A DNA stretch of 64,000 nt from Methylocapsa palsarum. Lineage in GTDB: Bacteria > Pseudomonadota > Alphaproteobacteria > Rhizobiales > Beijerinckiaceae. The notes beneath the pieces were generated by a model. The model had not been told where the DNA came from and did no database searches. It saw nothing but the letters and a program-made list of their open reading frames with translations. The translations under genes were made by a program, and so were the position numbers. Location: the NCBI RefSeq assembly GCF_900114285.1, contig NZ_FOSN01000003.1, positions 1 to 64,000 of the forward strand, read 5' to 3'. Of this stretch, positions 1 to 64,000 are shown piece by piece; the first letter of the stretch is position 1, and each line of letters opens with the position of its first letter.

Positions 1-145
1 CGAATATCTTTCACAAGCTGTTCTGCCGGGGCTTTCGCCGGCACGGATTTCTGTCTCATCTGCGCTCCTGAATGGGCTAAGATGAACCAGAAATCTCCCT
101 TCAGAAAATACCCCGATTTGTCTCATGGGCGCTGACGCCGGACAG
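1..145 (-). mobile_element. IS3-family insertion sequence, 5' end with first codons of orfA, cut by window edge
   Basis: On the minus strand an ATG at 59 opens a frame that runs off the window and contains PAEQLVKDIR, which resembles the N-terminus of OrfA of a group of IS3-family transposases. The 86 bases in front of it are non-coding and would hold the element end. A TGTCC... sequence near 145 on the minus strand is a plausible terminal repeat, but the other end is outside the window. The family call rests on about 19 residues and so is tentative. Confidence 0.5.
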
Positions 146-149
146 TTAC

Positions 150-745
150 AAGCCACCTGGGATGCGGGATCGCATGGTCACGCTATTCCTTGGCCTCTTT
201 GAGGCGGCGGGTATAGCGCCCGAACGAAAGAGGAGGGCTTCGCCAAAAGCCGTAAATGGAGGTATTCCCCGCGCCGCAAGACAACCGCGTTCGGCGCTGC
301 CAGCGCCGCCGCCGCAGCCCGTATCGTCGCCGAATCCACCACCACCTCGGCATGACCACCGCGTAACCGGGTTGCATCCGGCAATTGCAGGACTTCTTTC
401 AAGTTTACCGCCGGCCGGCGAAGCCTGGGGCCAAAACGAGCGCGAAAGGTTTTTGCATACGTTCGAGGCGGTCATTGACTTCTGCTACCCGGTTATGCCC
501 GGGAAAATGCAGAATACCGTAACGCAGCATGAGGATGAAGATGACGACAGATGAGAAGCGCCCTCGTCAAGCCACCGGCGCCTCGGGGGATACTAACGAA
601 GAAGGCCGACCCTGTTAGCGCAGAGCCGGCCTTCGTGGTGGCAACGCAACCGGACGGGTGAACCGACAGATTCGAAACGCAAACACACCGCTAGAATCCC
701 ACGTTCCCCGTCCACCCGCAACTCCTTTCTGGAGGTCGGTGAATC
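150..745. other. Region with no supportable gene
   Basis: Short open frames exist on both strands, but none has a convincing start, ribosome binding site or recognisable product. The frames at 162-554 look like overlapping antisense artefacts of GC-rich DNA. A GAAGGCCG/CGGCCTTC inverted repeat lies around 600-635. This may be decayed mobile-element flank. Confidence 0.4.
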
Positions 746-841
746 ATGGCTAATCGCGCATGTCACCGGGTCCGCGCTTATGTGCGGACTCGGTTCGGGC
801 GCCTTGAGCATGTCTGCGCGCATTCGCGCTGCTGCGGCTAA
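746..841 (+). CDS. Possible 31-residue Arg/Cys-rich peptide
   Basis: An ATG at 746 follows a good GGAGG about 11 bases upstream and opens a 31-codon frame ending in TAA. The product is basic (many Arg and His) with three Cys and has no recognised family. It lies in the phage-like left edge. It could equally be chance, because only the ribosome binding site argues for it. Confidence 0.25.
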   Translation: MANRACHRVRAYVRTRFGRLEHVCAHSRCCG

Positions 842-1083
842 GGCTTCTTCCCTGACGGACGCTTAGGGCGTTCCTGCCGCTGGACGAGAACATCGCCCAG
901 CGGTTTTTCTCCGGCAATTAGGTAAAGTTGCCGAACACACGGCCCAACACAGACAAAGACCAACGCCAAGAACGAGGGCGACGGCCAGACCTCGGCGCGG
1001 CCGTCCTCGCGCGCGAGGGCGAGGCTTGGCACTAGGGGTGGTGTGTGGTAAAGACGCAACAGATGTGCGAAATGTCACACATA
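842..1083. other. Ambiguous small frames, no gene called
   Basis: On the minus strand two overlapping frames (838-1059 and 863-1078) are open, and one encodes a hydrophobic stretch typical of a membrane segment. Both lack an ATG and a clear ribosome binding site. They lie directly downstream of the 1084-1407 gene on the same strand, so a phage lysis-type small gene is possible but not supported. Confidence 0.3.
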
Positions 1084-1407
1084 CTAGATGTTGTCGCTAC
1101 CGGACCCCCCCGTTCCCCCAATCCGGTCAATGAGCGATTCATAGCGGTCGCGTTCCTTTTCCACACGCGGCGCAAGCGCTTTGGCCCTGAGGTCATCGAG
1201 TTCATACGCCGCCAGCCTGATGCGTAAATCGGCGTACCATACGGCGCGGGTGCGGCTGTAGGACCAGCCAAGCCGGCGGCGCGCCCGCACGATCGCCGCC
1301 TTCACCGAATCGCCGGGAGGGCAGGGCTCCGCGACGGCGCGCACGAGCGCGGAGGCTTCTTCGATTGCATTCAACTTTCTGACTTCGGACGACGGGTTAT
1401 CGTTCAT
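1084..1407 (-). CDS. Hypothetical small helical protein, phage-like neighbourhood
   Basis: The 107-residue product starts at an ATG preceded by an AAGG about nine bases upstream. It is charged and mostly helical, with runs such as RARRRLGWSYSRTRAVWYAD and an acidic/basic C-terminal half; no signal peptide or membrane segment is visible. Codon use fits real coding DNA better than the opposite strand does. I do not recognise a family. Its neighbours (IS end, tiny ORFs and a C1-like repressor) suggest a prophage or integrated-element remnant. The LGWSYSRTRAVWYAD stretch looks like a small DNA-binding helix pair, but that is a guess. Confidence 0.6.
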   Translation of the reverse strand: MNDNPSSEVRKLNAIEEASALVRAVAEPCPPGDSVKAAIVRARRRLGWSYSRTRAVWYADLRIRLAAYELDDLRAKALAPRVEKERDRYESLIDRIGGTGGSGSDNI

Positions 1408-1476
1408 TTACGACGGCCTTCGTGGTGATCTCGCCTTGACGCGATCAGCAGCGGGGCGAATGAGATTTCGCTCATC

Positions 1477-1656
1477 TCAATTGACGGAGGAGGATGCATG
1501 AGAGCGGGACCAGGGTGCGGCGCTTCCCTGCCGGTAATGGCCGCCCATGAACCTCACCGGTCCGCAAACCGGTTTCGGACGAGGGCCGAACGCGATGACA
1601 GCCGCGAGAGAAAAGGCGAACAACTCGCCGGAAATCGCGATCAGAAATTGAACCAT
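1477..1656 (-). CDS. Possible small membrane protein
   Basis: A 59-residue frame from an ATG at 1656 has one predicted membrane segment (about residues 4-24, FLIAISGELFAFSLAAVIAF) followed by a short basic tail. Its ribosome binding site is only GGA. On the opposite strand an ATG at 1498 has a much stronger GGAGGAGG and is in frame with the 1684-1905 gene, but the peptide it would add is low-quality. The two interpretations exclude each other; third-position GC slightly favours the minus frame. Confidence 0.3.
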   Translation of the reverse strand: MVQFLIAISGELFAFSLAAVIAFGPRPKPVCGPVRFMGGHYRQGSAAPWSRSHASSSVN

Positions 1657-1683
1657 GTCACTATTCCAAACAGGAGAAGACCA

Positions 1684-1905
1684 ATGGCGGAGTGGGAGAT
1701 CGTGTTGAACTTGGTTGGCGACTTGATAGAGGCGCTGGCGGTCAAGGGCGTTGTGAGCGAGGACATCGCGGCGATTTTGCAAGGCAGCGTCGCCGCCGCC
1801 GATCTCGACAACCGCTCCGACTTGCTCGACGAACTGGCCTGCATCCGGCACGTCACGATCAATTCCCTCCGCGAAAAGTCTGTTGCCGCTCCGGCCTTAA
1901 TTTGA
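1684..1905 (+). CDS. Hypothetical 73-residue acidic helical protein upstream of the repressor
   Basis: The start at ATG 1684 is chosen for its AGGAGA ribosome binding site eight bases upstream; an in-frame ATG at 1498 is an alternative. The product is acidic and Leu/Val/Ala-rich, probably an all-helical soluble protein, with a C-terminal Ala-rich tail. No family is recognised. It ends three bases before the first operator-like palindrome of the repressor control region and reads in the same direction as the repressor, so it may belong to the same small regulatory module. Confidence 0.55.
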   Translation: MAEWEIVLNLVGDLIEALAVKGVVSEDIAAILQGSVAAADLDNRSDLLDELACIRHVTINSLREKSVAAPALI

Positions 1906-1907
1906 TA

Positions 1908-1957
1908 GTAGCGAATATCGCTACAATTGACAATCCGGCTGTAGCGATTTTAGCTAC
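1908..1957 (+). promoter_or_regulatory. Twin operators and promoter of the C1-like repressor gene
   Basis: GTAGCGAATATCGCTAC at 1908-1924 is a perfect 17-bp inverted repeat. GTAGCGATTTTAGCTAC at 1941-1957 shares its outer bases GTAGCGA/GCTAC and its length. The centres are 33 bp apart, about three helical turns. A consensus TTGACA at 1927-1932 lies between them, and the second site would overlap the -10 region. This is the arrangement expected for cooperative autorepression by the product of the gene at 1999. Confidence 0.65.
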
Positions 1958-1998
1958 GATTTTTGCGGATGGGTTACGAATAGGTTAATTGAAATCGC

Positions 1999-2622
1999 AT
2001 GACTCCAGATTGGGTGGCGCAAGCGCTGGCTTACGCTGGCATGACGCAAGCGGAACTGGCCCGCAGGCTCACGGCCGAGGTCGGTCAGTCGATCGACCGC
2101 GCCGCGGTCAACAAGATGACGACCGGCGCCCGCAAGGTGTCGGGCGTGGAGCTTGCCGCGATTTCGCGCGTCACCGGCTATGCGGTGCCGGACGAATGGT
2201 TCCAGAAGGACGTTGATTTCGCCGGCGAGGCGGTCGACGCCATTTCGGTGCCGGTCTTGTCCTGGGTCGCCGCGTCGAGTTTCGATTCGGAAGCCGGGTT
2301 CGAGGCGCAGGACGCCGAGGAGTTCATCGCGCTGTCGGGGCTGAAGCCCGGCGTTTACGTCGGGCTGCGGGTCCGCGGCGACAGTATGGACCGCATCGCT
2401 CCACCAGGCTCCCTGATCGTGTTCAATCGAACCGACCGGGTCCTTGTCGACCGCGCCTTCTATGTCTTCCGGGATGAAGAATATGGCGCGACTTTCAAGC
2501 GCTACGCCACGAAGCCGCCCAGACTTGAGCCTTATTCGACCAACGATACACACTTGCCGATTTTTCCGGTCGGCCCGCCGAAAGTGGTCGGCCGCGTTCA
2601 CCGGATCATCATCGAGGTCTGA
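1999..2622 (+). CDS. C1/LexA-like phage repressor (HTH + S24 peptidase-fold domain)
   Basis: The 207-residue protein has an N-terminal helix-turn-helix (about residues 8-47, with MTQAELARRLT) and a C-terminal S24/LexA-type domain (about 80-205). The catalytic pair is visible as Ser129 in RGDSM and Lys167 in ATFKRY. The VPVLSWV segment that precedes the cleavage site is present at 84-90, but the next residues read AAS instead of the usual Ala-Gly, so self-cleavage may be impaired. It probably dimerises on the two 17-bp palindromes just upstream and represses itself. A prophage-type repressor is most likely; no other phage genes follow it on this side. Confidence 0.85.
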   Translation: MTPDWVAQALAYAGMTQAELARRLTAEVGQSIDRAAVNKMTTGARKVSGVELAAISRVTGYAVPDEWFQKDVDFAGEAVDAISVPVLSWVAASSFDSEAGFEAQDAEEFIALSGLKPGVYVGLRVRGDSMDRIAPPGSLIVFNRTDRVLVDRAFYVFRDEEYGATFKRYATKPPRLEPYSTNDTHLPIFPVGPPKVVGRVHRIIIEV

Positions 2623-2853
2623 GACGGAGCCTGTGTCGACCGTATCGCCTGTCGCGCGCTTCAGGCGGCGCCTTTGCGGGCTTCGAGATTTCGCACCGAC
2701 ACTCTGGCCGCCGCGCCTGCGAAATGATCCCTCTTCCGGCGCTGGAGGAGATCGGTCGGAACCTTCGGCTGGTTGCGCGCGTCTATTTGCAGCGTCTGTC
2801 GTCGGGAGTTCCCTTGCAGGCGCGCAACGGCGCATGCCAGAAAAGAGCCTTCC

Positions 2854-4431
2854 ATGAGCGCAGATTCTCCGAGCGGTCCCGACTTCAGCCTCGGGATTGA
2901 GGCCAATGCCGTCGCCGACGGCGGCATGATTCTCGGCCGCGTTGGCGATGATCCCGTGCTGCTTGCGCGGCGCGGCGACGAAGTGTTCGCGATCGGGGCC
3001 GTCTGCTCGCATTACAGCGGGCCGCTGGCCGAAGGTCTGCTGGTCGGGGAGACTGTTCGTTGCCCGTGGCATCACGCCTGCTTCAGCCTGCGCACCGGCG
3101 AGGCGCTCCGCGCGCCGGCGCTCAGTCCGGTTTCGTGCTGGCGCGTCGAGAGGCGCGACGGGAAACTGTTCGTTGGCGAGAAGCTCGAAAGGCCGACGCG
3201 CCCGCCCGCCCGGCTTGCGCCCGGGGGGCCGGAAAGGGTTGTGATCATTGGAGGCGGAGCGGCTGGAAACAGCGCCGCCGAAACGCTGCGCAAGGAAGGT
3301 TTTTCCGGCGCCATCACGATGTTCAGCGCAGACGATTCGCTTCCCTACGATCGGCCAAATCTTTCCAAGGGTTTCTTGTCAGGCGCCGCGCCGCAGGAGT
3401 GGATCCCGCTCCGCTCGCGAGAATTTTACGAAGCTCAGGGGATCGACATCAAGCTTGATGCGCGCGTCGTCGCCCTTGACGCCGCAGCGCGTCTGGTGTC
3501 GCTCGCCGACGGCGGCCGGCATCCGTATGACGCGCTCCTCCTCGCCACCGGAGCCGAACCGGTCCGGCTCGATATTCCAGGCGCCGATCTCCCTCATGTG
3601 CGCACTCTTCGCACGTTCGCCGACAGTCAAGCCCTTGTAGCGGACGCCCTTGTCGCCCAAACGCTTGGCTCCGGAACGCCGGCGCCGAAGCGGGCTGTCG
3701 TGATCGGCGCGAGCTTTATCGGCCTTGAGGCGGCGGCGGCGCTCCGGGCCCGCAATGTGGAGGTTCATGTGGTCGGGCGCGAGGCCGTTCCGATGGAGCG
3801 TATTCTGGGCGCCGAGGCGGGCGCATTCATCCGCAAACTCCACGAAGAGCACGGGGTGAAATTTCATCTCGGCGACTCGCCTGCCTCGATCGATCAGCAA
3901 GGGGTGCTGCTGCAAAGCGGCGAACGCATCGGCGCCGATTTCGTCCTTGCGGGAATAGGGGTCCGACCCTGCGTCGCTTTGGCCAAGAAAGCCGGCCTCA
4001 CCATCGACCGTGGAATTGTGGTGGACGAGTATCTTGAAACTAGCGCGCCCGGCGTGTTCGCCGCCGGGGACATTGCGCGTTGGCCGGATCGTCTCAGCGG
4101 TTCATCCATCCGCGTCGAACATTGGGTCGTTGCGGAACGGCAGGGCCAGACGGCCGCCCGGAATATTCTCGGGCTTCATGAAAAATTTGACGCCGTCCCC
4201 TTCTTCTGGACCGAGCAATACGACCTCGCCATCGCGTATGTGGGACATGCCGAGCGCTGGGACGAAATCGAGATCAAGGGCGCGGTCGAAGCGCGCGATT
4301 GCGAGATCGTCTATCGGCTGGAGGGGCGAAAACTTGCGGTGGCGACGATCTTCCGCGATGTAGACAGTTTACGCGCGGAACTGGAATTCGAAGAGTTGAT
4401 CGCTTCGACCGTGACTCGCGCGAAGACCTGA
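2854..4431 (+). CDS. Rieske [2Fe-2S] ferredoxin / FAD-dependent NAD(P)H reductase fusion
   Basis: The start at ATG 2854 follows AAAAGAG and gives 525 residues; an upstream in-frame start would add an unrelated Arg/Cys-rich leader. Residues 10-105 form a Rieske domain with ligands Cys51, His53, Cys70 and His73. A Rossmann FAD motif (VVIIGGGAAG) follows near 130, and an NAD(P)H-binding motif (VIGASFIGLEAAAAL) near 280. This is the AIFM3-like or ferredoxin-reductase-like architecture in which electrons pass from NAD(P)H through FAD to an iron-sulfur centre. The partner oxygenase is not in the window, so the substrate is unknown. The gene stands alone and ends before a strong terminator. Confidence 0.9.
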   Translation: MSADSPSGPDFSLGIEANAVADGGMILGRVGDDPVLLARRGDEVFAIGAVCSHYSGPLAEGLLVGETVRCPWHHACFSLRTGEALRAPALSPVSCWRVERRDGKLFVGEKLERPTRPPARLAPGGPERVVIIGGGAAGNSAAETLRKEGFSGAITMFSADDSLPYDRPNLSKGFLSGAAPQEWIPLRSREFYEAQGIDIKLDARVVALDAAARLVSLADGGRHPYDALLLATGAEPVRLDIPGADLPHVRTLRTFADSQALVADALVAQTLGSGTPAPKRAVVIGASFIGLEAAAALRARNVEVHVVGREAVPMERILGAEAGAFIRKLHEEHGVKFHLGDSPASIDQQGVLLQSGERIGADFVLAGIGVRPCVALAKKAGLTIDRGIVVDEYLETSAPGVFAAGDIARWPDRLSGSSIRVEHWVVAERQGQTAARNILGLHEKFDAVPFFWTEQYDLAIAYVGHAERWDEIEIKGAVEARDCEIVYRLEGRKLAVATIFRDVDSLRAELEFEELIASTVTRAKT

Positions 4432-4503
4432 CTGCTGTAGGCGCGCAAGAGTCCCGTACGCGCCATGTAGGCGACTGGGTTTGAACCTCAGGGCCGGGTA
4501 TTT

Positions 4504-4536
4504 GGCCGGAGCGAAACATTCGCTCCGGCCTTGTTT
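4504..4536 (+). terminator. Rho-independent terminator between convergent genes
   Basis: A perfect 12-bp stem (4504-4515 with 4519-4530, starting GGCCGGAGCGAA) closes an ACA loop and is followed by TTGTTT. It ends the plus-strand reductase transcript. It also lies immediately after the stop of the minus-strand 28-residue gene, so it may work in both directions. Confidence 0.8.
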
Positions 4537-4622
4537 CAGTGGCGCCAGAAGAGCAGCAGTAGAAGGATGATGGGCAAAGGCACCCCGATCAGCCAGAGCA
4601 AAGCTCCTCGTCCAAGTCCCAT
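4536..4622 (-). CDS. 28-residue single-pass membrane peptide
   Basis: An ATG at 4622 with an ideal AGGAG six bases upstream encodes a 28-residue peptide: a short MGLGRG head, one very hydrophobic helix rich in Leu/Ile, and a WRH tail. Similar tiny hydrophobic proteins occur in Hyphomicrobiales genomes, but I know of no assigned function. The excellent ribosome binding site, an adjoining terminator hairpin and clean membrane character support a real gene. Confidence 0.6.
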   Translation of the reverse strand: MGLGRGALLWLIGVPLPIILLLLLFWRH

Positions 4623-4639
4623 GGTGAACTCCTTTCCGG

Positions 4640-5020
4640 GTCACGTTCGCTGCGTGGTGCGCACACAACCGGCGAATTCGGCGAGGGTTCCAACACTTTG
4701 GGTCAAGGGGCTGCGGAGGCGATGGCGAAAGCCGGCTTGGTTCGCGACAAACAGCGCCTGTTCCAAGTGCGAAACCGCTCGCGCCGGGAAGCGCGATGCG
4801 GGAGTCTGCGCAATGGACAAGACCACCATGGCGCCGGAACGTTTCGCCGCGTTTTTTGCCGGCATGCGCCGAATGGAGCGCTCGGACAGCGCATCTTGGC
4901 GCAGGCCCGCTGGAACAGAGGTGGCGGCTCTGTTCATTCCATTTTGAATGCCTCCGAGCGGCCGCTGGCTTCACGGCGCTCTCGGGCGACCTACAGATTG
5001 TAGAGGCGATGTGTAGCGCG
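4640..5020. other. Intergenic region, no gene seen
   Basis: Frames on both strands are short, lack ribosome binding sites and give basic, low-quality products. The region separates the 28-residue peptide gene from the end of minE and presumably holds the promoter of the former (near 4630-4700). Confidence 0.5.
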
Positions 5021-5022
5021 GG

Positions 5023-5457
5023 TCAGCCTTCGGCTTCCGCCGCGATCTCGACGGGCTCCACGATGGGCTCCGGGACAGGCTCCGCGACAGGTTTGGCGGC
5101 GAGCGCTTCCGTCGGCCTCTCTTTGCGCTTCTCGCCAGCAGTCTCCGCCGTCTTTTCGACCGCCTTTAAAGTCGGTCTGGCCTTTGGCGCGTTGACGGAA
5201 ATGTTGACGCACATCGGCGTCGGGATTTCGACCTCGACTTCGAGCGTCGAAACGGCGTTGCCGCGTTCCATCTTGATCTTGATGCTATCGGATTCCACAG
5301 GGAAATGCTTGGCGATGACGGCCATGATTTCTTCTTGAAGAATGGCGATGAGATCAGATTTTCCGGTGACGGCCCGCTCATGCTGGAGCAGAATCTGCAG
5401 GCGCTCCCTGGCGACGGGCGCGGACCCGGTTCTTCTGAAGAAACTGATCAGGTTCAT
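5023..5457 (-). CDS. minE: Cell division topological specificity factor MinE, with C-terminal extension
   Basis: MinE displaces MinC from MinD and stimulates the MinD ATPase to drive pole-to-pole oscillation. Residues 1-88 match the family: an amphipathic MNLISFFRR membrane-targeting helix, the anti-MinCD helix and the topological domain. E. coli MinE is 88 residues. Here a further 56 residues rich in Ala, Glu, Pro and Lys follow, including a [15 protein letters not shown] stretch, and look disordered. The start overlaps the minD stop by four bases (ATGA), so translation is probably coupled. It is the last gene of minCDE. Confidence 0.96.
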
Positions 5458-6269
5458 GCGGCCCTCCTGCCGAAGATCTTGCCAAACAGGCTTTTTCTGT
5501 CGTTCGGAATGATCATCTCCAGGGCTTCGCCGTTCAGGCGCCGTGCGGCGTCGAAATAGGCTCGTGCCGGCGCGCTGAGGGCGTTGTTCAGCGTGACCGG
5601 GGAGCCGACGTTCGAGGCGCGGAGCACCTCGTCGCTCTCGGGGATGATGCCGAGCAGGGGAATCGAGAGAATCTCCAGAACGTCGTCGACCTTCAGCATT
5701 TCGCCCCGTTCGGCCCGCCCTGCGTCGTAGCGCGTCAGCAGCAGGTGCTTTTCGAGCTGCTCGCCGCGTTCGGCGAGTTCGGTCTTCGAATCGAGCAGAC
5801 CGATGATGCGGTCCGAATCGCGGACGGAGGAGACCTCAGGATTGGTGACCACGATGGCGACGTCGGCGTGGCGCATCGCGAGCGTCGCTCCCCGTTCGAT
5901 GCCGGCCGGGCTGTCGCAGATGATCCAGTCGAACTTGTCTCTCAGGTCGGCGATGACGCTCGCGACGCCTTCGTCGGTCAAGGCGTCCTTGTCGCGGGTC
6001 TGCGAGGCGGGGAGGAGCGAAAGGGTCGGGACGCGCTTGTCGCGGATGAGAGCCTGCGCCAGCTTGGCGTCGCCCTGAACGACATTGATCAGATCGTAGA
6101 CGACACGGCGCTCGGCGCCCATGACGAGGTCGAGATTGCGCAGCCCGACGTCGAAATCGATCAGGACGACCTTCTTCCCGTTCTGCGCCAGTGCGGCGCC
6201 GAGGGCTGCGGTGGACGTTGTCTTGCCGACGCCGCCCTTGCCGGACGTGACGACCAAAACTTTGGCCAT
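5454..6269 (-). CDS. minD: Septum site-determining ATPase MinD
   Basis: This 271-residue ParA/MinD-family ATPase has the deviant Walker A motif KGGVGKTT with Lys11 and Lys16, a Walker A' [10 protein letters not shown] and a C-terminal amphipathic helix ([11 protein letters not shown]) for membrane binding. ATP-bound dimers recruit MinC to the membrane to block FtsZ assembly away from mid-cell. It lies 14 bases after minC and overlaps minE by four bases. Confidence 0.98.
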
Positions 6270-6283
6270 GTTCCTATCTCCCG

Positions 6284-7018
6284 TTAATCCTGAGCAGTCA
6301 TCAGCAGTGAATCGCTATCCAGCCAGACCTGAACGCCCTTGCCGCGCAGGTGCGGCTCCATGTCGTCGGCGGTCATGTAGAGGCCGTTGATGGCGAGCAG
6401 TTCGGCTTCGAGCTTGCGGCAGAAGATCCTGGCGCTCGGATCGCTGGCGCCGGCGATGGCGCGGCCGCGGAGCGTACCGTAGATGTGAATGGAGCCGCCG
6501 GCGACGACTTCCGCGCCCGAGGCGACCGAGCCGATGATGATCACGTCGCCGTCAAGATGCTCGATATATTGGCCGGAGCGGACCGGGCTGTCGATCAGGA
6601 GCGAATTGAGGCGCTCGCGGGGGGCGGGCGGAGCTGCGTCTTTATCGCGGGAATCGTCCGAACCCTCGATGACGTCGGCGAGCGCGTTCGCAATTACGCT
6701 CGCCTGCCGGCCTCCGCTCGAGAGGAGCGGCGGCATGCCGGGCTCGCTCCATTCAGGATCGGCGCCTTCGAGGCCGAGGACCTGAATGTTGCGGGCGAGA
6801 AGATCTTTCGTCAATTCGGCGACTTCGGCCCGGTCGAGCGATCGCGCGGTGAGGTCCAGCACGATGGGACGGCCGGCGAAAAATCCCGGCGAACGTTCGA
6901 GCCATGCGTCGAGGTCCGTCAGCCAATCCGCGACTGGCGTTTCGGGGGCGAGGGTCATCGCATGATAGGAGCGGCTGTGAAACCGGATGGACGGGCGGGG
7001 GCGGGCTTCGACTGTCAC
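6284..7018 (-). CDS. minC: Septum formation inhibitor MinC
   Basis: The 244-residue FtsZ antagonist has an N-terminal domain (about 1-120) and a C-terminal right-handed beta-helix domain (about 135-235) with the family's G-rich turns (HLDGDVIIIGSVASGAEVVA), which binds MinD. It is first in the minC-minD-minE operon. A CtrA-type TTAA-N7-TTAA box lies 46-60 bases upstream of the start codon, suggesting cell-cycle control. Confidence 0.97.
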   Translation of the reverse strand: MTVEARPRPSIRFHSRSYHAMTLAPETPVADWLTDLDAWLERSPGFFAGRPIVLDLTARSLDRAEVAELTKDLLARNIQVLGLEGADPEWSEPGMPPLLSSGGRQASVIANALADVIEGSDDSRDKDAAPPAPRERLNSLLIDSPVRSGQYIEHLDGDVIIIGSVASGAEVVAGGSIHIYGTLRGRAIAGASDPSARIFCRKLEAELLAINGLYMTADDMEPHLRGKGVQVWLDSDSLLMTAQD

Positions 7019-7063
7019 GAGGGCGCCTCAAGATTCTGGTTCGCCCATTTACGCAGCGTATGG

Positions 7064-7088
7064 TTAACGGCTGGTTAAGCATCGTTAA
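7064..7088 (-). promoter_or_regulatory. Putative CtrA-binding site upstream of minCDE
   Basis: TTAA at 7064-7067 and 7075-7078 are separated by exactly seven bases, the full CtrA consensus TTAA-N7-TTAA. A third TTAA at 7085-7088 follows after six bases. CtrA is known to control min genes in Sinorhizobium. The presence here of rcdA and gcrA fits a CtrA/GcrA cell cycle. Confidence 0.6.
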
Positions 7089-7141
7089 GGAAACGGACTT
7101 TTTCGCCCGGCGTCCGGGACAGGCCATTTTCTCATGCTGCC

Positions 7142-7175
7142 AAAAAAGAAGCGGGCCCTGAATGACAGGACCCGC
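7142..7175 (-). terminator. Rho-independent terminator of the cupin gene
   Basis: Read on the minus strand, a 10-bp stem (7175-7166 with 7160-7151, one G-T pair) closes a five-base loop and is followed by TTCTTTTTT. It lies 33 bases after the stop of the cupin gene and insulates the minC promoter. Confidence 0.8.
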
Positions 7176-7207
7176 GTTCCGGGACGACAAAGATGAAGAG
7201 CCTCGCC

Positions 7208-7645
7208 TCAGCTCCAGGGGGTCACCGGCGGGACGGCGCACGGGCCTTCGACCTCGACCGTCCCGAAGTCGGCGGGACCGGCGATTTCCAGATATTCCAT
7301 GTCCTTCGAATAATCGAACAGATAATGGGTGATGCCGGGCCGCTGATGGACGCAGTCGCCCGCCTCGACGAGGGTCAGCTTGTCCTCGTACATGAATTTC
7401 GCCCAGCCCTTGAGCATGATGACGATATGGAAGTCGGCGATATGCCTATGCCAGCCGGTGCCGGTTTCCGGAGGCCGGGACGCTCGCACCACCTGCGCGA
7501 TCACCTTGCCGCCCGTGGCTTTCGCGATCCCAAGATCGCGATAGGCGAAAAAATCGCGCAGGCCCTCATTGACGAACGACGTGTCGCCCTCTTTGACATG
7601 CGAGAAATCCGTGGCGGTGGTTTTTTCCAGATCTGCTGCTTCCAT
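7208..7645 (-). CDS. Small cupin-domain protein
   Basis: The start ATG at 7645 is chosen because AAGGA lies eight bases upstream; two in-frame starts nine and 18 bases earlier have poorer spacing. The 145-residue product has a single cupin beta-barrel: motif 1 is GTGWHRHIADFHIVIMLKG (about 65-83) and motif 2 is PGITHYLFDYSKDMEYLEI. The histidines could bind one metal ion. The substrate is not predictable; single-domain cupins range from dioxygenases to sensors. It is monocistronic, with its own terminator. Confidence 0.85.
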   Translation of the reverse strand: MEAADLEKTTATDFSHVKEGDTSFVNEGLRDFFAYRDLGIAKATGGKVIAQVVRASRPPETGTGWHRHIADFHIVIMLKGWAKFMYEDKLTLVEAGDCVHQRPGITHYLFDYSKDMEYLEIAGPADFGTVEVEGPCAVPPVTPWS

Positions 7646-7818
7646 CGTCTTCATCCTTAACAATCAGGTCGGTTAATACTGGTGGCGCGGGCGCCGGAGA
7701 GCGGCCCTGTCGGTCAGACTGGCGGCCGATCTCAGGGGCTGATCAGGAGTTATTGGGGCCGCGCCCCGGGGATCGATTGAGCCAGGAACGGCCCAAGTCG
7801 AATCAGACGTCAGGCTGC

Positions 7819-8472
7819 TCAAAATTCAACCTCAAGCTCCTCCATGTCCTCGGGTTCGAGCCGCGCCGCGCCGATCCATTCGATCATTTCGGGCATACCC
7901 ATGATCCTGTCGCAATAGGCCGAGCAGACCCTGTCCAGTTCGACATGGTAGGTGCGGAAACGGGTGACGACCGGCGCATACATCGCATCGGCCATCGAGC
8001 GCTCGCCCAGGAGAAACGGGCCGCCGTAATCGTCAAGGCAGCTTCGCCAGATCGAAGTGATGTGATCGATATCGGCTTGCGCCCGCGCCCACACCTTGAA
8101 TTTGGGAAAATCGCCCTTGAGGTTCATGGGCAGCGCGGAGCGCATCGGTCCGAAGCCTGAATGCATTTCCCCGCAGATCGAGCGGCAGCGGGTGCGTTTT
8201 TTGAGATCCTTCGGCAGCAAAGCGGCTTCGGGTCTGATTTCATTCAGATATTCGCCGATCGCCAGCGTGTCCCACACGCTGACGCCATTATGATTGAGGC
8301 AAGGCACCAGAAAAGACGAAGACAGCAGAAGGAGTTCGGCCCGCATCGCTGGATCGTCCGGAGGTATGACCTTTTCCGAAAACGGCAAACCCGAGAATTT
8401 CGTCATCAGCCAGCCGCGAAGCGACCATGAGGAATAGTTCTTGCTGCTGATCGTGAGCGTGGCGTCGTCCAA
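7819..8472 (-). CDS. Glutathione S-transferase family protein
   Basis: The 217-residue product has an N-terminal thioredoxin-fold half (ISSKNYSSWSLRGWLM, with Ser/Tyr positions typical of the glutathione site, and VPCLNHNGVSVWDTLAIGEYL, which holds the cis-Pro and the glutamyl-binding Asp-Thr) and an all-helical C-terminal half. It probably conjugates or reduces electrophiles with glutathione in the cytoplasm; the substrate is unknown. It is divergent from phaZ and has no operon partner. Confidence 0.92.
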   Translation of the reverse strand: MDDATLTISSKNYSSWSLRGWLMTKFSGLPFSEKVIPPDDPAMRAELLLLSSSFLVPCLNHNGVSVWDTLAIGEYLNEIRPEAALLPKDLKKRTRCRSICGEMHSGFGPMRSALPMNLKGDFPKFKVWARAQADIDHITSIWRSCLDDYGGPFLLGERSMADAMYAPVVTRFRTYHVELDRVCSAYCDRIMGMPEMIEWIGAARLEPEDMEELEVEF

Positions 8473-8616
8473 TGAAACTCCTCCAACAATCCGGGTCCCG
8501 CATGCGAAACGAACAATGATCGCGCAGCTAACGGGCTAATACGAGCATTTTGCGTGCCGTTCGCGGCTCTCGCCAGCGGCGGCCGGAAAAATTTCTTCCC
8601 TCGAGGTTTGGCATTT

Positions 8617-9834
8617 ATGATGTATGCAGCATATGGAACTCAGGCGAACATCCTTGACATCGTCCGGCCGCTTGCCGCTGCGGCGGGGACGACCATGCGG
8701 CTGCCTTGGCCTTTGCTGCAGCCTGACGAATCCGTGCGAAAGCTGGCGGCCTCTCTCGAAACCTTCGCCACTCTGGCCGTGACGCATGTGCGCCCCGAAT
8801 TCGGGATCAAATCGGTCAACGTCGGGAACAGGCTCGCGCCGGTGACGGAGGAAATCGTCACGTCGACGCCCTTCGCGAACCTTCTGCATTTCAAAAAGGA
8901 GGTCGATGCGCCGCAGCCGAAGGTTCTGGTTGTGGCCCCGATGTCGGGGCATTTCGCGACGCTCCTGCGCGCCACAGTGACCACGATTCTGGCGGATCAT
9001 GACGTTTACGTCACCGATTGGCGGAATGTTCGCGATATCCCGGGTTCGGAAGGCCGGTTCGACCTCAGCGCTTTTGTCAATCACATCATCAAGTTCGTGC
9101 GGGTCATGGGGCCTCAGACCCACCTTGTCGCCGTATGTCAGCCCTGCGTGCCCGTGCTCGCCGCCGCCGCCCTGATGGCGGAGGATCAGGACGAAGCGCA
9201 GCCGCGCAGCATGACGTTGATGGCCGGGCCCATCGATACCCGCGCCAATCCGACCAAGGTCAATGAACTGGCCACCAGCAAGCCGATCTCCTGGTTCGAA
9301 CAAAAGCTGACAGCCAAAGTCCCCTTCGGCTATGCCGGCAAGGGCCGCTACGTCTATCCTGGCTTTGTGCAACTCGCCGCTTTTATGAGCATGAATCTGG
9401 AGCGCCATGTACGCGCGTTCAAGGATATGGCCGCCGCCCGCGCCGACGGCGACATGGACAAGCTCAAGACCATGCATTCCTTTTATGAAGAATATCTCGC
9501 GGTCATGGATCTGCCGGCGGAGTTCTATCTGGAATGCGTGAAAACGGTCTTCCAGGACCATTTTCTTCCCCTCGGCAAGCTCGAGGTGGACGGACGGAAA
9601 GTGAACCCCGCGGCGATCAAGCGGACCGCCTTGCTCACCGTGGAGGGCGAGCGGGACGACATTTGCGGTCTCGGCCAAACCCTTGCGGCCCAGGATCTTT
9701 GCTCCGGGCTGAAGCAATTCATGAAATCCCACCACGTGCAAACTGGCGTCGGCCATTACGGCGTCTTCAGCGGACGCCGCTGGAACAGCGAAATTTACCC
9801 GAAAGTCCGGGACATGATTCAGATGACGAACTGA
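8617..9834 (+). CDS. phaZ: Intracellular polyhydroxyalkanoate depolymerase
   Basis: This alpha/beta-hydrolase attacks storage PHB granules and releases 3-hydroxybutyrate or oligomers. The start at ATG 8617 gives a 405-residue protein beginning MMYAAYG, which resembles the family N-terminus; the longer frame has no good start. The nucleophile is Cys174 in VAVCQPCVPV, as in intracellular Cys-type depolymerases. The acid lies in GERDDICG and the His in GVGHYGVFSG near the C-terminus. The hydroxybutyryl-CoA dehydrogenase and etfAB genes 2-5 kb away fit PHB and beta-oxidation metabolism. Confidence 0.95.
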   Translation: MMYAAYGTQANILDIVRPLAAAAGTTMRLPWPLLQPDESVRKLAASLETFATLAVTHVRPEFGIKSVNVGNRLAPVTEEIVTSTPFANLLHFKKEVDAPQPKVLVVAPMSGHFATLLRATVTTILADHDVYVTDWRNVRDIPGSEGRFDLSAFVNHIIKFVRVMGPQTHLVAVCQPCVPVLAAAALMAEDQDEAQPRSMTLMAGPIDTRANPTKVNELATSKPISWFEQKLTAKVPFGYAGKGRYVYPGFVQLAAFMSMNLERHVRAFKDMAAARADGDMDKLKTMHSFYEEYLAVMDLPAEFYLECVKTVFQDHFLPLGKLEVDGRKVNPAAIKRTALLTVEGERDDICGLGQTLAAQDLCSGLKQFMKSHHVQTGVGHYGVFSGRRWNSEIYPKVRDMIQMTN

Positions 9835-10138
9835 TCCATGGGCTGATTTCCTATGATCCGCCCGATGAGACTGAAATCGAGTCTTTCGAACCCTCGCCGC
9901 CGGCCGCTGCGGGGGGAGGGGGGGAGTCCATCCCATTTACACCCGCGCACTAGCGGGCTATGGATATGAAACAATCCTAAATTTGGGCAGTTGCGACGCC
10001 AGACGGCGATTTGCCCCCTTCGTCGGTTTCACCTTCGTCAGTTTCCCCGTTACGCGTACGTATCGCCGCCAAGCGTTGGACAAACCTCACACTGGCGCAT
10101 TTCGTCATTTGGACGCCTTTTCTCCTACCGGAACCATA

Positions 10139-10474
10139 ATGACAAGCCACATTTTCGCGATTGGACAATGCGTGAACCTCAGACGGATCGGAGGCTTCGC
10201 CACGAGGCCCGTTGAGGTTTTTGTCATTAAGGCGCTGCTTCCGCCGCTCGGCGGCGGGGCGACGGGTCTCGAATTTCAATATCGTATCAAAAGCGAAAAA
10301 GAGAGCTACGAACGCGTCGCGGTCGAGCACCAGCTCGAGGGCGCGGCGCCGATCGAGGCGGTCAGGGGAGCAGCGCCAATCTCTCCTGGTCTCAAACCGT
10401 CAACACGAAAGCCTTCCTCGAGGACTTCATCTCACGCCACAGACGGAGAGGGTGTATTCGCGGTTCGCTCCTAG
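10139..10474 (+). CDS. Conserved small protein of unknown function
   Basis: The start at ATG 10139 follows GGAACC. The 111-residue product begins MTSHIFAIGQCVNL and contains QYRIKSEKESYERVAVEHQL at about 43-62. This layout (a 'xFxxGQxV' head, then 'xQYRIKSxxxxxERVVxExxL') matches a short uncharacterised protein common in Hyphomicrobiales, normally about 65 residues. The last 45 residues here look disordered and may be an extension caused by loss of the original stop. It lies just upstream of a 116-bp element. Confidence 0.6.
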   Translation: MTSHIFAIGQCVNLRRIGGFATRPVEVFVIKALLPPLGGGATGLEFQYRIKSEKESYERVAVEHQLEGAAPIEAVRGAAPISPGLKPSTRKPSSRTSSHATDGEGVFAVRS

Positions 10475-10500
10475 GCGCGTCTGCGATCTGGTTGCGGGCC

Positions 10501-10616
10501 TGGAGCATATTCCGATCGTATTGAATCAATCCAATCGACAAGACTATGCTCAAGCTTTTGACTCTGGAGCGATTTCTGATCGATCGCATGACTTCATGCG
10601 ATCGGAAAGCGCTCTA
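10501..10616 (-). repeat. 116-bp palindromic element, copy A (reverse orientation)
   Basis: This is a full-length copy. Read on the minus strand it starts TAGAGCGCTTTCCGATCG, has a 24-base near-palindrome (CGATCGCATGA, two bases, TCATGCGATCG), a second stem around GGATTGATTCAATCC and a GGAATATGCTC-type end. Its first three bases (CTA at 10614-10616 on the plus strand) are the TAG stop of the DUF1488 gene. It carries two GANTC sites. Confidence 0.9.
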
Positions 10617-10877
10617 GACGTCGGAGGCTGAAAGCCGGTAATGGCTTTTCCGCTTTTTTGAGTAAGCGGCGCTGGCCGCGGCTTCGATTCGATTACGGTT
10701 GACGTCAAACACGCGCAGCATCGACGCCTCGTCACGATCCGCGAAACGGCTGATTCGGTGAAGAGCCTCCTCCTCGAGGTGGAAGGACACTTCGGTGGAC
10801 GCGTCGTGACCCCAGAAGCAAACGCAATGGCGTGAGGCGTCATAGGTTCGGCTAGCGTTGGGAAAATGAAGGGCCAT
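10614..10877 (-). CDS. DUF1488 domain protein
   Basis: The 87-residue protein has the DUF1488 pattern: FPNASRTYDASRHCVCFWGHD at the N-terminus, then SFHLEEEAL, and FDVNRNRIEAAASAAYSKKRKSHYRL at the C-terminus. The function is unknown; members are small cytoplasmic alpha/beta proteins of proteobacteria. The stop codon TAG is the terminal triplet of the adjoining 116-bp element, so the last residues may have changed when the element arrived. Confidence 0.85.
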   Translation of the reverse strand: MALHFPNASRTYDASRHCVCFWGHDASTEVSFHLEEEALHRISRFADRDEASMLRVFDVNRNRIEAAASAAYSKKRKSHYRLSASDV

Positions 10878-11075
10878 CGGTTTTTCCAGTTCTACACGCG
10901 CCGCGGCGCTTGAAATCTTGTTACGCGTCTATCCTTGCACGGCCGCCGGCTAATGGCGACAGATCAGACATAAGCGCGAATCGTAAAATTTCGAGCGCCT
11001 CCCCTGTGACGGCGGCGTTCTGCGCGCCGCGGACAGAAGCAGCTTCGGACCAAGTCTTGAGCCCAACGGCGGAAT

Positions 11076-11654
11076 TCAGGGTTCCAGCACGGAATCCCAA
11101 TAAAGGTAATCCATCCAGCTGTCGTGCAGGTAATTAGGCGGAAATTGCCGTCCGTTCTGATGCAGGTCGCTGACGGTCGGCTGATAGGGCGTTGTCGCAG
11201 GCCACATCCGCGCTTCGCTCGGAAGCCGGTCGCTCTTTCGCAGATTACAGGTGGAGCAGGCGGCGACCACATTTTCCCAGGTGGTCGTCCCGCCCTTGGA
11301 GCGGGGGATGACGTGATCGAAGGTCAAGTCGTGGCGGGAGCCGCAATATTGGCAGCTGAAGCGGTCTCGGAGGAAAACGTTGAATCGGGTGAAGGCGGGA
11401 TGGCGGGACGGTTTTACGTAATTCTTGAGCGACACCACAGAGGGAAGCCGCATCTCGAAACTCGGACTTCGAACCGTTTTATCGTAATTGGAGACGATGT
11501 TCACGCGGTCGAGAAACACCGCCTTGATCGCGTCCTGCCACGACCACAAGGACAAAGGATAATAGCTCAAGGGCCGGAAGTCGGCGTTGAGGACGAGTGC
11601 CGGACAGGCCTCCGGCGGAACCGTGGGGTGGAAGTGAACCGTCAAATCGGGCAC
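11076..11654 (-). CDS. HNH endonuclease domain protein
   Basis: The 192-residue product has an HNH motif at about 99-142: CQYCG zinc pair, LTFDHVIPRSKGG with the catalytic His, WENVVAACSTCNLRKSD with the second Cys pair. The N-terminal part (ALVLNADFRPLSYYPLSLWSWQDAIKAV) matches the widespread stand-alone HNH family of alphaproteobacteria, thought to be housekeeping rather than a homing enzyme. Its biological target is not known. It is monocistronic. Confidence 0.93.
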   Translation of the reverse strand: MPDLTVHFHPTVPPEACPALVLNADFRPLSYYPLSLWSWQDAIKAVFLDRVNIVSNYDKTVRSPSFEMRLPSVVSLKNYVKPSRHPAFTRFNVFLRDRFSCQYCGSRHDLTFDHVIPRSKGGTTTWENVVAACSTCNLRKSDRLPSEARMWPATTPYQPTVSDLHQNGRQFPPNYLHDSWMDYLYWDSVLEP

Positions 11655-11877
11655 CTCGCTTCAGCGGTTCCGGATTAAAGACTCCGCCCTAATCCGTCAA
11701 ATTGTTTCGATTAAGCGGCGAATCAGCCTGACAGAGGCACATTTCCTCATCTCGATGACAAAGATGTGAAGTCGCGGTCCGGTCTTCCGAGGCGCAAACC
11801 GATTCGCGCTTTTTCACCGGCGAGGCGCACAAGTGAGGGGCGCAAAAGTGAGGCGGGCCCATGGGACGGGCGCGCAT

Positions 11878-12753
11878 TCATCGCGTCGGAATCGGCGTTC
11901 CGCTCCGATAATCGTAGAAACCGCGCTGGGTTTTCCGGCCAAGCCAACCCGCTTCGACATATTTCACGAGCAGCGGGCAGGGGCGGTATTTCGAGTCCGC
12001 GAGCCCTTCGTGCAGCACCTGCATGACCGACAGCACAGTGTCGAGACCGATGAAATCGGCGAGTTGCAACGGACCCATCGGATGATTCGCGCCAAGCTTC
12101 ATGGCGGTGTCGATCGCCTCGACCGAGCCGACACCCTCGTACAAGGTGTAGATCGCTTCGTTAATCATCGGCAGCAGAATGCGATTGACGATGAAGGCGG
12201 GAAAGTCCTCCGAGACTGTGACTGTCTTCCCGAGCCGGGCGACGAGCGCCTTCGCGGCTTCGAAGGTCGTATTTTCAGTCACGATGCCTCGAATGACCTC
12301 AACAAGCTGCATTCGCGGCACGGGATTCATGAAATGGATGCCGATGAAGCGCTCCGGACGGTCCGTCACCGAGCCGAGCCGGGTGATCGAAATCGAGGAC
12401 GTGTTGGAAGCGAGCATGGCGTCGGGCTTCAGCGACGCGCACACGCCGGCGAAAATCTTGCGCTTGATGTCCTCGTTTTCGGAGGCGCTTTCGATGACGA
12501 GGTCGCTGTCGCCGAACGCGGCGTAATCTTGCGCCGGCTTGATCAGCGCTAAAGCCGCCTCGCGCGCGGCGGGTTCGATCTGCTTTTTTTCGACGAGCCG
12601 CGCAAGGTTCGCGTTGATGGCGGCGACGCCGGCCTTGATCCGCTCCTCCGAGATGTCGTTCAGCGCGACTTCGATCCCGGCCATAGCGCAGACCTGGGCG
12701 ATCCCGGAGCCCATTTGCCCGGCGCCGATCACTCCGATTTTGTTAATATCCAT
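11878..12753 (-). CDS. 3-hydroxybutyryl-CoA dehydrogenase
   Basis: It oxidises 3-hydroxyacyl-CoA to 3-oxoacyl-CoA with NAD+ (or the reverse). The 291-residue length is typical. The N-terminal Rossmann motif is IGVIGAGQMGSGIAQV; the SNTSSISIT and GIHFMNPVPRMQLVEVI segments carry the catalytic Ser/His region, and the C-terminal domain is helical with NRILLPMINEAI. It stands 240 bases after etfA on the same strand, the usual neighbour in Hyphomicrobiales, linking fatty-acid or PHB turnover to the electron-transfer flavoprotein. Confidence 0.95.
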   Translation of the reverse strand: MDINKIGVIGAGQMGSGIAQVCAMAGIEVALNDISEERIKAGVAAINANLARLVEKKQIEPAAREAALALIKPAQDYAAFGDSDLVIESASENEDIKRKIFAGVCASLKPDAMLASNTSSISITRLGSVTDRPERFIGIHFMNPVPRMQLVEVIRGIVTENTTFEAAKALVARLGKTVTVSEDFPAFIVNRILLPMINEAIYTLYEGVGSVEAIDTAMKLGANHPMGPLQLADFIGLDTVLSVMQVLHEGLADSKYRPCPLLVKYVEAGWLGRKTQRGFYDYRSGTPIPTR

Positions 12754-12991
12754 CTCAAGCGTCCATAACCGAAACGATGAGCCTGCCCGGTTGATTGAGG
12801 GCGAGGCAAACGCGGGATTTCATCCGATTGTCTGACCGGACCGCGGCGGATTCGACGCATCCGCCCTTCGTTCTAGACCAGACTTCGAATAATTCCAATC
12901 GGGCCGAAGCATTTCCCGCTGGCTGATCCGGTTCAGCGCATCTCCGGCGCGCCCGCTATGGGAGACGAACGGCAAATGGGGCGGTTCGGGC

Positions 12992-13936
12992 CTATCGCCC
13001 GAGCTTCTCCAACTCCTGGTCAAGCGCCGGCAGCACTGAAAACAGATCGCCGACAAGGCCAAAATCGGCAACCTGAAAGATCGGCGCGTCTTCGTCCTTG
13101 TTGATGGCGACGATGACTTTCGAATCCTTCATGCCGGCGAGATGCTGGATCGCGCCGGAAATCCCCACGGCGATGTAAAGATCAGGCGCGACAATTTTGC
13201 CGGTCTGCCCCACCTGCCAGTCGTTGGGCGCATAACCCGCATCGACGGCGGCCCGGGACGCGCCCATTGCTGCGCCAAGGCGATCCGCCACGGGCTCGAT
13301 CAACGAGGAAAAATTCTCCGCGCCCTGCATGCCCCGGCCGCCGGAAATGATGATTTTGGCGGCGCCGAGTTCAGGCCGGTCGGATTTCGCGAGCGCCTCC
13401 GCCTTGAACGCCGAAACCTCAGGACCTGGAACAGCGCCGATCTGCTCGATCGCGGCTGATCCGCCTGCGCCCGCAGCCGGAAACGAAGCGGTTCGCACGG
13501 TGATGACCTTGATCGGGTCGCTGGACCGCACGGTTTGAAGGGCGTTGCCCGCGTAAATTGGCCGTTCAAACGTGTCGGGCCCGACAACCTTGACGATGTC
13601 TGAAATCTGCATCACGTCGAGCAAGGCGGCGACCCTTGGCGTCACGTTCTTCGCCGTCGACGTCGAGGCCGCGACGATCGCCGAATAATGACGCGCCAGA
13701 TCGACGATGAGGGCGGCGAGCGGCTCGGCCAACCCGTGAGCGTAAAGGGGGGCGTCGGCGACCAGAACTTTCGCGACGCCCTGAAGGTTGGCCGCCGCTT
13801 CCGCCGCCGCGGCGACATTCTCGCCCGCGACGAGAACATGGATGGGTTCGCCAAGCGCGGCGGCCGCCGTCAACGCCTTCGCGGTCGCCTCGTTCAGGGC
13901 GCCGTTTTGCGTCTCGGCGAGGAGCAGCACACTCAT
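12992..13936 (-). CDS. etfA: Electron transfer flavoprotein subunit alpha
   Basis: The alpha subunit (314 residues) holds the FAD of ETF and passes electrons from acyl-CoA dehydrogenases to ETF-quinone oxidoreductase. The C-terminal FAD-binding domain shows [36 protein letters not shown] and [19 protein letters not shown]. Its ATG overlaps the etfB stop by one base (TGATG), so the two subunits are made in equal amounts. Confidence 0.98.
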
Positions 13937-14682
13937 CAGATGACCCCGGCGTCTTTGAGCTTGGCGACAAGTTCGGCCGCGGAAGCGACCTTGACGCCGG
14001 CCGCGCGGGCCGGCGGCTCGACGGTTTTCAAAATGGTGAGGCGCGGCGCGATGTCGACGCCGAAATCAGCGGGCGTTTTTTCCTCGATCGGCTTCTTCTT
14101 GGCTTTCATGATGTTGGGAAGCGATGCATAACGCGGTTCATTGAGGCGGAGGTCGGTCGTGACGATGGCGGGCAGGCCGAGAGTCACGGTTTGCGACCCG
14201 CCGTCGACCTCGCGCGTCACATCGACCTTGCCGTCTCCGACTTCGACCTTGGAGGCGAAGGTTCCCTGACCCCAGCCGAGCAGCGCGGCCAGCATCTGGC
14301 CGGTCTGGTTGCAATCGTCGTCGATCGCCTGCTTGCCGAGAATGATCAGACCGGGCTGCTCCGAGTCCGCCACGGCCCGCAACAGCTTGGCGACGGAGAG
14401 CGGCTCGACGACCTGGTCGGTCTTGACGAGAACGCCGCGATCCGCGCCCATCGCCAGCGCGCTTCGGATGGAATCGGCCGCCGCCGCGGGGCCGATCGAG
14501 ACCACGACGACCTCGGCCGCCTTGCCCGCTTCCTTGATTCGCAACGCCTCCTCGACAGCGATTTCGTCGAAGGGGTTCATCGACATTTTGACGTTGGCGA
14601 GGTCAACGCCGGACCCGTCGGGCTTGACCCGGATCTTGACGTTGTAATCGACGACACGCTTCACGGCGACGAGAATCTTCAT
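13936..14682 (-). CDS. etfB: Electron transfer flavoprotein subunit beta
   Basis: The beta subunit (248 residues) binds AMP and docks the dehydrogenases. The start is [19 protein letters not shown], and the signature [26 protein letters not shown] follows. It is first in the etfBA operon. The start region is duplicated: a 16-bp repeat spanning the start codon creates an eight-codon frame that ends in the TGA overlapping the etfB ATG. Confidence 0.98.
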
Positions 14683-14714
14683 CCAAGAGCTCTCTCATTC
14701 TTCATCCAAGAGCT
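14676..14714 (-). repeat. 16-bp direct duplication of the etfB start region with a coupled mini-ORF
   Basis: TCTTCATCCAAGAGCT occurs at 14676-14691 and again at 14699-14714, a 23-bp period. On the minus strand the upstream copy gives ATG and seven further sense codons (MKNERALG) and then TGA, whose bases overlap the etfB ATG (ATGA). Ribosomes ending the mini-ORF would sit on the etfB start. Confidence 0.7.
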
Positions 14715-14879
14715 TTCTTATAAAGAGATCCGCAAAACTGACGATCCGCAAATCCTGGAGGTTCAACCCGGCGGACGGAAAAATTAGGTAGTCGCGCCGA
14801 TCCGTCAAGTCAACCGAACTTGAGCTTGAGGTTGAGCCGCGCTCAAGGGTTTTCCGACCGTCGGCCACTCTGATGGCCT

Positions 14880-15677
14880 TCAGGCGGCGCTGGCCGGAAA
14901 CGGAGTCGTTGGCTTCGTGACGGCCGCGCCGTATCGGGAGTGAGGCGCGCCCTGGAAATTGTAGGCCCCGACATGCGTGAGTTTGCCTTCGGTGTCGAGC
15001 CAGATCTTGCCGCCGATGTCCCGCCATTTCTGGCAGAATCCGAAATCCTCGCTGACGTAGGTGTTGGTGTCTTTGTCGATCATACAGTCGAAGAGAGCGT
15101 AGTTCGCTTCGCCTTTTGCGTTGGAATAGGCATGCGCGCCTTTGTAGCGGCTTTCCGGATAGGCCGCGATCATCCGTTCGACCACATGGCGCTTGATCAA
15201 CATGAAGCCGCCGCCGCAGTAGATCGCGGTGGCGAAGCGTCCCCTGCGCTCCTGCTGATCAGCGGGGCAAAGGGTTCCAACATAAAGCAGCGGCGCGCTC
15301 GCGAAGCTCTCGGCGGAATTCGCCGCGCGCAGCATCGCGGCGTTGCTCCAGTCGATCACCTTCAGGGGGTAGATTCCGGCGACGAAATCCTCGTCGAAGT
15401 TCAGCATGTCCTGAACCTGGCTGGCGTCGAAGGCGATGTCGGCGTCGATGAAAAGAAGATGCGTCGCCTCCGGCGTGTTCAGAAACTGGGTGACGAGCGT
15501 GTTGCGGCTGCGGGTGATGAGGGAATCGTGGCCAAGCAAAGCGAGCGCGACGTCAAATCCGCCGCCGCCCGAAAATTGGAGAAGTGCGAGGATCGATTGC
15601 ATGTAGTGCTGGGAAACGAGCCCGCCGAAGCAGGGCGTTGCGATAAAAATCATCGGCCGTCGTCCGGTTTGCGTCAT
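14880..15677 (-). CDS. Glycosyltransferase-like (GT-A fold) protein
   Basis: The start at ATG 15677 is chosen (265 residues, MTQTGRRPMIFIATPCFGG); a longer in-frame start lacks similarity in its leader. The product shows a nucleotide-sugar-transferase layout: ITRSRNTLVTQFL, then the DxD-like FIDADIAFDASQVQ, and later YCGGGFMLIKRHVVERM and SEDFGFCQKWRDIGGKIWLD, which resemble the acceptor and metal-site segments of family-2-like enzymes. No signal peptide or membrane helix is present, so it would act in the cytoplasm. The sugar and acceptor are unknown. Confidence 0.75.
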   Translation of the reverse strand: MTQTGRRPMIFIATPCFGGLVSQHYMQSILALLQFSGGGGFDVALALLGHDSLITRSRNTLVTQFLNTPEATHLLFIDADIAFDASQVQDMLNFDEDFVAGIYPLKVIDWSNAAMLRAANSAESFASAPLLYVGTLCPADQQERRGRFATAIYCGGGFMLIKRHVVERMIAAYPESRYKGAHAYSNAKGEANYALFDCMIDKDTNTYVSEDFGFCQKWRDIGGKIWLDTEGKLTHVGAYNFQGAPHSRYGAAVTKPTTPFPASAA

Positions 15678-15927
15678 GTCCGTCCCTTGTTGACCATCTG
15701 GGCGTCCTGCGACCCGAAAGTTCGGACCGTCCGGGATCAGCTTTAGTCTTCTGAACCTGCGCCAGGCATGCTCGTTTCGTCGGACAAGGGCAAACGCAAG
15801 GCCGGATAAAAGGCCGGATATTAAGCTTAACGGAAGGTGAATCACCACCCGGACCGGATCGGGGCTATGATGTCTTTGTGCCGCTCGCAACTTCCTCTGC
15901 GCGGCGTTTTGAAGGCGAAGGCGCGCG

Positions 15928-16473
15928 ATGGTTCAAATGGCGGTTTCCAGTAAAGACAAGATGGTGTCCTTCGGCGAAAGGCTCGCGGCCTCGGAGCAAT
16001 TTCTGGCGCTGTTCCGGGAAGGCATGGATCTCGTCGCGGCGGCGGCGGCCTATCTTGACGGAGAGGGCCGCGAACAGGCCAAGCTGCTGCCGCGCGAGGC
16101 GGCGCTGTCCTACGCTGTCGAAAGCATGCGCCTGACCACGCGGCTGATGCAGGTCGCGTCCTGGCTGCTGCTGCAACGGGCGGTCAACGAAGGGGAATTG
16201 AGCCGGGCCGAGGCGTTCGCCGAAAAGCGCCGCGTGCGGTTGACGAGACAGAACGCCGCGGTGGCGGGCGCGGCGTCGGCGGATCTGCCGGAGCGGCTCA
16301 GCGAACTTGTCGAGCTTTCGCTGCGCGTGCAGGCGCGCATTATCCATCTCGACCGTTTATTCTACAAATCGCGCGAGAGCCGCGCCGCGGCGATTCTGGC
16401 GGCAAGTCCGGTTCAGGGCCAGATCGCTCTGTTGCGCGAAGCCTTCGCGGAGGTCCGTTCCTCCGCCATGTAA
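15928..16473 (+). CDS. rcdA: DUF1465 protein, RcdA-type regulator of CtrA degradation
   Basis: The 181-residue helical protein has the DUF1465 signature: VSFGERLAASEQFLALFREGMDLVAAAAAYLDGEGR, then YAVESMRLTTRLMQVASWLLLQRAV and a C-terminal LDRLFYKSRE. In Caulobacter, RcdA is an adaptor that with CpdR and PopA brings CtrA to ClpXP at the G1-S transition. A second ATG nine bases in is possible. The minC promoter CtrA box and gcrA elsewhere in the window support the same regulatory circuit. Confidence 0.85.
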   Translation: MVQMAVSSKDKMVSFGERLAASEQFLALFREGMDLVAAAAAYLDGEGREQAKLLPREAALSYAVESMRLTTRLMQVASWLLLQRAVNEGELSRAEAFAEKRRVRLTRQNAAVAGAASADLPERLSELVELSLRVQARIIHLDRLFYKSRESRAAAILAASPVQGQIALLREAFAEVRSSAM

Positions 16474-16692
16474 TATGTTCGTCGCCCGGTGTGGTTCGGT
16501 TCCCGGCGACCTTCGTCCCTGCCTCTTTCACGGAGTGCTGAGGACGCGGCCTTTCAAGGCCGGCGATAACTTTCCAAGGCGGCGCTATTTTTCCCAGGCG
16601 TTGATGACCGGTGCGGCCGGCGGCTTGCGGAGACGCCGCAGCCGGGCCGCCATGCAACCGCCCTCGTTCCGACCGACGCCGAACGGAAAAAC

Positions 16693-16923
16693 CTATTTCT
16701 TGCCGAACGAAAGTCCGCTGAAGCGCGAATTGAATCGCGACAGGCGTCCGCCCCGGTCCAGCAATTGCTGAGAGCCGCCCGTCCAGGCCGGATGGGTTTT
16801 CGGATCGATGTCGAGATTAAGGGTCGTCCCCTCCGAACCGTAGGTCGAACGGGTCTGAAACTCGGTCCCATCCGTCATAACGACCTTGATGAGATGGTAT
16901 TGCGGATGAATATCGGGCTTCAT
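16693..16923 (-). CDS. rpmE: 50S ribosomal protein L31
   Basis: The start ATG 16923 has AAGGA seven bases upstream; a TTG six bases earlier is less likely. The 76-residue product begins [10 protein letters not shown] and contains TYGSEG and the [12 protein letters not shown] segment. It lacks the CxxC zinc pairs, so it is the zinc-free (C-minus) form. It is alone on the minus strand. Confidence 0.95.
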
Positions 16924-17247
16924 CGTCAAATCCTTTTAGCGAACGCTTCGGCGCCGCGCCGCCGTCTCCGGCAGCGCCAAGGCTCGAACATCGTCAAAGA
17001 GCTGGAGTTGAACGCTTCATATCCCAGCCCATGATGAGACACAAGACCGGACGCGACACAAGACCGGGGCGGAACTCCGCGCCCGCAGAGGCGCGGCGCT
17101 TTGCTCCAGCGGAGCTTTACTCCAGCGGAGCTTTACTCCATGAGCGCGAACGTGTACCCGTGCGGTTTTGGCACCCGGCGCTTGCGCCGGGATTATTTTT
17201 GCCCCAAGCGGATAGCGCGGTGGGGCGTGCAATCAAGCGACGGGCCG
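16924..17247. other. Divergent intergenic region rpmE-purA
   Basis: Besides the rpmE ribosome binding site, it holds a near-tandem ACAAGACCGG-type duplication (17041-17069) and a 16-bp tandem repeat (17098-17140). Promoters of rpmE and purA must lie here. No gene was seen. Confidence 0.5.
17098..17140. repeat. 16-bp tandem repeat upstream of purA
   Basis: GCTTTGCTCCAGCGGA (17098-17113), GCTTTACTCCAGCGGA (17114-17129) and a partial GCTTTACTCCA (17130-17140) are head-to-tail copies, about 110 bases before the purA start. One unit could form a GCTCCAGCGGAGC hairpin. Confidence 0.8.
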
Positions 17248-18543
17248 ATGGCGAACGTAGTTGTGATCGGCGCTCAATGGGGCGACGAAGGAAAAGGCAA
17301 GATCGTTGATTGGCTTTCGATCGAGGCCGACGTCGTGGTCCGCTTTCAGGGCGGACACAATGCCGGGCATACGCTCGTCATCGGCAATGAGGTCTACAAG
17401 CTCGCCTTGCTTCCCTCAGGGATCGTGCGGCCAGGAAAGCTTTCGGTCATCGGCAACGGCGTCGTGCTCGACCCGTATCACCTCGTTGAGGAAATCGCCA
17501 AGCTCGGCGGTCAGGGCGTCCAGATTTCTCCGGCCAATCTGAAGATCGCCGAGAACGTCACGCTCATCCTGGGTCTGCACCGCGAACTTGACGCTCATCG
17601 GGAGTCCTCGAGCTCCGACGCGTTGAAGATCGGCACGACGAAACGCGGCATCGGCCCAGCTTATGAAGATAAAGTCGGCCGCCGTGCGATCCGCCTCATG
17701 GACCTTGCCGAACCAGCGCTGCTCGACCAGAAAATCGCCCGCCTTCTCGCCCATCATGAGCCCTTGCGGCGCGGCCTTGGTCTTGAACCCGTTTCGGCCC
17801 GCGCCATACGCGACGAACTTGATTGCATCGCACCGAAGGTGCTGCCTTACATGGCGGCGACCTGGGAATTGCTCGAGGAGGCCCGGCGCGCTGGAAAACG
17901 CATCTTGTTCGAGGGCGCGCAAGGCGCGCTTCTCGATGTCGACCACGGCACCTATCCCTTCGTGACCTCGTCGAACACCGTCGCGGCCAGCGCCGCGACC
18001 GGGTCGGGCCTTGGCCCCAAGGCGATCGGTTACGTACTCGGCATCGCCAAGGCCTATACCACGCGGGTCGGCGGCGGTCCCTTTCCCACCGAATTACTCG
18101 ACGCCATCGGCGAAAAGATCGGCGACCGGGGGCGCGAGTTCGGAACGAACACGGGACGGCGGCGCCGGTGCGGCTGGTTCGACGCCGTCCTGGTGCGCCA
18201 GACTGTCAAAACCTCCGGCATCGACGGGATTGCGCTGACCAAGCTCGATATTCTCGACGGTTTCGAGGAGGTCAAGGTCTGCACCAGCTACCAGCTCGAC
18301 GGCCAGCGCATCGACAGGCTTCCGGCCAGCCAGGCCGCGCAGGCGAGGGTTGAGCCGGTGTATGAAACAATCGCCGGCTGGGACGGCGTCACCGCAGGCG
18401 CCCGTTCCTGGGCGGACCTTCCGGCGCAGGCTATCAAATACGTGCGGCGCATCGAGGAGCTGATCGAAGCTCCGGTGACGCTTCTCTCGACAAGTCCGGA
18501 GCGGGCCGATACGATTCTCGTGCATAATCCTTTCCGGGACTGA
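17248..18543 (+). CDS. purA: Adenylosuccinate synthetase
   Basis: The enzyme joins IMP and aspartate with GTP, the first committed step to AMP. The start at ATG 17248 gives 431 residues and aligns with the family; the upstream open frame is not coding. The GTP loop [11 protein letters not shown] (8-18), the IMP site NAGHTL, and [14 protein letters not shown] and [10 protein letters not shown] are all present. The ribosome binding site is weak (AAGCG), and the tandem repeat lies in the leader. Confidence 0.98.
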
Positions 18544-18587
18544 TTGCGCCGGACGGACGGATGGTCAGGCAATGATTTGGACGCGCG

Positions 18588-20213
18588 ATGGCTGACTATT
18601 ACCCGCTGCTCGCCAGGGCTGTAGCCGCTTTATCGGATTCCACCCCGGAGTCGCGCGCCGCCATCTATGCCCGCGCCCGGAACGCCTTGCTGGGTCAGCT
18701 CAGAAGTCTCGATCCGCCCGTGCCGGAAGCCGACGTCGAACGGGAAAGCCGCGCCCTGCAGGACGCGATCGCGCGCCTCGAGATCGAATTCGCGCCTCCG
18801 TTCGCGAGCGATCCGGCCGTTGAAGACGCGCAACCGATTGCGCCAGAGCCGGGACCGGGTGAGGAGCGTCCGGGACAAATGGGCGGTCCCGAGCCGGAGA
18901 GGCAAGAGCAGGGCCGGACCATTCCGGGCCCGATGACGCCGACGCCGACGCCGACGGAACAAGGCGAGCGTCCTTCGCTGCTCTTCAAGGTCCGGCGGGA
19001 TGCGCCGAGGCCCTCTCCTGAGACGCCGGAGAGCGCGGCCGGGCTTTTGGCGACGTCCGCCAAACAGCCGAGATGGCCTCGCGGACGAGACGCATTGGCG
19101 CCGAAACCGGCCGCACCAGGCGAAGCCGGACCGGGCGGGATTTTCCCTCGCGAGCCGGTTTCGAACGACATTCCCCCCGAGCCAGATGCTTCCGAGCGCG
19201 AAAAGTCGCCCTCCGCACCGGGAGCCTTCGCGCCAGGAGAGGCGCCGCTGCGGTCCGGGGCGGACGAGGCTGAACCGATCGAGCCCGGTTTGGAGGGAGC
19301 GGGTCGCGAACCTCCCGAGGTTTCGCCCGAAGGATCAGCCGCCGACGCCGCCGAGAGGAGCCGTCCCGAAGCGCAGCGCCCCGTCGCGCCGCAACCCCCG
19401 CAGGATTCTCCCGCGCCGAAACGCGGCTGGATTGTCGCGGCGATCGTCGCCGTCGTCGTCGCTCTTGTCGCGATCGCGGCCATCAAGCTCAAGGATCACC
19501 GCGAGGATCTTATCGCCAGAAGTCTCGCCCCGGCGCCCGCGATTGAATCGGGGTCGAGCGGAAAGATAGCCGATCGCATCGGGGCTGGCGACGCGAGTCC
19601 CGAGGGCCAGTCGCCGGCCGAGCCTTCCGATGCGGACGCCGGCGGCGCTGAATCGTCCGTCCCTCCGTTCGTCGCGCCTCGGGCGGCCCTGCTTGTGCGC
19701 GCTCCCCAGGACAACGCCGAGGTCAAAACCTATCAGGGCACCGTGGTCTGGAAGGTCGACAACGTCAGCAGCGGTCCCGGCGCGCCCCTTTCCACCGCGG
19801 TCCGCGCCGAGATCGACATTCCCGAGCAAAAGGTCGAGGCGGTGATGACGCTGCAGAAAAACGATGACGCCACCTTGCCCGCCTCGCACACGATGAAGCT
19901 TCAGTTCGTGTTGCCGCGCGGGAGCGAGTGGCGAGGCGTTCAGCAGATCAAGGTGCCGCAAATGCGGCGCGAGGGCGCCTCGACAGGCGAGTCCCTGAAG
20001 GGAGTTCCGGTTCCGATCGTTGAGAATTCGTTTCTGGTCGGCCTCAATGGCGGCGCCTCGGAGGCGGCGAACCTTGATTTGCTGCGTTCGCGCGAATGGC
20101 TCGATATCCCGATTCTGCTCGGCAACGGCTTCATCGCCAAGCTGACGTTCGAAAAAGGCAAGACCGGGCAGCGCGCGATCGATGACGCCATCGCGGCCTG
20201 GCGGGCGCAGTAG
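18588..20213 (+). CDS. Proline-rich single-pass membrane protein of unknown function
   Basis: The 541-residue product has an N-terminal helical head (1-65), a long disordered Pro/Glu/Arg-rich linker (70-280, including a PTPTPTEQ stretch), one membrane helix (WIVAAIVAVVVALVAIAAI, near 285-303) and a C-terminal soluble domain (about 360-541; RAALLVRAPQDNAEVKTYQG to AAWRAQ). The topology suggests a cytoplasmic linker and an envelope-facing domain. I do not recognise a named family. It begins 44 bases after purA on the same strand. Its TAG stop is the first triplet of a 30-bp element remnant. Confidence 0.8.
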   Translation: MADYYPLLARAVAALSDSTPESRAAIYARARNALLGQLRSLDPPVPEADVERESRALQDAIARLEIEFAPPFASDPAVEDAQPIAPEPGPGEERPGQMGGPEPERQEQGRTIPGPMTPTPTPTEQGERPSLLFKVRRDAPRPSPETPESAAGLLATSAKQPRWPRGRDALAPKPAAPGEAGPGGIFPREPVSNDIPPEPDASEREKSPSAPGAFAPGEAPLRSGADEAEPIEPGLEGAGREPPEVSPEGSAADAAERSRPEAQRPVAPQPPQDSPAPKRGWIVAAIVAVVVALVAIAAIKLKDHREDLIARSLAPAPAIESGSSGKIADRIGAGDASPEGQSPAEPSDADAGGAESSVPPFVAPRAALLVRAPQDNAEVKTYQGTVVWKVDNVSSGPGAPLSTAVRAEIDIPEQKVEAVMTLQKNDDATLPASHTMKLQFVLPRGSEWRGVQQIKVPQMRREGASTGESLKGVPVPIVENSFLVGLNGGASEAANLDLLRSREWLDIPILLGNGFIAKLTFEKGKTGQRAIDDAIAAWRAQ

Positions 20214-20240
20214 AGCGCTTTCCGATCGGAATATGCTCTA
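20211..20240 (+). repeat. 30-bp internal-deletion derivative of the 116-bp element, copy B
   Basis: It has the left end TAGAGCGCTTTCCGATCG joined directly to GAATATGCTCTA, exactly what recombination between the two CCGATCG copies inside the full element would leave. Its first bases are the stop codon of the preceding gene. It sits between convergent genes (pbpC ends 36 bases later). Confidence 0.85.
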
Positions 20241-20276
20241 AAGGGACGGAACGTCGTTTCTTGAAGGTTGAGCGGC

Positions 20277-22409
20277 TTATTCCAGACGCACCAGAACGCT
20301 GTCGGTCGCGCCCGCGGCGTCGATAATGGACACCCGGGCGAAGCCTGCTCCATCCGGGATCCAGCTCGTCTGCCGGCGCGGGTCCGGTTGGCCAAGGGGC
20401 GCGCCATTGACGATCCAGGTCAGGGGGGGCACCCCGCCCTCGGCCTTGAGGGCGAGTCGCGCGTCTCCGGACGCCGGGCGGCTGAGGCCGAGATCGACGC
20501 GGGCGCCGTCGGGCGGAAACACGATTTTCAGGGGCGCCCCCACCGATCCCCGCGCGTTTCCCGCCGCATTCGCGCTGAAACGCCGCAGCGGAGGCGGCAG
20601 GGCCGAGGTCCGGCTGATCAGCACATTGGCGGGCGGCGGCGGAAAGTCATGTCCGCCGCCAAGCCGCGCGAACGCGTCGAACAAAACCGGCGCGGCGACC
20701 TGGCGCCCGACAAGCCCCGGCACCGCGCCGTTGTCCGGACGGCCAATCCACACAGCGATCGTGTGCGCCTTGTCGAAGCCGATCGCAAACGCGTCCCTGT
20801 ATCCGTAGGACGTCCCGGTCTTGTACGCGATCTGCCCGGCCGGCGCATTGAGCGGAGGCGCCGCGCCGCGGAGAATGTCGGCGACATACCAGCTTGCCAC
20901 CGGCTCGCTAATCCGGCGGGGCTCGGGTTTTGGAAGAGCGGCGTCGGATTGCAGTTCGATGAGCGCAGGCACACTCCCGCCGCGGGCGAGACCGGCGTAA
21001 AGCGCCGCCAGATCGCGGAGTTTCACCCCAAGCCCGCCGAGGCCGACCGCAAGGCCAGGCGCCGCCTCATCGGAAAGGGCGATCGCGGCGCCTGCGTTGC
21101 GCAGCCTCGCCAGCAGCCGCGCGGGTCCGATCTCAGCGAGCAGTTCGATGGCGGGCAGGTTCAGCGACAGCTGCAAGGCTTTTCGAGCGGTCACGGCGCC
21201 CTGAAACGAAAGGTCGAAGTCTTGCGGCGCATAGGCGCCGTAGTGAGTCGGCCGGTCGTCCAGCAGCGTTTCGGGATGGGCGGCGCCCGTTTCGAACGCC
21301 AGCGCGTAGATGAAGGGCTTAAGCGTCGATCCGGGGGAGCGGATGGCCGCGGTCATGTCGATCGACCCGGCGCCTTCCTGAGAAAAATAATCGGCCGAGC
21401 CGACATGGGCGAGCACCTCGCCGCTGGCGTTGTCGATTGCGAGGATCGCGGCCGAAAGCTTTGGTCCGACCCGCTGCGCGCTTTCTTTCGCCAGCGTCTC
21501 GAAGGAGGCTTGCAGCCTCGCGTCGAGCGTCAGGCGGTGGATCTGCTGGCCGGGCGCGCGCCGGATCGCGGCCTCGCTCGCATGAGGAGCCAGCGTGGGA
21601 AAGGCCCTGCGCAGCGTCGAAACCGCGTCGAGCTTGGCCAGCTCGCATTCGGCGGCGCTGATCAGTCCGTGCGCGCGGACGCGATCCAGCACGAGGTTGC
21701 GGGCGGCTCGGGCCGCCCCGGGGAAACGGTCGGGACGCCGTGTTTCGGGGGATTGGGGCAGCGCGACGAGCAGCGCCGCCTCCGAAATCGAAAGACGTTT
21801 CGGCTCCTTGCCGAAATAGGCGAGGCTGGCGGCCCTGATCCCTTCGAGATTGCCGCCGTAAGGCGCCAGGGACAGATAGAGATCGATCACCCCGGCCTTG
21901 CCGACGCGCTGTTCGATTTCGACGGCGCGCACAATCTGGCCGAGCTTGGCGCCGAGCGATCGCTCCTCGCGCGGCTCGAGGAGTCTTGCGACCTGCATCG
22001 TCAGGGTCGAGCCGCCCGACACGATGCGGCCATGCCCGATCCATTGCGCCGCCGCGCGGTGGAGCGCGAGAACATCGACTCCGTGATGCTCGGTGAACCG
22101 CTGGTCTTCATAGGCGATCAGCATGGCGATGAAGCGCGGATCAACCTCGGCTCTTAACGCCGGAAGCCGCCAGCGGCCTTCGTTCGTGGTGAAGGCGCGC
22201 AACAGCCGTCCGTTGCGGTCGACGACGACCGCCGACCCATGGCGCGGCGCGCTGAGGTCGAGCGGGCCGAGCGAACGCCTATAGTTGAGCCACGCGGCGG
22301 GAACGGCGAGCCCGGCGAGAGCCAGCGCCAGGGCCGCGAGCGCGAAGCGGCGATGCGATCTCACTTTCATCCGCCCTCGTTCATCGGTGACGGCCTGATC
22401 ATGGGTCAT
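20277..22409 (-). CDS. pbpC: Penicillin-binding protein 1C
   Basis: This 710-residue bifunctional-type PBP has an N-terminal signal anchor (about 20-40), a GT51 glycosyltransferase domain (EDQRFTEHHG at 101-110, GGSTLTMQVARL at 132-143) and a transpeptidase domain with SxxK (Ser361, STLK) and KTGTSYGYRDAF near 530, then a C-terminal beta domain. It polymerises lipid II in the periplasm; in E. coli its transpeptidase activity is weak. The ATG overlaps the alpha-2-macroglobulin stop by four bases (ATGA), the conserved yfhM-pbpC pairing. Confidence 0.96.
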   Translation of the reverse strand: MTHDQAVTDERGRMKVRSHRRFALAALALALAGLAVPAAWLNYRRSLGPLDLSAPRHGSAVVVDRNGRLLRAFTTNEGRWRLPALRAEVDPRFIAMLIAYEDQRFTEHHGVDVLALHRAAAQWIGHGRIVSGGSTLTMQVARLLEPREERSLGAKLGQIVRAVEIEQRVGKAGVIDLYLSLAPYGGNLEGIRAASLAYFGKEPKRLSISEAALLVALPQSPETRRPDRFPGAARAARNLVLDRVRAHGLISAAECELAKLDAVSTLRRAFPTLAPHASEAAIRRAPGQQIHRLTLDARLQASFETLAKESAQRVGPKLSAAILAIDNASGEVLAHVGSADYFSQEGAGSIDMTAAIRSPGSTLKPFIYALAFETGAAHPETLLDDRPTHYGAYAPQDFDLSFQGAVTARKALQLSLNLPAIELLAEIGPARLLARLRNAGAAIALSDEAAPGLAVGLGGLGVKLRDLAALYAGLARGGSVPALIELQSDAALPKPEPRRISEPVASWYVADILRGAAPPLNAPAGQIAYKTGTSYGYRDAFAIGFDKAHTIAVWIGRPDNGAVPGLVGRQVAAPVLFDAFARLGGGHDFPPPPANVLISRTSALPPPLRRFSANAAGNARGSVGAPLKIVFPPDGARVDLGLSRPASGDARLALKAEGGVPPLTWIVNGAPLGQPDPRRQTSWIPDGAGFARVSIIDAAGATDSVLVRLE

Positions 22410-25400
22410 TGAGGGGCCGCGATATCTGCCGAGCCGAACGCGGTCCGGCCGAACCGGTCCGGGCGGTACATGTCCTCGATGGTCGCCGGCGGCAGAACGT
22501 AATGTCCCGGCGTTACGGCGCGCACGATATAGGCGACGCTGAACGTCGCCTTGTCATGCCCGTCGCGGGCGAATGCGGCGACGAAGCGGTCGTCGCGATA
22601 TTCCGTGTGCGCGGGCGCGACGGACGGCTTGACCCAGGCGAGCGACTCGATCGAGCCGCCCTCGAAAAGCGCCGGATTGTCGATTTCGAGCCCCGCCGGC
22701 AAGCGGTCCACCAGCATCAGCCGGGCGAAGGCGGCCTCGTTCTCGGTGACGGTCAAGGCGACGACGAGACGCTGGTTCTGCCTGAGCGCGGCCGGATCGA
22801 TCTTCTTTCCGTCCATCGTGTAATAGGTCCGCTCAATCGAATAGCCCCGGCTCGCCGCAGGCTCGGGGGCGAGCGGATTGCCCGACACGGTGACGCTGAT
22901 CTGGGCGGGCGCCTGGCCCGCGTTGCCGATGGTCACGGTTTTCTTGTCGAGCGCGGCCGCGCGCCAGGATTTGTAATATGAGCCCTGACGCGCCTCGCCG
23001 TTGATGGTCAGCGCCGTGGTTCCGGCCTCCCTCGCGAGCGCCTCGGCGGCGAGCACCATGAAGGCGTTCTCCTGCGTGCTGGTGAGGGCGGTCTTGGCCC
23101 GCGCGTCCTCGACGACTTTCGACGCCTGGAAGATTTCCGCCGCCGGCATTCCGGTTTCCGCGGCGAGCGCGAGCAGTCCCGCGCCGTCGCGAAGCCGCGA
23201 TCCGTAATCCGGGCTGGAATAGAGCGGATTGCCCATCGCGCTCAAACGCTCCGTCGCCTTGTTGAAGACGGTTGCGGCCCGCCCGCGGTCCCCCAGCATC
23301 GCGAGCGCGGCGGCGAGCTGGGCGCGGGAGAGGGCTGAATCGAGCCGGTCGATCTTGGTGTCGGCGAGGTAGCGCAAGTCGCCCATCACCGGGCGTCCGT
23401 TTCTGGCGAGGACATAGGCGGCATAGGCCACCGGCGCGCCCTCGCCGGCGCCGATCTCGCTGCTGTTGGCGAGCAGATTGCGCAGCCGCTCCAGCGCGGC
23501 GTCGAACCGTTTTTGCGGCACGGCGAAATTGTTCTCGCGCGCGCGGGTCAGAAAGTCGGTGACGAAGGCGTGAAGCCACATATCCTCGCCGTCGCTTGAC
23601 GACCAGAGCCCGAAGGCGCCGCTCGAATCCTGCCGGGTCAGCACGCGCTCGATCGCGTCGCGGACGCGGGCGTCGGCGTCGGGATCAAGGCCAAGCGACT
23701 CGGCCTTGGCGAGCTTGTTCACATAAAGCAGCGGCAGGGCGCGGCTGACGATCTGCTCCGTACATCCGTAAGGGTAGCGGTCAAGCGCCTGGAGAAGGGC
23801 GGGGACGTCGACGCCGGCGAGCGGAGAGGCGGCGACAAAGACCGCTCCGGTCTCCGCTACGAAATCGGTCAGGAGATCGCTAGAAATCGTCAGGCTTGTT
23901 CCGGGAGCCAAAGTCCGCACCGAGCGGCGGTACAGTTCGGACGTTCCCGGGCTCACGTTGAGCGCCAGGGTCTGCGGAGCGTCGAGGCTCGGCCCCGTCA
24001 GAGTGACATCGATCGAGCCCGGGCCGACGGATGCGGCCTTGATCGGGATCGCCGCCGATTGCCGCGCGCCCGCCGCCAGCTTGAACTTGCGATGAGCCGC
24101 GTCCGGCGCGATGGAAACGGCGCCCTTCGCCGCAACATCGAGCGCATATTCGCCGGGCTTGCCTTCGACATTGTCGATCTGGACAAAAAATTGTGAAGCG
24201 TCGCCGAGGGAGAGAAAGCGCGGCGCGCTCGTCTGCACGACGACCGGATCGCGCACGATCACGTCGGCGCTCGCGCCGCCGACCTTGGCCCTGGTCCAGG
24301 CGGTCGCCATCAATCTCAGGGTTCCATTGAACGCCGGCAGATCGAAGGTCACTTTCGCCTTGCCGTCTGGTCCGGCCTTGACGAGTCCGGAAAAGCGCGC
24401 CAGCGGCTCCTGCGTCGGCTTCTCGGCGCTAAGGTCGGCTCCCGCGTCGCCGCCGGACCGGATCGCGCCGCGCGCGCCCTGCATCCCATCGATCAAAAGA
24501 CCATAGAGATCGCGGATCTCGGCGCTCAGCTGCCTCTGGCCGAAGAAATAGGCGCTGGCGTCGGGCGCTTCGTAACGGGTGAGATTGAGAATGCCCGCAT
24601 CGACCCCCGCGAGGGTGACGAAGGCCTCCTCGCCCGCCGCGAGGCCTTTGATCTCGAGCGGGATCGTCAGGGGTTCGCGCGGGCGAGTCTTGGCCGGAGC
24701 GTCGATCCTGACGTCGAGTTTGTGGGCGGCGGCGTCGATCGAGAACCAGGCGAGCCCGATGGCCCGGCCGGGCATCCGGTTGGCCGCCTTGTCGAGCGGG
24801 CGGTGGACGATGGCGACCGCATAGGCGCCGGCCCCCCAGTCCGCCGAGATCGGGATGGATTTCAGCGTGTCGCCCTCTTTCACATCCACCGTCGTCAGAA
24901 CGTTCAGCGCCTGGCCGAGGATGGCGATGGTTCCCGCTCCCTTGAACCGCGAGGCGATGCGCAGACGAAGGTCCTCGCCCGGCTTGTAGTTCGCCTTGTC
25001 GATGCTGACGTCGAGAAGATCCGGCGTCTCGGCGCTGGCCTCTCCGGACCAGCCGCTTTCGAAGCTGATGCTGGTCGGCAGATCCGCGCCCGTATCGCTC
25101 GAAAGATCGAGCCGGTACTGGCCGAGGCCGACCAGCGCCGAGATCTTCGCCGGCGCGTCGGGGACAAGGTCGATCTTGCCTTCGGCGACGCGTTTGGACG
25201 ATTTGATCCGCTCGAATCCCCAGCGCCCGTCCTGCTTGTACCATTGGTAATCGTTGCTGATCCGGTACAGCGACCAGGAGACGCCCTTGCGCGTGGCGCG
25301 CGCGCCATTGGCGTCGACGGCGATGACGTCGAAACTCGCCGCGGCGCCCTCGCTGAGACTGGAGAAGTTTTTCTTGACGCCGATAAGGCCGCCCCTGGGC

Positions 25401-27637
25401 AGGATGGGCAGTGTCAGGGCGCGCTCAACGGCGCGCCCGCCAGGTTCGCCCGCGCGCAGGATGATCTTGGCGTCGAGCGGGCGGGAGGCGGCGGCCTCGG
25501 GAATGGGCGCGAGGAGTGTCGCCGCGCCCTTGCCGTCGGTCGTGACGCTCTCCTCGATCTCGTTGCTGAGGGTCTCGAAGGATTCGTCCTGCAGACCGGC
25601 GGAATAGCCTTTCAGCGCCGGCAGAAGCGACTCGTCCGCGCTGCGGACCTCGACCGTCCCGGTGACGTCGAGGTTCGCTCCGGGCGCTCCGTAGAGATAG
25701 CGCGCAAGCGCCGAAATCTCGACCGACGAGCCAGCCCTCACGGCCGGGGCGGCGGGCGTCAGCGTCAGTTCGAGGCGTTCTGGGACGTAATCCTCGACGA
25801 GAAAGCTGGTCTCGCCCACGGGAGCGTCTTTTGGATCGGCATAGGCGGCGATGCGCCAGGAGCCGGTCATGATTCCGGGCGCCAAAGGCATCGCCAGCGA
25901 GCGGCCGCCTTCGCCCTGGTCCTCGATCTGGACCCGCTTGTATTCCACCCCGTCGGGACGTTTGGCGACGAGCGTCAGCGGCAGGGCGCCGCGCGCAATC
26001 CCCGCACCGTCCCGCAGCAGCGCGGTGACATAGACGGTTTCGCCGGAGCGATAGACGCCGCGTTCGGTGAAGACGAGGGCGTCGAGCGCCGCGGCCGCCG
26101 GACGCCCCTTGACGCCCCTGTCGGTCAGGTCGAAGGGCGTCTGTCCAAGATCGAGGAAGCCGTAGTCGCCCTTGCCGTCTTCGGCGACGACCATGCCGGG
26201 CGCGAGACCCCCCGTCCCGCGAGAGAGGCCTGGATCGAAACGCGCGTGTCCCGCGTCGTCCGCATTCACCGTCGCCAGAACTTCATTGTTGCGGGCGAGA
26301 AGGCGGACCGAGGTTCCCTTGAGCGGCGCGGCGCTCGCCAGCGAACGCACGAAAACATTAACGCCGTCCCTGGCGTTGATCGCGGTGAGGCCGAGATCGG
26401 AGACGATGAACCATTGCGTCGCGACCGGCTGACCGCCGCCGTCGTCATCGCCGATCACCGGCGCGCCATCGACCGGCTTCGCAGTCATGACATAGACGCC
26501 GGGCTCCAGCTGGCCGACGGCTTCGCCGACTGCGAAGGCGGTGGTCACGTCGCGATTGAGTTCGGGGCTGGCGTCGAGCGTGCCGGTCCAGACCCGCGAT
26601 CCGTCCGTGTCGATATATTGCTTGATCCGTTCGGACGAGAGCTGGCCGAGGAAATCGTCGGAGCGGACGGTCGGCAGAAGGTTCCGGTCGCCGATCCGCA
26701 GAATATCCACGGCGATCTTTTGCGTATTGACCGAGACGACGGGAACGCCTTCCTGGCCGACGCGGGGAAGCACATAATTCTTGCCGGTGAAATGAACCTG
26801 CGGAGAGCGGTCCCGCACATAGATTTCGTAATCGGCCGATTTCAGCAGCGCTTCTCCGACCGAGGACGGCAGGCCCTGGCGCAGGACGATCGCGTAGCTT
26901 GCGCCATGTTTGAGGCCTTCCACGCAAAGCTGCTGGTCCTCGGTCGAAACCGCGCCATTGGCCGCGCCGGAGACCGCGACGAAGGGCGCAAAATCCGCCT
27001 TGCCGCGCGCCAGGGGCTCCGAAAACTGGAAACAGACCCGCGGGGCGGCGGATTCGTTGTCCACCGTGTAGTTAAGAATCCGGAATCCGTGCTTCTCGCG
27101 CTCGTCGTCATAGACCTTCCGCACCGCGGCGGAATCGGCCAGATCGAGGCTGGCGCGGTAGGCGTTGAGCGAGGGCCGCCACATTTCGCGCGCGGCGTAG
27201 ACTTCCCCGAGCCGCGCGAGGGCGATCGCCTGGTCCGGTTTCGAGGTCGAGCGTTGATAGGCGATATAGGCCGCCGTCGTCCCGGTTTGCTGGAGTTCGT
27301 AGCGATTGTTGTCGTTGTCGTTGGCGAGCGCCAGCGCCGCGCGCGAATAGGCGAGCCAACCGCCGGGGTCCTTTGGATTGACGGCGACGGCCGCGCCCAG
27401 CGCCGACAGCGCCGTCTTGGCGTCCGAGCGCGCGAGCGCCTGCTGCCCTTCCTTGCGCAATTGGGCGATGGGACGCTTTGCGGCGCCGCCCGCTTCCCGG
27501 ATCAGCCGGTCTTCGAGGCGGATCGCTTCGCTGGCGAGATCCGCATCAACGAAAGTTGATGGCGGGCTTGACTGGGCCGTCGCCGGGCCGATCAGGGGAA
27601 AAAGCGCAAGACCAAGGACCAGGATCAGTCGGCGCAT
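22406..27637 (-). CDS. Bacterial alpha-2-macroglobulin (thioester protease trap)
   Basis: The start at ATG 27637 is supported by GGGAGG and a signal peptide ending PATAQ; the longer frame is not needed. The 1743-residue product has repeated macroglobulin domains, a bait region and the thioester motif GCTEQ with Cys1292 and Gln1295. Such proteins sit in the periplasm, trap attacking proteases through the thioester and protect the cell when the envelope is breached; PBP1C is thought to repair the wall at the same place. It is translationally coupled to pbpC downstream. Confidence 0.96.
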   Translation of the reverse strand: MRRLILVLGLALFPLIGPATAQSSPPSTFVDADLASEAIRLEDRLIREAGGAAKRPIAQLRKEGQQALARSDAKTALSALGAAVAVNPKDPGGWLAYSRAALALANDNDNNRYELQQTGTTAAYIAYQRSTSKPDQAIALARLGEVYAAREMWRPSLNAYRASLDLADSAAVRKVYDDEREKHGFRILNYTVDNESAAPRVCFQFSEPLARGKADFAPFVAVSGAANGAVSTEDQQLCVEGLKHGASYAIVLRQGLPSSVGEALLKSADYEIYVRDRSPQVHFTGKNYVLPRVGQEGVPVVSVNTQKIAVDILRIGDRNLLPTVRSDDFLGQLSSERIKQYIDTDGSRVWTGTLDASPELNRDVTTAFAVGEAVGQLEPGVYVMTAKPVDGAPVIGDDDGGGQPVATQWFIVSDLGLTAINARDGVNVFVRSLASAAPLKGTSVRLLARNNEVLATVNADDAGHARFDPGLSRGTGGLAPGMVVAEDGKGDYGFLDLGQTPFDLTDRGVKGRPAAAALDALVFTERGVYRSGETVYVTALLRDGAGIARGALPLTLVAKRPDGVEYKRVQIEDQGEGGRSLAMPLAPGIMTGSWRIAAYADPKDAPVGETSFLVEDYVPERLELTLTPAAPAVRAGSSVEISALARYLYGAPGANLDVTGTVEVRSADESLLPALKGYSAGLQDESFETLSNEIEESVTTDGKGAATLLAPIPEAAASRPLDAKIILRAGEPGGRAVERALTLPILPRGGLIGVKKNFSSLSEGAAASFDVIAVDANGARATRKGVSWSLYRISNDYQWYKQDGRWGFERIKSSKRVAEGKIDLVPDAPAKISALVGLGQYRLDLSSDTGADLPTSISFESGWSGEASAETPDLLDVSIDKANYKPGEDLRLRIASRFKGAGTIAILGQALNVLTTVDVKEGDTLKSIPISADWGAGAYAVAIVHRPLDKAANRMPGRAIGLAWFSIDAAAHKLDVRIDAPAKTRPREPLTIPLEIKGLAAGEEAFVTLAGVDAGILNLTRYEAPDASAYFFGQRQLSAEIRDLYGLLIDGMQGARGAIRSGGDAGADLSAEKPTQEPLARFSGLVKAGPDGKAKVTFDLPAFNGTLRLMATAWTRAKVGGASADVIVRDPVVVQTSAPRFLSLGDASQFFVQIDNVEGKPGEYALDVAAKGAVSIAPDAAHRKFKLAAGARQSAAIPIKAASVGPGSIDVTLTGPSLDAPQTLALNVSPGTSELYRRSVRTLAPGTSLTISSDLLTDFVAETGAVFVAASPLAGVDVPALLQALDRYPYGCTEQIVSRALPLLYVNKLAKAESLGLDPDADARVRDAIERVLTRQDSSGAFGLWSSSDGEDMWLHAFVTDFLTRARENNFAVPQKRFDAALERLRNLLANSSEIGAGEGAPVAYAAYVLARNGRPVMGDLRYLADTKIDRLDSALSRAQLAAALAMLGDRGRAATVFNKATERLSAMGNPLYSSPDYGSRLRDGAGLLALAAETGMPAAEIFQASKVVEDARAKTALTSTQENAFMVLAAEALAREAGTTALTINGEARQGSYYKSWRAAALDKKTVTIGNAGQAPAQISVTVSGNPLAPEPAASRGYSIERTYYTMDGKKIDPAALRQNQRLVVALTVTENEAAFARLMLVDRLPAGLEIDNPALFEGGSIESLAWVKPSVAPAHTEYRDDRFVAAFARDGHDKATFSVAYIVRAVTPGHYVLPPATIEDMYRPDRFGRTAFGSADIAAPQ

Positions 27638-28116
27638 GTGTTTCCTCCCGGGACCCGATCGAAACCCGAGACGGTTGACCGGCCATTGGTCCGGAAGGTT
27701 CTCCAAAGCCATGTTTTGGTCAAGATCAATCCGCCCCTGCCGCCCTCTCGGCAAACAAAAGGGCGTGAGCGCGCCCGCAGGCGACGCCTGCCGGTTGCAT
27801 CGCCGCGGCGTCTCCCGTCATTCGACGCGGCGCGGGAGGAGGCGGCAAGACCCTGAAGGCTCCGCATGACCACGCGCCGTTCCTCTCCCGGGCTCCTCGC
27901 GGCTTCATCCGGGGGTCTTGCTACCGTCGTGATAGCGCCGCATAACCGTTTCCAAGCTATCGAGCGCGAAACTGCGCCCCAGAGGGAGAGACCGCATTAC
28001 GCTCGGCTGGGCGGCATGCGAGCAAGGATCGAGCATTGGATCAACGAACCTTCCATAATGACGCCCAGCCGGGGCGGGACGTCGGCGGCTTAAGCGCATT
28101 TGGACGGAAGAAGCTC
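27638..28116. other. Divergent intergenic region, no gene seen
   Basis: It must hold the promoters of the alpha-2-macroglobulin gene (minus) and the flippase-like gene (plus). Only a GGGAGGAAACAC ribosome binding site on the minus strand and weak short frames were found. Confidence 0.6.
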
Positions 28117-29163
28117 ATGATCGCGCGCAGTCTGGGACTCGAACATTCTTCGAGTCTCGACCACGCCGCGGTGGCGAGGCGGCGCTCGATTGCAAAGAAG
28201 CTCGCGACCGCGTTCAGCTTGGCCATAGCCGCCTTTTCGATCTATATTCTCGGGCGGACCTTTTCGGCGGTCAATTTCGCGGACCTCGCCGGAGCGATCG
28301 AGGCGACCAGCGCCGACCAGATCGCCGGCGCGGCGCTGATGACCGTCCTCTCGTACCTCGCCCTGACCGGTTATGACGCTCTCGCGCTGCGCCAGCTTCA
28401 CGCCCGCGTCCCTTACAAGACCACGGCGCTCGCCTCGTTCACGAGCTATGCGATTTCCTTCACGCTGGGGTTTCCGCTCATCACCGCGGGGACGGTGCGG
28501 TACTGGATCTATTCGCAGGTCGGCCTGACGGCGAGCAAGGTCGCGAGCCTCACCGTCATCGCCGGGGTGACCTTCTGGTTCGGCATGATCTTCGTGATCG
28601 GCGTCGGCCTCGCGTTTCATGGCGAGGCGCTGAGCGAAATCAACCATCTGAAGCCCGCACTCAACGTGTTGATGGGCGTTGGGCTGATCGCCGCGATCAT
28701 CGCCTATCTGGTCTGGGTCACGATCCGGCGCCGTCACGTGCGAATTCAGGGCTTTCGTCTCGAATTGCCAGGACTTGGCTTGACCGTCGGCCAGATCCTC
28801 CTTGGCGTCATCGACCAGTGCGCGGCGGCCGGCGCGCTGTATATTTTGCTTCCGCATCACAGCGAAATCGATTTTTTCACTTTTGCGCCGACCTATGTCT
28901 TCGCCTGCATCCTCGGCGTCGCCAGCAACGCTCCAGGCGGAATCGGCGTTTTTGAAGCGGCGATGCTGAAAGCGTTGCCGATGTCGCAGGAATCCCTGCT
29001 GGCCTCGCTGCTGCTGTTTCGCTTCATTTATTACCTTGCGCCGTTCGTCATCGCGCTGGCGTTTCTCGGAGCCCACGAAAGTTTCCGGCGCTGGAAGAGC
29101 CTGCGCGAGGCGATGCGCCAGAGCGAGGAGGAAGCCGCGGCTCTGCCGGACGAGATCGACTGA
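28117..29163 (+). CDS. Lysylphosphatidylglycerol synthase/flippase-like membrane protein (UPF0104)
   Basis: The start ATG 28117 follows GGAAGAAG and gives 348 residues. About eight membrane segments can be seen, with TFSAVNFADLAGAIEATSADQ, PLITAGTVRYWIY, PGLGLTVGQILLGVIDQ and ASNAPGGIGVFEAAML, the last being the family's conserved NxPGGxGxFE. Members are the flippase half of MprF or stand-alone YbhN-type lipid transporters. Here no cytoplasmic synthase domain is fused, so lipid transport is more likely than lysyl transfer. Confidence 0.88.
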   Translation: MIARSLGLEHSSSLDHAAVARRRSIAKKLATAFSLAIAAFSIYILGRTFSAVNFADLAGAIEATSADQIAGAALMTVLSYLALTGYDALALRQLHARVPYKTTALASFTSYAISFTLGFPLITAGTVRYWIYSQVGLTASKVASLTVIAGVTFWFGMIFVIGVGLAFHGEALSEINHLKPALNVLMGVGLIAAIIAYLVWVTIRRRHVRIQGFRLELPGLGLTVGQILLGVIDQCAAAGALYILLPHHSEIDFFTFAPTYVFACILGVASNAPGGIGVFEAAMLKALPMSQESLLASLLLFRFIYYLAPFVIALAFLGAHESFRRWKSLREAMRQSEEEAAALPDEID

Positions 29164-29465
29164 CGGCGGCGCTGCGTCCAGCGAATTCAAGCGGTTCGCC
29201 TGGATGAAGCATGACCTGTCCGTAAGGGTTTTAAGTCATCGTACATTCATTTGTCGCGTCCATGCTTCATCTGACGAATCTTTTCATGGATATTCCGGGG
29301 CGATGAGCGAAGCGGCCCATCGCCGGTTACGACGCGCTTGAAAATCGGCGCTTGGAATCCGTTTGACGGAAGTCATTTTATGCATCGCTCTGGAAAGCAT
29401 TGATTTGACCGATTCGGCCGCCCTGATCCCAGGTTTCCGAATCTTCGATCCCGGCGAGGAGGGTC
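29164..29465. other. Leader region before phoR
   Basis: It contains an 11-bp inverted repeat, GATGAAGCATG (29203-29213) with CATGCTTCATC (29261-29271), enclosing 47 bases. Within it, AAGTCAT-CGTA-CATTCAT (29233-29250) has the 7+4+7 layout of a weak Pho box. No gene was seen. Confidence 0.45.
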
Positions 29466-30524
29466 ATGAAGGACATTCAACTCACTCGCGACCGCGTCAT
29501 TATTGGCAGGCTGATCGACGCGCTGCCTGAAGCGGTGATCGTGATCGGCGACGCCGACCGCATTCTCGCCGTCAACGCGCCGGCGCAGTCGCTTTTCCCG
29601 GCTTTGCGGCCGGATGATCTGCTGACGCGGGGCTTGCGCGCGCCCGATGTCCTCGACGCCGTGGCGCGGGCCCGCGCCTCAGGTCAGCCGGAACGGGCGA
29701 CCTGGCTCGAACGCGTGCCGGTCGAGAGATATTTCGAGCTCAACGTCAATCCGATGGAGGCGCCGGAGGCGGAGCCGACCATGATCTTGACCCTGCATGA
29801 CCTCAGCGAGGCGCGCCGGGTTGAGCGGATGCGGGTGGATTTCATCGCCAACGCCAGCCATGAATTGCGCACGCCCCTCGCCTCGCTTCTGGGGTTCGTC
29901 GAGACGCTGCAAGGCCCGGCGCGCGACGACACGAACGCCCGCGTGAGGTTTCTCGGCATCATGCGCGAACAGGCGCAACGGATGACGCGTCTTGTCGACG
30001 ATTTGCTCTCTCTCTCGAGGATCGAGCAGAACCTGCATCTTCGGCCGCAAACGCCTGTCGATATGGTGTCGATCGTGCGCCACATCGCCGACACACTGGC
30101 GCCGATGGCGCGCGACAACGCCGTGACGCTCAATGTCGATGTGCCCGCTTCGCTCATGGTGGAGGGAGACCGTGACGAATTGCTGCGCGTCGTCGAAAAC
30201 CTTGTCGAGAATGCAATCAAATACGGCGCCTGCGACCAGATGGGCGAAAACAGGTGCGTCGATATCGGGCTGCGGCCGCAAAAGCGCCATTGCGTGTTGA
30301 CCGTCCGCGACTATGGTCCGGGGATCGCGCCCGAACATCTGCCTCGCTTGACCGAACGCTTCTACCGGGTCGACGCCGGTCAAAGCCGGGCCAAGGGCGG
30401 CACGGGCCTTGGCCTCGCCATCGTCAAACATATCGTCGCCCGTCACCGCGGCCGCCTCGGCATCGAATCCCTTCCCGGATTCGGCGCGACCTTCAGCGTC
30501 ACGCTCCCTTTGCAGGGCGCCTGA
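29466..30524 (+). CDS. phoR: Phosphate regulon sensor histidine kinase PhoR, without membrane segments
   Basis: The 352-residue kinase starts at ATG 29466 after GGAGGG. It has a PAS-like domain (about 10-112), a HisKA domain with FIANASHELRTPLAS (phospho-acceptor His132) and an HATPase_c domain with N, G1 (DYGPGIAP) and G2 (GGTGLGLAIVKHI) boxes. Most PhoR proteins begin with one or two membrane helices. None is visible here, nor in the frame upstream, so it would be cytoplasmic and rely on PhoU contact. It lies upstream of phoU-phoB, with no pst genes between. Confidence 0.92.
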   Translation: MKDIQLTRDRVIIGRLIDALPEAVIVIGDADRILAVNAPAQSLFPALRPDDLLTRGLRAPDVLDAVARARASGQPERATWLERVPVERYFELNVNPMEAPEAEPTMILTLHDLSEARRVERMRVDFIANASHELRTPLASLLGFVETLQGPARDDTNARVRFLGIMREQAQRMTRLVDDLLSLSRIEQNLHLRPQTPVDMVSIVRHIADTLAPMARDNAVTLNVDVPASLMVEGDRDELLRVVENLVENAIKYGACDQMGENRCVDIGLRPQKRHCVLTVRDYGPGIAPEHLPRLTERFYRVDAGQSRAKGGTGLGLAIVKHIVARHRGRLGIESLPGFGATFSVTLPLQGA

Positions 30525-30537
30525 GAGCCGCCCTCCG

Positions 30538-30577
30538 CCGTCATCAAACCGTCATTTCATTGACATAAGGCTCTCGT
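30538..30577 (+). promoter_or_regulatory. Tandem Pho box (PhoB-binding sites)
   Basis: CCGTCAT (30538-30544), CCGTCAT (30549-30555) and TTGACAT (30560-30566) repeat with exactly 11-bp spacing, and CTCTCGT (30571-30577) continues the phase. The consensus half-site is CTGTCAT. A 9-bp hairpin (30568-30576 with 30580-30588) follows. This is where a pstS promoter would be expected. Confidence 0.75.
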
Positions 30578-30819
30578 GACGAGAGCCTAAATTTCGGAGC
30601 GCAAAGCGGGACTTCGGCGAGGCTCCCTGTCCTTTGTTGAAGTCCGCTCCGCCAGAAGGCGATGTCCGGCCACAGGCTTGATTAAAGCCACGGTGAGGTC
30701 CGCTATGAACATGCCACGGACAGTTTGAAGGCCGCTGGTCCGTCCTCTTCCGCAGGCTGGCGGCGGCTCTGTATATCAAGCATGGTCGCGATCCAGCCGG
30801 GTGCCATTCTGCTCGACGA
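30578..30819. other. Possible scar of the lost pst genes, no gene seen
   Basis: The stretch between the Pho box and the pstB-like tail has no open frame of quality. It repeats GTCCGCT twice (near 30643 and 30699) and holds a GCCACGG/CCACGGA duplication. It may be a deletion scar of the pst genes, or simply intergenic DNA. Confidence 0.4.
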
Positions 30820-30873
30820 ATGTTAGTGACGGAAGCGCGGACGCAAAATCACATGACCGACCGCCCCGGCTGA
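30820..30873 (+). pseudogene. Possible 3' remnant of pstB
   Basis: In one frame the 17 codons before TGA 30871 end RTQNHMTDRPG. The PstB C-terminus normally ends RTEDYITGRFG, so R, T, T, R, G and the stop agree and Q, N and M are conservative changes. It lies 26 bases before the phoU start, where pstB always sits in pstSCAB-phoU operons. The match is short, so this could be chance. Confidence 0.4.
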
Positions 30874-30899
30874 CCGGGACGGCCTTCGAGGAAAATGAA

Positions 30900-31613
30900 A
30901 TGTCGAACCATTCCGTCGCAGACTACGACAAGGAACTTGAAACTCTCGGCCAGAAGATCGCTGAGATGGGCGGCCTTGCGGAAAAAATGCTGTCGGACGC
31001 CATGGATGCGCTGGTCGATTTCGACACCAATCTCGCCCAGGCCACGATCAACCGCGATCCGCGTCTCGACCTGCTTCAGCGGGACATCGAAGAAAATGCG
31101 ATTTTGGCGATCGCCCGCCGGGCGCCGATGGCCCTCGACCTGCGCGAGATCATCTCGGCCATCCGTATTTCCGGCGATCTCGAACGCATCGGCGACCTCG
31201 CCAAGAACATCGCCAAGCGGGCGATCAAGATCTCGACCGACGTGCGGATTCCGCGCGCGATCATCGGCCTGAAATCGATGCATGAATCCGCCGCGATTTT
31301 GTTGAAGGACGTGCTCGACGCCTATGCGCAGCGCGACGTCGAACGCGCGCGTTCGGTGTGGATGTTCGACGCCGAACTGGACGCGCTCGAAGATTCCATT
31401 TTTCGCGACCTTCTCACCTTCATGATGGAGGACCCGCGCCACATCTCGTTCTGCGCGCATCTCCTGTTTTGCGCAAAGAACATCGAAAGAATCGGCGATC
31501 ACGCGACCAACATCGCCGAGACCGTCGTCTACCTCGTCACCGGCGAGTCGCTGCCGATCGATCGTCCAAAAGGCAAGACCCTGCTGTCCGATTCACCTTC
31601 AACCGTTGAATGA
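30900..31613 (+). CDS. phoU: Phosphate signalling protein PhoU
   Basis: The start ATG 30900 has GAGGA seven bases upstream; a longer in-frame start at 30801 is not needed. The 237-residue product consists of two PhoU three-helix-bundle domains with the metal-binding ERIGDLAKNIAKRA and ERIGDHATNIAETV motifs. PhoU bridges PstSCAB and PhoR and keeps PhoR as a phosphatase when phosphate is plentiful. It overlaps phoB by four bases. Confidence 0.96.
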   Translation: MSNHSVADYDKELETLGQKIAEMGGLAEKMLSDAMDALVDFDTNLAQATINRDPRLDLLQRDIEENAILAIARRAPMALDLREIISAIRISGDLERIGDLAKNIAKRAIKISTDVRIPRAIIGLKSMHESAAILLKDVLDAYAQRDVERARSVWMFDAELDALEDSIFRDLLTFMMEDPRHISFCAHLLFCAKNIERIGDHATNIAETVVYLVTGESLPIDRPKGKTLLSDSPSTVE

Positions 31614-32359
31614 CCATGACCATTGAAGCATCAGAGGCAAAAACAATGCGCTCCAACTCGGCGCCGCGCATCCTCGTCGTCGAGGACGAAGCGGCCCTGA
31701 GCCTGCTCCTTGCCTATAATCTGGAGGCCGAGGGTTTCACGGTCGACAGGGTGGAACGCGGCGATGACGCCGAAGTCAGATTGACCGAAACGATCCCGGA
31801 CCTTGTCATCCTCGACTGGATGCTGCCGGGCGTCTCCGGCCTCGAAATCTGCCGCAGGATGCGCGCCAAGGAAGAGACGCGCACCCTGCCGGTCATCATG
31901 CTGACCGCACGGGGCGAAGAGAGCGAGCGCGTGCGCGGCCTCTCGATCGGAGCCGATGATTACGTCGTCAAGCCGTTCTCCGTTCCCGAGCTCATGGCGC
32001 GGGTCCACGCGCTGATGCGGCGTTCGCGCCCGGAACGCGCGGCCGGCGTGTTTTCAGCCGGCGATCTTGAACTTGATCGTCAGAACTGGCGGGTTCATCG
32101 CGCCGGACGCGACGTTCATCTCGGACCGACCGAGTTCCGGCTGCTGGAGCATCTGATGGGAAAGCCCGGCCGGGTGTTCTCGCGGAGCCAATTGCTTGAC
32201 AGCGTGTGGGGCCTGTCGGCGGAAATCGACGAGCGCACGGTCGACGTCCATGTCGGTCGCTTGCGCAAGGCGCTGTCGAAAGAAGACGAAAGAGATCCGA
32301 TCCGCACCGTGCGCGGGGCCGGCTACGCTTTCGACGAAACCTTCGGCAAATCCTCTTGA
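31610..32359 (+). CDS. phoB: Phosphate regulon response regulator PhoB
   Basis: The 249-residue OmpR-family regulator has a receiver domain with Asp69 in LVILDWMLPG and Lys in VVKPF, and a winged-helix DNA-binding domain (about 145-245, VDVHVGRLRKAL, IRTVRGAGYAF). The ATG overlaps the phoU TGA (ATGA); an in-frame ATG six bases on is also usable. It should bind the tandem Pho box 1 kb upstream in the same operon. A 116-bp element follows the gene. Confidence 0.96.
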   Translation: MTMTIEASEAKTMRSNSAPRILVVEDEAALSLLLAYNLEAEGFTVDRVERGDDAEVRLTETIPDLVILDWMLPGVSGLEICRRMRAKEETRTLPVIMLTARGEESERVRGLSIGADDYVVKPFSVPELMARVHALMRRSRPERAAGVFSAGDLELDRQNWRVHRAGRDVHLGPTEFRLLEHLMGKPGRVFSRSQLLDSVWGLSAEIDERTVDVHVGRLRKALSKEDERDPIRTVRGAGYAFDETFGKSS

Positions 32360-32527
32360 GGGCCGCCTGTTTCCTCTTCTAGAGCGCTTTCCGATCGCAT
32401 GCAGTCATGCGATCGATCAGAAATCGCTCCAGAGTCAAAAGCTTGAGCATAGTCTTCTCGATTGGATTGATTCAATCCCATCGGAATATGCTCTAACGGC
32501 GGGGCGCCGCCCCGACCGTCGGGCCTG
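32360..32527. other. phoB-gcrA convergent gap filled by element copy C
   Basis: Apart from 20 bases after phoB and 32 before the gcrA stop, this gap is the 116-bp element. Confidence 0.7.
32380..32495 (+). repeat. 116-bp palindromic element, copy C
   Basis: This is a full copy with TAGAGC and GCTCTA ends. The first stem reads CGATCGCATG, loop CAGT, CATGCGATCG. GAGTC and GATTC sites are present. It stands between the convergent phoB and gcrA genes. Confidence 0.92.
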
Positions 32528-33058
32528 TCAGCCGGTTTTCTGGACGGGGCGCTGGCGTCGCCGATCTAGTTGAGGCTGATAGGCCACTCCCGCGTGGCAC
32601 GCGCAATAAGGCCCGACGCCGGGGATCTTCTTGGCGCCGCAGAAGCGGAATTCCGACGCCGTCGGATCGCCGATTGGCCAACGGCACATCGACTCGCGCA
32701 AGTCCATGATAGTGACGGGTTCCGCCATCGCGACGACGACCTCCTTGTTGGGGGCGGGCGCGGGCGCCGCGCTCGCCATCGGCTGCATCGCCAGAGCCGT
32801 ATTGCCTTGCACCATCGGACTCGATGGTCTCGGCGCCGAGGGGCGAGGCGTGGATTTGTGCTGGGGCCGGGGATGAGAATGAGCCGCGACCGTGGCCGAA
32901 GGGGTCTTCGCTCGGCCGGACAGGCCAAGCCTGTAGACTTTGCCGATCACCGCATTGCGGGTCAGACCATTGGCGAGTTCCTTGGCGATCCGGCTGGCGC
33001 TCATCCCTTGCAGCCACATGCTTTGCAGCAAATCTATTCGTTCGTCGGTCCAAGACAT
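32528..33058 (-). CDS. gcrA: Cell cycle regulator GcrA
   Basis: The 176-residue protein has the GcrA N-terminus MSWTDERIDLLQSMWLQGMS and RNAVIGKVYRLGLSGR (a sigma-region-4-like DNA-binding helix set), a Pro/Ala-rich linker and the C-terminal RNA-polymerase-binding segment with CRWPIGDP and CGAKKIPGVGPYCACHAGVAY. GcrA binds sigma70 and acts at promoters holding methylated GANTC, linking DNA methylation by CcrM to the cell cycle. Element copies that carry GANTC sites lie on both sides of the gene. Confidence 0.96.
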   Translation of the reverse strand: MSWTDERIDLLQSMWLQGMSASRIAKELANGLTRNAVIGKVYRLGLSGRAKTPSATVAAHSHPRPQHKSTPRPSAPRPSSPMVQGNTALAMQPMASAAPAPAPNKEVVVAMAEPVTIMDLRESMCRWPIGDPTASEFRFCGAKKIPGVGPYCACHAGVAYQPQLDRRRQRPVQKTG

Positions 33059-33244
33059 CGAGATCTCCTAGAATTCGCCGGAATTAAAATCATCGGTTCG
33101 GCGCTTCGCCCTCGTCCCGCGCCTTTATGGGCGGCTTTTGGCGCTCAACATCAACCCGTCAAATAAACCGGCCCGCTTCGCGGCGTTTCTGCTGCCGTTT
33201 CAAAAATCATTTCACCGTAAGTGCGGCCTTCGCCTCATCCAGTC

Positions 33245-33359
33245 TAGAGCGGTTTCCGATCGCATGAAGTCATGCGATCGCTCAGAAATCGCTCTAGAAT
33301 CAAAGGCTTGAGCATATTCTTGTCGATTGAATTGATTCAATCGATCGGAATATGCTCTA
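33245..33359 (+). repeat. 116-bp-family element, copy D
   Basis: This is a 115-bp copy. The first stem is intact (CGATCGCATGA, AG, TCATGCGATCG). The first GANTC site is GAATC where other copies have GAGTC, so the methylation consensus survives the change; GATTC is also kept. It ends GCTCTAG. Confidence 0.9.
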
Positions 33360-33636
33360 GAACGCCACGCCGCCCCACCTTACGAGATCTCGTGGCCCAC
33401 TTTCAAAAGGCTACACTAGCTGTTGAATCACGCGCAAGCCTCGCCGGGCCCTTCGGAAGGTTTTCAACAGAAGCTTGCTTCGAACTCATCTTTGGAGCGC
33501 CGGATATGCTTAAGTAACCTGTCTCAACCGGCTTGCTTGCGCTGGGCTGGAGCGTGACGGAAACGCGCCGGCCGTCATCAGCTTCTGTTTGATTTGACCG
33601 GAAGGGCATTGGCGCCTAAATTGATTTTGGACAGAG

Positions 33637-33668
33637 TTGCCGCCCCCTTGGGCGGCAATTTGATTTTT
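33637..33668 (+). terminator. Rho-independent terminator in the argD leader
   Basis: TTGCCGCCC (33637-33645), loop CCTT, GGGCGGCAA (33650-33658), then TTTGATTTTT. It lies 42 bases before the argD start. No plus-strand gene precedes it for 3.6 kb other than phoB, so it ends either a small RNA or a regulated argD leader. Confidence 0.75.
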
Positions 33669-33709
33669 GAAGACCCGGCGGACAGCGCCTGCTCCAGGGA
33701 GGTTCAACG

Positions 33710-34927
33710 GTGGCATCCTCGCTGCTTCCCACCTATGCCCGGTACGACCTCGCCTTTGAACGTGGCGACGGCGCGTGGCTGACGGCGACGACCGGCGAGC
33801 GTTATCTCGATTTCGGCGGCGGAATCGCGGTTTCTTCGCTGGGCTACAGCCATCCTCATCTTGTCGCGGCTTTGGTCGAGCAGGGCGGAAAGCTCTGGCA
33901 TACCTCCAACCTGTTTCAAATCCCTCAGGCCGAACGTCTGGCCGCGCGGCTGACTGCGGCGAGCTTCGCCGACTACGTCTTTTTCACGAATTCGGGTGCC
34001 GAAGCGATCGAGGGCGCCATTAAAACGGCGCGCAAATACCAATCCGCCTGCGGCCATCCGGAAAAGTTCAAGATCGTAACCTTCGCCGGGGCCTTCCATG
34101 GCCGCACTCTCGCGACCATCGCCGCCGCGGGCAACGCGAAATATCTTGAAGGCTTCGGTCCGAGGATGGAAGGCTTCGACAATGTTCCCTTTGGCGATCT
34201 CGACGCCGTCAAGGCCGCGATCGGGCCGCAGGCCGGCGCGATCATGATCGAGCCCATACAGGGGGAGGGCGGCATCCGCGTCGCGGCGCCAAAGTTCCTG
34301 CGGTCGCTTCGCGAACTTTGCGACGAGCATGGCCTGCTTTTGATATTCGATGAGGTCCAGACGGGCGTCGGCCGCGTCGGCAAGCTTTTCGCTTATGAGC
34401 TGTCGGGAGCAGTTCCCGACATCATGGCGATCGCCAAGGGAATCGGCGGAGGATTTCCGCTCGGCGCGTTCCTTGCGAGGCGCGAGGCGGCCAAAGGAAT
34501 GACGCTTGGAACCCATGGGACGACCTATGGCGGCAATCCTCTCGCCACCAGCATCGGCGGCGCGGTGCTCGACGTCGTCCTCGCGGAGGGTTTTCTCGAT
34601 CATGTCGTCTCGATGGGACTGAAATTGAAACAAGGTCTCGAGCGTCTGAAAGACTCCTATCCGAATGTGATCGCCGGCGTTCGCGGCGAGGGCCTGATGC
34701 TGGGCGTCGAGGCGCGGGGTCCGGTGGCCGACTTCGCCGCCGCCGCCCGGGCTGAAAGACTCATCATCATCCCGGCGAGCGATAACGTCGCGCGGCTGCT
34801 GCCGCCGCTGATCGTCAACGACGACGACGTCGCCGAAGGCCTCGAGCGGCTCGAGGCGGCTTGCCGGCGCATCGGGCGCGGCGATCTCGAGGCCACGGCG
34901 CTAAGCCGTAGCGGAGCTGCAGGGTGA
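33710..34927 (+). CDS. argD: Acetylornithine aminotransferase
   Basis: This 405-residue class-III PLP enzyme converts N-acetylglutamate semialdehyde to N-acetylornithine in arginine synthesis. The start is GTG 33710 behind [32 protein letters not shown], the [11 protein letters not shown] stretch and the PLP-binding Lys in [15 protein letters not shown] are all present. The TGA stop overlaps the argF ATG by one base. A terminator in the leader suggests regulated read-through. Confidence 0.97.
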
Positions 34928-35883
34928 TGCTTGTCGAGGCGAAATGCGCGGTCCAGAAACGGCGGAGTTTTCTAGATCTTTCCGAAGTTCCGGCCGCCGA
35001 TCTGCGCCGGATCCTTGATCTCGCCGCGGCTCTGAAAAGCAACCGGAGACAGGATCGCAAGGCGCCGCAGAAGCCTCTCGCCGGAAAGGTTCTGGCGATG
35101 ATCCTCGACAAGCCGTCGACGCGCACGCGAGTGTCCTTTGACCTCGCGATGCGCGAACTCGGGGGCGACACCATCGTCCTGACCGGGCAGGAGATGCAGC
35201 TTGGCCGGGGCGAGACGATCGCCGACACCGCCCGGGTTCTGTCGCGTTTTGTCGACGCCATCATGATCCGCATTCTGGAGCACTCCGATCTCGTCGAGCT
35301 CGAAAGTAACGCCGCGGTGCCGGTCATCAACGGACTGACCAAGCGCTCGCACCCGTGTCAGGTCCTCGCCGACGTGATGACGTTCGAGGAGCATATCGGA
35401 CCGATCAAGGGGCGGACGGTGGCCTGGACGGGCGATTCCAACAATGTGCTCACAAGCTGGATCCACGCGGCCGAGCGCTTCGACGTCCGGTTGAACGTCG
35501 CGACGCCTGCCGAATTCAGTCCGGCGCCGGAGCTCATCGACTGGGCCGACCGGTCAGGCGCGCGGGTCAATCTCTTTCGCGATCCGCGGGACGCGGTGCG
35601 GGGCGCCGACGCCGTGATTTCCGACTGCTGGGTCTCGATGGGAGACGAGGACGAATTGTTCCGGCAAAGCCGTCTCGCGCCGTATCAGGTGAACGCCAAG
35701 CTGATGGCGCTCGCGGCGAAGGACGCGATCTTCATGCATTGCCTGCCGGCCCATCGCGGCGAGGAGGTCACCGACGAGGTGATCGACGGACCGCAATCGG
35801 TGGTGTTCGACGAGGCCGAGAACCGTCTCCATGCGCAAAAGGGCATTCTCGCCTGGTGCCTTGAAGACGAGCCCGGCGCATGA
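34927..35883 (+). CDS. argF: Ornithine carbamoyltransferase
   Basis: The enzyme makes citrulline from ornithine and carbamoyl phosphate. The 318-residue product has STRTR at 64-68 (carbamoyl phosphate), HPCQ at 142-145 and HCLPAHRG from His271, all family-defining. The ATG shares a base with the argD stop (TGATG), and the stop overlaps hslO (ATGA), so argD-argF-hslO is one coupled operon. Confidence 0.98.
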
Positions 35884-36881
35884 ACGATCCGGCGCCTCCG
35901 AGCCCTTTCGAACAAGGCGGCGCGCCGCAAACCCCCGCGTCGCGCCTCGTCTCCGACCAGAGCCCTGACGATACGGTGCTTCCTTTCGCGGTGGAGCCTC
36001 TCGACGTGCGCGGCCGCGTCGTCCGGCTGGGCGTCTCGATTGATCGTATTCTCGCCCAGCATAATTATCCGCCTCCCGTTGCGCGGCTCGTCGGCGAGGC
36101 GGTGACGCTCACCGTGCTTTTGGGATCGGCGCTGAAGATCGAAGGCCGGTTTCAGCTTCAGACCCGCAGCGACGGCGCGGTCGACATGCTGGTCGTCGAT
36201 TTCGACGCGCCTGACCGGCTGCGCGCCTTCGCTCGGTTCAACCAGAAGAAGCTCGCCACAGCGGCCGGCGCCGAATTGCTTGGCAAAGGCCACCTCGCGT
36301 TCACCGTCGATTCCGGCGCCGAAGCCGCGCGCTATCAAGGGATCGTCGCCCTTGAAGGGCAGGGGTTCGAGGAAGCCGCGCATCAATATTTCCAGCAATC
36401 GGAGCAGATCCCGACGCGCGTTCGCCTCGCGGTCGCCGAAAACATGACGGGCTCCGGGACACATTGGCGCGCTGGCGGATTGCTTGTTCAGTTTCTGCCG
36501 AAGTCGCACGAGCGGCGGGGCCGGATCGATCTTGATCCGGGCGACGCTCCGGACGGGCTCCGGGTCGAACCTCCCCCCGAGGACGAGGCCTGGACGGAAG
36601 CCAAGGCGCTCGCCGCCACGATCGAGGATCACGAACTCGTCGATCCCACCTTGTCGAGCGAACGGCTGCTCTACCGGTTGTTCCACGAGCAGGGCGTCAA
36701 GGTGTTTGACTCCCGCGCCGTGCGCAATTCCTGCCGCTGCTCAAATGAACGCATCACCGGCATGCTGCGGGGATTCACGCCCCAGGAGCGCAAGGACATG
36801 ATCGGAGACAACGGCAAGATCGGCGTCACCTGCGAGTTCTGCTCGACCTATCGTGAATACGACCCCGCTGATTTTGATTGA
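35880..36881 (+). CDS. hslO: Redox-regulated chaperone Hsp33
   Basis: Hsp33 is a holdase switched on by oxidation. The 333-residue product has the family core and the C-terminal zinc switch of four Cys: Cys285 and Cys287 (SCRCSNER), Cys318 and Cys321 (CEFC). Disulfide formation releases zinc and exposes the client site. It is the last gene of the arg operon, a common arrangement in Hyphomicrobiales. It ends at the border of an AT-richer island. Confidence 0.97.
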
Positions 36882-36904
36882 TCTCTGATTGAAGAAGCAC
36901 GCGA

Positions 36905-37266
36905 TCAAAGTTTCTTTTCGAACGGCCTTCGTGGGGAGCCGAGGGGCAGCCATTGGACATTCCCGTCGCTATCCCGGGTCATAGCGAATCCAAAATCCTT
37001 AATAACTTCCCAAGGCCAAAACATAATTGGCGTGTAATGCAGGTCTATAGTCAGGTCGAGTCCGACCAAAGACGTTAAGATCTCTGTTGGAAATCCTTCC
37101 TTGTGATGCCCTTGGACTACGCTTCCGCAGTAAATGCTTTGCGGAATTTTTGACCTTATTTCTGTTATTTGATTGGTTATTGGCCAACTACTGAGACGGT
37201 AACGTCAGGCCAAAAAAGAAAATAAGAAATTGAAGCAGGTATAATTATGAATAATAATTTATACAT
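36905..37266 (-). pseudogene. Frameshifted small membrane-anchored protein
   Basis: A minus-strand ATG at 37266 begins MYKLLFIIIP and runs through one membrane helix to a stop at 37177 after 29 residues. In the -1 frame, open from 37204 to a stop at 36905, about 99 codons read as good protein: SIYCGSVVQGHHKEGFPTE, LTIDLHYTP, GFAMTRDSDGNVQWLPLG. Joining the frames gives one membrane-anchored protein of about 120 residues. No family is recognised. Base composition is AT-richer than that of its neighbours. It lies downstream of the helicase-nuclease gene on the same strand and may once have been its partner. Confidence 0.5.
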
Positions 37267-37435
37267 ACTATGTATCACTGATTTTAAAAATGGTACTTTT
37301 GAATTATGTCGGTCCTTTGAGGCGTTAGGTTGTGGTGGCGAGGAGACCGGCCGTCTTCGTGAAGTGTTCTTTTTCATTAATGGCTTTCTGATCATTAGGG
37401 GCCGCCGAAGAATTAAGTTCTCTACGGCGGCGACG
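37267..37435. other. AT-rich gap inside the island
   Basis: It contains no open frame of note and is visibly AT-rich. It separates the helicase-nuclease stop from the small membrane gene. Confidence 0.5.
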
Positions 37436-40400
37436 TTATGATTTGTTGATTTGCGCCGCTTTCGCCGCGTCGAGAGCGGCTTTCAGCTTTTCGAGCTGTT
37501 CGCCGCGGCGATAGAACCAGTCGGTGCTCCAGATCCGGTAGATGCGCCAGCCCATCCCTTCGAGAACCTGCTGGCGCAGGCGGTCGCGTTCGCGCGCCCA
37601 GAGCGCTGAATGATAGGTCGCGCCGTCGCACTCGACGGCGAGCATGTAACGGCCGGGGTCGGACGGATCGCGCACGGCGAGGTCGATCTTGAAGCCGGCC
37701 GAACCGACCTGCGGGTCGACCTTATATCCCATATTCTCGATCGCGGCGGCGACCGTCGCCTCGAAGGGCGAGTCGAATTCCTGCGTGGCGCTGACCGGCT
37801 GCTCCAAAATGCCGGTCTCGGCGAAATGAAGAAACCGCTTGAGAACGCGCGGACCTTCGCCCGTCGCTCGCTCGAGGTTGATGTCGCCGGAGCCGAAGGA
37901 GACGAAAACCTCGCAGCGGGTGCGGGCGCGGGTGAACAGCACATTGACGCGGCGCTCGCCGCCTTCCGTCGAGATCGGGCCGAAGGCCATGCTGTCGAGC
38001 GGCTGGCCCGCGTCGCGCGGTCCATAGCAAATCGAAATCAGAATCACCTCGCGCTCGTCGCCTTGAACGTTCTCGAGATTTTTGACGAACGCCTCCTCGC
38101 GGCCGCCGTCGCGCAGGAAGGCGTCGAGGACAGGATCGCCGCGCCGTCTCGCCTCGATGCGGTCGGCGATCAGATTGCGCTGAACCGTGGAGAACGTGAT
38201 GATTCCCAGCGATTGCCGCGGACGGGTGCGGGCATGTTCGGCGGCCGCGTCGGCGATCGCCTCCGCTTCGATGACGTTCGTGCGCAGACCGCCGCGATCG
38301 TAGGCTCCGGCCACGCGGCGCGCGACGAGGCCTTCCGTCTTGCTCCGCGGGGCGGGAGCGGGCGGCATGATCAGGCGATGATAGAATTCGGCGTTCGAGA
38401 CTTCGATGAGGGAGGGGTGCCTTGATCGGTAGTGCCATCGAAGCATCCGGGTTTCGAGACCCCTTGCCTCGCACAGGGTCAGAATGCTTTCGAGATCGGC
38501 GGCGGGAGCGACTCCGGACGCGCGGCTGGCCTTGGGTTCGTCGTCTTCCGCCGGCTCGACGTCATCGTCGACGAGGCGGTCGAAGAATCGCGTCGGCGGA
38601 AGCTGTTTGGCGTCTCCCACGACGACGATCTGGCGGCTGCGCGCGATCAGGCCGAGGGCGTCGACCGGACGCATCTGGCTGGCTTCGTCGATCACCAGCA
38701 GATCGAACTCAACGGATCCCGGCGGCAGGAACTCCGCGACCGAAAGCGGACTCATGAGAAAGACGGGTTTGATTTTCTGAATGACGTCGCCCGCCGACCG
38801 CATCAGTTTTCGCAACGGCATGTGATTGCGCTTGCGGCCGATTTCATCGCGGATCACGCCCATCGCGCCGACGGCGCCGCGCGGGATCGCGGCCTGATGT
38901 TTGGCCTTGATGTTTCGCATGGTGTGATCGCGCCGGAGATTTTCGAGCGCGGCGAAACGGTCGATCAGCGCGCGATGCTGAGCGCCCTCGAACGCGCCGA
39001 GATCGGGGTCCGCCTCGACCGCCCGCTTCCAGCAGGCTTCGGCGAATGCGGTTTCGATTTGCCTGGAGGCGAGGGCGGGATCAAGCCGCTCGCATCCGAG
39101 GGCGTCGGCGATCGCCGCCGGTCCCGCCGCGCGCAACTGGCCGTCGGCGTTGGCCAGCCGGACCCATCCCGCGAAACGGTCCGGATGGGCCGCCCAGAGA
39201 GCGGCGCGGCGAGCGAGAGCGCCGAGGTCGACTTTTTCGATGCAATTCGTGTGGAAGACCAGGCCGACGTCGAGGTCGAGGGCGTGTATCGCGTCGTTAA
39301 GGGCGTCGAGCAATCCGCTTAATTCGGAGGCGAGATCTTCCGCAACGGTTTCGGCCCCCCCGATCCGCGCGAGCAGAGTGATGCGTTCGAAGCTCACTTT
39401 GGGCTCCGTGGCTCGAAGCGCTTCGATCGTTCGCGCGACCGCATGGATCAGCACGAAGTCGGTGCGTTTTCCCCGCCAGGCATCGCCGAGGACGTCCGCG
39501 AGGAGCCTTGCCTCGGCGACGAGTTCGGTGGAAAGCGCCTGACCCTTGATAAGGGCTTCGACGAGGACCATTCGGGCCGCAGGCGAGCGCGGCAAGGGAA
39601 CGGCGAGGAGGCTCGCCAGCGTCCGCGCCGCTTCTCGGTAGCCGCGGCCGAGCCGCGTCAGCGGCCATTCGGCGCCTCTGGCGATCGGACCGCGCAGATG
39701 CTCGACGGGCGTCGTCCACGCGGCCGGGTGAAAGATGCGATGGTAAGGCGCCTTATGCTTGCGCCACCTGACCCCGGCGGCGGCGGCCTTTGCGATACGG
39801 CGCAGCGACGGCGCCGTCGCGATCGCGGCCGCAATTGTCTCCCCGCCCTGGGGCAATCGGCCGATCAGTTCGAAAATTCTGATCAGGGTCTCGAGCGCGG
39901 CCACGGTCGGCGCCTGTTCGTAGCCAAGGCAGCCCGCCATCTTGACGGCGGCGTTCGCGGCCGCCTCGGCCGTCGCGGCCAGCGCCTTGAGCTTTGGAAC
40001 CAGCCGGTTGAAATCGTTTGGCTGCAGTTTGACGTTCCGAACGCCGAAATAGACGTGATCCTCAAGAGGACCCGCGCTGGAGGTCACATCGGCGAGACGC
40101 AGGGTCAGCGCGCGCCTCTCTTCGTAAGCGGGTTCGTCCCAGCCGAGGGCTTCCTCGACGATCCGAATGTCCGGCGACACGCCCTCGCCGGCGCTGGCGA
40201 TCTGGATCGCCAGCGATTGATAAGGCGTCATGCCCGTGTCGCCGATGGGAGAATGGAGACGCTCGGCGACGTGGTTCAGGCGATCGCGCGCAATGGTCAG
40301 CTGCTCCGCCGCGTCGTCGTCCGCGGGCGGGTGCGTCAGCGTTTGCAGCGTCCGGTTCAGCCGGTCGGCGACCAGGCGTTTGTTCAGGGTGCGGCTATGA

Positions 40401-41566
40401 AGCTCCAGGCAGATGTCTTCGAGGCCGGCTTTAGCGAGCCGGTCGTGAACGACATTGAGCGCGGCCATTTTTTCCGCGACGAAGAGCACGGATTTGCCCG
40501 AGTGAACGGCGCCGGCGATGATATTGGTGATGGTTTGCGACTTGCCTGTTCCGGGCGGCCCCTGAACGACAAGGTTGCGGCCTGCGCGGACGGTCTCGAC
40601 GATGCAGGTTTGCGAGGAGTCGGCTTCGACGACGTGAATGATGTCCCTGGGCTTGAGGATCTCGTCAAGTCTGGCGGTTTCGGGCAATGCGGGCGGATCG
40701 CACGGAAATCCCTCGCACAGAACGCCGCGCAGGAGCGGATGCTCGATCAGCGTATTCCCCGGCCAGTTGGCGGGATCGAGATCCCGCATCATCATCATCA
40801 TTTTCGAAAATGAATAAAAGCCGAGTTCGAGTCCGTCGAAATCGACGGACCATCTGCGCTTCAGGGCCACCGCATTGACGATGTCGGCGAAGTAATCGCG
40901 CGGAAGCCAATCCTCGCCCTCCGGCAGTCCCGGAAGCATCACGCCGAAATTGCTCCGCAAGCGCTCCTGAATGGCTCTGTTGGTCGTGATTTCGTCGTCG
41001 CGGAACTTCAGTTCGAACGTTTCGCGTTTTGCGTCACGCAGGAGATTGACCGGAACAAGGACAAGCGGCGCATGCCGCGCCACGTCCGAATTTTCATCCT
41101 CGAACCAGCGCAGGAAGCCGATCGCCAGAAACAGAATGTTGACGCCGCGCTCTTCCTCGGCGGTGATGGCGTCGTGGTGAATGGCCCGCAGGCAATTTTG
41201 CAGACTGTCCTGCGACAGCGCCGTCTGCAACACGGCGCCGTTCGAGAACATCGCTCTTTGAGCCGGCGCTCGCGCCGCTTTCAATTTGACGATGGGTTGT
41301 TCGGCTTCGCTTTTCTTTTCGGCCGACGCGAAGCGGAGCGGCTTCATGTCCCGAACGAGGGTCGCGAATATTGCGTCAGACGAGGCCGCGGCGATCGACA
41401 AGGATCTTGTCCGCCGGGCGCCGCGCGGCGTATGGATCAGCCGGTTTCTGGTGCCGGTTTCGATGAGTTTATGGCGGGCTTCGGCGAGCGACTTTTCAAG
41501 ATGACCCTCGGCTGCTTCGGATTGGTTGGTTTTGCGGGCCGCCTTAATCGATGTGATTTGCCCCAT
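37436..41566 (-). CDS. DUF4011-type SF1 helicase fused to a restriction-like nuclease domain
   Basis: The start ATG 41566 has AGGA seven bases upstream and gives 1376 residues. The N-terminal part shows DUF4011-like features (ARHKLIETGTRNRLIH, then PLVLVPVNL). The SF1 helicase has Walker A VVQGPPGTGKSQT near 336 and Walker B LLVIDEASQM near 955, then VVVGDAKQLPPTRFF and a C-terminal helicase motif QGDEREVILIS. A REase-like domain of the MTES_1575/Vsr type follows (about 1255-1345; FESPFEATVAAAIE..., FKIDLAV, LAVECDGATYH, GWRIYRIWSTDWF). Such helicase-nuclease fusions are often single-gene anti-phage systems. It is flanked by conserved genes, with no partner other than the broken downstream gene. 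Confidence 0.88.
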   Translation of the reverse strand: MGQITSIKAARKTNQSEAAEGHLEKSLAEARHKLIETGTRNRLIHTPRGARRTRSLSIAAASSDAIFATLVRDMKPLRFASAEKKSEAEQPIVKLKAARAPAQRAMFSNGAVLQTALSQDSLQNCLRAIHHDAITAEEERGVNILFLAIGFLRWFEDENSDVARHAPLVLVPVNLLRDAKRETFELKFRDDEITTNRAIQERLRSNFGVMLPGLPEGEDWLPRDYFADIVNAVALKRRWSVDFDGLELGFYSFSKMMMMMRDLDPANWPGNTLIEHPLLRGVLCEGFPCDPPALPETARLDEILKPRDIIHVVEADSSQTCIVETVRAGRNLVVQGPPGTGKSQTITNIIAGAVHSGKSVLFVAEKMAALNVVHDRLAKAGLEDICLELHSRTLNKRLVADRLNRTLQTLTHPPADDDAAEQLTIARDRLNHVAERLHSPIGDTGMTPYQSLAIQIASAGEGVSPDIRIVEEALGWDEPAYEERRALTLRLADVTSSAGPLEDHVYFGVRNVKLQPNDFNRLVPKLKALAATAEAAANAAVKMAGCLGYEQAPTVAALETLIRIFELIGRLPQGGETIAAAIATAPSLRRIAKAAAAGVRWRKHKAPYHRIFHPAAWTTPVEHLRGPIARGAEWPLTRLGRGYREAARTLASLLAVPLPRSPAARMVLVEALIKGQALSTELVAEARLLADVLGDAWRGKRTDFVLIHAVARTIEALRATEPKVSFERITLLARIGGAETVAEDLASELSGLLDALNDAIHALDLDVGLVFHTNCIEKVDLGALARRAALWAAHPDRFAGWVRLANADGQLRAAGPAAIADALGCERLDPALASRQIETAFAEACWKRAVEADPDLGAFEGAQHRALIDRFAALENLRRDHTMRNIKAKHQAAIPRGAVGAMGVIRDEIGRKRNHMPLRKLMRSAGDVIQKIKPVFLMSPLSVAEFLPPGSVEFDLLVIDEASQMRPVDALGLIARSRQIVVVGDAKQLPPTRFFDRLVDDDVEPAEDDEPKASRASGVAPAADLESILTLCEARGLETRMLRWHYRSRHPSLIEVSNAEFYHRLIMPPAPAPRSKTEGLVARRVAGAYDRGGLRTNVIEAEAIADAAAEHARTRPRQSLGIITFSTVQRNLIADRIEARRRGDPVLDAFLRDGGREEAFVKNLENVQGDEREVILISICYGPRDAGQPLDSMAFGPISTEGGERRVNVLFTRARTRCEVFVSFGSGDINLERATGEGPRVLKRFLHFAETGILEQPVSATQEFDSPFEATVAAAIENMGYKVDPQVGSAGFKIDLAVRDPSDPGRYMLAVECDGATYHSALWARERDRLRQQVLEGMGWRIYRIWSTDWFYRRGEQLEKLKAALDAAKAAQINKS

Positions 41567-41839
41567 TTGAATTCCTGTTTCGCCGTAATGTCGTCGTAAT
41601 CCCTCTTTCAAAATGACATATTTCGTAAAATGACGATCAACAAATGTGTTATAAACATACGCAATAGTTAATTTGTATTCGACAGTAATTCGCTCGCCCC
41701 GCCGCGAGCGCAAACCGAACGCCGTTGGGCTTTGCGCGCAGGAGCGAGCCGGAACGCCTGCCGGAAAATAAGTTGTTATCCTGGCGCGTTGGATTTAGGC
41801 ATTTGTGCCCGGCCTGTCCGGGTCTTGGAGTGACATGAA

Positions 41840-42214
41840 ATGGAAAAGACCTCCCTTCCGGAAGATCAAAATGCCGCCGAACCAGTCACTGTGGGAAAAA
41901 TCGAAGGGGCCGACGTCTACAGCCTGGATGGAGAGCCGATCGGCGCGATCGAAAGCCTCATGATCGACAAGCGCAGCGGAAAAATCGCCTACGCGGTCAT
42001 GAGTTTCGGCGGCTTTTTCGGGATTGGCGAAGAGTTTTTCCCGATCCCCTGGGAAAAACTCCACTATGATTCAGACCACGACGCCTTCAAGATAGACATC
42101 AACAAGGACGACCTCCAGAACGCGCCCAAATATCGCGATGAAGCCGCCTATGATTGGTCGCGCGCCGAAGGCCGGAAGATCCATGAACATTATGGTCTGC
42201 CATTTCTGCTCTAG
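41840..42214 (+). CDS. PRC-barrel domain protein
   Basis: The 124-residue product has one PRC-barrel (about 17-90) with VYSLDGEPIGAIESLMIDKRSGKIAYAVMSFGGFFGIGEEFFPIPW, the usual pattern of small soluble PRC proteins of Hyphomicrobiales. Partners and function are unknown; PRC barrels bind RNA or proteins. Its TAG stop is the first triplet of a degenerate 116-bp-family element. Confidence 0.9.
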   Translation: MEKTSLPEDQNAAEPVTVGKIEGADVYSLDGEPIGAIESLMIDKRSGKIAYAVMSFGGFFGIGEEFFPIPWEKLHYDSDHDAFKIDINKDDLQNAPKYRDEAAYDWSRAEGRKIHEHYGLPFLL

Positions 42215-42312
42215 CGGGCTTTCCAGTCGGATGGACTCATCCGGTCGATAACACACCGCTCCCAAGTCAAAGCTTGAGCATAGTCTGATCGATCCGGTCG
42301 GAATGTTTTCTA
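42212..42312 (+). repeat. Degenerate 116-bp-family element, copy E
   Basis: It begins TAGCGGGCTTTCC, keeps AAAGCTTGAGCATAGTCT and ends GGTCGGAATGTTTTCTA, with many substitutions and about 15 bases missing. The first stem is replaced by CGGATGGACTCATCCG. It has lost both GANTC sites. It is apparently an old copy, yet its leading TAG still serves as the stop of the PRC gene. Confidence 0.75.
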
Positions 42313-42652
42313 GCGCGGATGGAGACTCCTGGGGCGGGAGCGCCGCCGGCCTGTAACCGGGCCGCGGGATCCTGGACCAGCGCCGCGGGATATAAATTCA
42401 CGCGGGCGCAAAAAATCCTGTCGGATTCCGCAAGGGTGGAACGTCTAACTTTTAATGGAGCCCGCAACGCGAGTCGGGTCAAGCTCGCGCGCCGTTTCGA
42501 TCTTTCCAAAGATCAAGCTGCGGTTGCGTTGATGAAGTTGCGTTGACCGGTCCCTGTGCTTACGCTTGCGGCGGTTTCATAGTTCCGGGACGGGGATAGG
42601 GACGCGGTTCAGCAGGATCGAATGAATTGGCCGACGCCAAGGAGAAATGCGT
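42313..42652. other. Leader region before exbB
   Basis: No supported gene. A 75-codon frame at 42319-42546 lacks a ribosome binding site. The exbB promoter must lie here, but I see no clear Fur box. Confidence 0.5.
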
Positions 42653-43693
42653 ATGAAGAGTTCGGCGCGGGATTTGACAGGTAGGCCGCCTCACCTGGTG
42701 CGGCTTGCGGTCCTGGTTTTGACCCTTGCGCTCGGAGCGTCCCCGGCGTTCGCCGAAATCGCCGCCAAAGCCTCCGGCGATACGGCGCGCCCGGCCATGG
42801 CTCAAGCTGCGACTCCGAGCCCGGTCGCTGCGATGGACGGCGAGTCGGCGCCGAATCCGGCGGTTGGATCGCCCGCTCAAGCCACGGAGTCCGCGGCGTC
42901 CCCGTCGGCTCCATCGCCCGATCAGCCGCGCCATCAGGCGCTGGAGCCGCCGACCGGGAATTTCCTCCCCGCGGCGCTGCCGCAGGATCTTTCGCCTTGG
43001 GGAATGTTCCGCAACGCCGTGATGACGGTCAAGGTCGTCATGGTGGGGCTGGCTCTGGCGTCGCTTGTGACCTGGACGGTCTGGCTGGCGAAGAGCGTCG
43101 AGCTTTATTCGGCCAGCAAGGCCGCCGCGCGGGATCTTGAAATCCTGTCGAACGCGGAGACCTTGCGCGCGGCGCAAAAGGAGTTCGGCGCATCGGTTTC
43201 TCCTGTCGCGCGCCTCGTCTCGGCTGCGGCCGGCGAAGCGGAGAGGTCCGACCGGCTGCACCCCGAAGGGGTGAAGGACCGGGCGGCCGCCCTGCTGTCG
43301 CGGATCGAGGCCCAGGCCGGCCGGACAATGACCAAGGGAACCGGCGTTCTTGCGACGATCGGCTCGACCGCGCCCTTTGTTGGTCTGTTCGGGACGGTCT
43401 GGGGCATCATGGACAGTTTCATCGGCATCGCGAAGAGCCACACGACCAATCTGGCAGTCGTCGCGCCCGGGATCGCCGAAGCCCTGCTGGCGACCGCGAT
43501 GGGCCTCGTCGCGGCGATTCCCGCCGTCGTGATCTACAATGTGTTCGCGCGCTCCATCGCCTCGTATCGCGCGCAGCTTGGCGACGCCTCGGCGGAAGTG
43601 CTGCGTCATCTGTCCCGCGATCTTGACCGCGATCTCGCGGATATCAAGACCGGCGATGGCCGCCTCATCCCGCTGCGCCAATCGGCGGAGTGA
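42653..43693 (+). CDS. exbB: TonB-system proton-channel protein ExbB
   Basis: The start ATG 42653 lies eight bases after AAGGAG (an ATG six bases earlier is too close). The 346-residue product has a signal peptide ending PAFA, a Pro/Ala-rich periplasmic segment, three membrane helices and the MotA/TolQ/ExbB core with [28 protein letters not shown] and [21 protein letters not shown]. With ExbD it uses the proton gradient to energise TonB. It is first in exbB-exbD-tonB. Confidence 0.95.
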
Positions 43694-43697
43694 GGCC

Positions 43698-44198
43698 ATG
43701 GCGGTCCGGCTATCCTCTGGCGAGGACGATCTCGAGATCAATCACGAAATCAACGTGACGCCGTTCATCGACGTCATTCTGGTTTTGCTGATCATTTTCA
43801 TGGTCGCCGCGCCCCTTTCGACCGTCGACGTCAATGTCGATCTTCCGGCCTCGACGGCGCAGCCTGCGCAGCGGCCGGACAAGCCCCTGTTCCTGACCGT
43901 CAAATCCGATCTCTCGCTGACGCTCGGCGAAGATCCGGTCCGGCGCGAGGCGCTCGCCGCCGCCCTCGACGCGGCGACGCAGGCTGACAAGGACCAGCGC
44001 GTCTTCGTTCGCGCCGACAAGGCCGTCACCTATGGCGACGTCATGGAAACGATGAATCTGCTCCGGGCGGCGGGATATTTGAAGATTGGGCTGGTCGGAC
44101 TGGAGCTTGGCCAGGACGGCGGCGCGCCGGCCGGCGACAAAAACAAACAGCCGGCTCAGGCCGCGCCCGGTCCGGCGGAGCAAGGCTCCCCGAGATGA
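43698..44198 (+). CDS. exbD: TonB-system protein ExbD
   Basis: The start ATG 43698 follows GAGGCC, four bases after the exbB stop, and gives 166 residues. It has one membrane helix (INVTPFIDVILVLLIIFMV) with the essential Asp in PFIDV, then a periplasmic domain (VRADKAVTYGDVMETMNLLRAAGY). It transmits proton flow to TonB. The C-terminal tail is Gly/Ala/Pro-rich. Its stop overlaps tonB by four bases. Confidence 0.95.
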   Translation: MAVRLSSGEDDLEINHEINVTPFIDVILVLLIIFMVAAPLSTVDVNVDLPASTAQPAQRPDKPLFLTVKSDLSLTLGEDPVRREALAAALDAATQADKDQRVFVRADKAVTYGDVMETMNLLRAAGYLKIGLVGLELGQDGGAPAGDKNKQPAQAAPGPAEQGSPR

Positions 44199-44947
44199 CG
44201 ATGCTGACGGAATCGTTCTTCGAACCGGGCGATGATCGATCCACGCGGCGCTGGATTTTCGCGGGCGCTCTCGTTCTTGCCGTTCACGCGGGATTTCTTA
44301 GCTGGCTGGTCTGGAGATCGCAAACGGGAGCCGAAGGGGCGCCGCCCGAAGCGATCATGCTTGAACTTGATCCGGTGGCGGCGTCGCCGCCTTCTGAAAC
44401 CCAGGTCGAGGCTCCGCCGGGGCCGCTGATGACGGAATCGCAGCCCGAAGTCGTCGAAGAACCGGAGCATTTGGACATTCCCGACCTGCCGCCGGTTCCG
44501 AAGGCCGCCGCGGTCCTGACGCCGGCGCCAAAGGTGAAACCGGTCAAAAAGCCGATAAAAATTCCGGAGCGCCACGTGGTGACGCCGACCCATGAGAAAC
44601 CGGCCCCCCGAACCACGGCTCCGGCGCATGCCGCCGCTTCGTCCCGCGCCGCCGCGGCGGGGCGGAAAGGCTCGGCTGGATCTTCCGTCTCGCCATCCGC
44701 CTGGATGAGCGAGGTCCACGCCCGTATCCAGGCGCATCACAGCTGCGCGGCGGGCGCGAGAGGAACCGCCAAGGTCGCCTTCTCCATCGATCGGGGAGGG
44801 CATATTCTCGGGGTCAGTCTGATCGCCAGCTCGGGTTCGGCGGCGCTGGATCAGGCGGCGGTCTCGACGGTCCGCCGCTCGAACCCGCTGCCGGCGCCGC
44901 CGCCACAAGTCGGCGGCTCCATTTCAATTCCCGTCAGCTGCCATTAG
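44195..44947 (+). CDS. tonB: Energy transducer TonB
   Basis: The 250-residue product has an N-terminal membrane anchor (about 20-38), a long Pro/Val/Lys-rich linker (KVKPVKKPIKIPE) to span the periplasm and a C-terminal TonB domain (about 168-245; WMSEVHARIQAHHSCAAGARG to PPPQVGGSISIPV) that contacts outer-membrane receptors. The stop TAG is the first triplet of element copy F. Confidence 0.93.
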   Translation: MTMLTESFFEPGDDRSTRRWIFAGALVLAVHAGFLSWLVWRSQTGAEGAPPEAIMLELDPVAASPPSETQVEAPPGPLMTESQPEVVEEPEHLDIPDLPPVPKAAAVLTPAPKVKPVKKPIKIPERHVVTPTHEKPAPRTTAPAHAAASSRAAAAGRKGSAGSSVSPSAWMSEVHARIQAHHSCAAGARGTAKVAFSIDRGGHILGVSLIASSGSAALDQAAVSTVRRSNPLPAPPPQVGGSISIPVSCH

Positions 44948-45060
44948 AGCGCTTTCCGATCGCATGAGGTCATGCGATCGATCAGAAATCGCCCCAGAGT
45001 CAAAAGCTTGAGCATAGTCTTCTCGATTGAATTGATTCAATCCAATCGGAATTTGCTCTA
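44945..45060 (+). repeat. 116-bp palindromic element, copy F
   Basis: This is a full copy with TAGAGC/GCTCTA ends; the TAG at 44945-44947 is the tonB stop codon. The first stem is CGATCGCATGA, GG, TCATGCGATCG. Two GANTC sites are kept. Confidence 0.92.
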
Positions 45061-45274
45061 AGTCTCGAGCGCTGGCTGCGAAAGCCGCTTCTGCAACCTG
45101 CGGACCCGTGCCGTTTCAACCGCGAGACCGGCCGGCTGCGCCTTGCGCGCCGCCTGCCGAACCGAAGCCGGCACATTCATTAAATTTTTCAGCCTTTGAC
45201 GAGGAGAATAGCAAATCCTCGCCCGCACAGTTTGTTGACCGGCCATGTGGCGGCAACCAAACTCGGGAGGCGTC
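45061..45274. other. Intergenic region before small membrane gene
   Basis: A minus-strand open frame (45058-45525) crosses this region and the small gene but has the composition of an antisense shadow. No other content was recognised. Confidence 0.5.
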
Positions 45275-45514
45275 ATGTCAGACGCAATGATCGCGTTCAC
45301 GGATAAATTGGGCGTCGCGAGCGCTCTGGGCGGTATTTGTGCGGCAGGGGCGGTCTTCGCCTGTCTTGCTCTCGCCGCGAGCGCCCTTGTCGCTTTTTCG
45401 CGCGCGGAGCCGATTTCGGCCGAGCGGCTGTTTTTTGATGACGACCTCGAAGCTTTCGGCGACGAGCCTTTGGCGCTGGGGCCGCCGGTCCGGGCGACGG
45501 CCAGATCGAGGTGA
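45275..45514 (+). CDS. Small single-pass membrane protein
   Basis: The start ATG 45275 has GGGAGG about four bases upstream. The 79-residue product has a short head (MSDAMIAFTDKLG), one membrane helix (about 15-40, GGICAAGAVFACLALAASALVAF) and an acidic tail (FDDDLEAFGDEPLALG) with a basic end. No family is recognised. It lies 120 bases upstream of tal on the same strand. Confidence 0.6.
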   Translation: MSDAMIAFTDKLGVASALGGICAAGAVFACLALAASALVAFSRAEPISAERLFFDDDLEAFGDEPLALGPPVRATARSR

Positions 45515-45634
45515 GGCCGGCTCAACCGGATACGGTCTTGAACGTTTCACGATCGTAGGTATGTATCTCGATACAGAGCTCATGCGCCTGACAGATGCGC
45601 TAAGGGGCCGGGATCGGATCGCGGGTGGATCGCC

Positions 45635-46591
45635 ATGGCTAGCAAACTTGAACAACTCAAAACGATGACCACGGTTGTCGCGGACACGGGAGATATGGAG
45701 TCGATCCGTATCTTCGAGCCGGTGGACGCCACGACCAATCCAACGCTGATCCTCAAAGCCGCGCAGATGCCGGGCTATGCCAAGCTGCTTGAAGAGGCGG
45801 TCGTCTGGGGCCGGAGTCACAACCGCGTCACGAGCGAGGTCGCCGATCGCCTGACCGTGAACTTCGGCGCGGAATTGACGAAAATCGTCCCCGGCCGCGT
45901 TTCGACCGAAGTGGACGCCGATCTGTCGTTCGACACGGACGGGACAGTCGCCAGGGCGCGCGAGATCATTGAGGACTATGCAAGGCTCGGCGTCGGCCGG
46001 GAGCGCATCCTGATCAAGATCGCCGCGACGTGGGAGGGCGTCCGCGCCGCCCAGCGCCTTCAGTCGGAAGGCGTCGATTGCAATATGACCCTGGTGTTTT
46101 CGCTTGCGCAGGCTGCGGCTTGCGCCGACGCCGGGGCGTTTCTGATTTCCCCGTTTGTCGGACGCATCCTCGATTGGCACGTCAAGAACGAGGGCAAGAC
46201 CTATACGCCCGAGACCGATCCCGGCGTGATCTCGGTCCGCCAGATTTACGAATATTATAAATCCTACGACATCAAGACGATAATCATGGGCGCGTCGTTC
46301 CGCAACACGGGCGAGATCGAGGCGCTGGCGGGATGCGATCGGCTGACGATATCGCCGCAACTTTTGGAGGAACTCGCCAGGGACGAGGGCGAACTTCGGC
46401 GCCGGCTTGACCCGAAATCCGCCGCTATGCGCCCGCCGGCGAAGCTTTCGCTGGACGAAAAGACCTTCCGGCTGCTGCTGAACGATGACGCGATGGCGAC
46501 TGAAAAGCTCGCAGAGGGCATCCGGGTCTTCGCGAGGGACGCCCGCGCGCTGCGCGAACTGGTGTCGAAGAGACTGCAGGCCGCCGCGTGA
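45635..46591 (+). CDS. tal: Transaldolase
   Basis: The enzyme moves a dihydroxyacetone unit between sugar phosphates in the non-oxidative pentose phosphate pathway. The 318-residue type-1 form begins MASKLEQLKTMTTVVADTGD; VDATTNPTLILKA is the N-terminal signature, and the Schiff-base Lys is Lys128 in ILIKIAATWEG. An element copy follows 100 bases after the stop. Confidence 0.97.
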   Translation: MASKLEQLKTMTTVVADTGDMESIRIFEPVDATTNPTLILKAAQMPGYAKLLEEAVVWGRSHNRVTSEVADRLTVNFGAELTKIVPGRVSTEVDADLSFDTDGTVARAREIIEDYARLGVGRERILIKIAATWEGVRAAQRLQSEGVDCNMTLVFSLAQAAACADAGAFLISPFVGRILDWHVKNEGKTYTPETDPGVISVRQIYEYYKSYDIKTIIMGASFRNTGEIEALAGCDRLTISPQLLEELARDEGELRRRLDPKSAAMRPPAKLSLDEKTFRLLLNDDAMATEKLAEGIRVFARDARALRELVSKRLQAAA

Positions 46592-46690
46592 ACGCGGCGG
46601 TGAACTGATCCTCGCGCCTTTCGCAATTGCTGGAAGCGCGATTGCTGGAATCAGCCGAATTCAGGCTTCCTCTTGGACTTTAGGAGCCTT

Positions 46691-46806
46691 TAGAGCGCTT
46701 TCCGATCGCATGAAGTCATGCGATAGATCAGAAATCGCTCCAGAGTCAAAGGCTTGAGCATAGTCTTGTCGATTGGATTGATTCAATCCGATCGGAATAT
46801 GCTCTC
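46691..46806 (+). repeat. 116-bp palindromic element, copy G
   Basis: This is a full-length copy with left end TAGAGC and right end GCTCTC (A to C at the last base). One base of the first stem is changed (GCGATAGATC). GAGTC and GATTC are present. It ends three bases before the rpmF stop, which is on the other strand. Confidence 0.9.
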
Positions 46807-46809
46807 GTT

Positions 46810-47001
46810 TCAGGCTTCGTCTTTGGGCTTCTGGGTGAAGACCTGACGGCCGCGATACATGCCGGTCTTCAGATCGACATGGTGGGGGCGGCGCAATTCG
46901 CCGGAATCCTTGTCCTCGATATAGGTCGGCGCCTTGATCGCGTCCGCCGAGCGGCGGAATCCACGCTTCATGGGGGAGGTTTTGCGTTTCGGAACAGCCA
47001 T
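46810..47001 (-). CDS. rpmF: 50S ribosomal protein L32
   Basis: The 63-residue protein begins [20 protein letters not shown] and holds [22 protein letters not shown]. The Cys pairs found in some L32 proteins are absent, as is usual in alphaproteobacteria. The stop TGA is three bases from an element end. Confidence 0.97.
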
Positions 47002-47146
47002 TTATCTTCTCGATCAGGGTTTTGCGCAGCCGGAGCCTGGCGCGAATTCAAACTCGAACGGGCCTGATACAGGAGAATGCCAGTCCTGGCTATAGGGAAA
47101 TGAAAGCGGCGGGACGCCGAGATCGTTTGACGTCCAAATTCCGCAG

Positions 47147-47821
47147 CTATTTAACGCAGGCTCCCGCAAATTCCGCCGCGCGCAGCCGCGCGACGAGGCG
47201 CTGGACGAGAGCGGCGTGGCCTCGGCCCGGATGCGCCGGATTTCGCTTCAGCGGGTTAGGAAGCGCGGTCGCGAGCAGCGCCGCTTCCCATGCGTCGAGG
47301 TTGGCGGCGCTTTTGTGAAAATAAAGCCGAGCCGCCGCTTCGGCGCCGAATACTCCCTCGCCCCATTCCGCGATGTTGAGATAGACCTCCAGCACGCGCC
47401 GCTTCGGCCATGCCAGATCGAGAACAAGAGCAAGAGGGATCTCCAGCCCCTTGCGGATGAACGACCTGGATGGCCAAAGAAACAGATTCTTCACCGTCTG
47501 CATCGTGATCGTCGAGGCCCCGCGCGAGGGACCGTCCGCGTCGGCTTCGTCCACCACTTCGCGGAGTGCGCCCCAATCCACGCCATTGTTCCGGCAAAAT
47601 CCCGCATCTTCCGAAATGATCACGGCGGCCCGCAACGCGGCGGAGATCTGGCCAAGCGGGACATAATCGCGGGTGACGGGCTCGCCCTGCGCAAAGCGGG
47701 CGATCATCAGCGTGGAAACGGGTTCGACGAAGCGGTAGGCGATGATCAACGCCGCCAACGCCGCCGCCAGGAACAAGGCCGTGTATTTGAGAAAGCCCAG
47801 GAATTTGACCAACAAACTCAT
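47147..47821 (-). CDS. mtgA: Monofunctional peptidoglycan glycosyltransferase
   Basis: MtgA polymerises lipid II into glycan strands at the outer face of the inner membrane. The 224-residue product has one N-terminal membrane helix (YTALFLAAALAALIIAY) and a GT51 domain with SEDAGFCRNNGVDW, GASTITMQTVKNLFLWPSRS and LEVYLNIAEWGEGVFGAEAAA. The length is normal for the family and no transpeptidase domain is present. Confidence 0.96.
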   Translation of the reverse strand: MSLLVKFLGFLKYTALFLAAALAALIIAYRFVEPVSTLMIARFAQGEPVTRDYVPLGQISAALRAAVIISEDAGFCRNNGVDWGALREVVDEADADGPSRGASTITMQTVKNLFLWPSRSFIRKGLEIPLALVLDLAWPKRRVLEVYLNIAEWGEGVFGAEAAARLYFHKSAANLDAWEAALLATALPNPLKRNPAHPGRGHAALVQRLVARLRAAEFAGACVK

Positions 47822-47955
47822 CCGGCGCGTTCAAGCTGAGGGACGCCGAGCCTTGACCGATCCCATCCGATCGGGCAAGCCGGGCCTCAACTTTAATTCC
47901 GGGTTTTTTCCGGTTTGGTCGTGACAAAGGCCAACTTGATCGAGGGCGACGAACG

Positions 47956-48888
47956 ATGGGGGACGGGGTGACGTCGGCGGAATTCGAAGCCAGATTGAAG
48001 GCCGCCGCCGATGCGACAGAGACCATGCTGGACGGGCTTCTTCACCGCGCGCCTCTGCCGGGGGAAACGGCGCGGCCGCCGCGTTTTCTCGAAGCGGTCC
48101 GCTATTCGTCGCTTGGGGGCGGCAAGCGCCTCCGGCCGTTTCTGCTGATCGAGACCGCGCGCCTGTTCGGAATCGAGGGCGACGGCGTCGCTCGCGCGGC
48201 CGCCGCCGTCGAAATGATCCATTGCTATTCGCTGGTTCACGACGATCTGCCCGCCCTCGACAACGACGATCTGCGCCGCGGCCGGCCGACGACGCATCGG
48301 GCCTATGACGAAGCCACGGCGATCCTCGTCGGCGACGCTCTCCTGACCTACGCCTTCGATGTGACGTCGGACCCTGCGACCGATCCCGACCCCGCGGTGC
48401 GGATCGAACTCGTTCAAGCTCTCGCGCGGGCGGCGGGCCTTGGCGGCATGATCGGCGGCCAGGTTCTGGATCTCGAAGCCGAAACAGCCAGCGAGCCTCA
48501 TAAGGCCGAGTTCGTGATTCAGCTCCAGGCCATGAAGACCGGCGCCCTGTTGAGCTATTCCGTCAACGCCGGCGCGATTCTCGGCCGGGCGGACGGCCCG
48601 GCGCGAGCGGCCCTCGCCAAATACGGTCAGGCGCTTGGCGCGGCCTTTCAGGTCGCCGACGATATTCTCGACGTGGAGGCGGACGAAGCAGCGCTCGGCA
48701 AGCGCGCGGGAAAGGACGCCGATCGCAACAAAGCCACTCTTGTCGCGGCTCTCGGCCTTGAGGGGGCTCGCGAAAGACGAGACAGGCTCGCCGCCGCGGC
48801 GATCGCGGCGCTGGATTTGGCGCCCAACCGCGAGGCGGCCGAAATCCTGAAAGAGGCCGCGCGTTTCGTTGCGATCCGCAAGAGCTGA
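47956..48888 (+). CDS. ispA: Farnesyl diphosphate synthase (short-chain polyprenyl synthase)
   Basis: It condenses DMAPP and IPP to farnesyl diphosphate. The 310-residue product has the first Asp-rich motif VHDDLPALDNDDLRRG, the GGGKRLRP substrate-binding stretch and the second motif FQVADDILDVE. It is followed 34 bases later by a DUF1345 gene. IspH, an earlier isoprenoid enzyme, lies about 4 kb downstream. Confidence 0.95.
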   Translation: MGDGVTSAEFEARLKAAADATETMLDGLLHRAPLPGETARPPRFLEAVRYSSLGGGKRLRPFLLIETARLFGIEGDGVARAAAAVEMIHCYSLVHDDLPALDNDDLRRGRPTTHRAYDEATAILVGDALLTYAFDVTSDPATDPDPAVRIELVQALARAAGLGGMIGGQVLDLEAETASEPHKAEFVIQLQAMKTGALLSYSVNAGAILGRADGPARAALAKYGQALGAAFQVADDILDVEADEAALGKRAGKDADRNKATLVAALGLEGARERRDRLAAAAIAALDLAPNREAAEILKEAARFVAIRKS

Positions 48889-48922
48889 GAGCCGCCCGAT
48901 CGGGCGATCAGGAGTTCAGGTC

Positions 48923-49603
48923 ATGGCGCTTGTCGATCGAATCTTTCCGGTGATGCGCGCCCATCCGAGATTGTTCCTTGGTATCGGCGTCGGGATCGCG
49001 GTTTACGTCCTGATTCCGCATTCGCTGAAATTGACGACGCGGCTGCTGCTGGGCTGGAACGCCGGCACATGGTTTTATTTTCTCACGACGGGATGGCTGA
49101 TCGTCCGCGCCACTCCGGAATCAATCAGGTGGCACGCCAAGTCCAGCGACGAAGGCCGTTTTTTCATCCTTATTCTCGCCAGCGTGGCCGCAATTGCGTC
49201 GATCGGGGCGATCATCGCGCAACTCGCCATCGTCAAGGATTTGTCCGGCGTATCGAAAGCCCTCCATATCGGACTCGCCGCGGCGACGATCGTCAGCGCC
49301 TGGTTCTTCATTCATCTGACCTACGCGCTCCATTACGCACACGAATATTTCGATGAATATTTCGAACGTCCGGATCGCCCTCCATCCGATCGCGGCGGAT
49401 TGAAATTTCCCGGTGGGGACGATCCCGACTATTTCGATTTCCTCTATTTCTCCTATGTCATCGGCGTCGCCTCGCAGACCGCCGACGTAGAGCTGTGTTC
49501 GCGCGAAATGCGGCGCGTCGCGCTCGGCCATTGCGTGCTGGCGTTCTTTTTCAACAGCGCGGTTCTGGCGTTGACCATCAACATCGCCGCCGGGCTGATC
49601 TGA
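48923..49603 (+). CDS. DUF1345 membrane protein
   Basis: The start ATG 48923 has AGGAG 11 bases upstream. The 226-residue product has about five membrane segments and the family stretch ADVELCSREMRRVALGHCVLAFFFNSAVLALTINI with FDFLYFSYVIGVASQTADV. The function is unknown; DUF1345 proteins are widespread inner-membrane proteins. It sits after ispA and is convergent with rsmD, ten bases away. Confidence 0.9.
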   Translation: MALVDRIFPVMRAHPRLFLGIGVGIAVYVLIPHSLKLTTRLLLGWNAGTWFYFLTTGWLIVRATPESIRWHAKSSDEGRFFILILASVAAIASIGAIIAQLAIVKDLSGVSKALHIGLAAATIVSAWFFIHLTYALHYAHEYFDEYFERPDRPPSDRGGLKFPGGDDPDYFDFLYFSYVIGVASQTADVELCSREMRRVALGHCVLAFFFNSAVLALTINIAAGLI

Positions 49604-49613
49604 GAGTCCCGTG

Positions 49614-50174
49614 CTACCCGCTAAGATGACGCGCAAAGACGACCCGCGTCAGGCCATAGCGCCGCTCTTCGATAAGACTGAACCCTTCAGGCAGATCGGC
49701 CGCGGCCTTGTCCGATTCCTCGACGATGACCAGCGCGTTTTTTTCGAGCCACCCGCCGTCGCGCAGCGCCATGAGCGCCGGCGGAGCGAAGCCCTTGCCG
49801 TAAGGCGGATCCAGAAACGCGAGGCCGAAGCGGCCTCCGGCAGGGGCCTCGCCGAGTTTGCGGGCGTCCCGCCGAAGGATCTGCGCCGACCCGGATAATC
49901 CTAAAGCTTCGGCATTCGCCCTGATGAGCGCGTTGGCCGCGGCGCTCTGATCAACCATCAGCGCGAAACTGGCCCCCCGGGACAGGGCTTCGAACCCGAC
50001 CGCGCCCGTCCCCGCAAAAAGATCGATCACCCGCGCGTCCGTGAAAGGTTCGTCGTAGGCGTGAACAAGAATATTGAAGATCGTCTCACGCAGGCGATCC
50101 GAAGTCGGCCGGATCGCGTCCGTCGCCGGACATTTCAAGACGCGGCCCTTCAGCCTGCCTCCAATGATCCGCAT
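49614..50174 (-). CDS. rsmD: 16S rRNA (guanine(966)-N(2))-methyltransferase
   Basis: The 186-residue SAM-dependent methyltransferase begins MRIIGGRLKGRVL, with SAM-binding VIDLFAGTGAVGFEALSRGA and the catalytic motif DPPYG (FLDPPYGKGF). It methylates G966 of 16S rRNA. It starts five bases after the stop of rluB, so the two form an RNA-modification pair. Confidence 0.97.
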   Translation of the reverse strand: MRIIGGRLKGRVLKCPATDAIRPTSDRLRETIFNILVHAYDEPFTDARVIDLFAGTGAVGFEALSRGASFALMVDQSAAANALIRANAEALGLSGSAQILRRDARKLGEAPAGGRFGLAFLDPPYGKGFAPPALMALRDGGWLEKNALVIVEESDKAAADLPEGFSLIEERRYGLTRVVFARHLSG

Positions 50175-50179
50175 CGCGC

Positions 50180-52270
50180 TTAACGCTTGCCGCGAGGGTT
50201 CCCCGGTCCTGGCTTCGCCTTGCGCCCGGGGGCCTTCGAGCGGCCGGAATCGTTCGAGTCGCGAGGGCCGGCGAAGCGGCCGGGTTTTCCAGCGCCTCCG
50301 GACTCCTTCGATCCGAATTTTCCTTTCGCCGGCAAAGGCCGCTTCGGCGGGCCGCCCGGCCCCGATCGTTTGCGCGCGCGCTCGCCTTCCGGCTTTGGCT
50401 CAAAGCCGGTTTCGCCGCGCTGCATTGCAAAAGCCCGCGCCGCCGGCTTGCGGAAGGGCTTTCCGGCAAATTCCGGCCGGGCCGATTTGCCTTCGGCGAA
50501 TCCTGGAGCCGCCGCCTGATGCTGCGCCGATCGTCTTCGTTCGGGGGCGGCGCCGTCGCGGCGTCCGGGGGCGCCGTCCCTGCGTCCGGGTGATTCCGCG
50601 CGGGCGCGGCCCTTAACCGGTTTATCGCGGAAGCGCGGCGCCGCGGCCGGGTCTCGATCCTGAGCTTTGCGTTCCGCCTCAAACCGCCGTCCGTTGCGCG
50701 TCGCCGGCCTGTCGCGTCCCTTGCCTTGCGGCGCCGCCGGCACGAGCCGCTCAACGTGAACCATCCGCCCGCTGCGATCGGCGGTTTCGGCGCGTTCGAT
50801 GCGCTTGCGCCCTCCGGTCAGACGTTCGCCCTCTCCCGCGCGCAAGACGGACACATGTTTGCGGGGGCCGGGGGCTGGCCTCCCTCTCGTCTCGGCGTTC
50901 GCGCCACGCTCAGCCTGCGGCGAGGGTCGACCCCGCTCCTTGGCCGGACGGTGCTCGCCAGGCTCTTCGCGGGGGCGATCCCGCCCGGGCGGGCGCGTCT
51001 CCCTGTCGGGCGAGGAATGGCTGTGCGCGCCGCCCGCGCGTCCTTTCGCCAAATGTTTTTTTGCCAAATGTTCTTTTGCAAACGGCGACCCCGGGTGCGC
51101 CTGCAAGACGAGTCTGGAAGGCTCAACGTCTGCATCCTCGCGGGAAAAATCGGCTCCGGCTTTCGCGGCCAAAGGTCCGAGCTGGTCGCGCAGAACCCTC
51201 GTTCGCACCTCTTCGACCACGCCTTCGACAATTTCACCAAGCTGAAATGGCCCAAAGGAGACCCGAATCAGGCGATTGACCTGCAAGCCGATATGTTCGA
51301 GCACCCGTTTGATCTCGCGGTTCTTGCCCTCGCGCAGCGCGATGGTGAGCCAGGAATTCGCCCCCTGCTCGCGATCGAGCGTCGCCTCGAGTCCGGCGTA
51401 ATCGACGCCCTCGATCGTGAGGCCGCCGCGCAGACCGTCCAGCACGCTCTGGTCGGTCCCGCCCTTGGCGCGGACCCGGTAACGCCGGAGCCAGCCGGTG
51501 GACGGCAGCTCGAGCAGCCGGGCGAGACCGCCATCATTGGTCAGCAGCAGAAGACCTTCGGTGTTGATGTCGAGCCTGCCCACGCTGATCACGCGCGGGC
51601 CTTCCGGCCAGGACTCGCGAAGATGATCGAAAATCGTCGGGCGACCCTCGGGATCGTGTTCCGTGGTCACAAGTCCGCGAGGCTTGTGAAACAGAAAAAG
51701 ACGCGTCGGCGCCCGGCGCGCGAGGGGTTCGCCATCGACCGTGATTTCGTCGGCGCCGCTGACGTTGATCGCCGGATCGATGAGAATGGCGCCGTTGAGC
51801 GTGACCCGACCCTCGGCGATCCAGACCTCCGCGTCGCGGCGCGAGCAGGCGCCGGCGCGCGCCATGACCTTGGCGATCCTCTGCGGCGCGGCGGGGGCGT
51901 CGCCGCCGGCTTGAGCGGTCAGCGTCAGAACGGGCTTGCGCGGATTGGCGGGGCGGTCCTCGCCTTTATCCAGGTTCTGCCGCTCATCCCCGCCGGACCT
52001 GGGCGTCGGCCGCCGTTTGTCCGCCGCGTCGCGCCTGTCCTTTTTTGGAAATGCAGGTTTTGAAAACGAAGGCTTTGGAAACGGAGATTTCTTGCCGAGA
52101 GGCGGGCGCGGCCGGGCGCCCGCCTCTCGAGACGGTTCCGGCCCGGTTTCGCGGCCCTTCGCGCGAGCACCGGTCGACGAGGACAAACTGCCGGGCTCAG
52201 GGTCGCCAGAGCGAGGCGGACGGGCCGTCCGCCGGGAAGGAGGCCGTTTTTTGGTTGGATCGTAGCGCAT
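50180..52270 (-). CDS. rluB: 23S rRNA pseudouridine synthase (RluB type) with long disordered flanks
   Basis: The start ATG 52270 is chosen because AGGAG lies directly upstream, although the spacing is tight. The 696-residue product has a Pro/Arg/Lys-rich N-terminal tail (about 1-125), an S4 RNA-binding domain (RIAKVMARAGACSRRDAEVWIAEGRVT), the synthase core with catalytic Asp in VGRLDINTEGLLLLTNDG and a C-terminal disordered region of nearly 300 residues rich in Arg, Gly, Pro and Lys. Typical RluB is about 290 residues. The tails resemble those of other Hyphomicrobiales RluB proteins and probably bind RNA. Confidence 0.93.
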   Translation of the reverse strand: MRYDPTKKRPPSRRTARPPRSGDPEPGSLSSSTGARAKGRETGPEPSREAGARPRPPLGKKSPFPKPSFSKPAFPKKDRRDAADKRRPTPRSGGDERQNLDKGEDRPANPRKPVLTLTAQAGGDAPAAPQRIAKVMARAGACSRRDAEVWIAEGRVTLNGAILIDPAINVSGADEITVDGEPLARRAPTRLFLFHKPRGLVTTEHDPEGRPTIFDHLRESWPEGPRVISVGRLDINTEGLLLLTNDGGLARLLELPSTGWLRRYRVRAKGGTDQSVLDGLRGGLTIEGVDYAGLEATLDREQGANSWLTIALREGKNREIKRVLEHIGLQVNRLIRVSFGPFQLGEIVEGVVEEVRTRVLRDQLGPLAAKAGADFSREDADVEPSRLVLQAHPGSPFAKEHLAKKHLAKGRAGGAHSHSSPDRETRPPGRDRPREEPGEHRPAKERGRPSPQAERGANAETRGRPAPGPRKHVSVLRAGEGERLTGGRKRIERAETADRSGRMVHVERLVPAAPQGKGRDRPATRNGRRFEAERKAQDRDPAAAPRFRDKPVKGRARAESPGRRDGAPGRRDGAAPERRRSAQHQAAAPGFAEGKSARPEFAGKPFRKPAARAFAMQRGETGFEPKPEGERARKRSGPGGPPKRPLPAKGKFGSKESGGAGKPGRFAGPRDSNDSGRSKAPGRKAKPGPGNPRGKR

Positions 52271-52398
52271 GACTCCTGTTAACAGCATTCGAGGCGAAAA
52301 GGGAACTCGACTCAAAGCTCCACCGCGCCAGGCGCGCGACGAAAAGCTTTCGCAACGTAGAAATAGGGGAGGGAAGTCGTGCGCCGGACCCTGAGGCT

Positions 52399-52851
52399 TT
52401 GACCCAAAATCGGAGCGATCCCCTTTCCCTTGCTTTTTTCGAAGCTCGCGCCGCCATGGAGCGAAGCGAAGTGCCTGTCGGCGCCGTCATCGTCCGGGAG
52501 GGCGCGATCGTGGCGAGCGCCGGCAATCGCACCCTGCGCGACCGTGATCCGACCGCGCACGCCGAACTGCTTGCGATTCGCGCCGCCTGCCGGACGTTGG
52601 ACACCGAACGGCTCACCGGATGCGATCTCTATGTGACGCTCGAGCCCTGCGCGATGTGCGCCGCGGCGATTTCCTTCGCGCGCCTGCGGCGTCTCTACTG
52701 GGCCGCCGGCGATCCCAAGGGCGGGGCGGTTGAACATGGTCCGCGCTTCTTCGCGCAGCCGACTTGCCATCACAGGCCAGAACTCTACGGCGGCATAAGG
52801 GAAAGCGAGGCTGCTGAAATGCTACGCGCGTTTTTCGCCACACGGCGATAA
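52399..52851 (+). CDS. tadA: tRNA-specific adenosine deaminase
   Basis: TadA makes inosine at the wobble base of tRNA-Arg(ACG). The frame starts at TTG 52399 behind GAGG; an internal ATG (52456) would cut into the first helix. The 150-residue product has the zinc site HAE (His54, Glu56) and PCAMC (Cys84, Cys87). It is divergent from rluB. Confidence 0.95.
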   Translation: MTQNRSDPLSLAFFEARAAMERSEVPVGAVIVREGAIVASAGNRTLRDRDPTAHAELLAIRAACRTLDTERLTGCDLYVTLEPCAMCAAAISFARLRRLYWAAGDPKGGAVEHGPRFFAQPTCHHRPELYGGIRESEAAEMLRAFFATRR

Positions 52852-53036
52852 GTCCTGAAGCCGGCGAGGCCCCTCTTGTCTTCGGAAGCAAGCCCGAAAA
52901 TCATTTTTTAAATTTGTGCCGAAGCAAGAATGCTTCATTCATGCGCGAGGCGTAACCGGCTTCGGGGGGCATGGGGCGGACTTGACAGTCAAAGCGCCAA
53001 ACTCCTAAACGTGGTCGTCCTCGAGCCAAGCGCCGC

Positions 53037-54005
53037 ATGTCCGTCAAGCCGAAACTCACCGTTTACCTCTGCGCTCCGCGCGGTTTTTGCGCGGGGGTCG
53101 TGCGCGCGATCGACGCCGTCGAGGAAGCGCTCCGGATTTACGGCGCTCCGGTCTATGTCCGCCACGAGATCGTTCACAACAAATATGTGGTGGAGGGGCT
53201 CAAGGCGAAGGGCGCGATTTTCGTCGAAGAGCTTGACGAAGTTCCGAACACGGCGCAGCCCGTCATCTTTTCCGCGCATGGCGTTCCAAAGGATATCCCC
53301 GCGGAGGCCGAGTCACGGAACATTTTCGCCATCGACGCCACCTGTCCGCTGGTGACGAAAGTGCATCGCGAGGCGGAACTGCATCACCGGCAGGGACGGC
53401 AGGTTCTTCTCGTCGGGCATGCCGGTCATCCGGAGGTGGTCGGCACCCTTGGTCAATTGCCGCCCGGCTCCATCGTGCTCGTCCAGACGCTGGCCGATAT
53501 CGCCGATCTGGAATTGGCGGACGAGGGCAAGCTGGCCTATGTCACGCAAACGACTTTGTCGATCGACGACACGCGCTGCATGGTCGACGCGCTGAAGCGC
53601 CGTTTTCCGAAAATCGTCGGTCCGCATCGCGAGGATATCTGCTACGCGACCACCAATCGCCAGGAGGCGGTGAAACGCGTCGCGCCGACCGTCGACGCGA
53701 TGCTGGTCGTCGGCTCGGCGAATTCGTCGAATTCGCAACGGCTCAAGGAAGTCGCCGAGCGCTCCGGCTGCAAGCTGGCCCGGCTCGTGCTGAGGGCCTC
53801 CGACGTCGAGTGGGAGCTGTTCGACGACATTACGTCACTCGCGATCACCGCCGGCGCCTCCGCGCCCGAAATTCTCGTCGAAGAGATCATGGACGCCTTC
53901 GCCCTGCGTTTCGATCTTTCCATCGAGACGGTTTCCACGGCGGACGAAGGCGTTTTCTTTCCGCTGCCGCGCGAATTGCGCTCTCCCGCGGGATCGGCCG
54001 CCTGA
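53037..54005 (+). CDS. ispH: 4-hydroxy-3-methylbut-2-enyl diphosphate reductase
   Basis: This is the last enzyme of the MEP pathway, making IPP and DMAPP. The 322-residue product has the three iron-sulfur Cys: Cys12 ([11 protein letters not shown]), Cys103 ([11 protein letters not shown]) and Cys202 ([10 protein letters not shown]). It is followed 26 bases later by miaA, which uses its product DMAPP to modify tRNA. Confidence 0.97.
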
Positions 54006-54031
54006 GGCGGATCCAGACCGGATCCTTTCCC

Positions 54032-55009
54032 GTGAAAGCCATTTCAGCAATTTTGCTCGCCGGGCCGACGGCGAGCGGCAAGTCGGCTCTGGCGCTGCGG
54101 CTCGCCTGCGCTTTCAACGGCGTGCTGATCAACGCGGATTCCATGCAGGTCTATCGCGACCTGCGGCTGCTGACGGCGCGCCCCAGCGAGGCGGAAGAGG
54201 CGCAGGCGCCGCACGCTCTTTTCGGCCATATCGACGGGGCGCTGAATTATTCGGTCGGGCTTTGGCTGAAAGACGCGGCCGGCGCCCTTGAAGACGCCAG
54301 GCGGCGAGGGCTTTTGCCGATTTTCGTGGGCGGGACGGGACTTTATTTCAAGGCCCTGACGCAGGGGCTCTCCGACATTCCACAGGTGCCCGAAGACGTC
54401 CGCGCAAGGGTGCGCGCGCGGGCGCAAAATGTTCCTGTCGAGGTTTTGCATGCGGAGCTTGGAAGGCGCGATCCGGACATGGCCGCGCGCCTGCGGCCGA
54501 CCGATCCTCAGCGGATCTTGCGCGCGCTCGAAATTCTCGAGACGACCGGAAAAAGCCTCGCCTCGTTCCAGATCGAACGCGAGCCGCCTGTTCTTGACGC
54601 ATCGGGCGCGCTCGCGCTGTTTCTAGCGCCCGGCCGGGAGATCCTCGCGCAAAGGATCGACGCGCGTTTCGACGCCATGCTGCAGGCCGGCGCTCTTGAG
54701 GAGGCGAGGGCGCTGCGCCGGCGCGGCCTCGACCCGGCGCTCCCGGTAATGCGCGCCCATGGAGCACCCCGCCTGATCGCATATCTCAATGGCGAATTGT
54801 CCCTGGCGGAGGCGGCGGCGAGCGCCAAGCTTGAAACCCGCCAGTACGCCAAGCGGCAATTCACCTTCGCGCGAAGGCAATTGCCATTGTTTCGTTGGGT
54901 CACGGAGCAGGAGGCCGAAGCGCAGGCGCGAGCCGCGCTTGTTAGAGCGCTTTCCGATCGCATGACGTCATGCGATCGATCAGAAATCGCTCCAGAGTCA
55001 AAAGCTTGA
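54032..55009 (+). CDS. miaA: tRNA dimethylallyltransferase, with C-terminal tail encoded by a repeat element
   Basis: MiaA transfers the dimethylallyl group to A37 of tRNAs that read UNN codons. A GTG at 54032 is the likely start (an earlier frame runs through ispH). The P-loop is GPTASGKS (11-18), with INADSMQVYRDL and the C-terminal RQYAKRQFTFARRQLPLFRWV region. After ARAALV the frame enters element copy H and continues through it, adding RALSDRMTSCDRSEIAPESKA before TGA 55007. The insertion has replaced the natural C-terminus. The conserved core appears intact, so the enzyme is probably active. Confidence 0.93.
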   Translation: MKAISAILLAGPTASGKSALALRLACAFNGVLINADSMQVYRDLRLLTARPSEAEEAQAPHALFGHIDGALNYSVGLWLKDAAGALEDARRRGLLPIFVGGTGLYFKALTQGLSDIPQVPEDVRARVRARAQNVPVEVLHAELGRRDPDMAARLRPTDPQRILRALEILETTGKSLASFQIEREPPVLDASGALALFLAPGREILAQRIDARFDAMLQAGALEEARALRRRGLDPALPVMRAHGAPRLIAYLNGELSLAEAAASAKLETRQYAKRQFTFARRQLPLFRWVTEQEAEAQARAALVRALSDRMTSCDRSEIAPESKA

Positions 55010-55058
55010 GCATAGTCTTCTCGATTGGATTGATTCAATCCGATCGGAATATGCTCTA
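54943..55058 (+). repeat. 116-bp palindromic element, copy H
   Basis: This is a full copy whose first stem is a perfect 24-bp palindrome (CGATCGCATGACGTCATG...). It lies between convergent miaA and the RMD1-family gene. The miaA frame reads through it. On the other strand its last three bases (CTA, 55056-55058) give the TAG stop of the RMD1-family gene. Two GANTC sites are present. Confidence 0.93.
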
Positions 55059-55877
55059 ATGTCGGCCGGTGAGGATCTGACCGATGGTGATGACGATTTC
55101 AGCGACGATCAGCACCACGATCGTCGCCTCAAGCCGGGTCGCGCGATCGGCGTCGATCATATCGGTGAGGATGCGGGCGGTCTCGACGATGGTGTCGAGT
55201 TTGCGTTTGAGGGTTTCGGCGCGCTCCTTCAATTCATATTCGTCTTCGAGCCGCGCGTAGAGGCGCTCAAGGTCCGGGCGATCCCAGAGCACGTCCGGTT
55301 TTTCCTCGACGGCGACGCGGCCGGACACCCGATGCTGCACGAGGAGGGTCTGGCCGATCAATTTCAGCATCGAGCGCCGGTTCCAGGGCGGGCGGCCGTT
55401 GCGCGCGAGATTGGCGGCGAAGGGTTCGATCGTATCGAAGACCGAATTGACTTCCCGTTCGTCGCGACCGAGGGACACCGTCTTGGCGAGGGCGTCGGCG
55501 ACGACGAGGAGACGCTGCTCGGAAAGGTCTTTCATCGCGATGGCGCCGCCGGGCGGTATCCTGTCGTCGAAATCGGGCGAGATCTCGAGCATCGCGGATT
55601 CGTCGTCGACGTGCTCATGCGGTCCGGAGACCCGCAATTTCACCTGTTCGAGCACATTGTCTTCTTCCAGCGGCGAAAGGCCGATCATCACCGCGACGCC
55701 GAACCGGTACAGCGCGACGAAACCGTTGGCGCCCGCGTGAAAGGCGAGCGGCGTCGCCGAAATCATATCCGAGCGCTCAAGCCCCGCGGCGTCGATGCGG
55801 TCGCCAAGCAGCAGCGCCCGGGCGGTGACGCGGCGAACCGCGATCTGAGCTGGAGCCGAAGACATTGAATTTGGCAT
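55056..55877 (-). CDS. RMD1/DUF155 family protein
   Basis: The 273-residue product has the DUF155 core (SATPLAFHAGANGFVALYRFGVAVMIGLSPLEEDN, YELKERAETLKRKLDTIVETARILTDMIDADRATRLE) and a C-terminal membrane helix (ATIVVLIVAEIVITIGQIL). Yeast RMD1 is linked to sporulation and mitochondria; bacterial members have no assigned function. A start at residue 5 is also possible. The stop TAG is the end of element copy H. Confidence 0.88.
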   Translation of the reverse strand: MPNSMSSAPAQIAVRRVTARALLLGDRIDAAGLERSDMISATPLAFHAGANGFVALYRFGVAVMIGLSPLEEDNVLEQVKLRVSGPHEHVDDESAMLEISPDFDDRIPPGGAIAMKDLSEQRLLVVADALAKTVSLGRDEREVNSVFDTIEPFAANLARNGRPPWNRRSMLKLIGQTLLVQHRVSGRVAVEEKPDVLWDRPDLERLYARLEDEYELKERAETLKRKLDTIVETARILTDMIDADRATRLEATIVVLIVAEIVITIGQILTGRH

Positions 55878-56009
55878 AGGGCTGTTCTAACCGACGACCC
55901 GAAGGTTTGGAAGCGCGTCCGCCGTCTCGTTCAAGCCGCGTTCAACGGATCTATTGACCCGGAAACCCGTATCCCTTAAGAAACAATCTTCCCAATATGA
56001 GCGTGATCC

Positions 56010-56060
56010 GTGAAAGAATTGGTTATCGTACCTTTTGCGCCGGAGGCGGGACGGAGCTAG
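56010..56060 (+). CDS. ilv leader peptide
   Basis: GTG 56010 opens a 16-codon frame, MKELVIVPFAPEAGRS, then TAG. Codons 4-7 are Leu-Val-Ile-Val, the three branched-chain amino acids in a row. The stop lies in the loop of the first hairpin. A ribosome stalled on these codons when branched-chain amino acids are scarce would stop terminator formation and let ilvB be transcribed. The start is GTG with a poor ribosome binding site. Confidence 0.75.
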   Translation: MKELVIVPFAPEAGRS

Positions 56061-56091
56061 GCTCCGGAACCCCGATCCTGGCGCTCGTCCG

Positions 56092-56114
56092 AAGGCCCTC
56101 CGGGGCCTTTTTTT
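56092..56114 (+). terminator. Attenuator terminator upstream of ilvB
   Basis: AAGGCCC, loop TCCG, GGGCCTT, then a T tract of seven (T108-T114 in the 56,000s). It lies 46 bases before the ilvB start. Confidence 0.8.
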
Positions 56115-56160
56115 GTTGCCCGATTGTCCCAAGCCGAACGTTAAAGGCCGGAGCGAAGAC

Positions 56161-57921
56161 ATGTCCAATCTGATGACAGGCGCGGAAATGGTGGTCCGGG
56201 CGTTGCAAGACCAGGGCGTCGACACGATTTTCGGCTATCCGGGCGGCGCGGTTCTGCCGATCTACGACGCCCTGTTTCATCAGGATCAGATCAAGCACGT
56301 GCTCGTGCGCCATGAGCAGGGAGCGGCGCATGCCGCCGAGGGCTATGCGCGCTCCAGCGGAAAGGTCGGCGTTCTCCTCGTGACGTCGGGGCCAGGGGCC
56401 ACCAACACGATCACCGGCCTCACCGACGCCTTGATGGATTCGATCCCGCTCATCTGCATCACCGGACAGGTGCCGACCCATCTCATCGGATCGGACGCCT
56501 TCCAGGAATGCGACACGGTCGGCATCACCCGGCATTGCACCAAGCACAATTATCTCGTCCGCCAGGTCGAGGATCTCGCGCGCATCCTGCACGAGGCGTT
56601 CTACGTCGCGCAGAATGGCCGTCCGGGGCCGGTCGTCATCGACATCCCGAAGGACGTCCAGTTCGCGCTCGGAGCCTACCTGCTGCCCGACAGGATCGAA
56701 CACAAGACCTACAAGCCGAAGCTCGACGGCGACGCCGACAAGATCGCGCAGGCAGTCGCCATGATGGCGACGGCGAGGCGCCCGATTTTCTATACGGGAG
56801 GCGGCGTCGTCAATTCCGGCCTGGAGGCGTCTTCCTTGCTCCGCGAACTCGCGGGACTGACCGGCTTTCCGGTGACCTCCACCCTGATGGGGCTTGGCGC
56901 GTTTCCGGCCAGCGACAAGCAATGGATCGGCATGCTCGGCATGCATGGGACGTTTGAGGCCAACAACGCGATGCACGACTGCGATCTGATGATCGCCGTC
57001 GGCGCCCGCTTCGACGATCGCATCACCGGACGGCTCGACGCGTTTTCGCCGGGGTCGAAGAAAATTCACATCGACATCGATCCGTCCTCGATCAACAAGA
57101 ACGTCAAGATCGATCTCGGCATCGTCGGCGATTGCTCCCACGTGCTGAGGCAGCTGGTCGACGCCTACCGGGCGCAGGGCAAACAGCCGGACGCCGGGGC
57201 GCTCGCCAGATGGTGGGCGCAGATCGACAAGTGGCGCGCCCGCCGCTCGCTCTCGTTCAAGGCCTCCGACACGGTGATCAAGCCGCAATACGCGGTCCAG
57301 CGCCTTTACGAACTGACCAAGAGCCGCGACGTCTACATCACGACCGAAGTCGGACAGCATCAGATGTGGGCGGCCCAGCATTATCATTTCGATGAGCCGA
57401 ACCGCTGGATGACCAGCGGTGGATTGGGAACGATGGGCTACGGCCTTCCGGCCGCGATAGGCGCGCAAATGGCGCATCCTCAGGCGCTCGTCATCGACAT
57501 CGCGGGGGAAGCGTCGATTTTGATGAACATCCAGGAAATGTCGACCGCCCTGCAATATCGCCTGCCGGTCAAGATCTTCATTCTCAACAATGAATACATG
57601 GGGATGGTGCGGCAATGGCAGGAGTTGTTGCACGGCGGCCGCTATTCGGAAAGCTACTCGGAGGCGTTGCCGGATTTCGTCAAGCTCGCCGAAGCCTATG
57701 GCGCGCACGGAATTCGCTGTTCTGATCCAGCCGACCTCGACGCCGCGATCATGGAGATGATCGACATTCCGCGCCCGGTGATTTTTGACTGCATCGTCGA
57801 CAAGACCGAAAATTGCCTGCCCATGATACCGTCGGGCAAGGCGCACAACGAAATGATCATGCCCGACGAAGACGCCGATATGGGGACCATGATCGACGCC
57901 CCCGGCAAGATGCTGGTGTAA
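56161..57921 (+). CDS. ilvB: Acetolactate synthase large subunit
   Basis: This ThDP enzyme makes acetolactate or acetohydroxybutyrate in branched-chain amino acid synthesis. The start ATG 56161 is chosen (586 residues); the open frame upstream is leader. TIFGYPGGAVLPIYDAL, VRHEQGAAHAAEGYAR (catalytic Glu), TSGPGATNTITGL and the ThDP/Mg region DIAGEASILMNIQEMSTA through ILNNEYMGMVRQWQ are present. It is under attenuator control and followed four bases later by ilvN. Confidence 0.97.
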   Translation: MSNLMTGAEMVVRALQDQGVDTIFGYPGGAVLPIYDALFHQDQIKHVLVRHEQGAAHAAEGYARSSGKVGVLLVTSGPGATNTITGLTDALMDSIPLICITGQVPTHLIGSDAFQECDTVGITRHCTKHNYLVRQVEDLARILHEAFYVAQNGRPGPVVIDIPKDVQFALGAYLLPDRIEHKTYKPKLDGDADKIAQAVAMMATARRPIFYTGGGVVNSGLEASSLLRELAGLTGFPVTSTLMGLGAFPASDKQWIGMLGMHGTFEANNAMHDCDLMIAVGARFDDRITGRLDAFSPGSKKIHIDIDPSSINKNVKIDLGIVGDCSHVLRQLVDAYRAQGKQPDAGALARWWAQIDKWRARRSLSFKASDTVIKPQYAVQRLYELTKSRDVYITTEVGQHQMWAAQHYHFDEPNRWMTSGGLGTMGYGLPAAIGAQMAHPQALVIDIAGEASILMNIQEMSTALQYRLPVKIFILNNEYMGMVRQWQELLHGGRYSESYSEALPDFVKLAEAYGAHGIRCSDPADLDAAIMEMIDIPRPVIFDCIVDKTENCLPMIPSGKAHNEMIMPDEDADMGTMIDAPGKMLV

Positions 57922-57925
57922 CGAC

Positions 57926-58486
57926 ATGAACGCGCCTTCCGCTCCCTCCGCTCCGCTCTCGCCCTATTCGTCCGCGCTCGGCAAATCGAACATCGAGGTG
58001 CATACGTTGTCGGTGCTCGTCGACAACGAACCCGGCGTTCTCGCCCGCGTCGTCGGACTTTTTTCCGGGCGTGGATACAACATCGAAAGCCTCACCGTCG
58101 CTGAGGTCGCGCACGCCGAACATCTTTCGCGGATCACCATTGTGACGTCCGGAACGCCCGAGGCCATCGAGCAGATCGGCCATCAGCTGGAGCGCCTCGT
58201 GCCGATCCACAAGGTGACTGATCTGACCCTGCGCGGCGGCGCTGTCGAGCGCGAACTCGCAATGATCAAGGTCGCCGGAAAAGGCGCCTGCCGTGATGAA
58301 GCCTTGCGGCTCGCCGACGCCTTCCGGGCGAGGGTGATCGACGCCTCGATCGAAAGCTTCGTCTTCGAACTCACCGGCAATGTGGGCAAAATCGATCAGT
58401 TCATCGACCTCATGCGCCCGATCGGCCTCGTCGAGGTGGCGCGCACCGGCGTCGCCGCGATCTCGCGCGGGCCAAATCCGATCTAG
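57926..58486 (+). CDS. ilvN: Acetolactate synthase small (regulatory) subunit
   Basis: The 186-residue regulatory subunit has an N-terminal ACT domain (VHTLSVLVDNEPGVLARVVGLFSGRGYNIESLTVA) for valine feedback and a C-terminal domain that binds the catalytic subunit. A short Pro/Ser/Ala-rich head precedes it. It lies four bases after ilvB. Confidence 0.97.
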   Translation: MNAPSAPSAPLSPYSSALGKSNIEVHTLSVLVDNEPGVLARVVGLFSGRGYNIESLTVAEVAHAEHLSRITIVTSGTPEAIEQIGHQLERLVPIHKVTDLTLRGGAVERELAMIKVAGKGACRDEALRLADAFRARVIDASIESFVFELTGNVGKIDQFIDLMRPIGLVEVARTGVAAISRGPNPI

Positions 58487-58548
58487 CTTTCGCGCCGAAC
58501 TCGCGCGTACGCGCCGCGCGCTTTGACCGCGGCGCGGCCGCGGTGTAG

Positions 58549-59619
<1,071 letters not shown>

Positions 59620-59634
59620 GCGCTCTTCCACTCC

Positions 59635-59655
59635 GCCGCCTGACTGGCGGCTTTT
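59635..59655 (+). terminator. Rho-independent terminator after ilvC
   Basis: GCCGCC (59635-59640), loop TGACT, GGCGGC (59646-59651), TTTT. An 8-bp hairpin (CCCGGCGC 59658-59665 with GCGCCGGG 59672-59679) follows at once and may act as a second stop. Confidence 0.65.
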
Positions 59656-59980
59656 GACCCGGCGCGTCGTAGCGCCGGGCTTGGCGATGGTCGAACCCGA
59701 TCCAGGGGAGGGCCGCCGCTTTTTGGCGGGTGGAATAGCGTCCTCGCCTCAATGATCGCCGCCGTCTCCGACGCCCGCTTCCATGTCCGCCTCAAGGCGA
59801 ACGTGACGGCGCCGACATCGACGAGCAGGGTCAAGACGTTGCGCATGCCGTCCGGACCGACGCCCGCAACCCTTGCGTGTTCATGATATTGCCTGCTTGC
59901 GTGATTATTTGATCGTCTCCACCATTTCGTCGCCGCTTTTCTCCAATGAGAGGAGATCAGGCGAGGGAAGGAGTTTCTGG
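59656..59980. other. Intergenic region ilvC to beta-helix gene
   Basis: It holds the second hairpin and then no supported gene. The ribosome binding site AAGGAG (59969-59974) of the next gene closes it. Confidence 0.5.
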
Positions 59981-62900
59981 ATGCTGATTGCGCGCCATGC
60001 GATTGCGTATCTGGCGATTGGGTGTCTGGCGATTGCCTGTCTAGCGTTGCAGCCCGTCGCCGCCTCGGCCCAGGAAAAAGACGCGAGGCCTTCGCCCGGC
60101 GTTCCGAAGGCCGACGTCTATGTCAGTCCTTCCGGCAGCGACGCCTGCAACGGTTCGCGCGCGGGGCCCGGAAAAGACGGGTTTCCGAACTGTCCGGTCG
60201 CCACGCTAGACAAGGCGCGAGCCATCATTCGCGCTAAGATCTCGGCGAATCCAGCGGCGAGCTATCTGGTTCTGTTGCGCGGCGGTCATTATTTCCAGAC
60301 CGGTCCGGTGGTGTTTAATACGCTGGACAAGGTCGCGGACGCTGGCGCGAACGGCGCGCCTCAAACAAATTACGTCACCTACGCGCAATACCTGTCCGAG
60401 GTTCCAGTGATCGACGGCGGCCGTCTCGTGACCGGCTGGACGGTCCGGCCGGATGGCGTATGGACGGCCAAGGCCCCCGGAACATTTCCGGCGACCGGGG
60501 CGAACGCGGCCAATTATTTCGCCTACATGTGGGCCGAGGGGCCGGCGGGCGAACATCGCATTTGGCATCCGGTGCGGCCGCAGCGCGGCGACCACGACTG
60601 GTTTCATGTTGAGTCCGCGCAGCCAGCGACCTATGGCGCCGGCGTCCAGGTTTCGCAGTCGGCGGCATTCAACGCTTTCAGCCCGAATATCACGGTCGAG
60701 AACGGTTTTGCGTTTTGTGGCGGCACTCGGGTGCGGTTTGGCGGCGCGCCGCCCGCTCCTTTCGTGGCTGGAAAACCTTACCTCTCGATGAACTGTCCGA
60801 CCAACAACACGCTGCAACTGCGCGAGGAAGGGAGCTCCGCGCGGATAATTCCGCAGGCGAGCGGATCCGCGCCGATCTATTATGACGAGGTGCGCGCGCT
60901 CTATTACGGCGACGAAAGCAATCCCATTCCGCGCGTCAATGTTTTCGGCGTCAACGCGGGCGGCAATTGCGCCGCGATCTCGGGATCCGCCGACACCGTA
61001 AGCAGCCCTGCTTTTACGGTTTCCAGAATGTCCGGCGCCGCCCCTTTCGACGCGAAAATGACCCAGATTACAATCGCGGGCGTCAGCTACACGATTGCCT
61101 CGGTCCTTGACGACTCGCATCTCGTCGTGACGTCAGACCCCGGCGTACAGAAGGGCGCGGCCTTTTCCTCGGCGCCATCGGCCGAAGCTTGCGCGAGCTG
61201 GCCGCTGACGGGCGACGAAAAGATCGAGCTTGGAAATATCGGACGGCATGTCTATCCCGTCGCGCATATCTCAGGGCAGGCGGTGACATTGACGAGCCAT
61301 TCCTTCGCCGCCGTCGACTCGTCGCAGCACAATGTCTTGATCGCGGGTTCGCCGTGGCGCCGGATGAATTTCGAAACGGATTGCTGCGCGCCGGGAGAGA
61401 TGTATCTCAACCGGAAGACGGGCGCGCTGACCTATCGTCCGCTCGCTGGCGAAACGCCGGCCAACACGACGATCTACGCTCCATACGCCAAGTCGCTCGT
61501 TCGGATAAGCAATTCGAGGAACGACGGTTCGCCCGTAAGCGCCTCGGCGCTGGCCGGAAACCTCAGGTTTTCAGGCCTTCAATTCAAACATACCAACACA
61601 AGCGTATTCACGCGCGAAGTCTCTCCGATGGGAGCGACAGGCGGCATGTCGGACGGGATGGCGGCCGCCTACATCGGATATCCGGCCTTCGCGCTGCTCG
61701 GATCGCATAACGTCGTCGTCGATCACGCCGTTTTTTCCGGTCTCAGCGAAGGCGCTTTCGCCGGCGTTCTTGGATCCAACTACTGGACAATCAGCAATTC
61801 GACGTTCCGCGACATAGGAACCTACGGCGTCCTCGGCGGCGGCGGATATTCCCAGTATGTTGATGGAACGTTCCGGGGAGGCGATCTGCCGCAGACGCCT
61901 TTCTGGAAGCATTATGCCGAGCAGGCCTATGGCGCCAACAACGTCAACGACGGTCATTTTACGATCTCGAACAATCGATTCGAGCAGACCGGCGTCCTGC
62001 AAAGCGGACCGGCTTCGATCGCGCTGCTCGCCTGGGATCATGCGACGGTCACGCATAATTCCGTCATCGATGCTGCGAGATGGGCGTATGTTCTGGGAAT
62101 AAGCGTCATCGACAATTCGATGGCCCGGATCGAAACCAGGAGCGGCGTTTTCACCTACAATCGCGCGGATGATTGCGGAACCGAACGCACGATCTACGGC
62201 CTTCGCGTCCCCGGCGCGGGCTTGTCGTCCGATTTCGGCTGCTGGTATAGCGCGGGAAGCCTCGGCGGCGACAATGTCACGCCCTCGCATCGGACAGTGG
62301 AGCATCACAACGTCATCAACGGAGCCTGGTCGTCGAAATGGCCGACCACGCAGAGCGGATCGTTGACGCCGACGGGGTTCGACGGAGTTTCATGCTATTT
62401 CGATTTGAACACATCGTTCGGGATCGATTTCTATCAGAACATTTGTTCCGGCAGCCAAAATCGGATGCTGCAATGGACCGGGATGTGGAACGACAGTTTT
62501 CACGACAACATTTTCTATGCGAATTACACGCGCGGACTGCAGGCCACAGGCCGCGAGCCGCGGGTCGGAAACCTGATCATGTTGCCGGCAAAGCAGTTTA
62601 CGACCGCCGGAACCTATTCGGGCGTTCAGCCCTGGGCGGTTTTTCAGAAGAACATCGTCTCGTTCAACATGAATGATCCCGCGAAACCCGCTTGGGTGGA
62701 CGGATGGGGCGCCATTGCGGGGAACCCGGCGAACCTTGGGAAAAACTGGAGCCCTCGCGAGATTTCAACCGCAAGCAATCTCTACTACCGGGCCGACGCG
62801 CCGCTCACGCATTTCGGGCAGTCGACGCCGTTCGAGGCGTGGCAGGCCGCGCCCGATGAACATACCGGCGCGACCCAGGATATCGGCTCAATCGTGCAGA

Positions 62901-63094
62901 AGGATCCGAATTTCGCCGATACGAGCTGGCGCAGCCATCAGCTTTTCAAATCCAGCCCGAGCGAGGGATCCGTTTTGTGCGCCGATCGGACCCATGGCGA
63001 GCAGTATAGTCCCGCCTGCGCGCTGCCGGGCGCCTCGGCGTCGCCGGAGACGGGGTTCATGCTCTGGGATCCGACGACAGCGGGCGCGCATTAA
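59981..63094 (+). CDS. Large secreted parallel beta-helix protein
   Basis: The start ATG 59981 has AAGGAG about seven bases upstream and gives 1037 residues; an in-frame ATG at 59873 lacks one. A signal peptide ends ASAQ (about residue 31). DVYVSPSGSDACNG is the start typical of right-handed beta-helix proteins, and repeated short strands with N-rich turns run through the middle (HNVVVDHAVFSGLSEGAF, NYWTISNSTFRDIG, HFTISNNRFEQTG, HATVTHNSVIDAARW, NFS/FDFYQN). This fold suggests a polysaccharide lyase or a carbohydrate-binding surface protein; I see no clear catalytic motif. The gene stands alone and an element copy follows it. Confidence 0.85.
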   Translation: MLIARHAIAYLAIGCLAIACLALQPVAASAQEKDARPSPGVPKADVYVSPSGSDACNGSRAGPGKDGFPNCPVATLDKARAIIRAKISANPAASYLVLLRGGHYFQTGPVVFNTLDKVADAGANGAPQTNYVTYAQYLSEVPVIDGGRLVTGWTVRPDGVWTAKAPGTFPATGANAANYFAYMWAEGPAGEHRIWHPVRPQRGDHDWFHVESAQPATYGAGVQVSQSAAFNAFSPNITVENGFAFCGGTRVRFGGAPPAPFVAGKPYLSMNCPTNNTLQLREEGSSARIIPQASGSAPIYYDEVRALYYGDESNPIPRVNVFGVNAGGNCAAISGSADTVSSPAFTVSRMSGAAPFDAKMTQITIAGVSYTIASVLDDSHLVVTSDPGVQKGAAFSSAPSAEACASWPLTGDEKIELGNIGRHVYPVAHISGQAVTLTSHSFAAVDSSQHNVLIAGSPWRRMNFETDCCAPGEMYLNRKTGALTYRPLAGETPANTTIYAPYAKSLVRISNSRNDGSPVSASALAGNLRFSGLQFKHTNTSVFTREVSPMGATGGMSDGMAAAYIGYPAFALLGSHNVVVDHAVFSGLSEGAFAGVLGSNYWTISNSTFRDIGTYGVLGGGGYSQYVDGTFRGGDLPQTPFWKHYAEQAYGANNVNDGHFTISNNRFEQTGVLQSGPASIALLAWDHATVTHNSVIDAARWAYVLGISVIDNSMARIETRSGVFTYNRADDCGTERTIYGLRVPGAGLSSDFGCWYSAGSLGGDNVTPSHRTVEHHNVINGAWSSKWPTTQSGSLTPTGFDGVSCYFDLNTSFGIDFYQNICSGSQNRMLQWTGMWNDSFHDNIFYANYTRGLQATGREPRVGNLIMLPAKQFTTAGTYSGVQPWAVFQKNIVSFNMNDPAKPAWVDGWGAIAGNPANLGKNWSPREISTASNLYYRADAPLTHFGQSTPFEAWQAAPDEHTGATQDIGSIVQKDPNFADTSWRSHQLFKSSPSEGSVLCADRTHGEQYSPACALPGASASPETGFMLWDPTTAGAH

Positions 63095-63097
63095 GGC

Positions 63098-63213
63098 TCG
63101 AGCGCTTTCCGATCGCATGAAATCATGCGATCGATCAGACATCGCTCCAGCGTCAAAGGCTTGCGCATATTCTTATCGATTGGATTGATTCAATCCGATC
63201 GGACTATGCTCTA
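63098..63213 (+). repeat. 116-bp palindromic element, copy I
   Basis: This is a full-length copy with slightly worn ends (TCGAGC left, GCTCTA right). The first stem is intact with loop AA. One GANTC site is lost (GCGTC) and GATTC is kept. It begins three bases after the beta-helix gene's stop. Confidence 0.9.
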
Positions 63214-63316
63214 AGGCGTCTTCGCCAACAGGTGGGCGTGCGTGGGAGATTCGAGGCCTGTAGCGCCCACCGAAGACTTTTTCTCCGTTCGGATGGGCGA
63301 AGCATGGAGCGGCAAT

Positions 63317-64000
63317 CTATCGGCGGAGTCGATACTCGCGTGGAGCGCAGCCGAAGTGTTGTTTGAACGAGCGGCAGAAGTGTGAGGAATCGTTAAACCC
63401 CCACCGGAACGCGATATCCGAAATGCGGTCGCCGGCATGTCTTGGGTCGGTCATTTCTTTCGCGCAATGTTCGAGCCGGCGCCGCCACACATAACGCATG
63501 AGCGACGTTCCCTCCTCGCCAAACAGGTCGTTGAGATAGCGCGCCGAGAGGCCTGCCTGCCGTGCGATCATGGAGGTGTTGAGGCCGCATTCGGCAAGGC
63601 GCTGTTCAAGCAACGCCTTGATGCGAAACATTGACGCCGACCGACTTCGCGACAAGGTGAAATTCGTCGGCCGAACCGAAGCCAGGGCCAGCGTCACCAG
63701 ATCGAGCGCCGGATCGGCGATCGCCGCGGACTCTTGCGGCGTGAACGCGCCGGCGCGCAGGCCAGAGGCGCGCATGAAATTCGACGCGACCGCTCCGACG
63801 CCCTTGGAGCCGGAAATGCTGAGCGCGGCGCAATGTTCGACCCCCGCCATCCGGGTTTTGAGCACCGGCCGGGGTATCGACAAAAGGAGCTTGGAATAAT
63901 CTCCGACAATGGATTCGATGCGGCCGCGTCATGTCATAAAAGGTCATGTCGCCGGGCAGAAGGACCGCCTCTTTCCCATCCTGCTCCAGAACATAATGAC
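63317..64000 (-). pseudogene. AraC-family transcriptional regulator, frameshifted, 5' end beyond window
   Basis: From the window end the minus strand reads HYVLEQDGKEAVLLPGDMTFYDMTRPHRI, the ligand-binding half of an AraC_binding_2-type regulator. Near 63910-63920 the frame breaks; in the +1 frame it continues SIVGDYSKLLLSIPRPVLK and runs to a full AraC DNA-binding domain (two helix-turn-helix motifs, SARYLNDLFGEEGTSLMRYVWRRRL and ISDIAFRWGFNDSSHFCRSFKQHFGCAP) and a stop at 63317. A small indel therefore splits an otherwise good gene. A sequencing error cannot be excluded. The target is unknown. Confidence 0.75.

Follow-up and report, generated by a model that had tools for sequence, protein, structure and literature searches.

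What has scattered a palindromic element of about 116 bp through the genome of Methylocapsa palsarum, a member of a genus of methane-eating bacteria, and what preserves its shape? The question arises from a stretch of 64,000 nucleotides (here, the window), in which a sequence-only reading had listed nine places between positions 10,501 and 63,213 and had offered two accounts of them, recent MITE-like spread and selection on structure. The analysis described here indicates that both accounts hold in part.

Direct reading of the letters located all nine places, and the seven near-full copies proved to be 115 or 116 bp long. One of these, at 10501-10616 between predicted convergent genes, lies on the minus strand, opposite in orientation to the other six: 32380-32495, 20 bp downstream of the stop of a response-regulator gene; 33245-33359, which is 115 bp long; 44945-45060, which opens with the TAG stop codon of a TonB-like ORF (44195-44947); 46691-46806, 99 bp past a transaldolase gene; 54943-55058, between the convergent genes miaA (IPPT domain) and a DUF155 gene; and 63098-63213, 3 bp past the stop of predicted gene 59981-63094. 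The two remaining places, also on the plus strand, are a degenerate copy at 42212-42312, with its first three bases forming the TAG stop of predicted gene 41840-42214, and a 30-bp derivative at 20211-20240, in which the left element end is fused to the right end at CGATCG and which begins with the TAG that stops predicted gene 18588-20213. The stems and outer inverted repeats are as first described. The TAGAGC/GCTCTA ends said to be shared occur in most copies, but the 63098 copy starts TCGAGC and those at 46691 and 10501 end GCTCTC and GCTCCA, respectively; likewise the loop of the first stem does vary while the stem is kept, but more than the two bases proposed are involved (CATG-CAGT-CATG in the 32380 copy). 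Elsewhere in the window, ARAGORN calls a tRNA-Arg (TCT) at 48106-48186 inside the well-scoring predicted gene 47956-48888, so that one of the two calls is doubtful.

A search of the whole genome (4.1 Mb in 78 contigs) with the first-stem pattern, allowing up to two mismatches, revealed 111 forward and 103 reverse places, whereas the reversed control pattern found none. These 214 places exclude both a family limited to the window and one confined to a single duplicated segment. Among the 14 remaining genomes of the genus, three hold one, two and four places at the same stringency, and eleven hold none. For closer analysis we defined a 451-kb sample, comprising the whole of the window contig (C26) and positions 1-200000 of contig C29, in which nhmmer returned 41 rows of copies and fragments; the 30-bp derivative brings these to 42, two of them (C26:153260 and 153310) probably representing one split copy, and 28 of the copies are full-length. 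The 30 stem places in this sample never overlap between strands and are thus not double counts. A larger set of 58 full copies favours good left hairpins, because many of its loci were found through the left-stem pattern; the 28 sample copies are free of that bias. Copies also stand in tandem, two or three to an array and with a period of 111-114, at four loci (L345 to L348; C47:205.7k, C43:45.1k, C37:78.6k and C40:151.1k) and at C29:120710-120937. Their junctions read GCTC directly abutting GAGC, GCTTGAGC or GCTC-CA-GAGC, so the TA between copies has often been lost or changed.

The repeated unit is also dispersed beyond the genus, being present in at least 37 of 297 genomes sampled from the order and in at least 28 of 123 genera; 37 is a lower bound, given strict filters and a ceiling of 19 candidates scored per genome. 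Among 18 distant loci measured (a set that leaves out L259 and L264), the right end was found in 15, of which nine are exactly 116 bp and six are 112-115 bp long. Three genomes of the same family (G019, G055 and G060) and a Methylosinus plasmid keep the left unit with what appears by eye to be a different right hairpin. A plasmid of Methylocella tundrae carries a full-length homologue (79%); the plasmid search yielded five records, from Methylocella and Methylosinus, and none when the Rhizobiales-like copy L255 served as query. A search of phages gave a single weak partial match, and an Rfam scan of the window at gathering scores gave no match. One M. aurea locus (L236:620-740) shows a palindrome of about 40 bp, bounded by TAGAGC and GCTCTA and unlike the family, adjoining an old left unit.

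Each 116-bp copy is composed of two inverted, related hairpin units of about 52 bp and a linker, an arrangement that the first reading had missed. The consensus folds into hairpins at positions 3-50 and 66-114, each with a 4-nt bulge on the linker-facing arm. Folding of two copies as DNA divides the right bulge into two parts, and the three strands that were folded as single-stranded DNA gave z = -6.3 to -7.6. In the 54943 copy the left unit occupies 54943-54994 on the plus strand (stems 3-12/41-50 and 13-22/27-36, bulge 37-40), and the right unit, 55006-55058, is matched by the left-unit model on the minus strand and carries GATTC, an instance of GANTC, across its loop. The left-unit covariance model matches right units on the opposite strand with E-values of about 1e-8 and weaker. 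The left unit itself, read on the wrong strand, scores about 40 bits against its own model, approximately equal to the score of the right unit, because it is nearly palindromic. The plus-strand matches listed include just a single right unit, with 24.8 bits, so what the two units share is their plan and orientation, and the sequences suggest a loose kinship. GAGC begins both the outer and both the inner ends. GANTC stands at position 53 in 48 of 58 copies and at position 90, across the right-arm loop, again in 48 of 58; copies contain it at 16 per kb, compared with 2.9 per kb for the sample. The left-hairpin loops AAGT and ACTT are reverse complements of one another, as though the palindrome had been flipped in some copies.

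The flanks of the element point to a preferred target. Among the 58 full copies the base before the terminal TA (position -1) is C in 39, T in 16, A in three and G in none, and the base after it at the other end (+1) is G in 42, A in 12, T in three and C in one; the 21 M. aurea copies agree (-1: C 13, T 5, A 2, G 1; +1: G 15, A 5, C 1), and the consensus is YTAR, with Y before and R after the terminal TA. The TA itself is a consensus feature rather than an invariant one, being present at the left end of 41, the right end of 39 and both ends of 28 of the 58 copies, the two ends varying independently. Terminal TA appeared more variable than the interior, and ends of the CTAG type seemed to have changed more often than TTAG or CTAA: 28 of 75 had changed, compared with 3 of the 27 ends of other types (p = 0.014), in a manual classification covering 102 of 116 ends. 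CTAG occurs in the sample at 0.47 of its expected frequency, and avoidance of this tetranucleotide is our own explanation, post hoc and proposed after the data were seen, for the lost terminal TAs.

Comparison with related genomes showed sites that are filled here and empty elsewhere. For the 54943 site, none of 12 orthologous stretches contains an element at E <= 0.01 and both flanks align in seven; TCAATG is found in five of 11 aligned stretches (G002, G001, G010, G011 and G005), corresponding to TTAATG in the window when a single TA is kept, and M. aurea is one base longer just upstream. At C29:20718 the stop codon of the upstream gene is a TAG made of TA and the G of the element; among six relatives, this gene stops in the same codon with TAG in three, TAA in one and TGA in one, the sixth being unaligned. 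At the TonB-like ORF, which ends CAT-TAG when filled and CAT-TAA when a single TA is kept, the evidence is weaker, because in a protein alignment the M. aurea ORF stops a codon further on, as CAT-TGA. By these cross-species comparisons, two empty sites fit a duplication of TA and the third fits more weakly, though one TA could be the element's own rather than a duplicate. The flanks of the 32380 copy are 191 bp apart here and 73 bp apart in M. aurea, where no element was found. Altogether, orthologous stretches at five sites and near tonB include two of 39 with a diverged copy, neither at a matching position; at the sites compared the copies are species-specific insertions. M. aurea has amplified subfamilies of its own, different from those here, and copies up to 99% identical stand at unrelated sites. 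A search for intragenomic empty sites with the joined flanks of the 58 copies gave none that was usable: of 13 rows spanning the joint, 11 were the locus itself or a tandem neighbour and two were 60-bp matches to other loci. In these respects (unrelated sites occupied, the same sites empty in relatives, YTAR targets and separate subfamilies in M. aurea) the proposal of MITE-like spread is borne out in part.

With genes predicted on the sample by a home-made Markov finder, and overlaps with gene ends counted as intergenic, all 42 rows are intergenic: 19 between convergent, 17 between tandem and six between divergent genes. By comparison, convergent gaps contribute 13% of the intergenic bases, which gives p = 4e-7, and 65 of the 334 gene pairs, which gives p = 1e-4. 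Further, and likewise missed in the first reading, the end of an element is the stop codon of a predicted neighbour in 13 of the 42 rows (14 ends, one copy serving both of its convergent neighbours), such that about one third of the sampled copies, judged on predicted genes, sit exactly within a stop codon; the TonB-like ORF escaped the gene finder and therefore lies outside this count. Stop codons make up 39 of 458 (8.5%) free YTAR sites, defined as non-coding or stop, and the enrichment is significant (p = 3e-5, or 2e-4 with occupied sites added back). Predicted genes of the sample have 75 TAG stops, 14 of which stand at elements, and none of seven further stops that lie inside elements is TAG. 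Because the target TA and the first G of the element together make TAG in either orientation, insertion need not break a gene. In the 54943 copy the right end is the stop of the DUF155 gene, and the miaA frame (53810-55058) extends about 21 codons into the element, so that MiaA may have a new C-terminus here; among the matches listed, the nearest to this protein is that of M. aurea, at 77%.

Several described repeats resemble this family. One such group, the CIR attributed to Chen and Shapiro (2003), comes from Caulobacter, which has up to 21 copies of a CIR. As presented in the available part of a review, CIR (Caulobacter CcrM-associated intergenic repeats) are intergenic, with two arms, a linker, GANTC at a loop and TA termini; the same review, of 2007/8, marks their target-site duplication as unknown and holds that more information is needed on their mobility (PMC2229807). 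Set against that partial account, the likeness is broad: CIR are about 110 bp long, their two arms being long inverted repeats joined by a linker, here 116 bp with two hairpins; GANTC lies at or partly in the terminal loop of one arm, here at position 90; location is intergenic, as in all 42 rows here, although the 54943 copy adds codons to miaA; and both have TA termini, here as consensus only, and alphaproteobacterial hosts. Since the CIR features examined are all present, we file the family with CIR as a further member, a likeness by description and not by CIR sequence. Distinct from CIR are the TA/YTAR evidence, the inverted-unit plan, the insertion into stop codons and the 214 places found under a strict pattern. 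RUP of Streptococcus pneumoniae, to the extent that its published descriptions are accessible, has 107 bp, about 110 copies, a TA target, enrichment between convergent genes and IS630-like ends, its inverted repeats being highly similar to those of a resident IS630 (PMC3049150, PMC2229807). The family shares with RUP its short size, TA target, IS630-like ends and convergent-gene enrichment; it differs in having only GAGC ends and a partial pattern in common with IS630, and in a double-arm plan that those portions of the RUP literature do not describe.

The genome does contain candidate mobilising enzymes. Four matches to PF13358, the IS630 catalytic domain, were found, three of them above cut-off, and one (L164) lies within TAGAGC and GCTCTA ends 1,048 bp apart, in two overlapping frames. 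Elements of this IS630 type, 1,048-1,056 bp long with the same termini at YTAR, comprise L164 and, elsewhere in the genus, L168, L170, L173, L181, L189 and L193, three of which (L170, L181 and L193) are found as copies within a single genome. Agreement with either outer end of the repeat is modest at best: 11 of 15 bases, in the pattern GAGC-N5-CCGAYC, for L170 at both ends and L189 at one, and 6 to 10 of 15 for the remaining IS ends compared. The ends of L164 share TAGAGC with the repeat but match at only 6 to 8 of the first 15. The sequence-only reading had suggested looking for an autonomous parent with the same ends. None of the IS630-type elements found in this genome or in the genus carries the repeat's full ends, and a search of the 451-kb sample for such a parent gave, apart from the 30-bp derivative, nothing but stray matches to the ends at two places, C26:107169 and C26:186998. 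In Sinorhizobium meliloti, a repeat of pSymB (L275:2120-2219 and L277:25545-25644) has the same two-palindrome plan and its first 14 bases, TAGAGCGGGATGAG, are common to one end of the IS630-type element L168 of the Methylocapsa genus, which suggests that such repeats and such insertion sequences share ends elsewhere too.

We therefore favour, with a probability of roughly 0.57, the interpretation that this is a CIR-type element, mobile but non-autonomous, targeted to TA and mobilised in trans by an IS630-type transposase. By this mechanism a DDE transposase whose own element has TA-GAGC ends would move the repeat in trans into TA; insertion at YTAR would duplicate the TA, in line with the two compared sites, and a weaker third, that read correctly with one TA kept; intergenic and convergent placement would result mostly from the purging of harmful insertions; and the hairpins would persist as a requirement of the moving machinery or of a host protein. 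What weakens the IS630 reading most is that 12 of 20 unit-bearing genomes searched show no match to PF13358 (three of five at E <= 0.001; nine of 15 at E <= 1e-8), so that the elements persist, and may have moved, in its absence. Also against it are the lack of full ends on any IS630-type element found and the restriction of TA at both ends to 28 of the 58 copies.

That weakness lends itself to a different enzymology, in which, as in REPINs, a tyrosine transposase of the RAYT/IS200 type would recognise hairpins in single-stranded DNA and so mobilise an inverted pair of them. Inverted bulged hairpins with a spacer correspond to the REPIN/BIME plan, and the accessible portions of reports on REPIN/BIME and tagged REP families describe inverted pairs of palindromic units (PMC3733652; see also PMC3116915 and PMC2817692). 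Strong stem covariation would also suit such a process, but the family has TA ends and no GTAG tag, since G occupies position -1 in none of the 58 copies here and in just one of the 21 from M. aurea; its bulged units are larger, about 52 bp against the 20-40 bp given for REPs in the part of that source available (PMC3733652); and symmetric YTAR with a retained TA fits a DDE enzyme. We regard this alternative as unlikely.

The covariation just mentioned bears on the second of the original accounts. Across 30 left-unit sequences from this and other genomes, 93.9% of 570 cells are paired and 44 are double-changed (12.8 when shuffled); across 29 right-unit sequences, 93.4% of 608 cells are paired and 65 are double-changed (18.4 when shuffled). 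Both measures were reached in none of 500 shuffles for either arm, a control inflated by the relatedness of the sequences; for further pair types the left arm did not beat the control, as 67 of 500 shuffles reached its count. Sliding the partners by one to three columns reduced paired cells to 23-46%. Alignment A2 excludes L161 and L213 and includes L076, and alignment A3 excludes seven loci of other length or register (L248, L249, L252, L256, L260, L262 and L263) as well as L250, L253 and L257, whose right end was not found, so that A3 counts lean to well-formed copies. Within the genome the pattern is different. In the 28 sample copies, stems diverge from consensus by 2.6% (left) and 5.2% (right), the left loop by 15%, the linker by 9.5% and the bulges by 2.7% and 9.8%, but the right loop (three positions) by only 3.6%, which misfits a stem constraint; and among 2,320 pair cells in the 58 copies only five show double compensatory changes, while 95 are broken. 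Covariation is hence chiefly seen when lineages are compared, a pattern that suits selection on source copies, or arm-to-arm repair, better than selection on each copy. On covariation alone, selection and arm-to-arm repair within the palindrome are inseparable. Selection on structure, as first proposed, is supported in part, by strong between-lineage covariation in both arms, with the right loop as an exception within the genome.

A rival reading is a domesticated host element, in which the double hairpin would be kept as an mRNA 3' structure, a transcription barrier or a methylation-sensitive site. Such a role might be read from the GANTC sites at two fixed positions and their density, the 19 of 42 rows between convergent genes, stems better conserved than the left loop and linker, and the constancy of length in distant copies. 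Sites themselves are not conserved, however (two of 39 orthologous stretches with a copy, none at the matching position); a scan for intrinsic terminators found none at the three copies within the stretch covered; purging would itself produce a convergent bias; and compensatory change inside the genome is scarce, all of which makes domestication quite unlikely. That the family is the relict of an extinct mobile lineage, whose copies now multiply through recombination, conversion and tandem slippage alone, would accommodate the tandem arrays and the failure to find a matching parent, but identity of up to 99% at unrelated sites and the different M. aurea subfamilies imply fairly recent transposition, and we consider it improbable.

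With the IS630-mobilised, TA-targeted element as the preferred reading, a more general relationship can be contemplated. RIME1 of Sinorhizobium, an intergenic mosaic repeat of rhizobia attributed to Osteras (1995), is reportedly similar in size and palindromes, and the pSymB repeat is probably RIME1. The pSymB repeat resembles the Methylocapsa family in its TAGAGC start, first palindrome, GGAATC and second palindrome, but its sequence is another one; the unit model R1 found nothing above chance in 250 kb of S. meliloti pSymB (two rows, E-values 0.4 and 0.7). A tentative proposal, which we think has the odds against it, is that CIR, RIME1 and the Methylocapsa family form one ancient alphaproteobacterial class of double-hairpin transposons, in which a scaffold of about 116 bp would be nearly fixed and the stems rewritten, the machinery would read hairpins rather than stem sequence, and host stop codons would serve as safe harbours, the terminal G rebuilding TAG in both orientations. 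In titles and the beginnings of abstracts, with subscription journals thinly covered, we found no earlier report of the family, of an IS630 link or of insertion into stop codons.

Alphaproteobacterial genomes commonly carry short double hairpins between their genes. How these move is an open matter in the portion of the review available (PMC2229807). Testable claims on it now follow from the sites found empty in relatives, from insertion at YTAR, from the resemblance to IS630-type elements ending in GAGC and from the insertions into stop codons. For Methylocapsa palsarum itself, the family rewrites the ends of genes, supplying stop codons to predicted neighbours and lengthening the frame of miaA.
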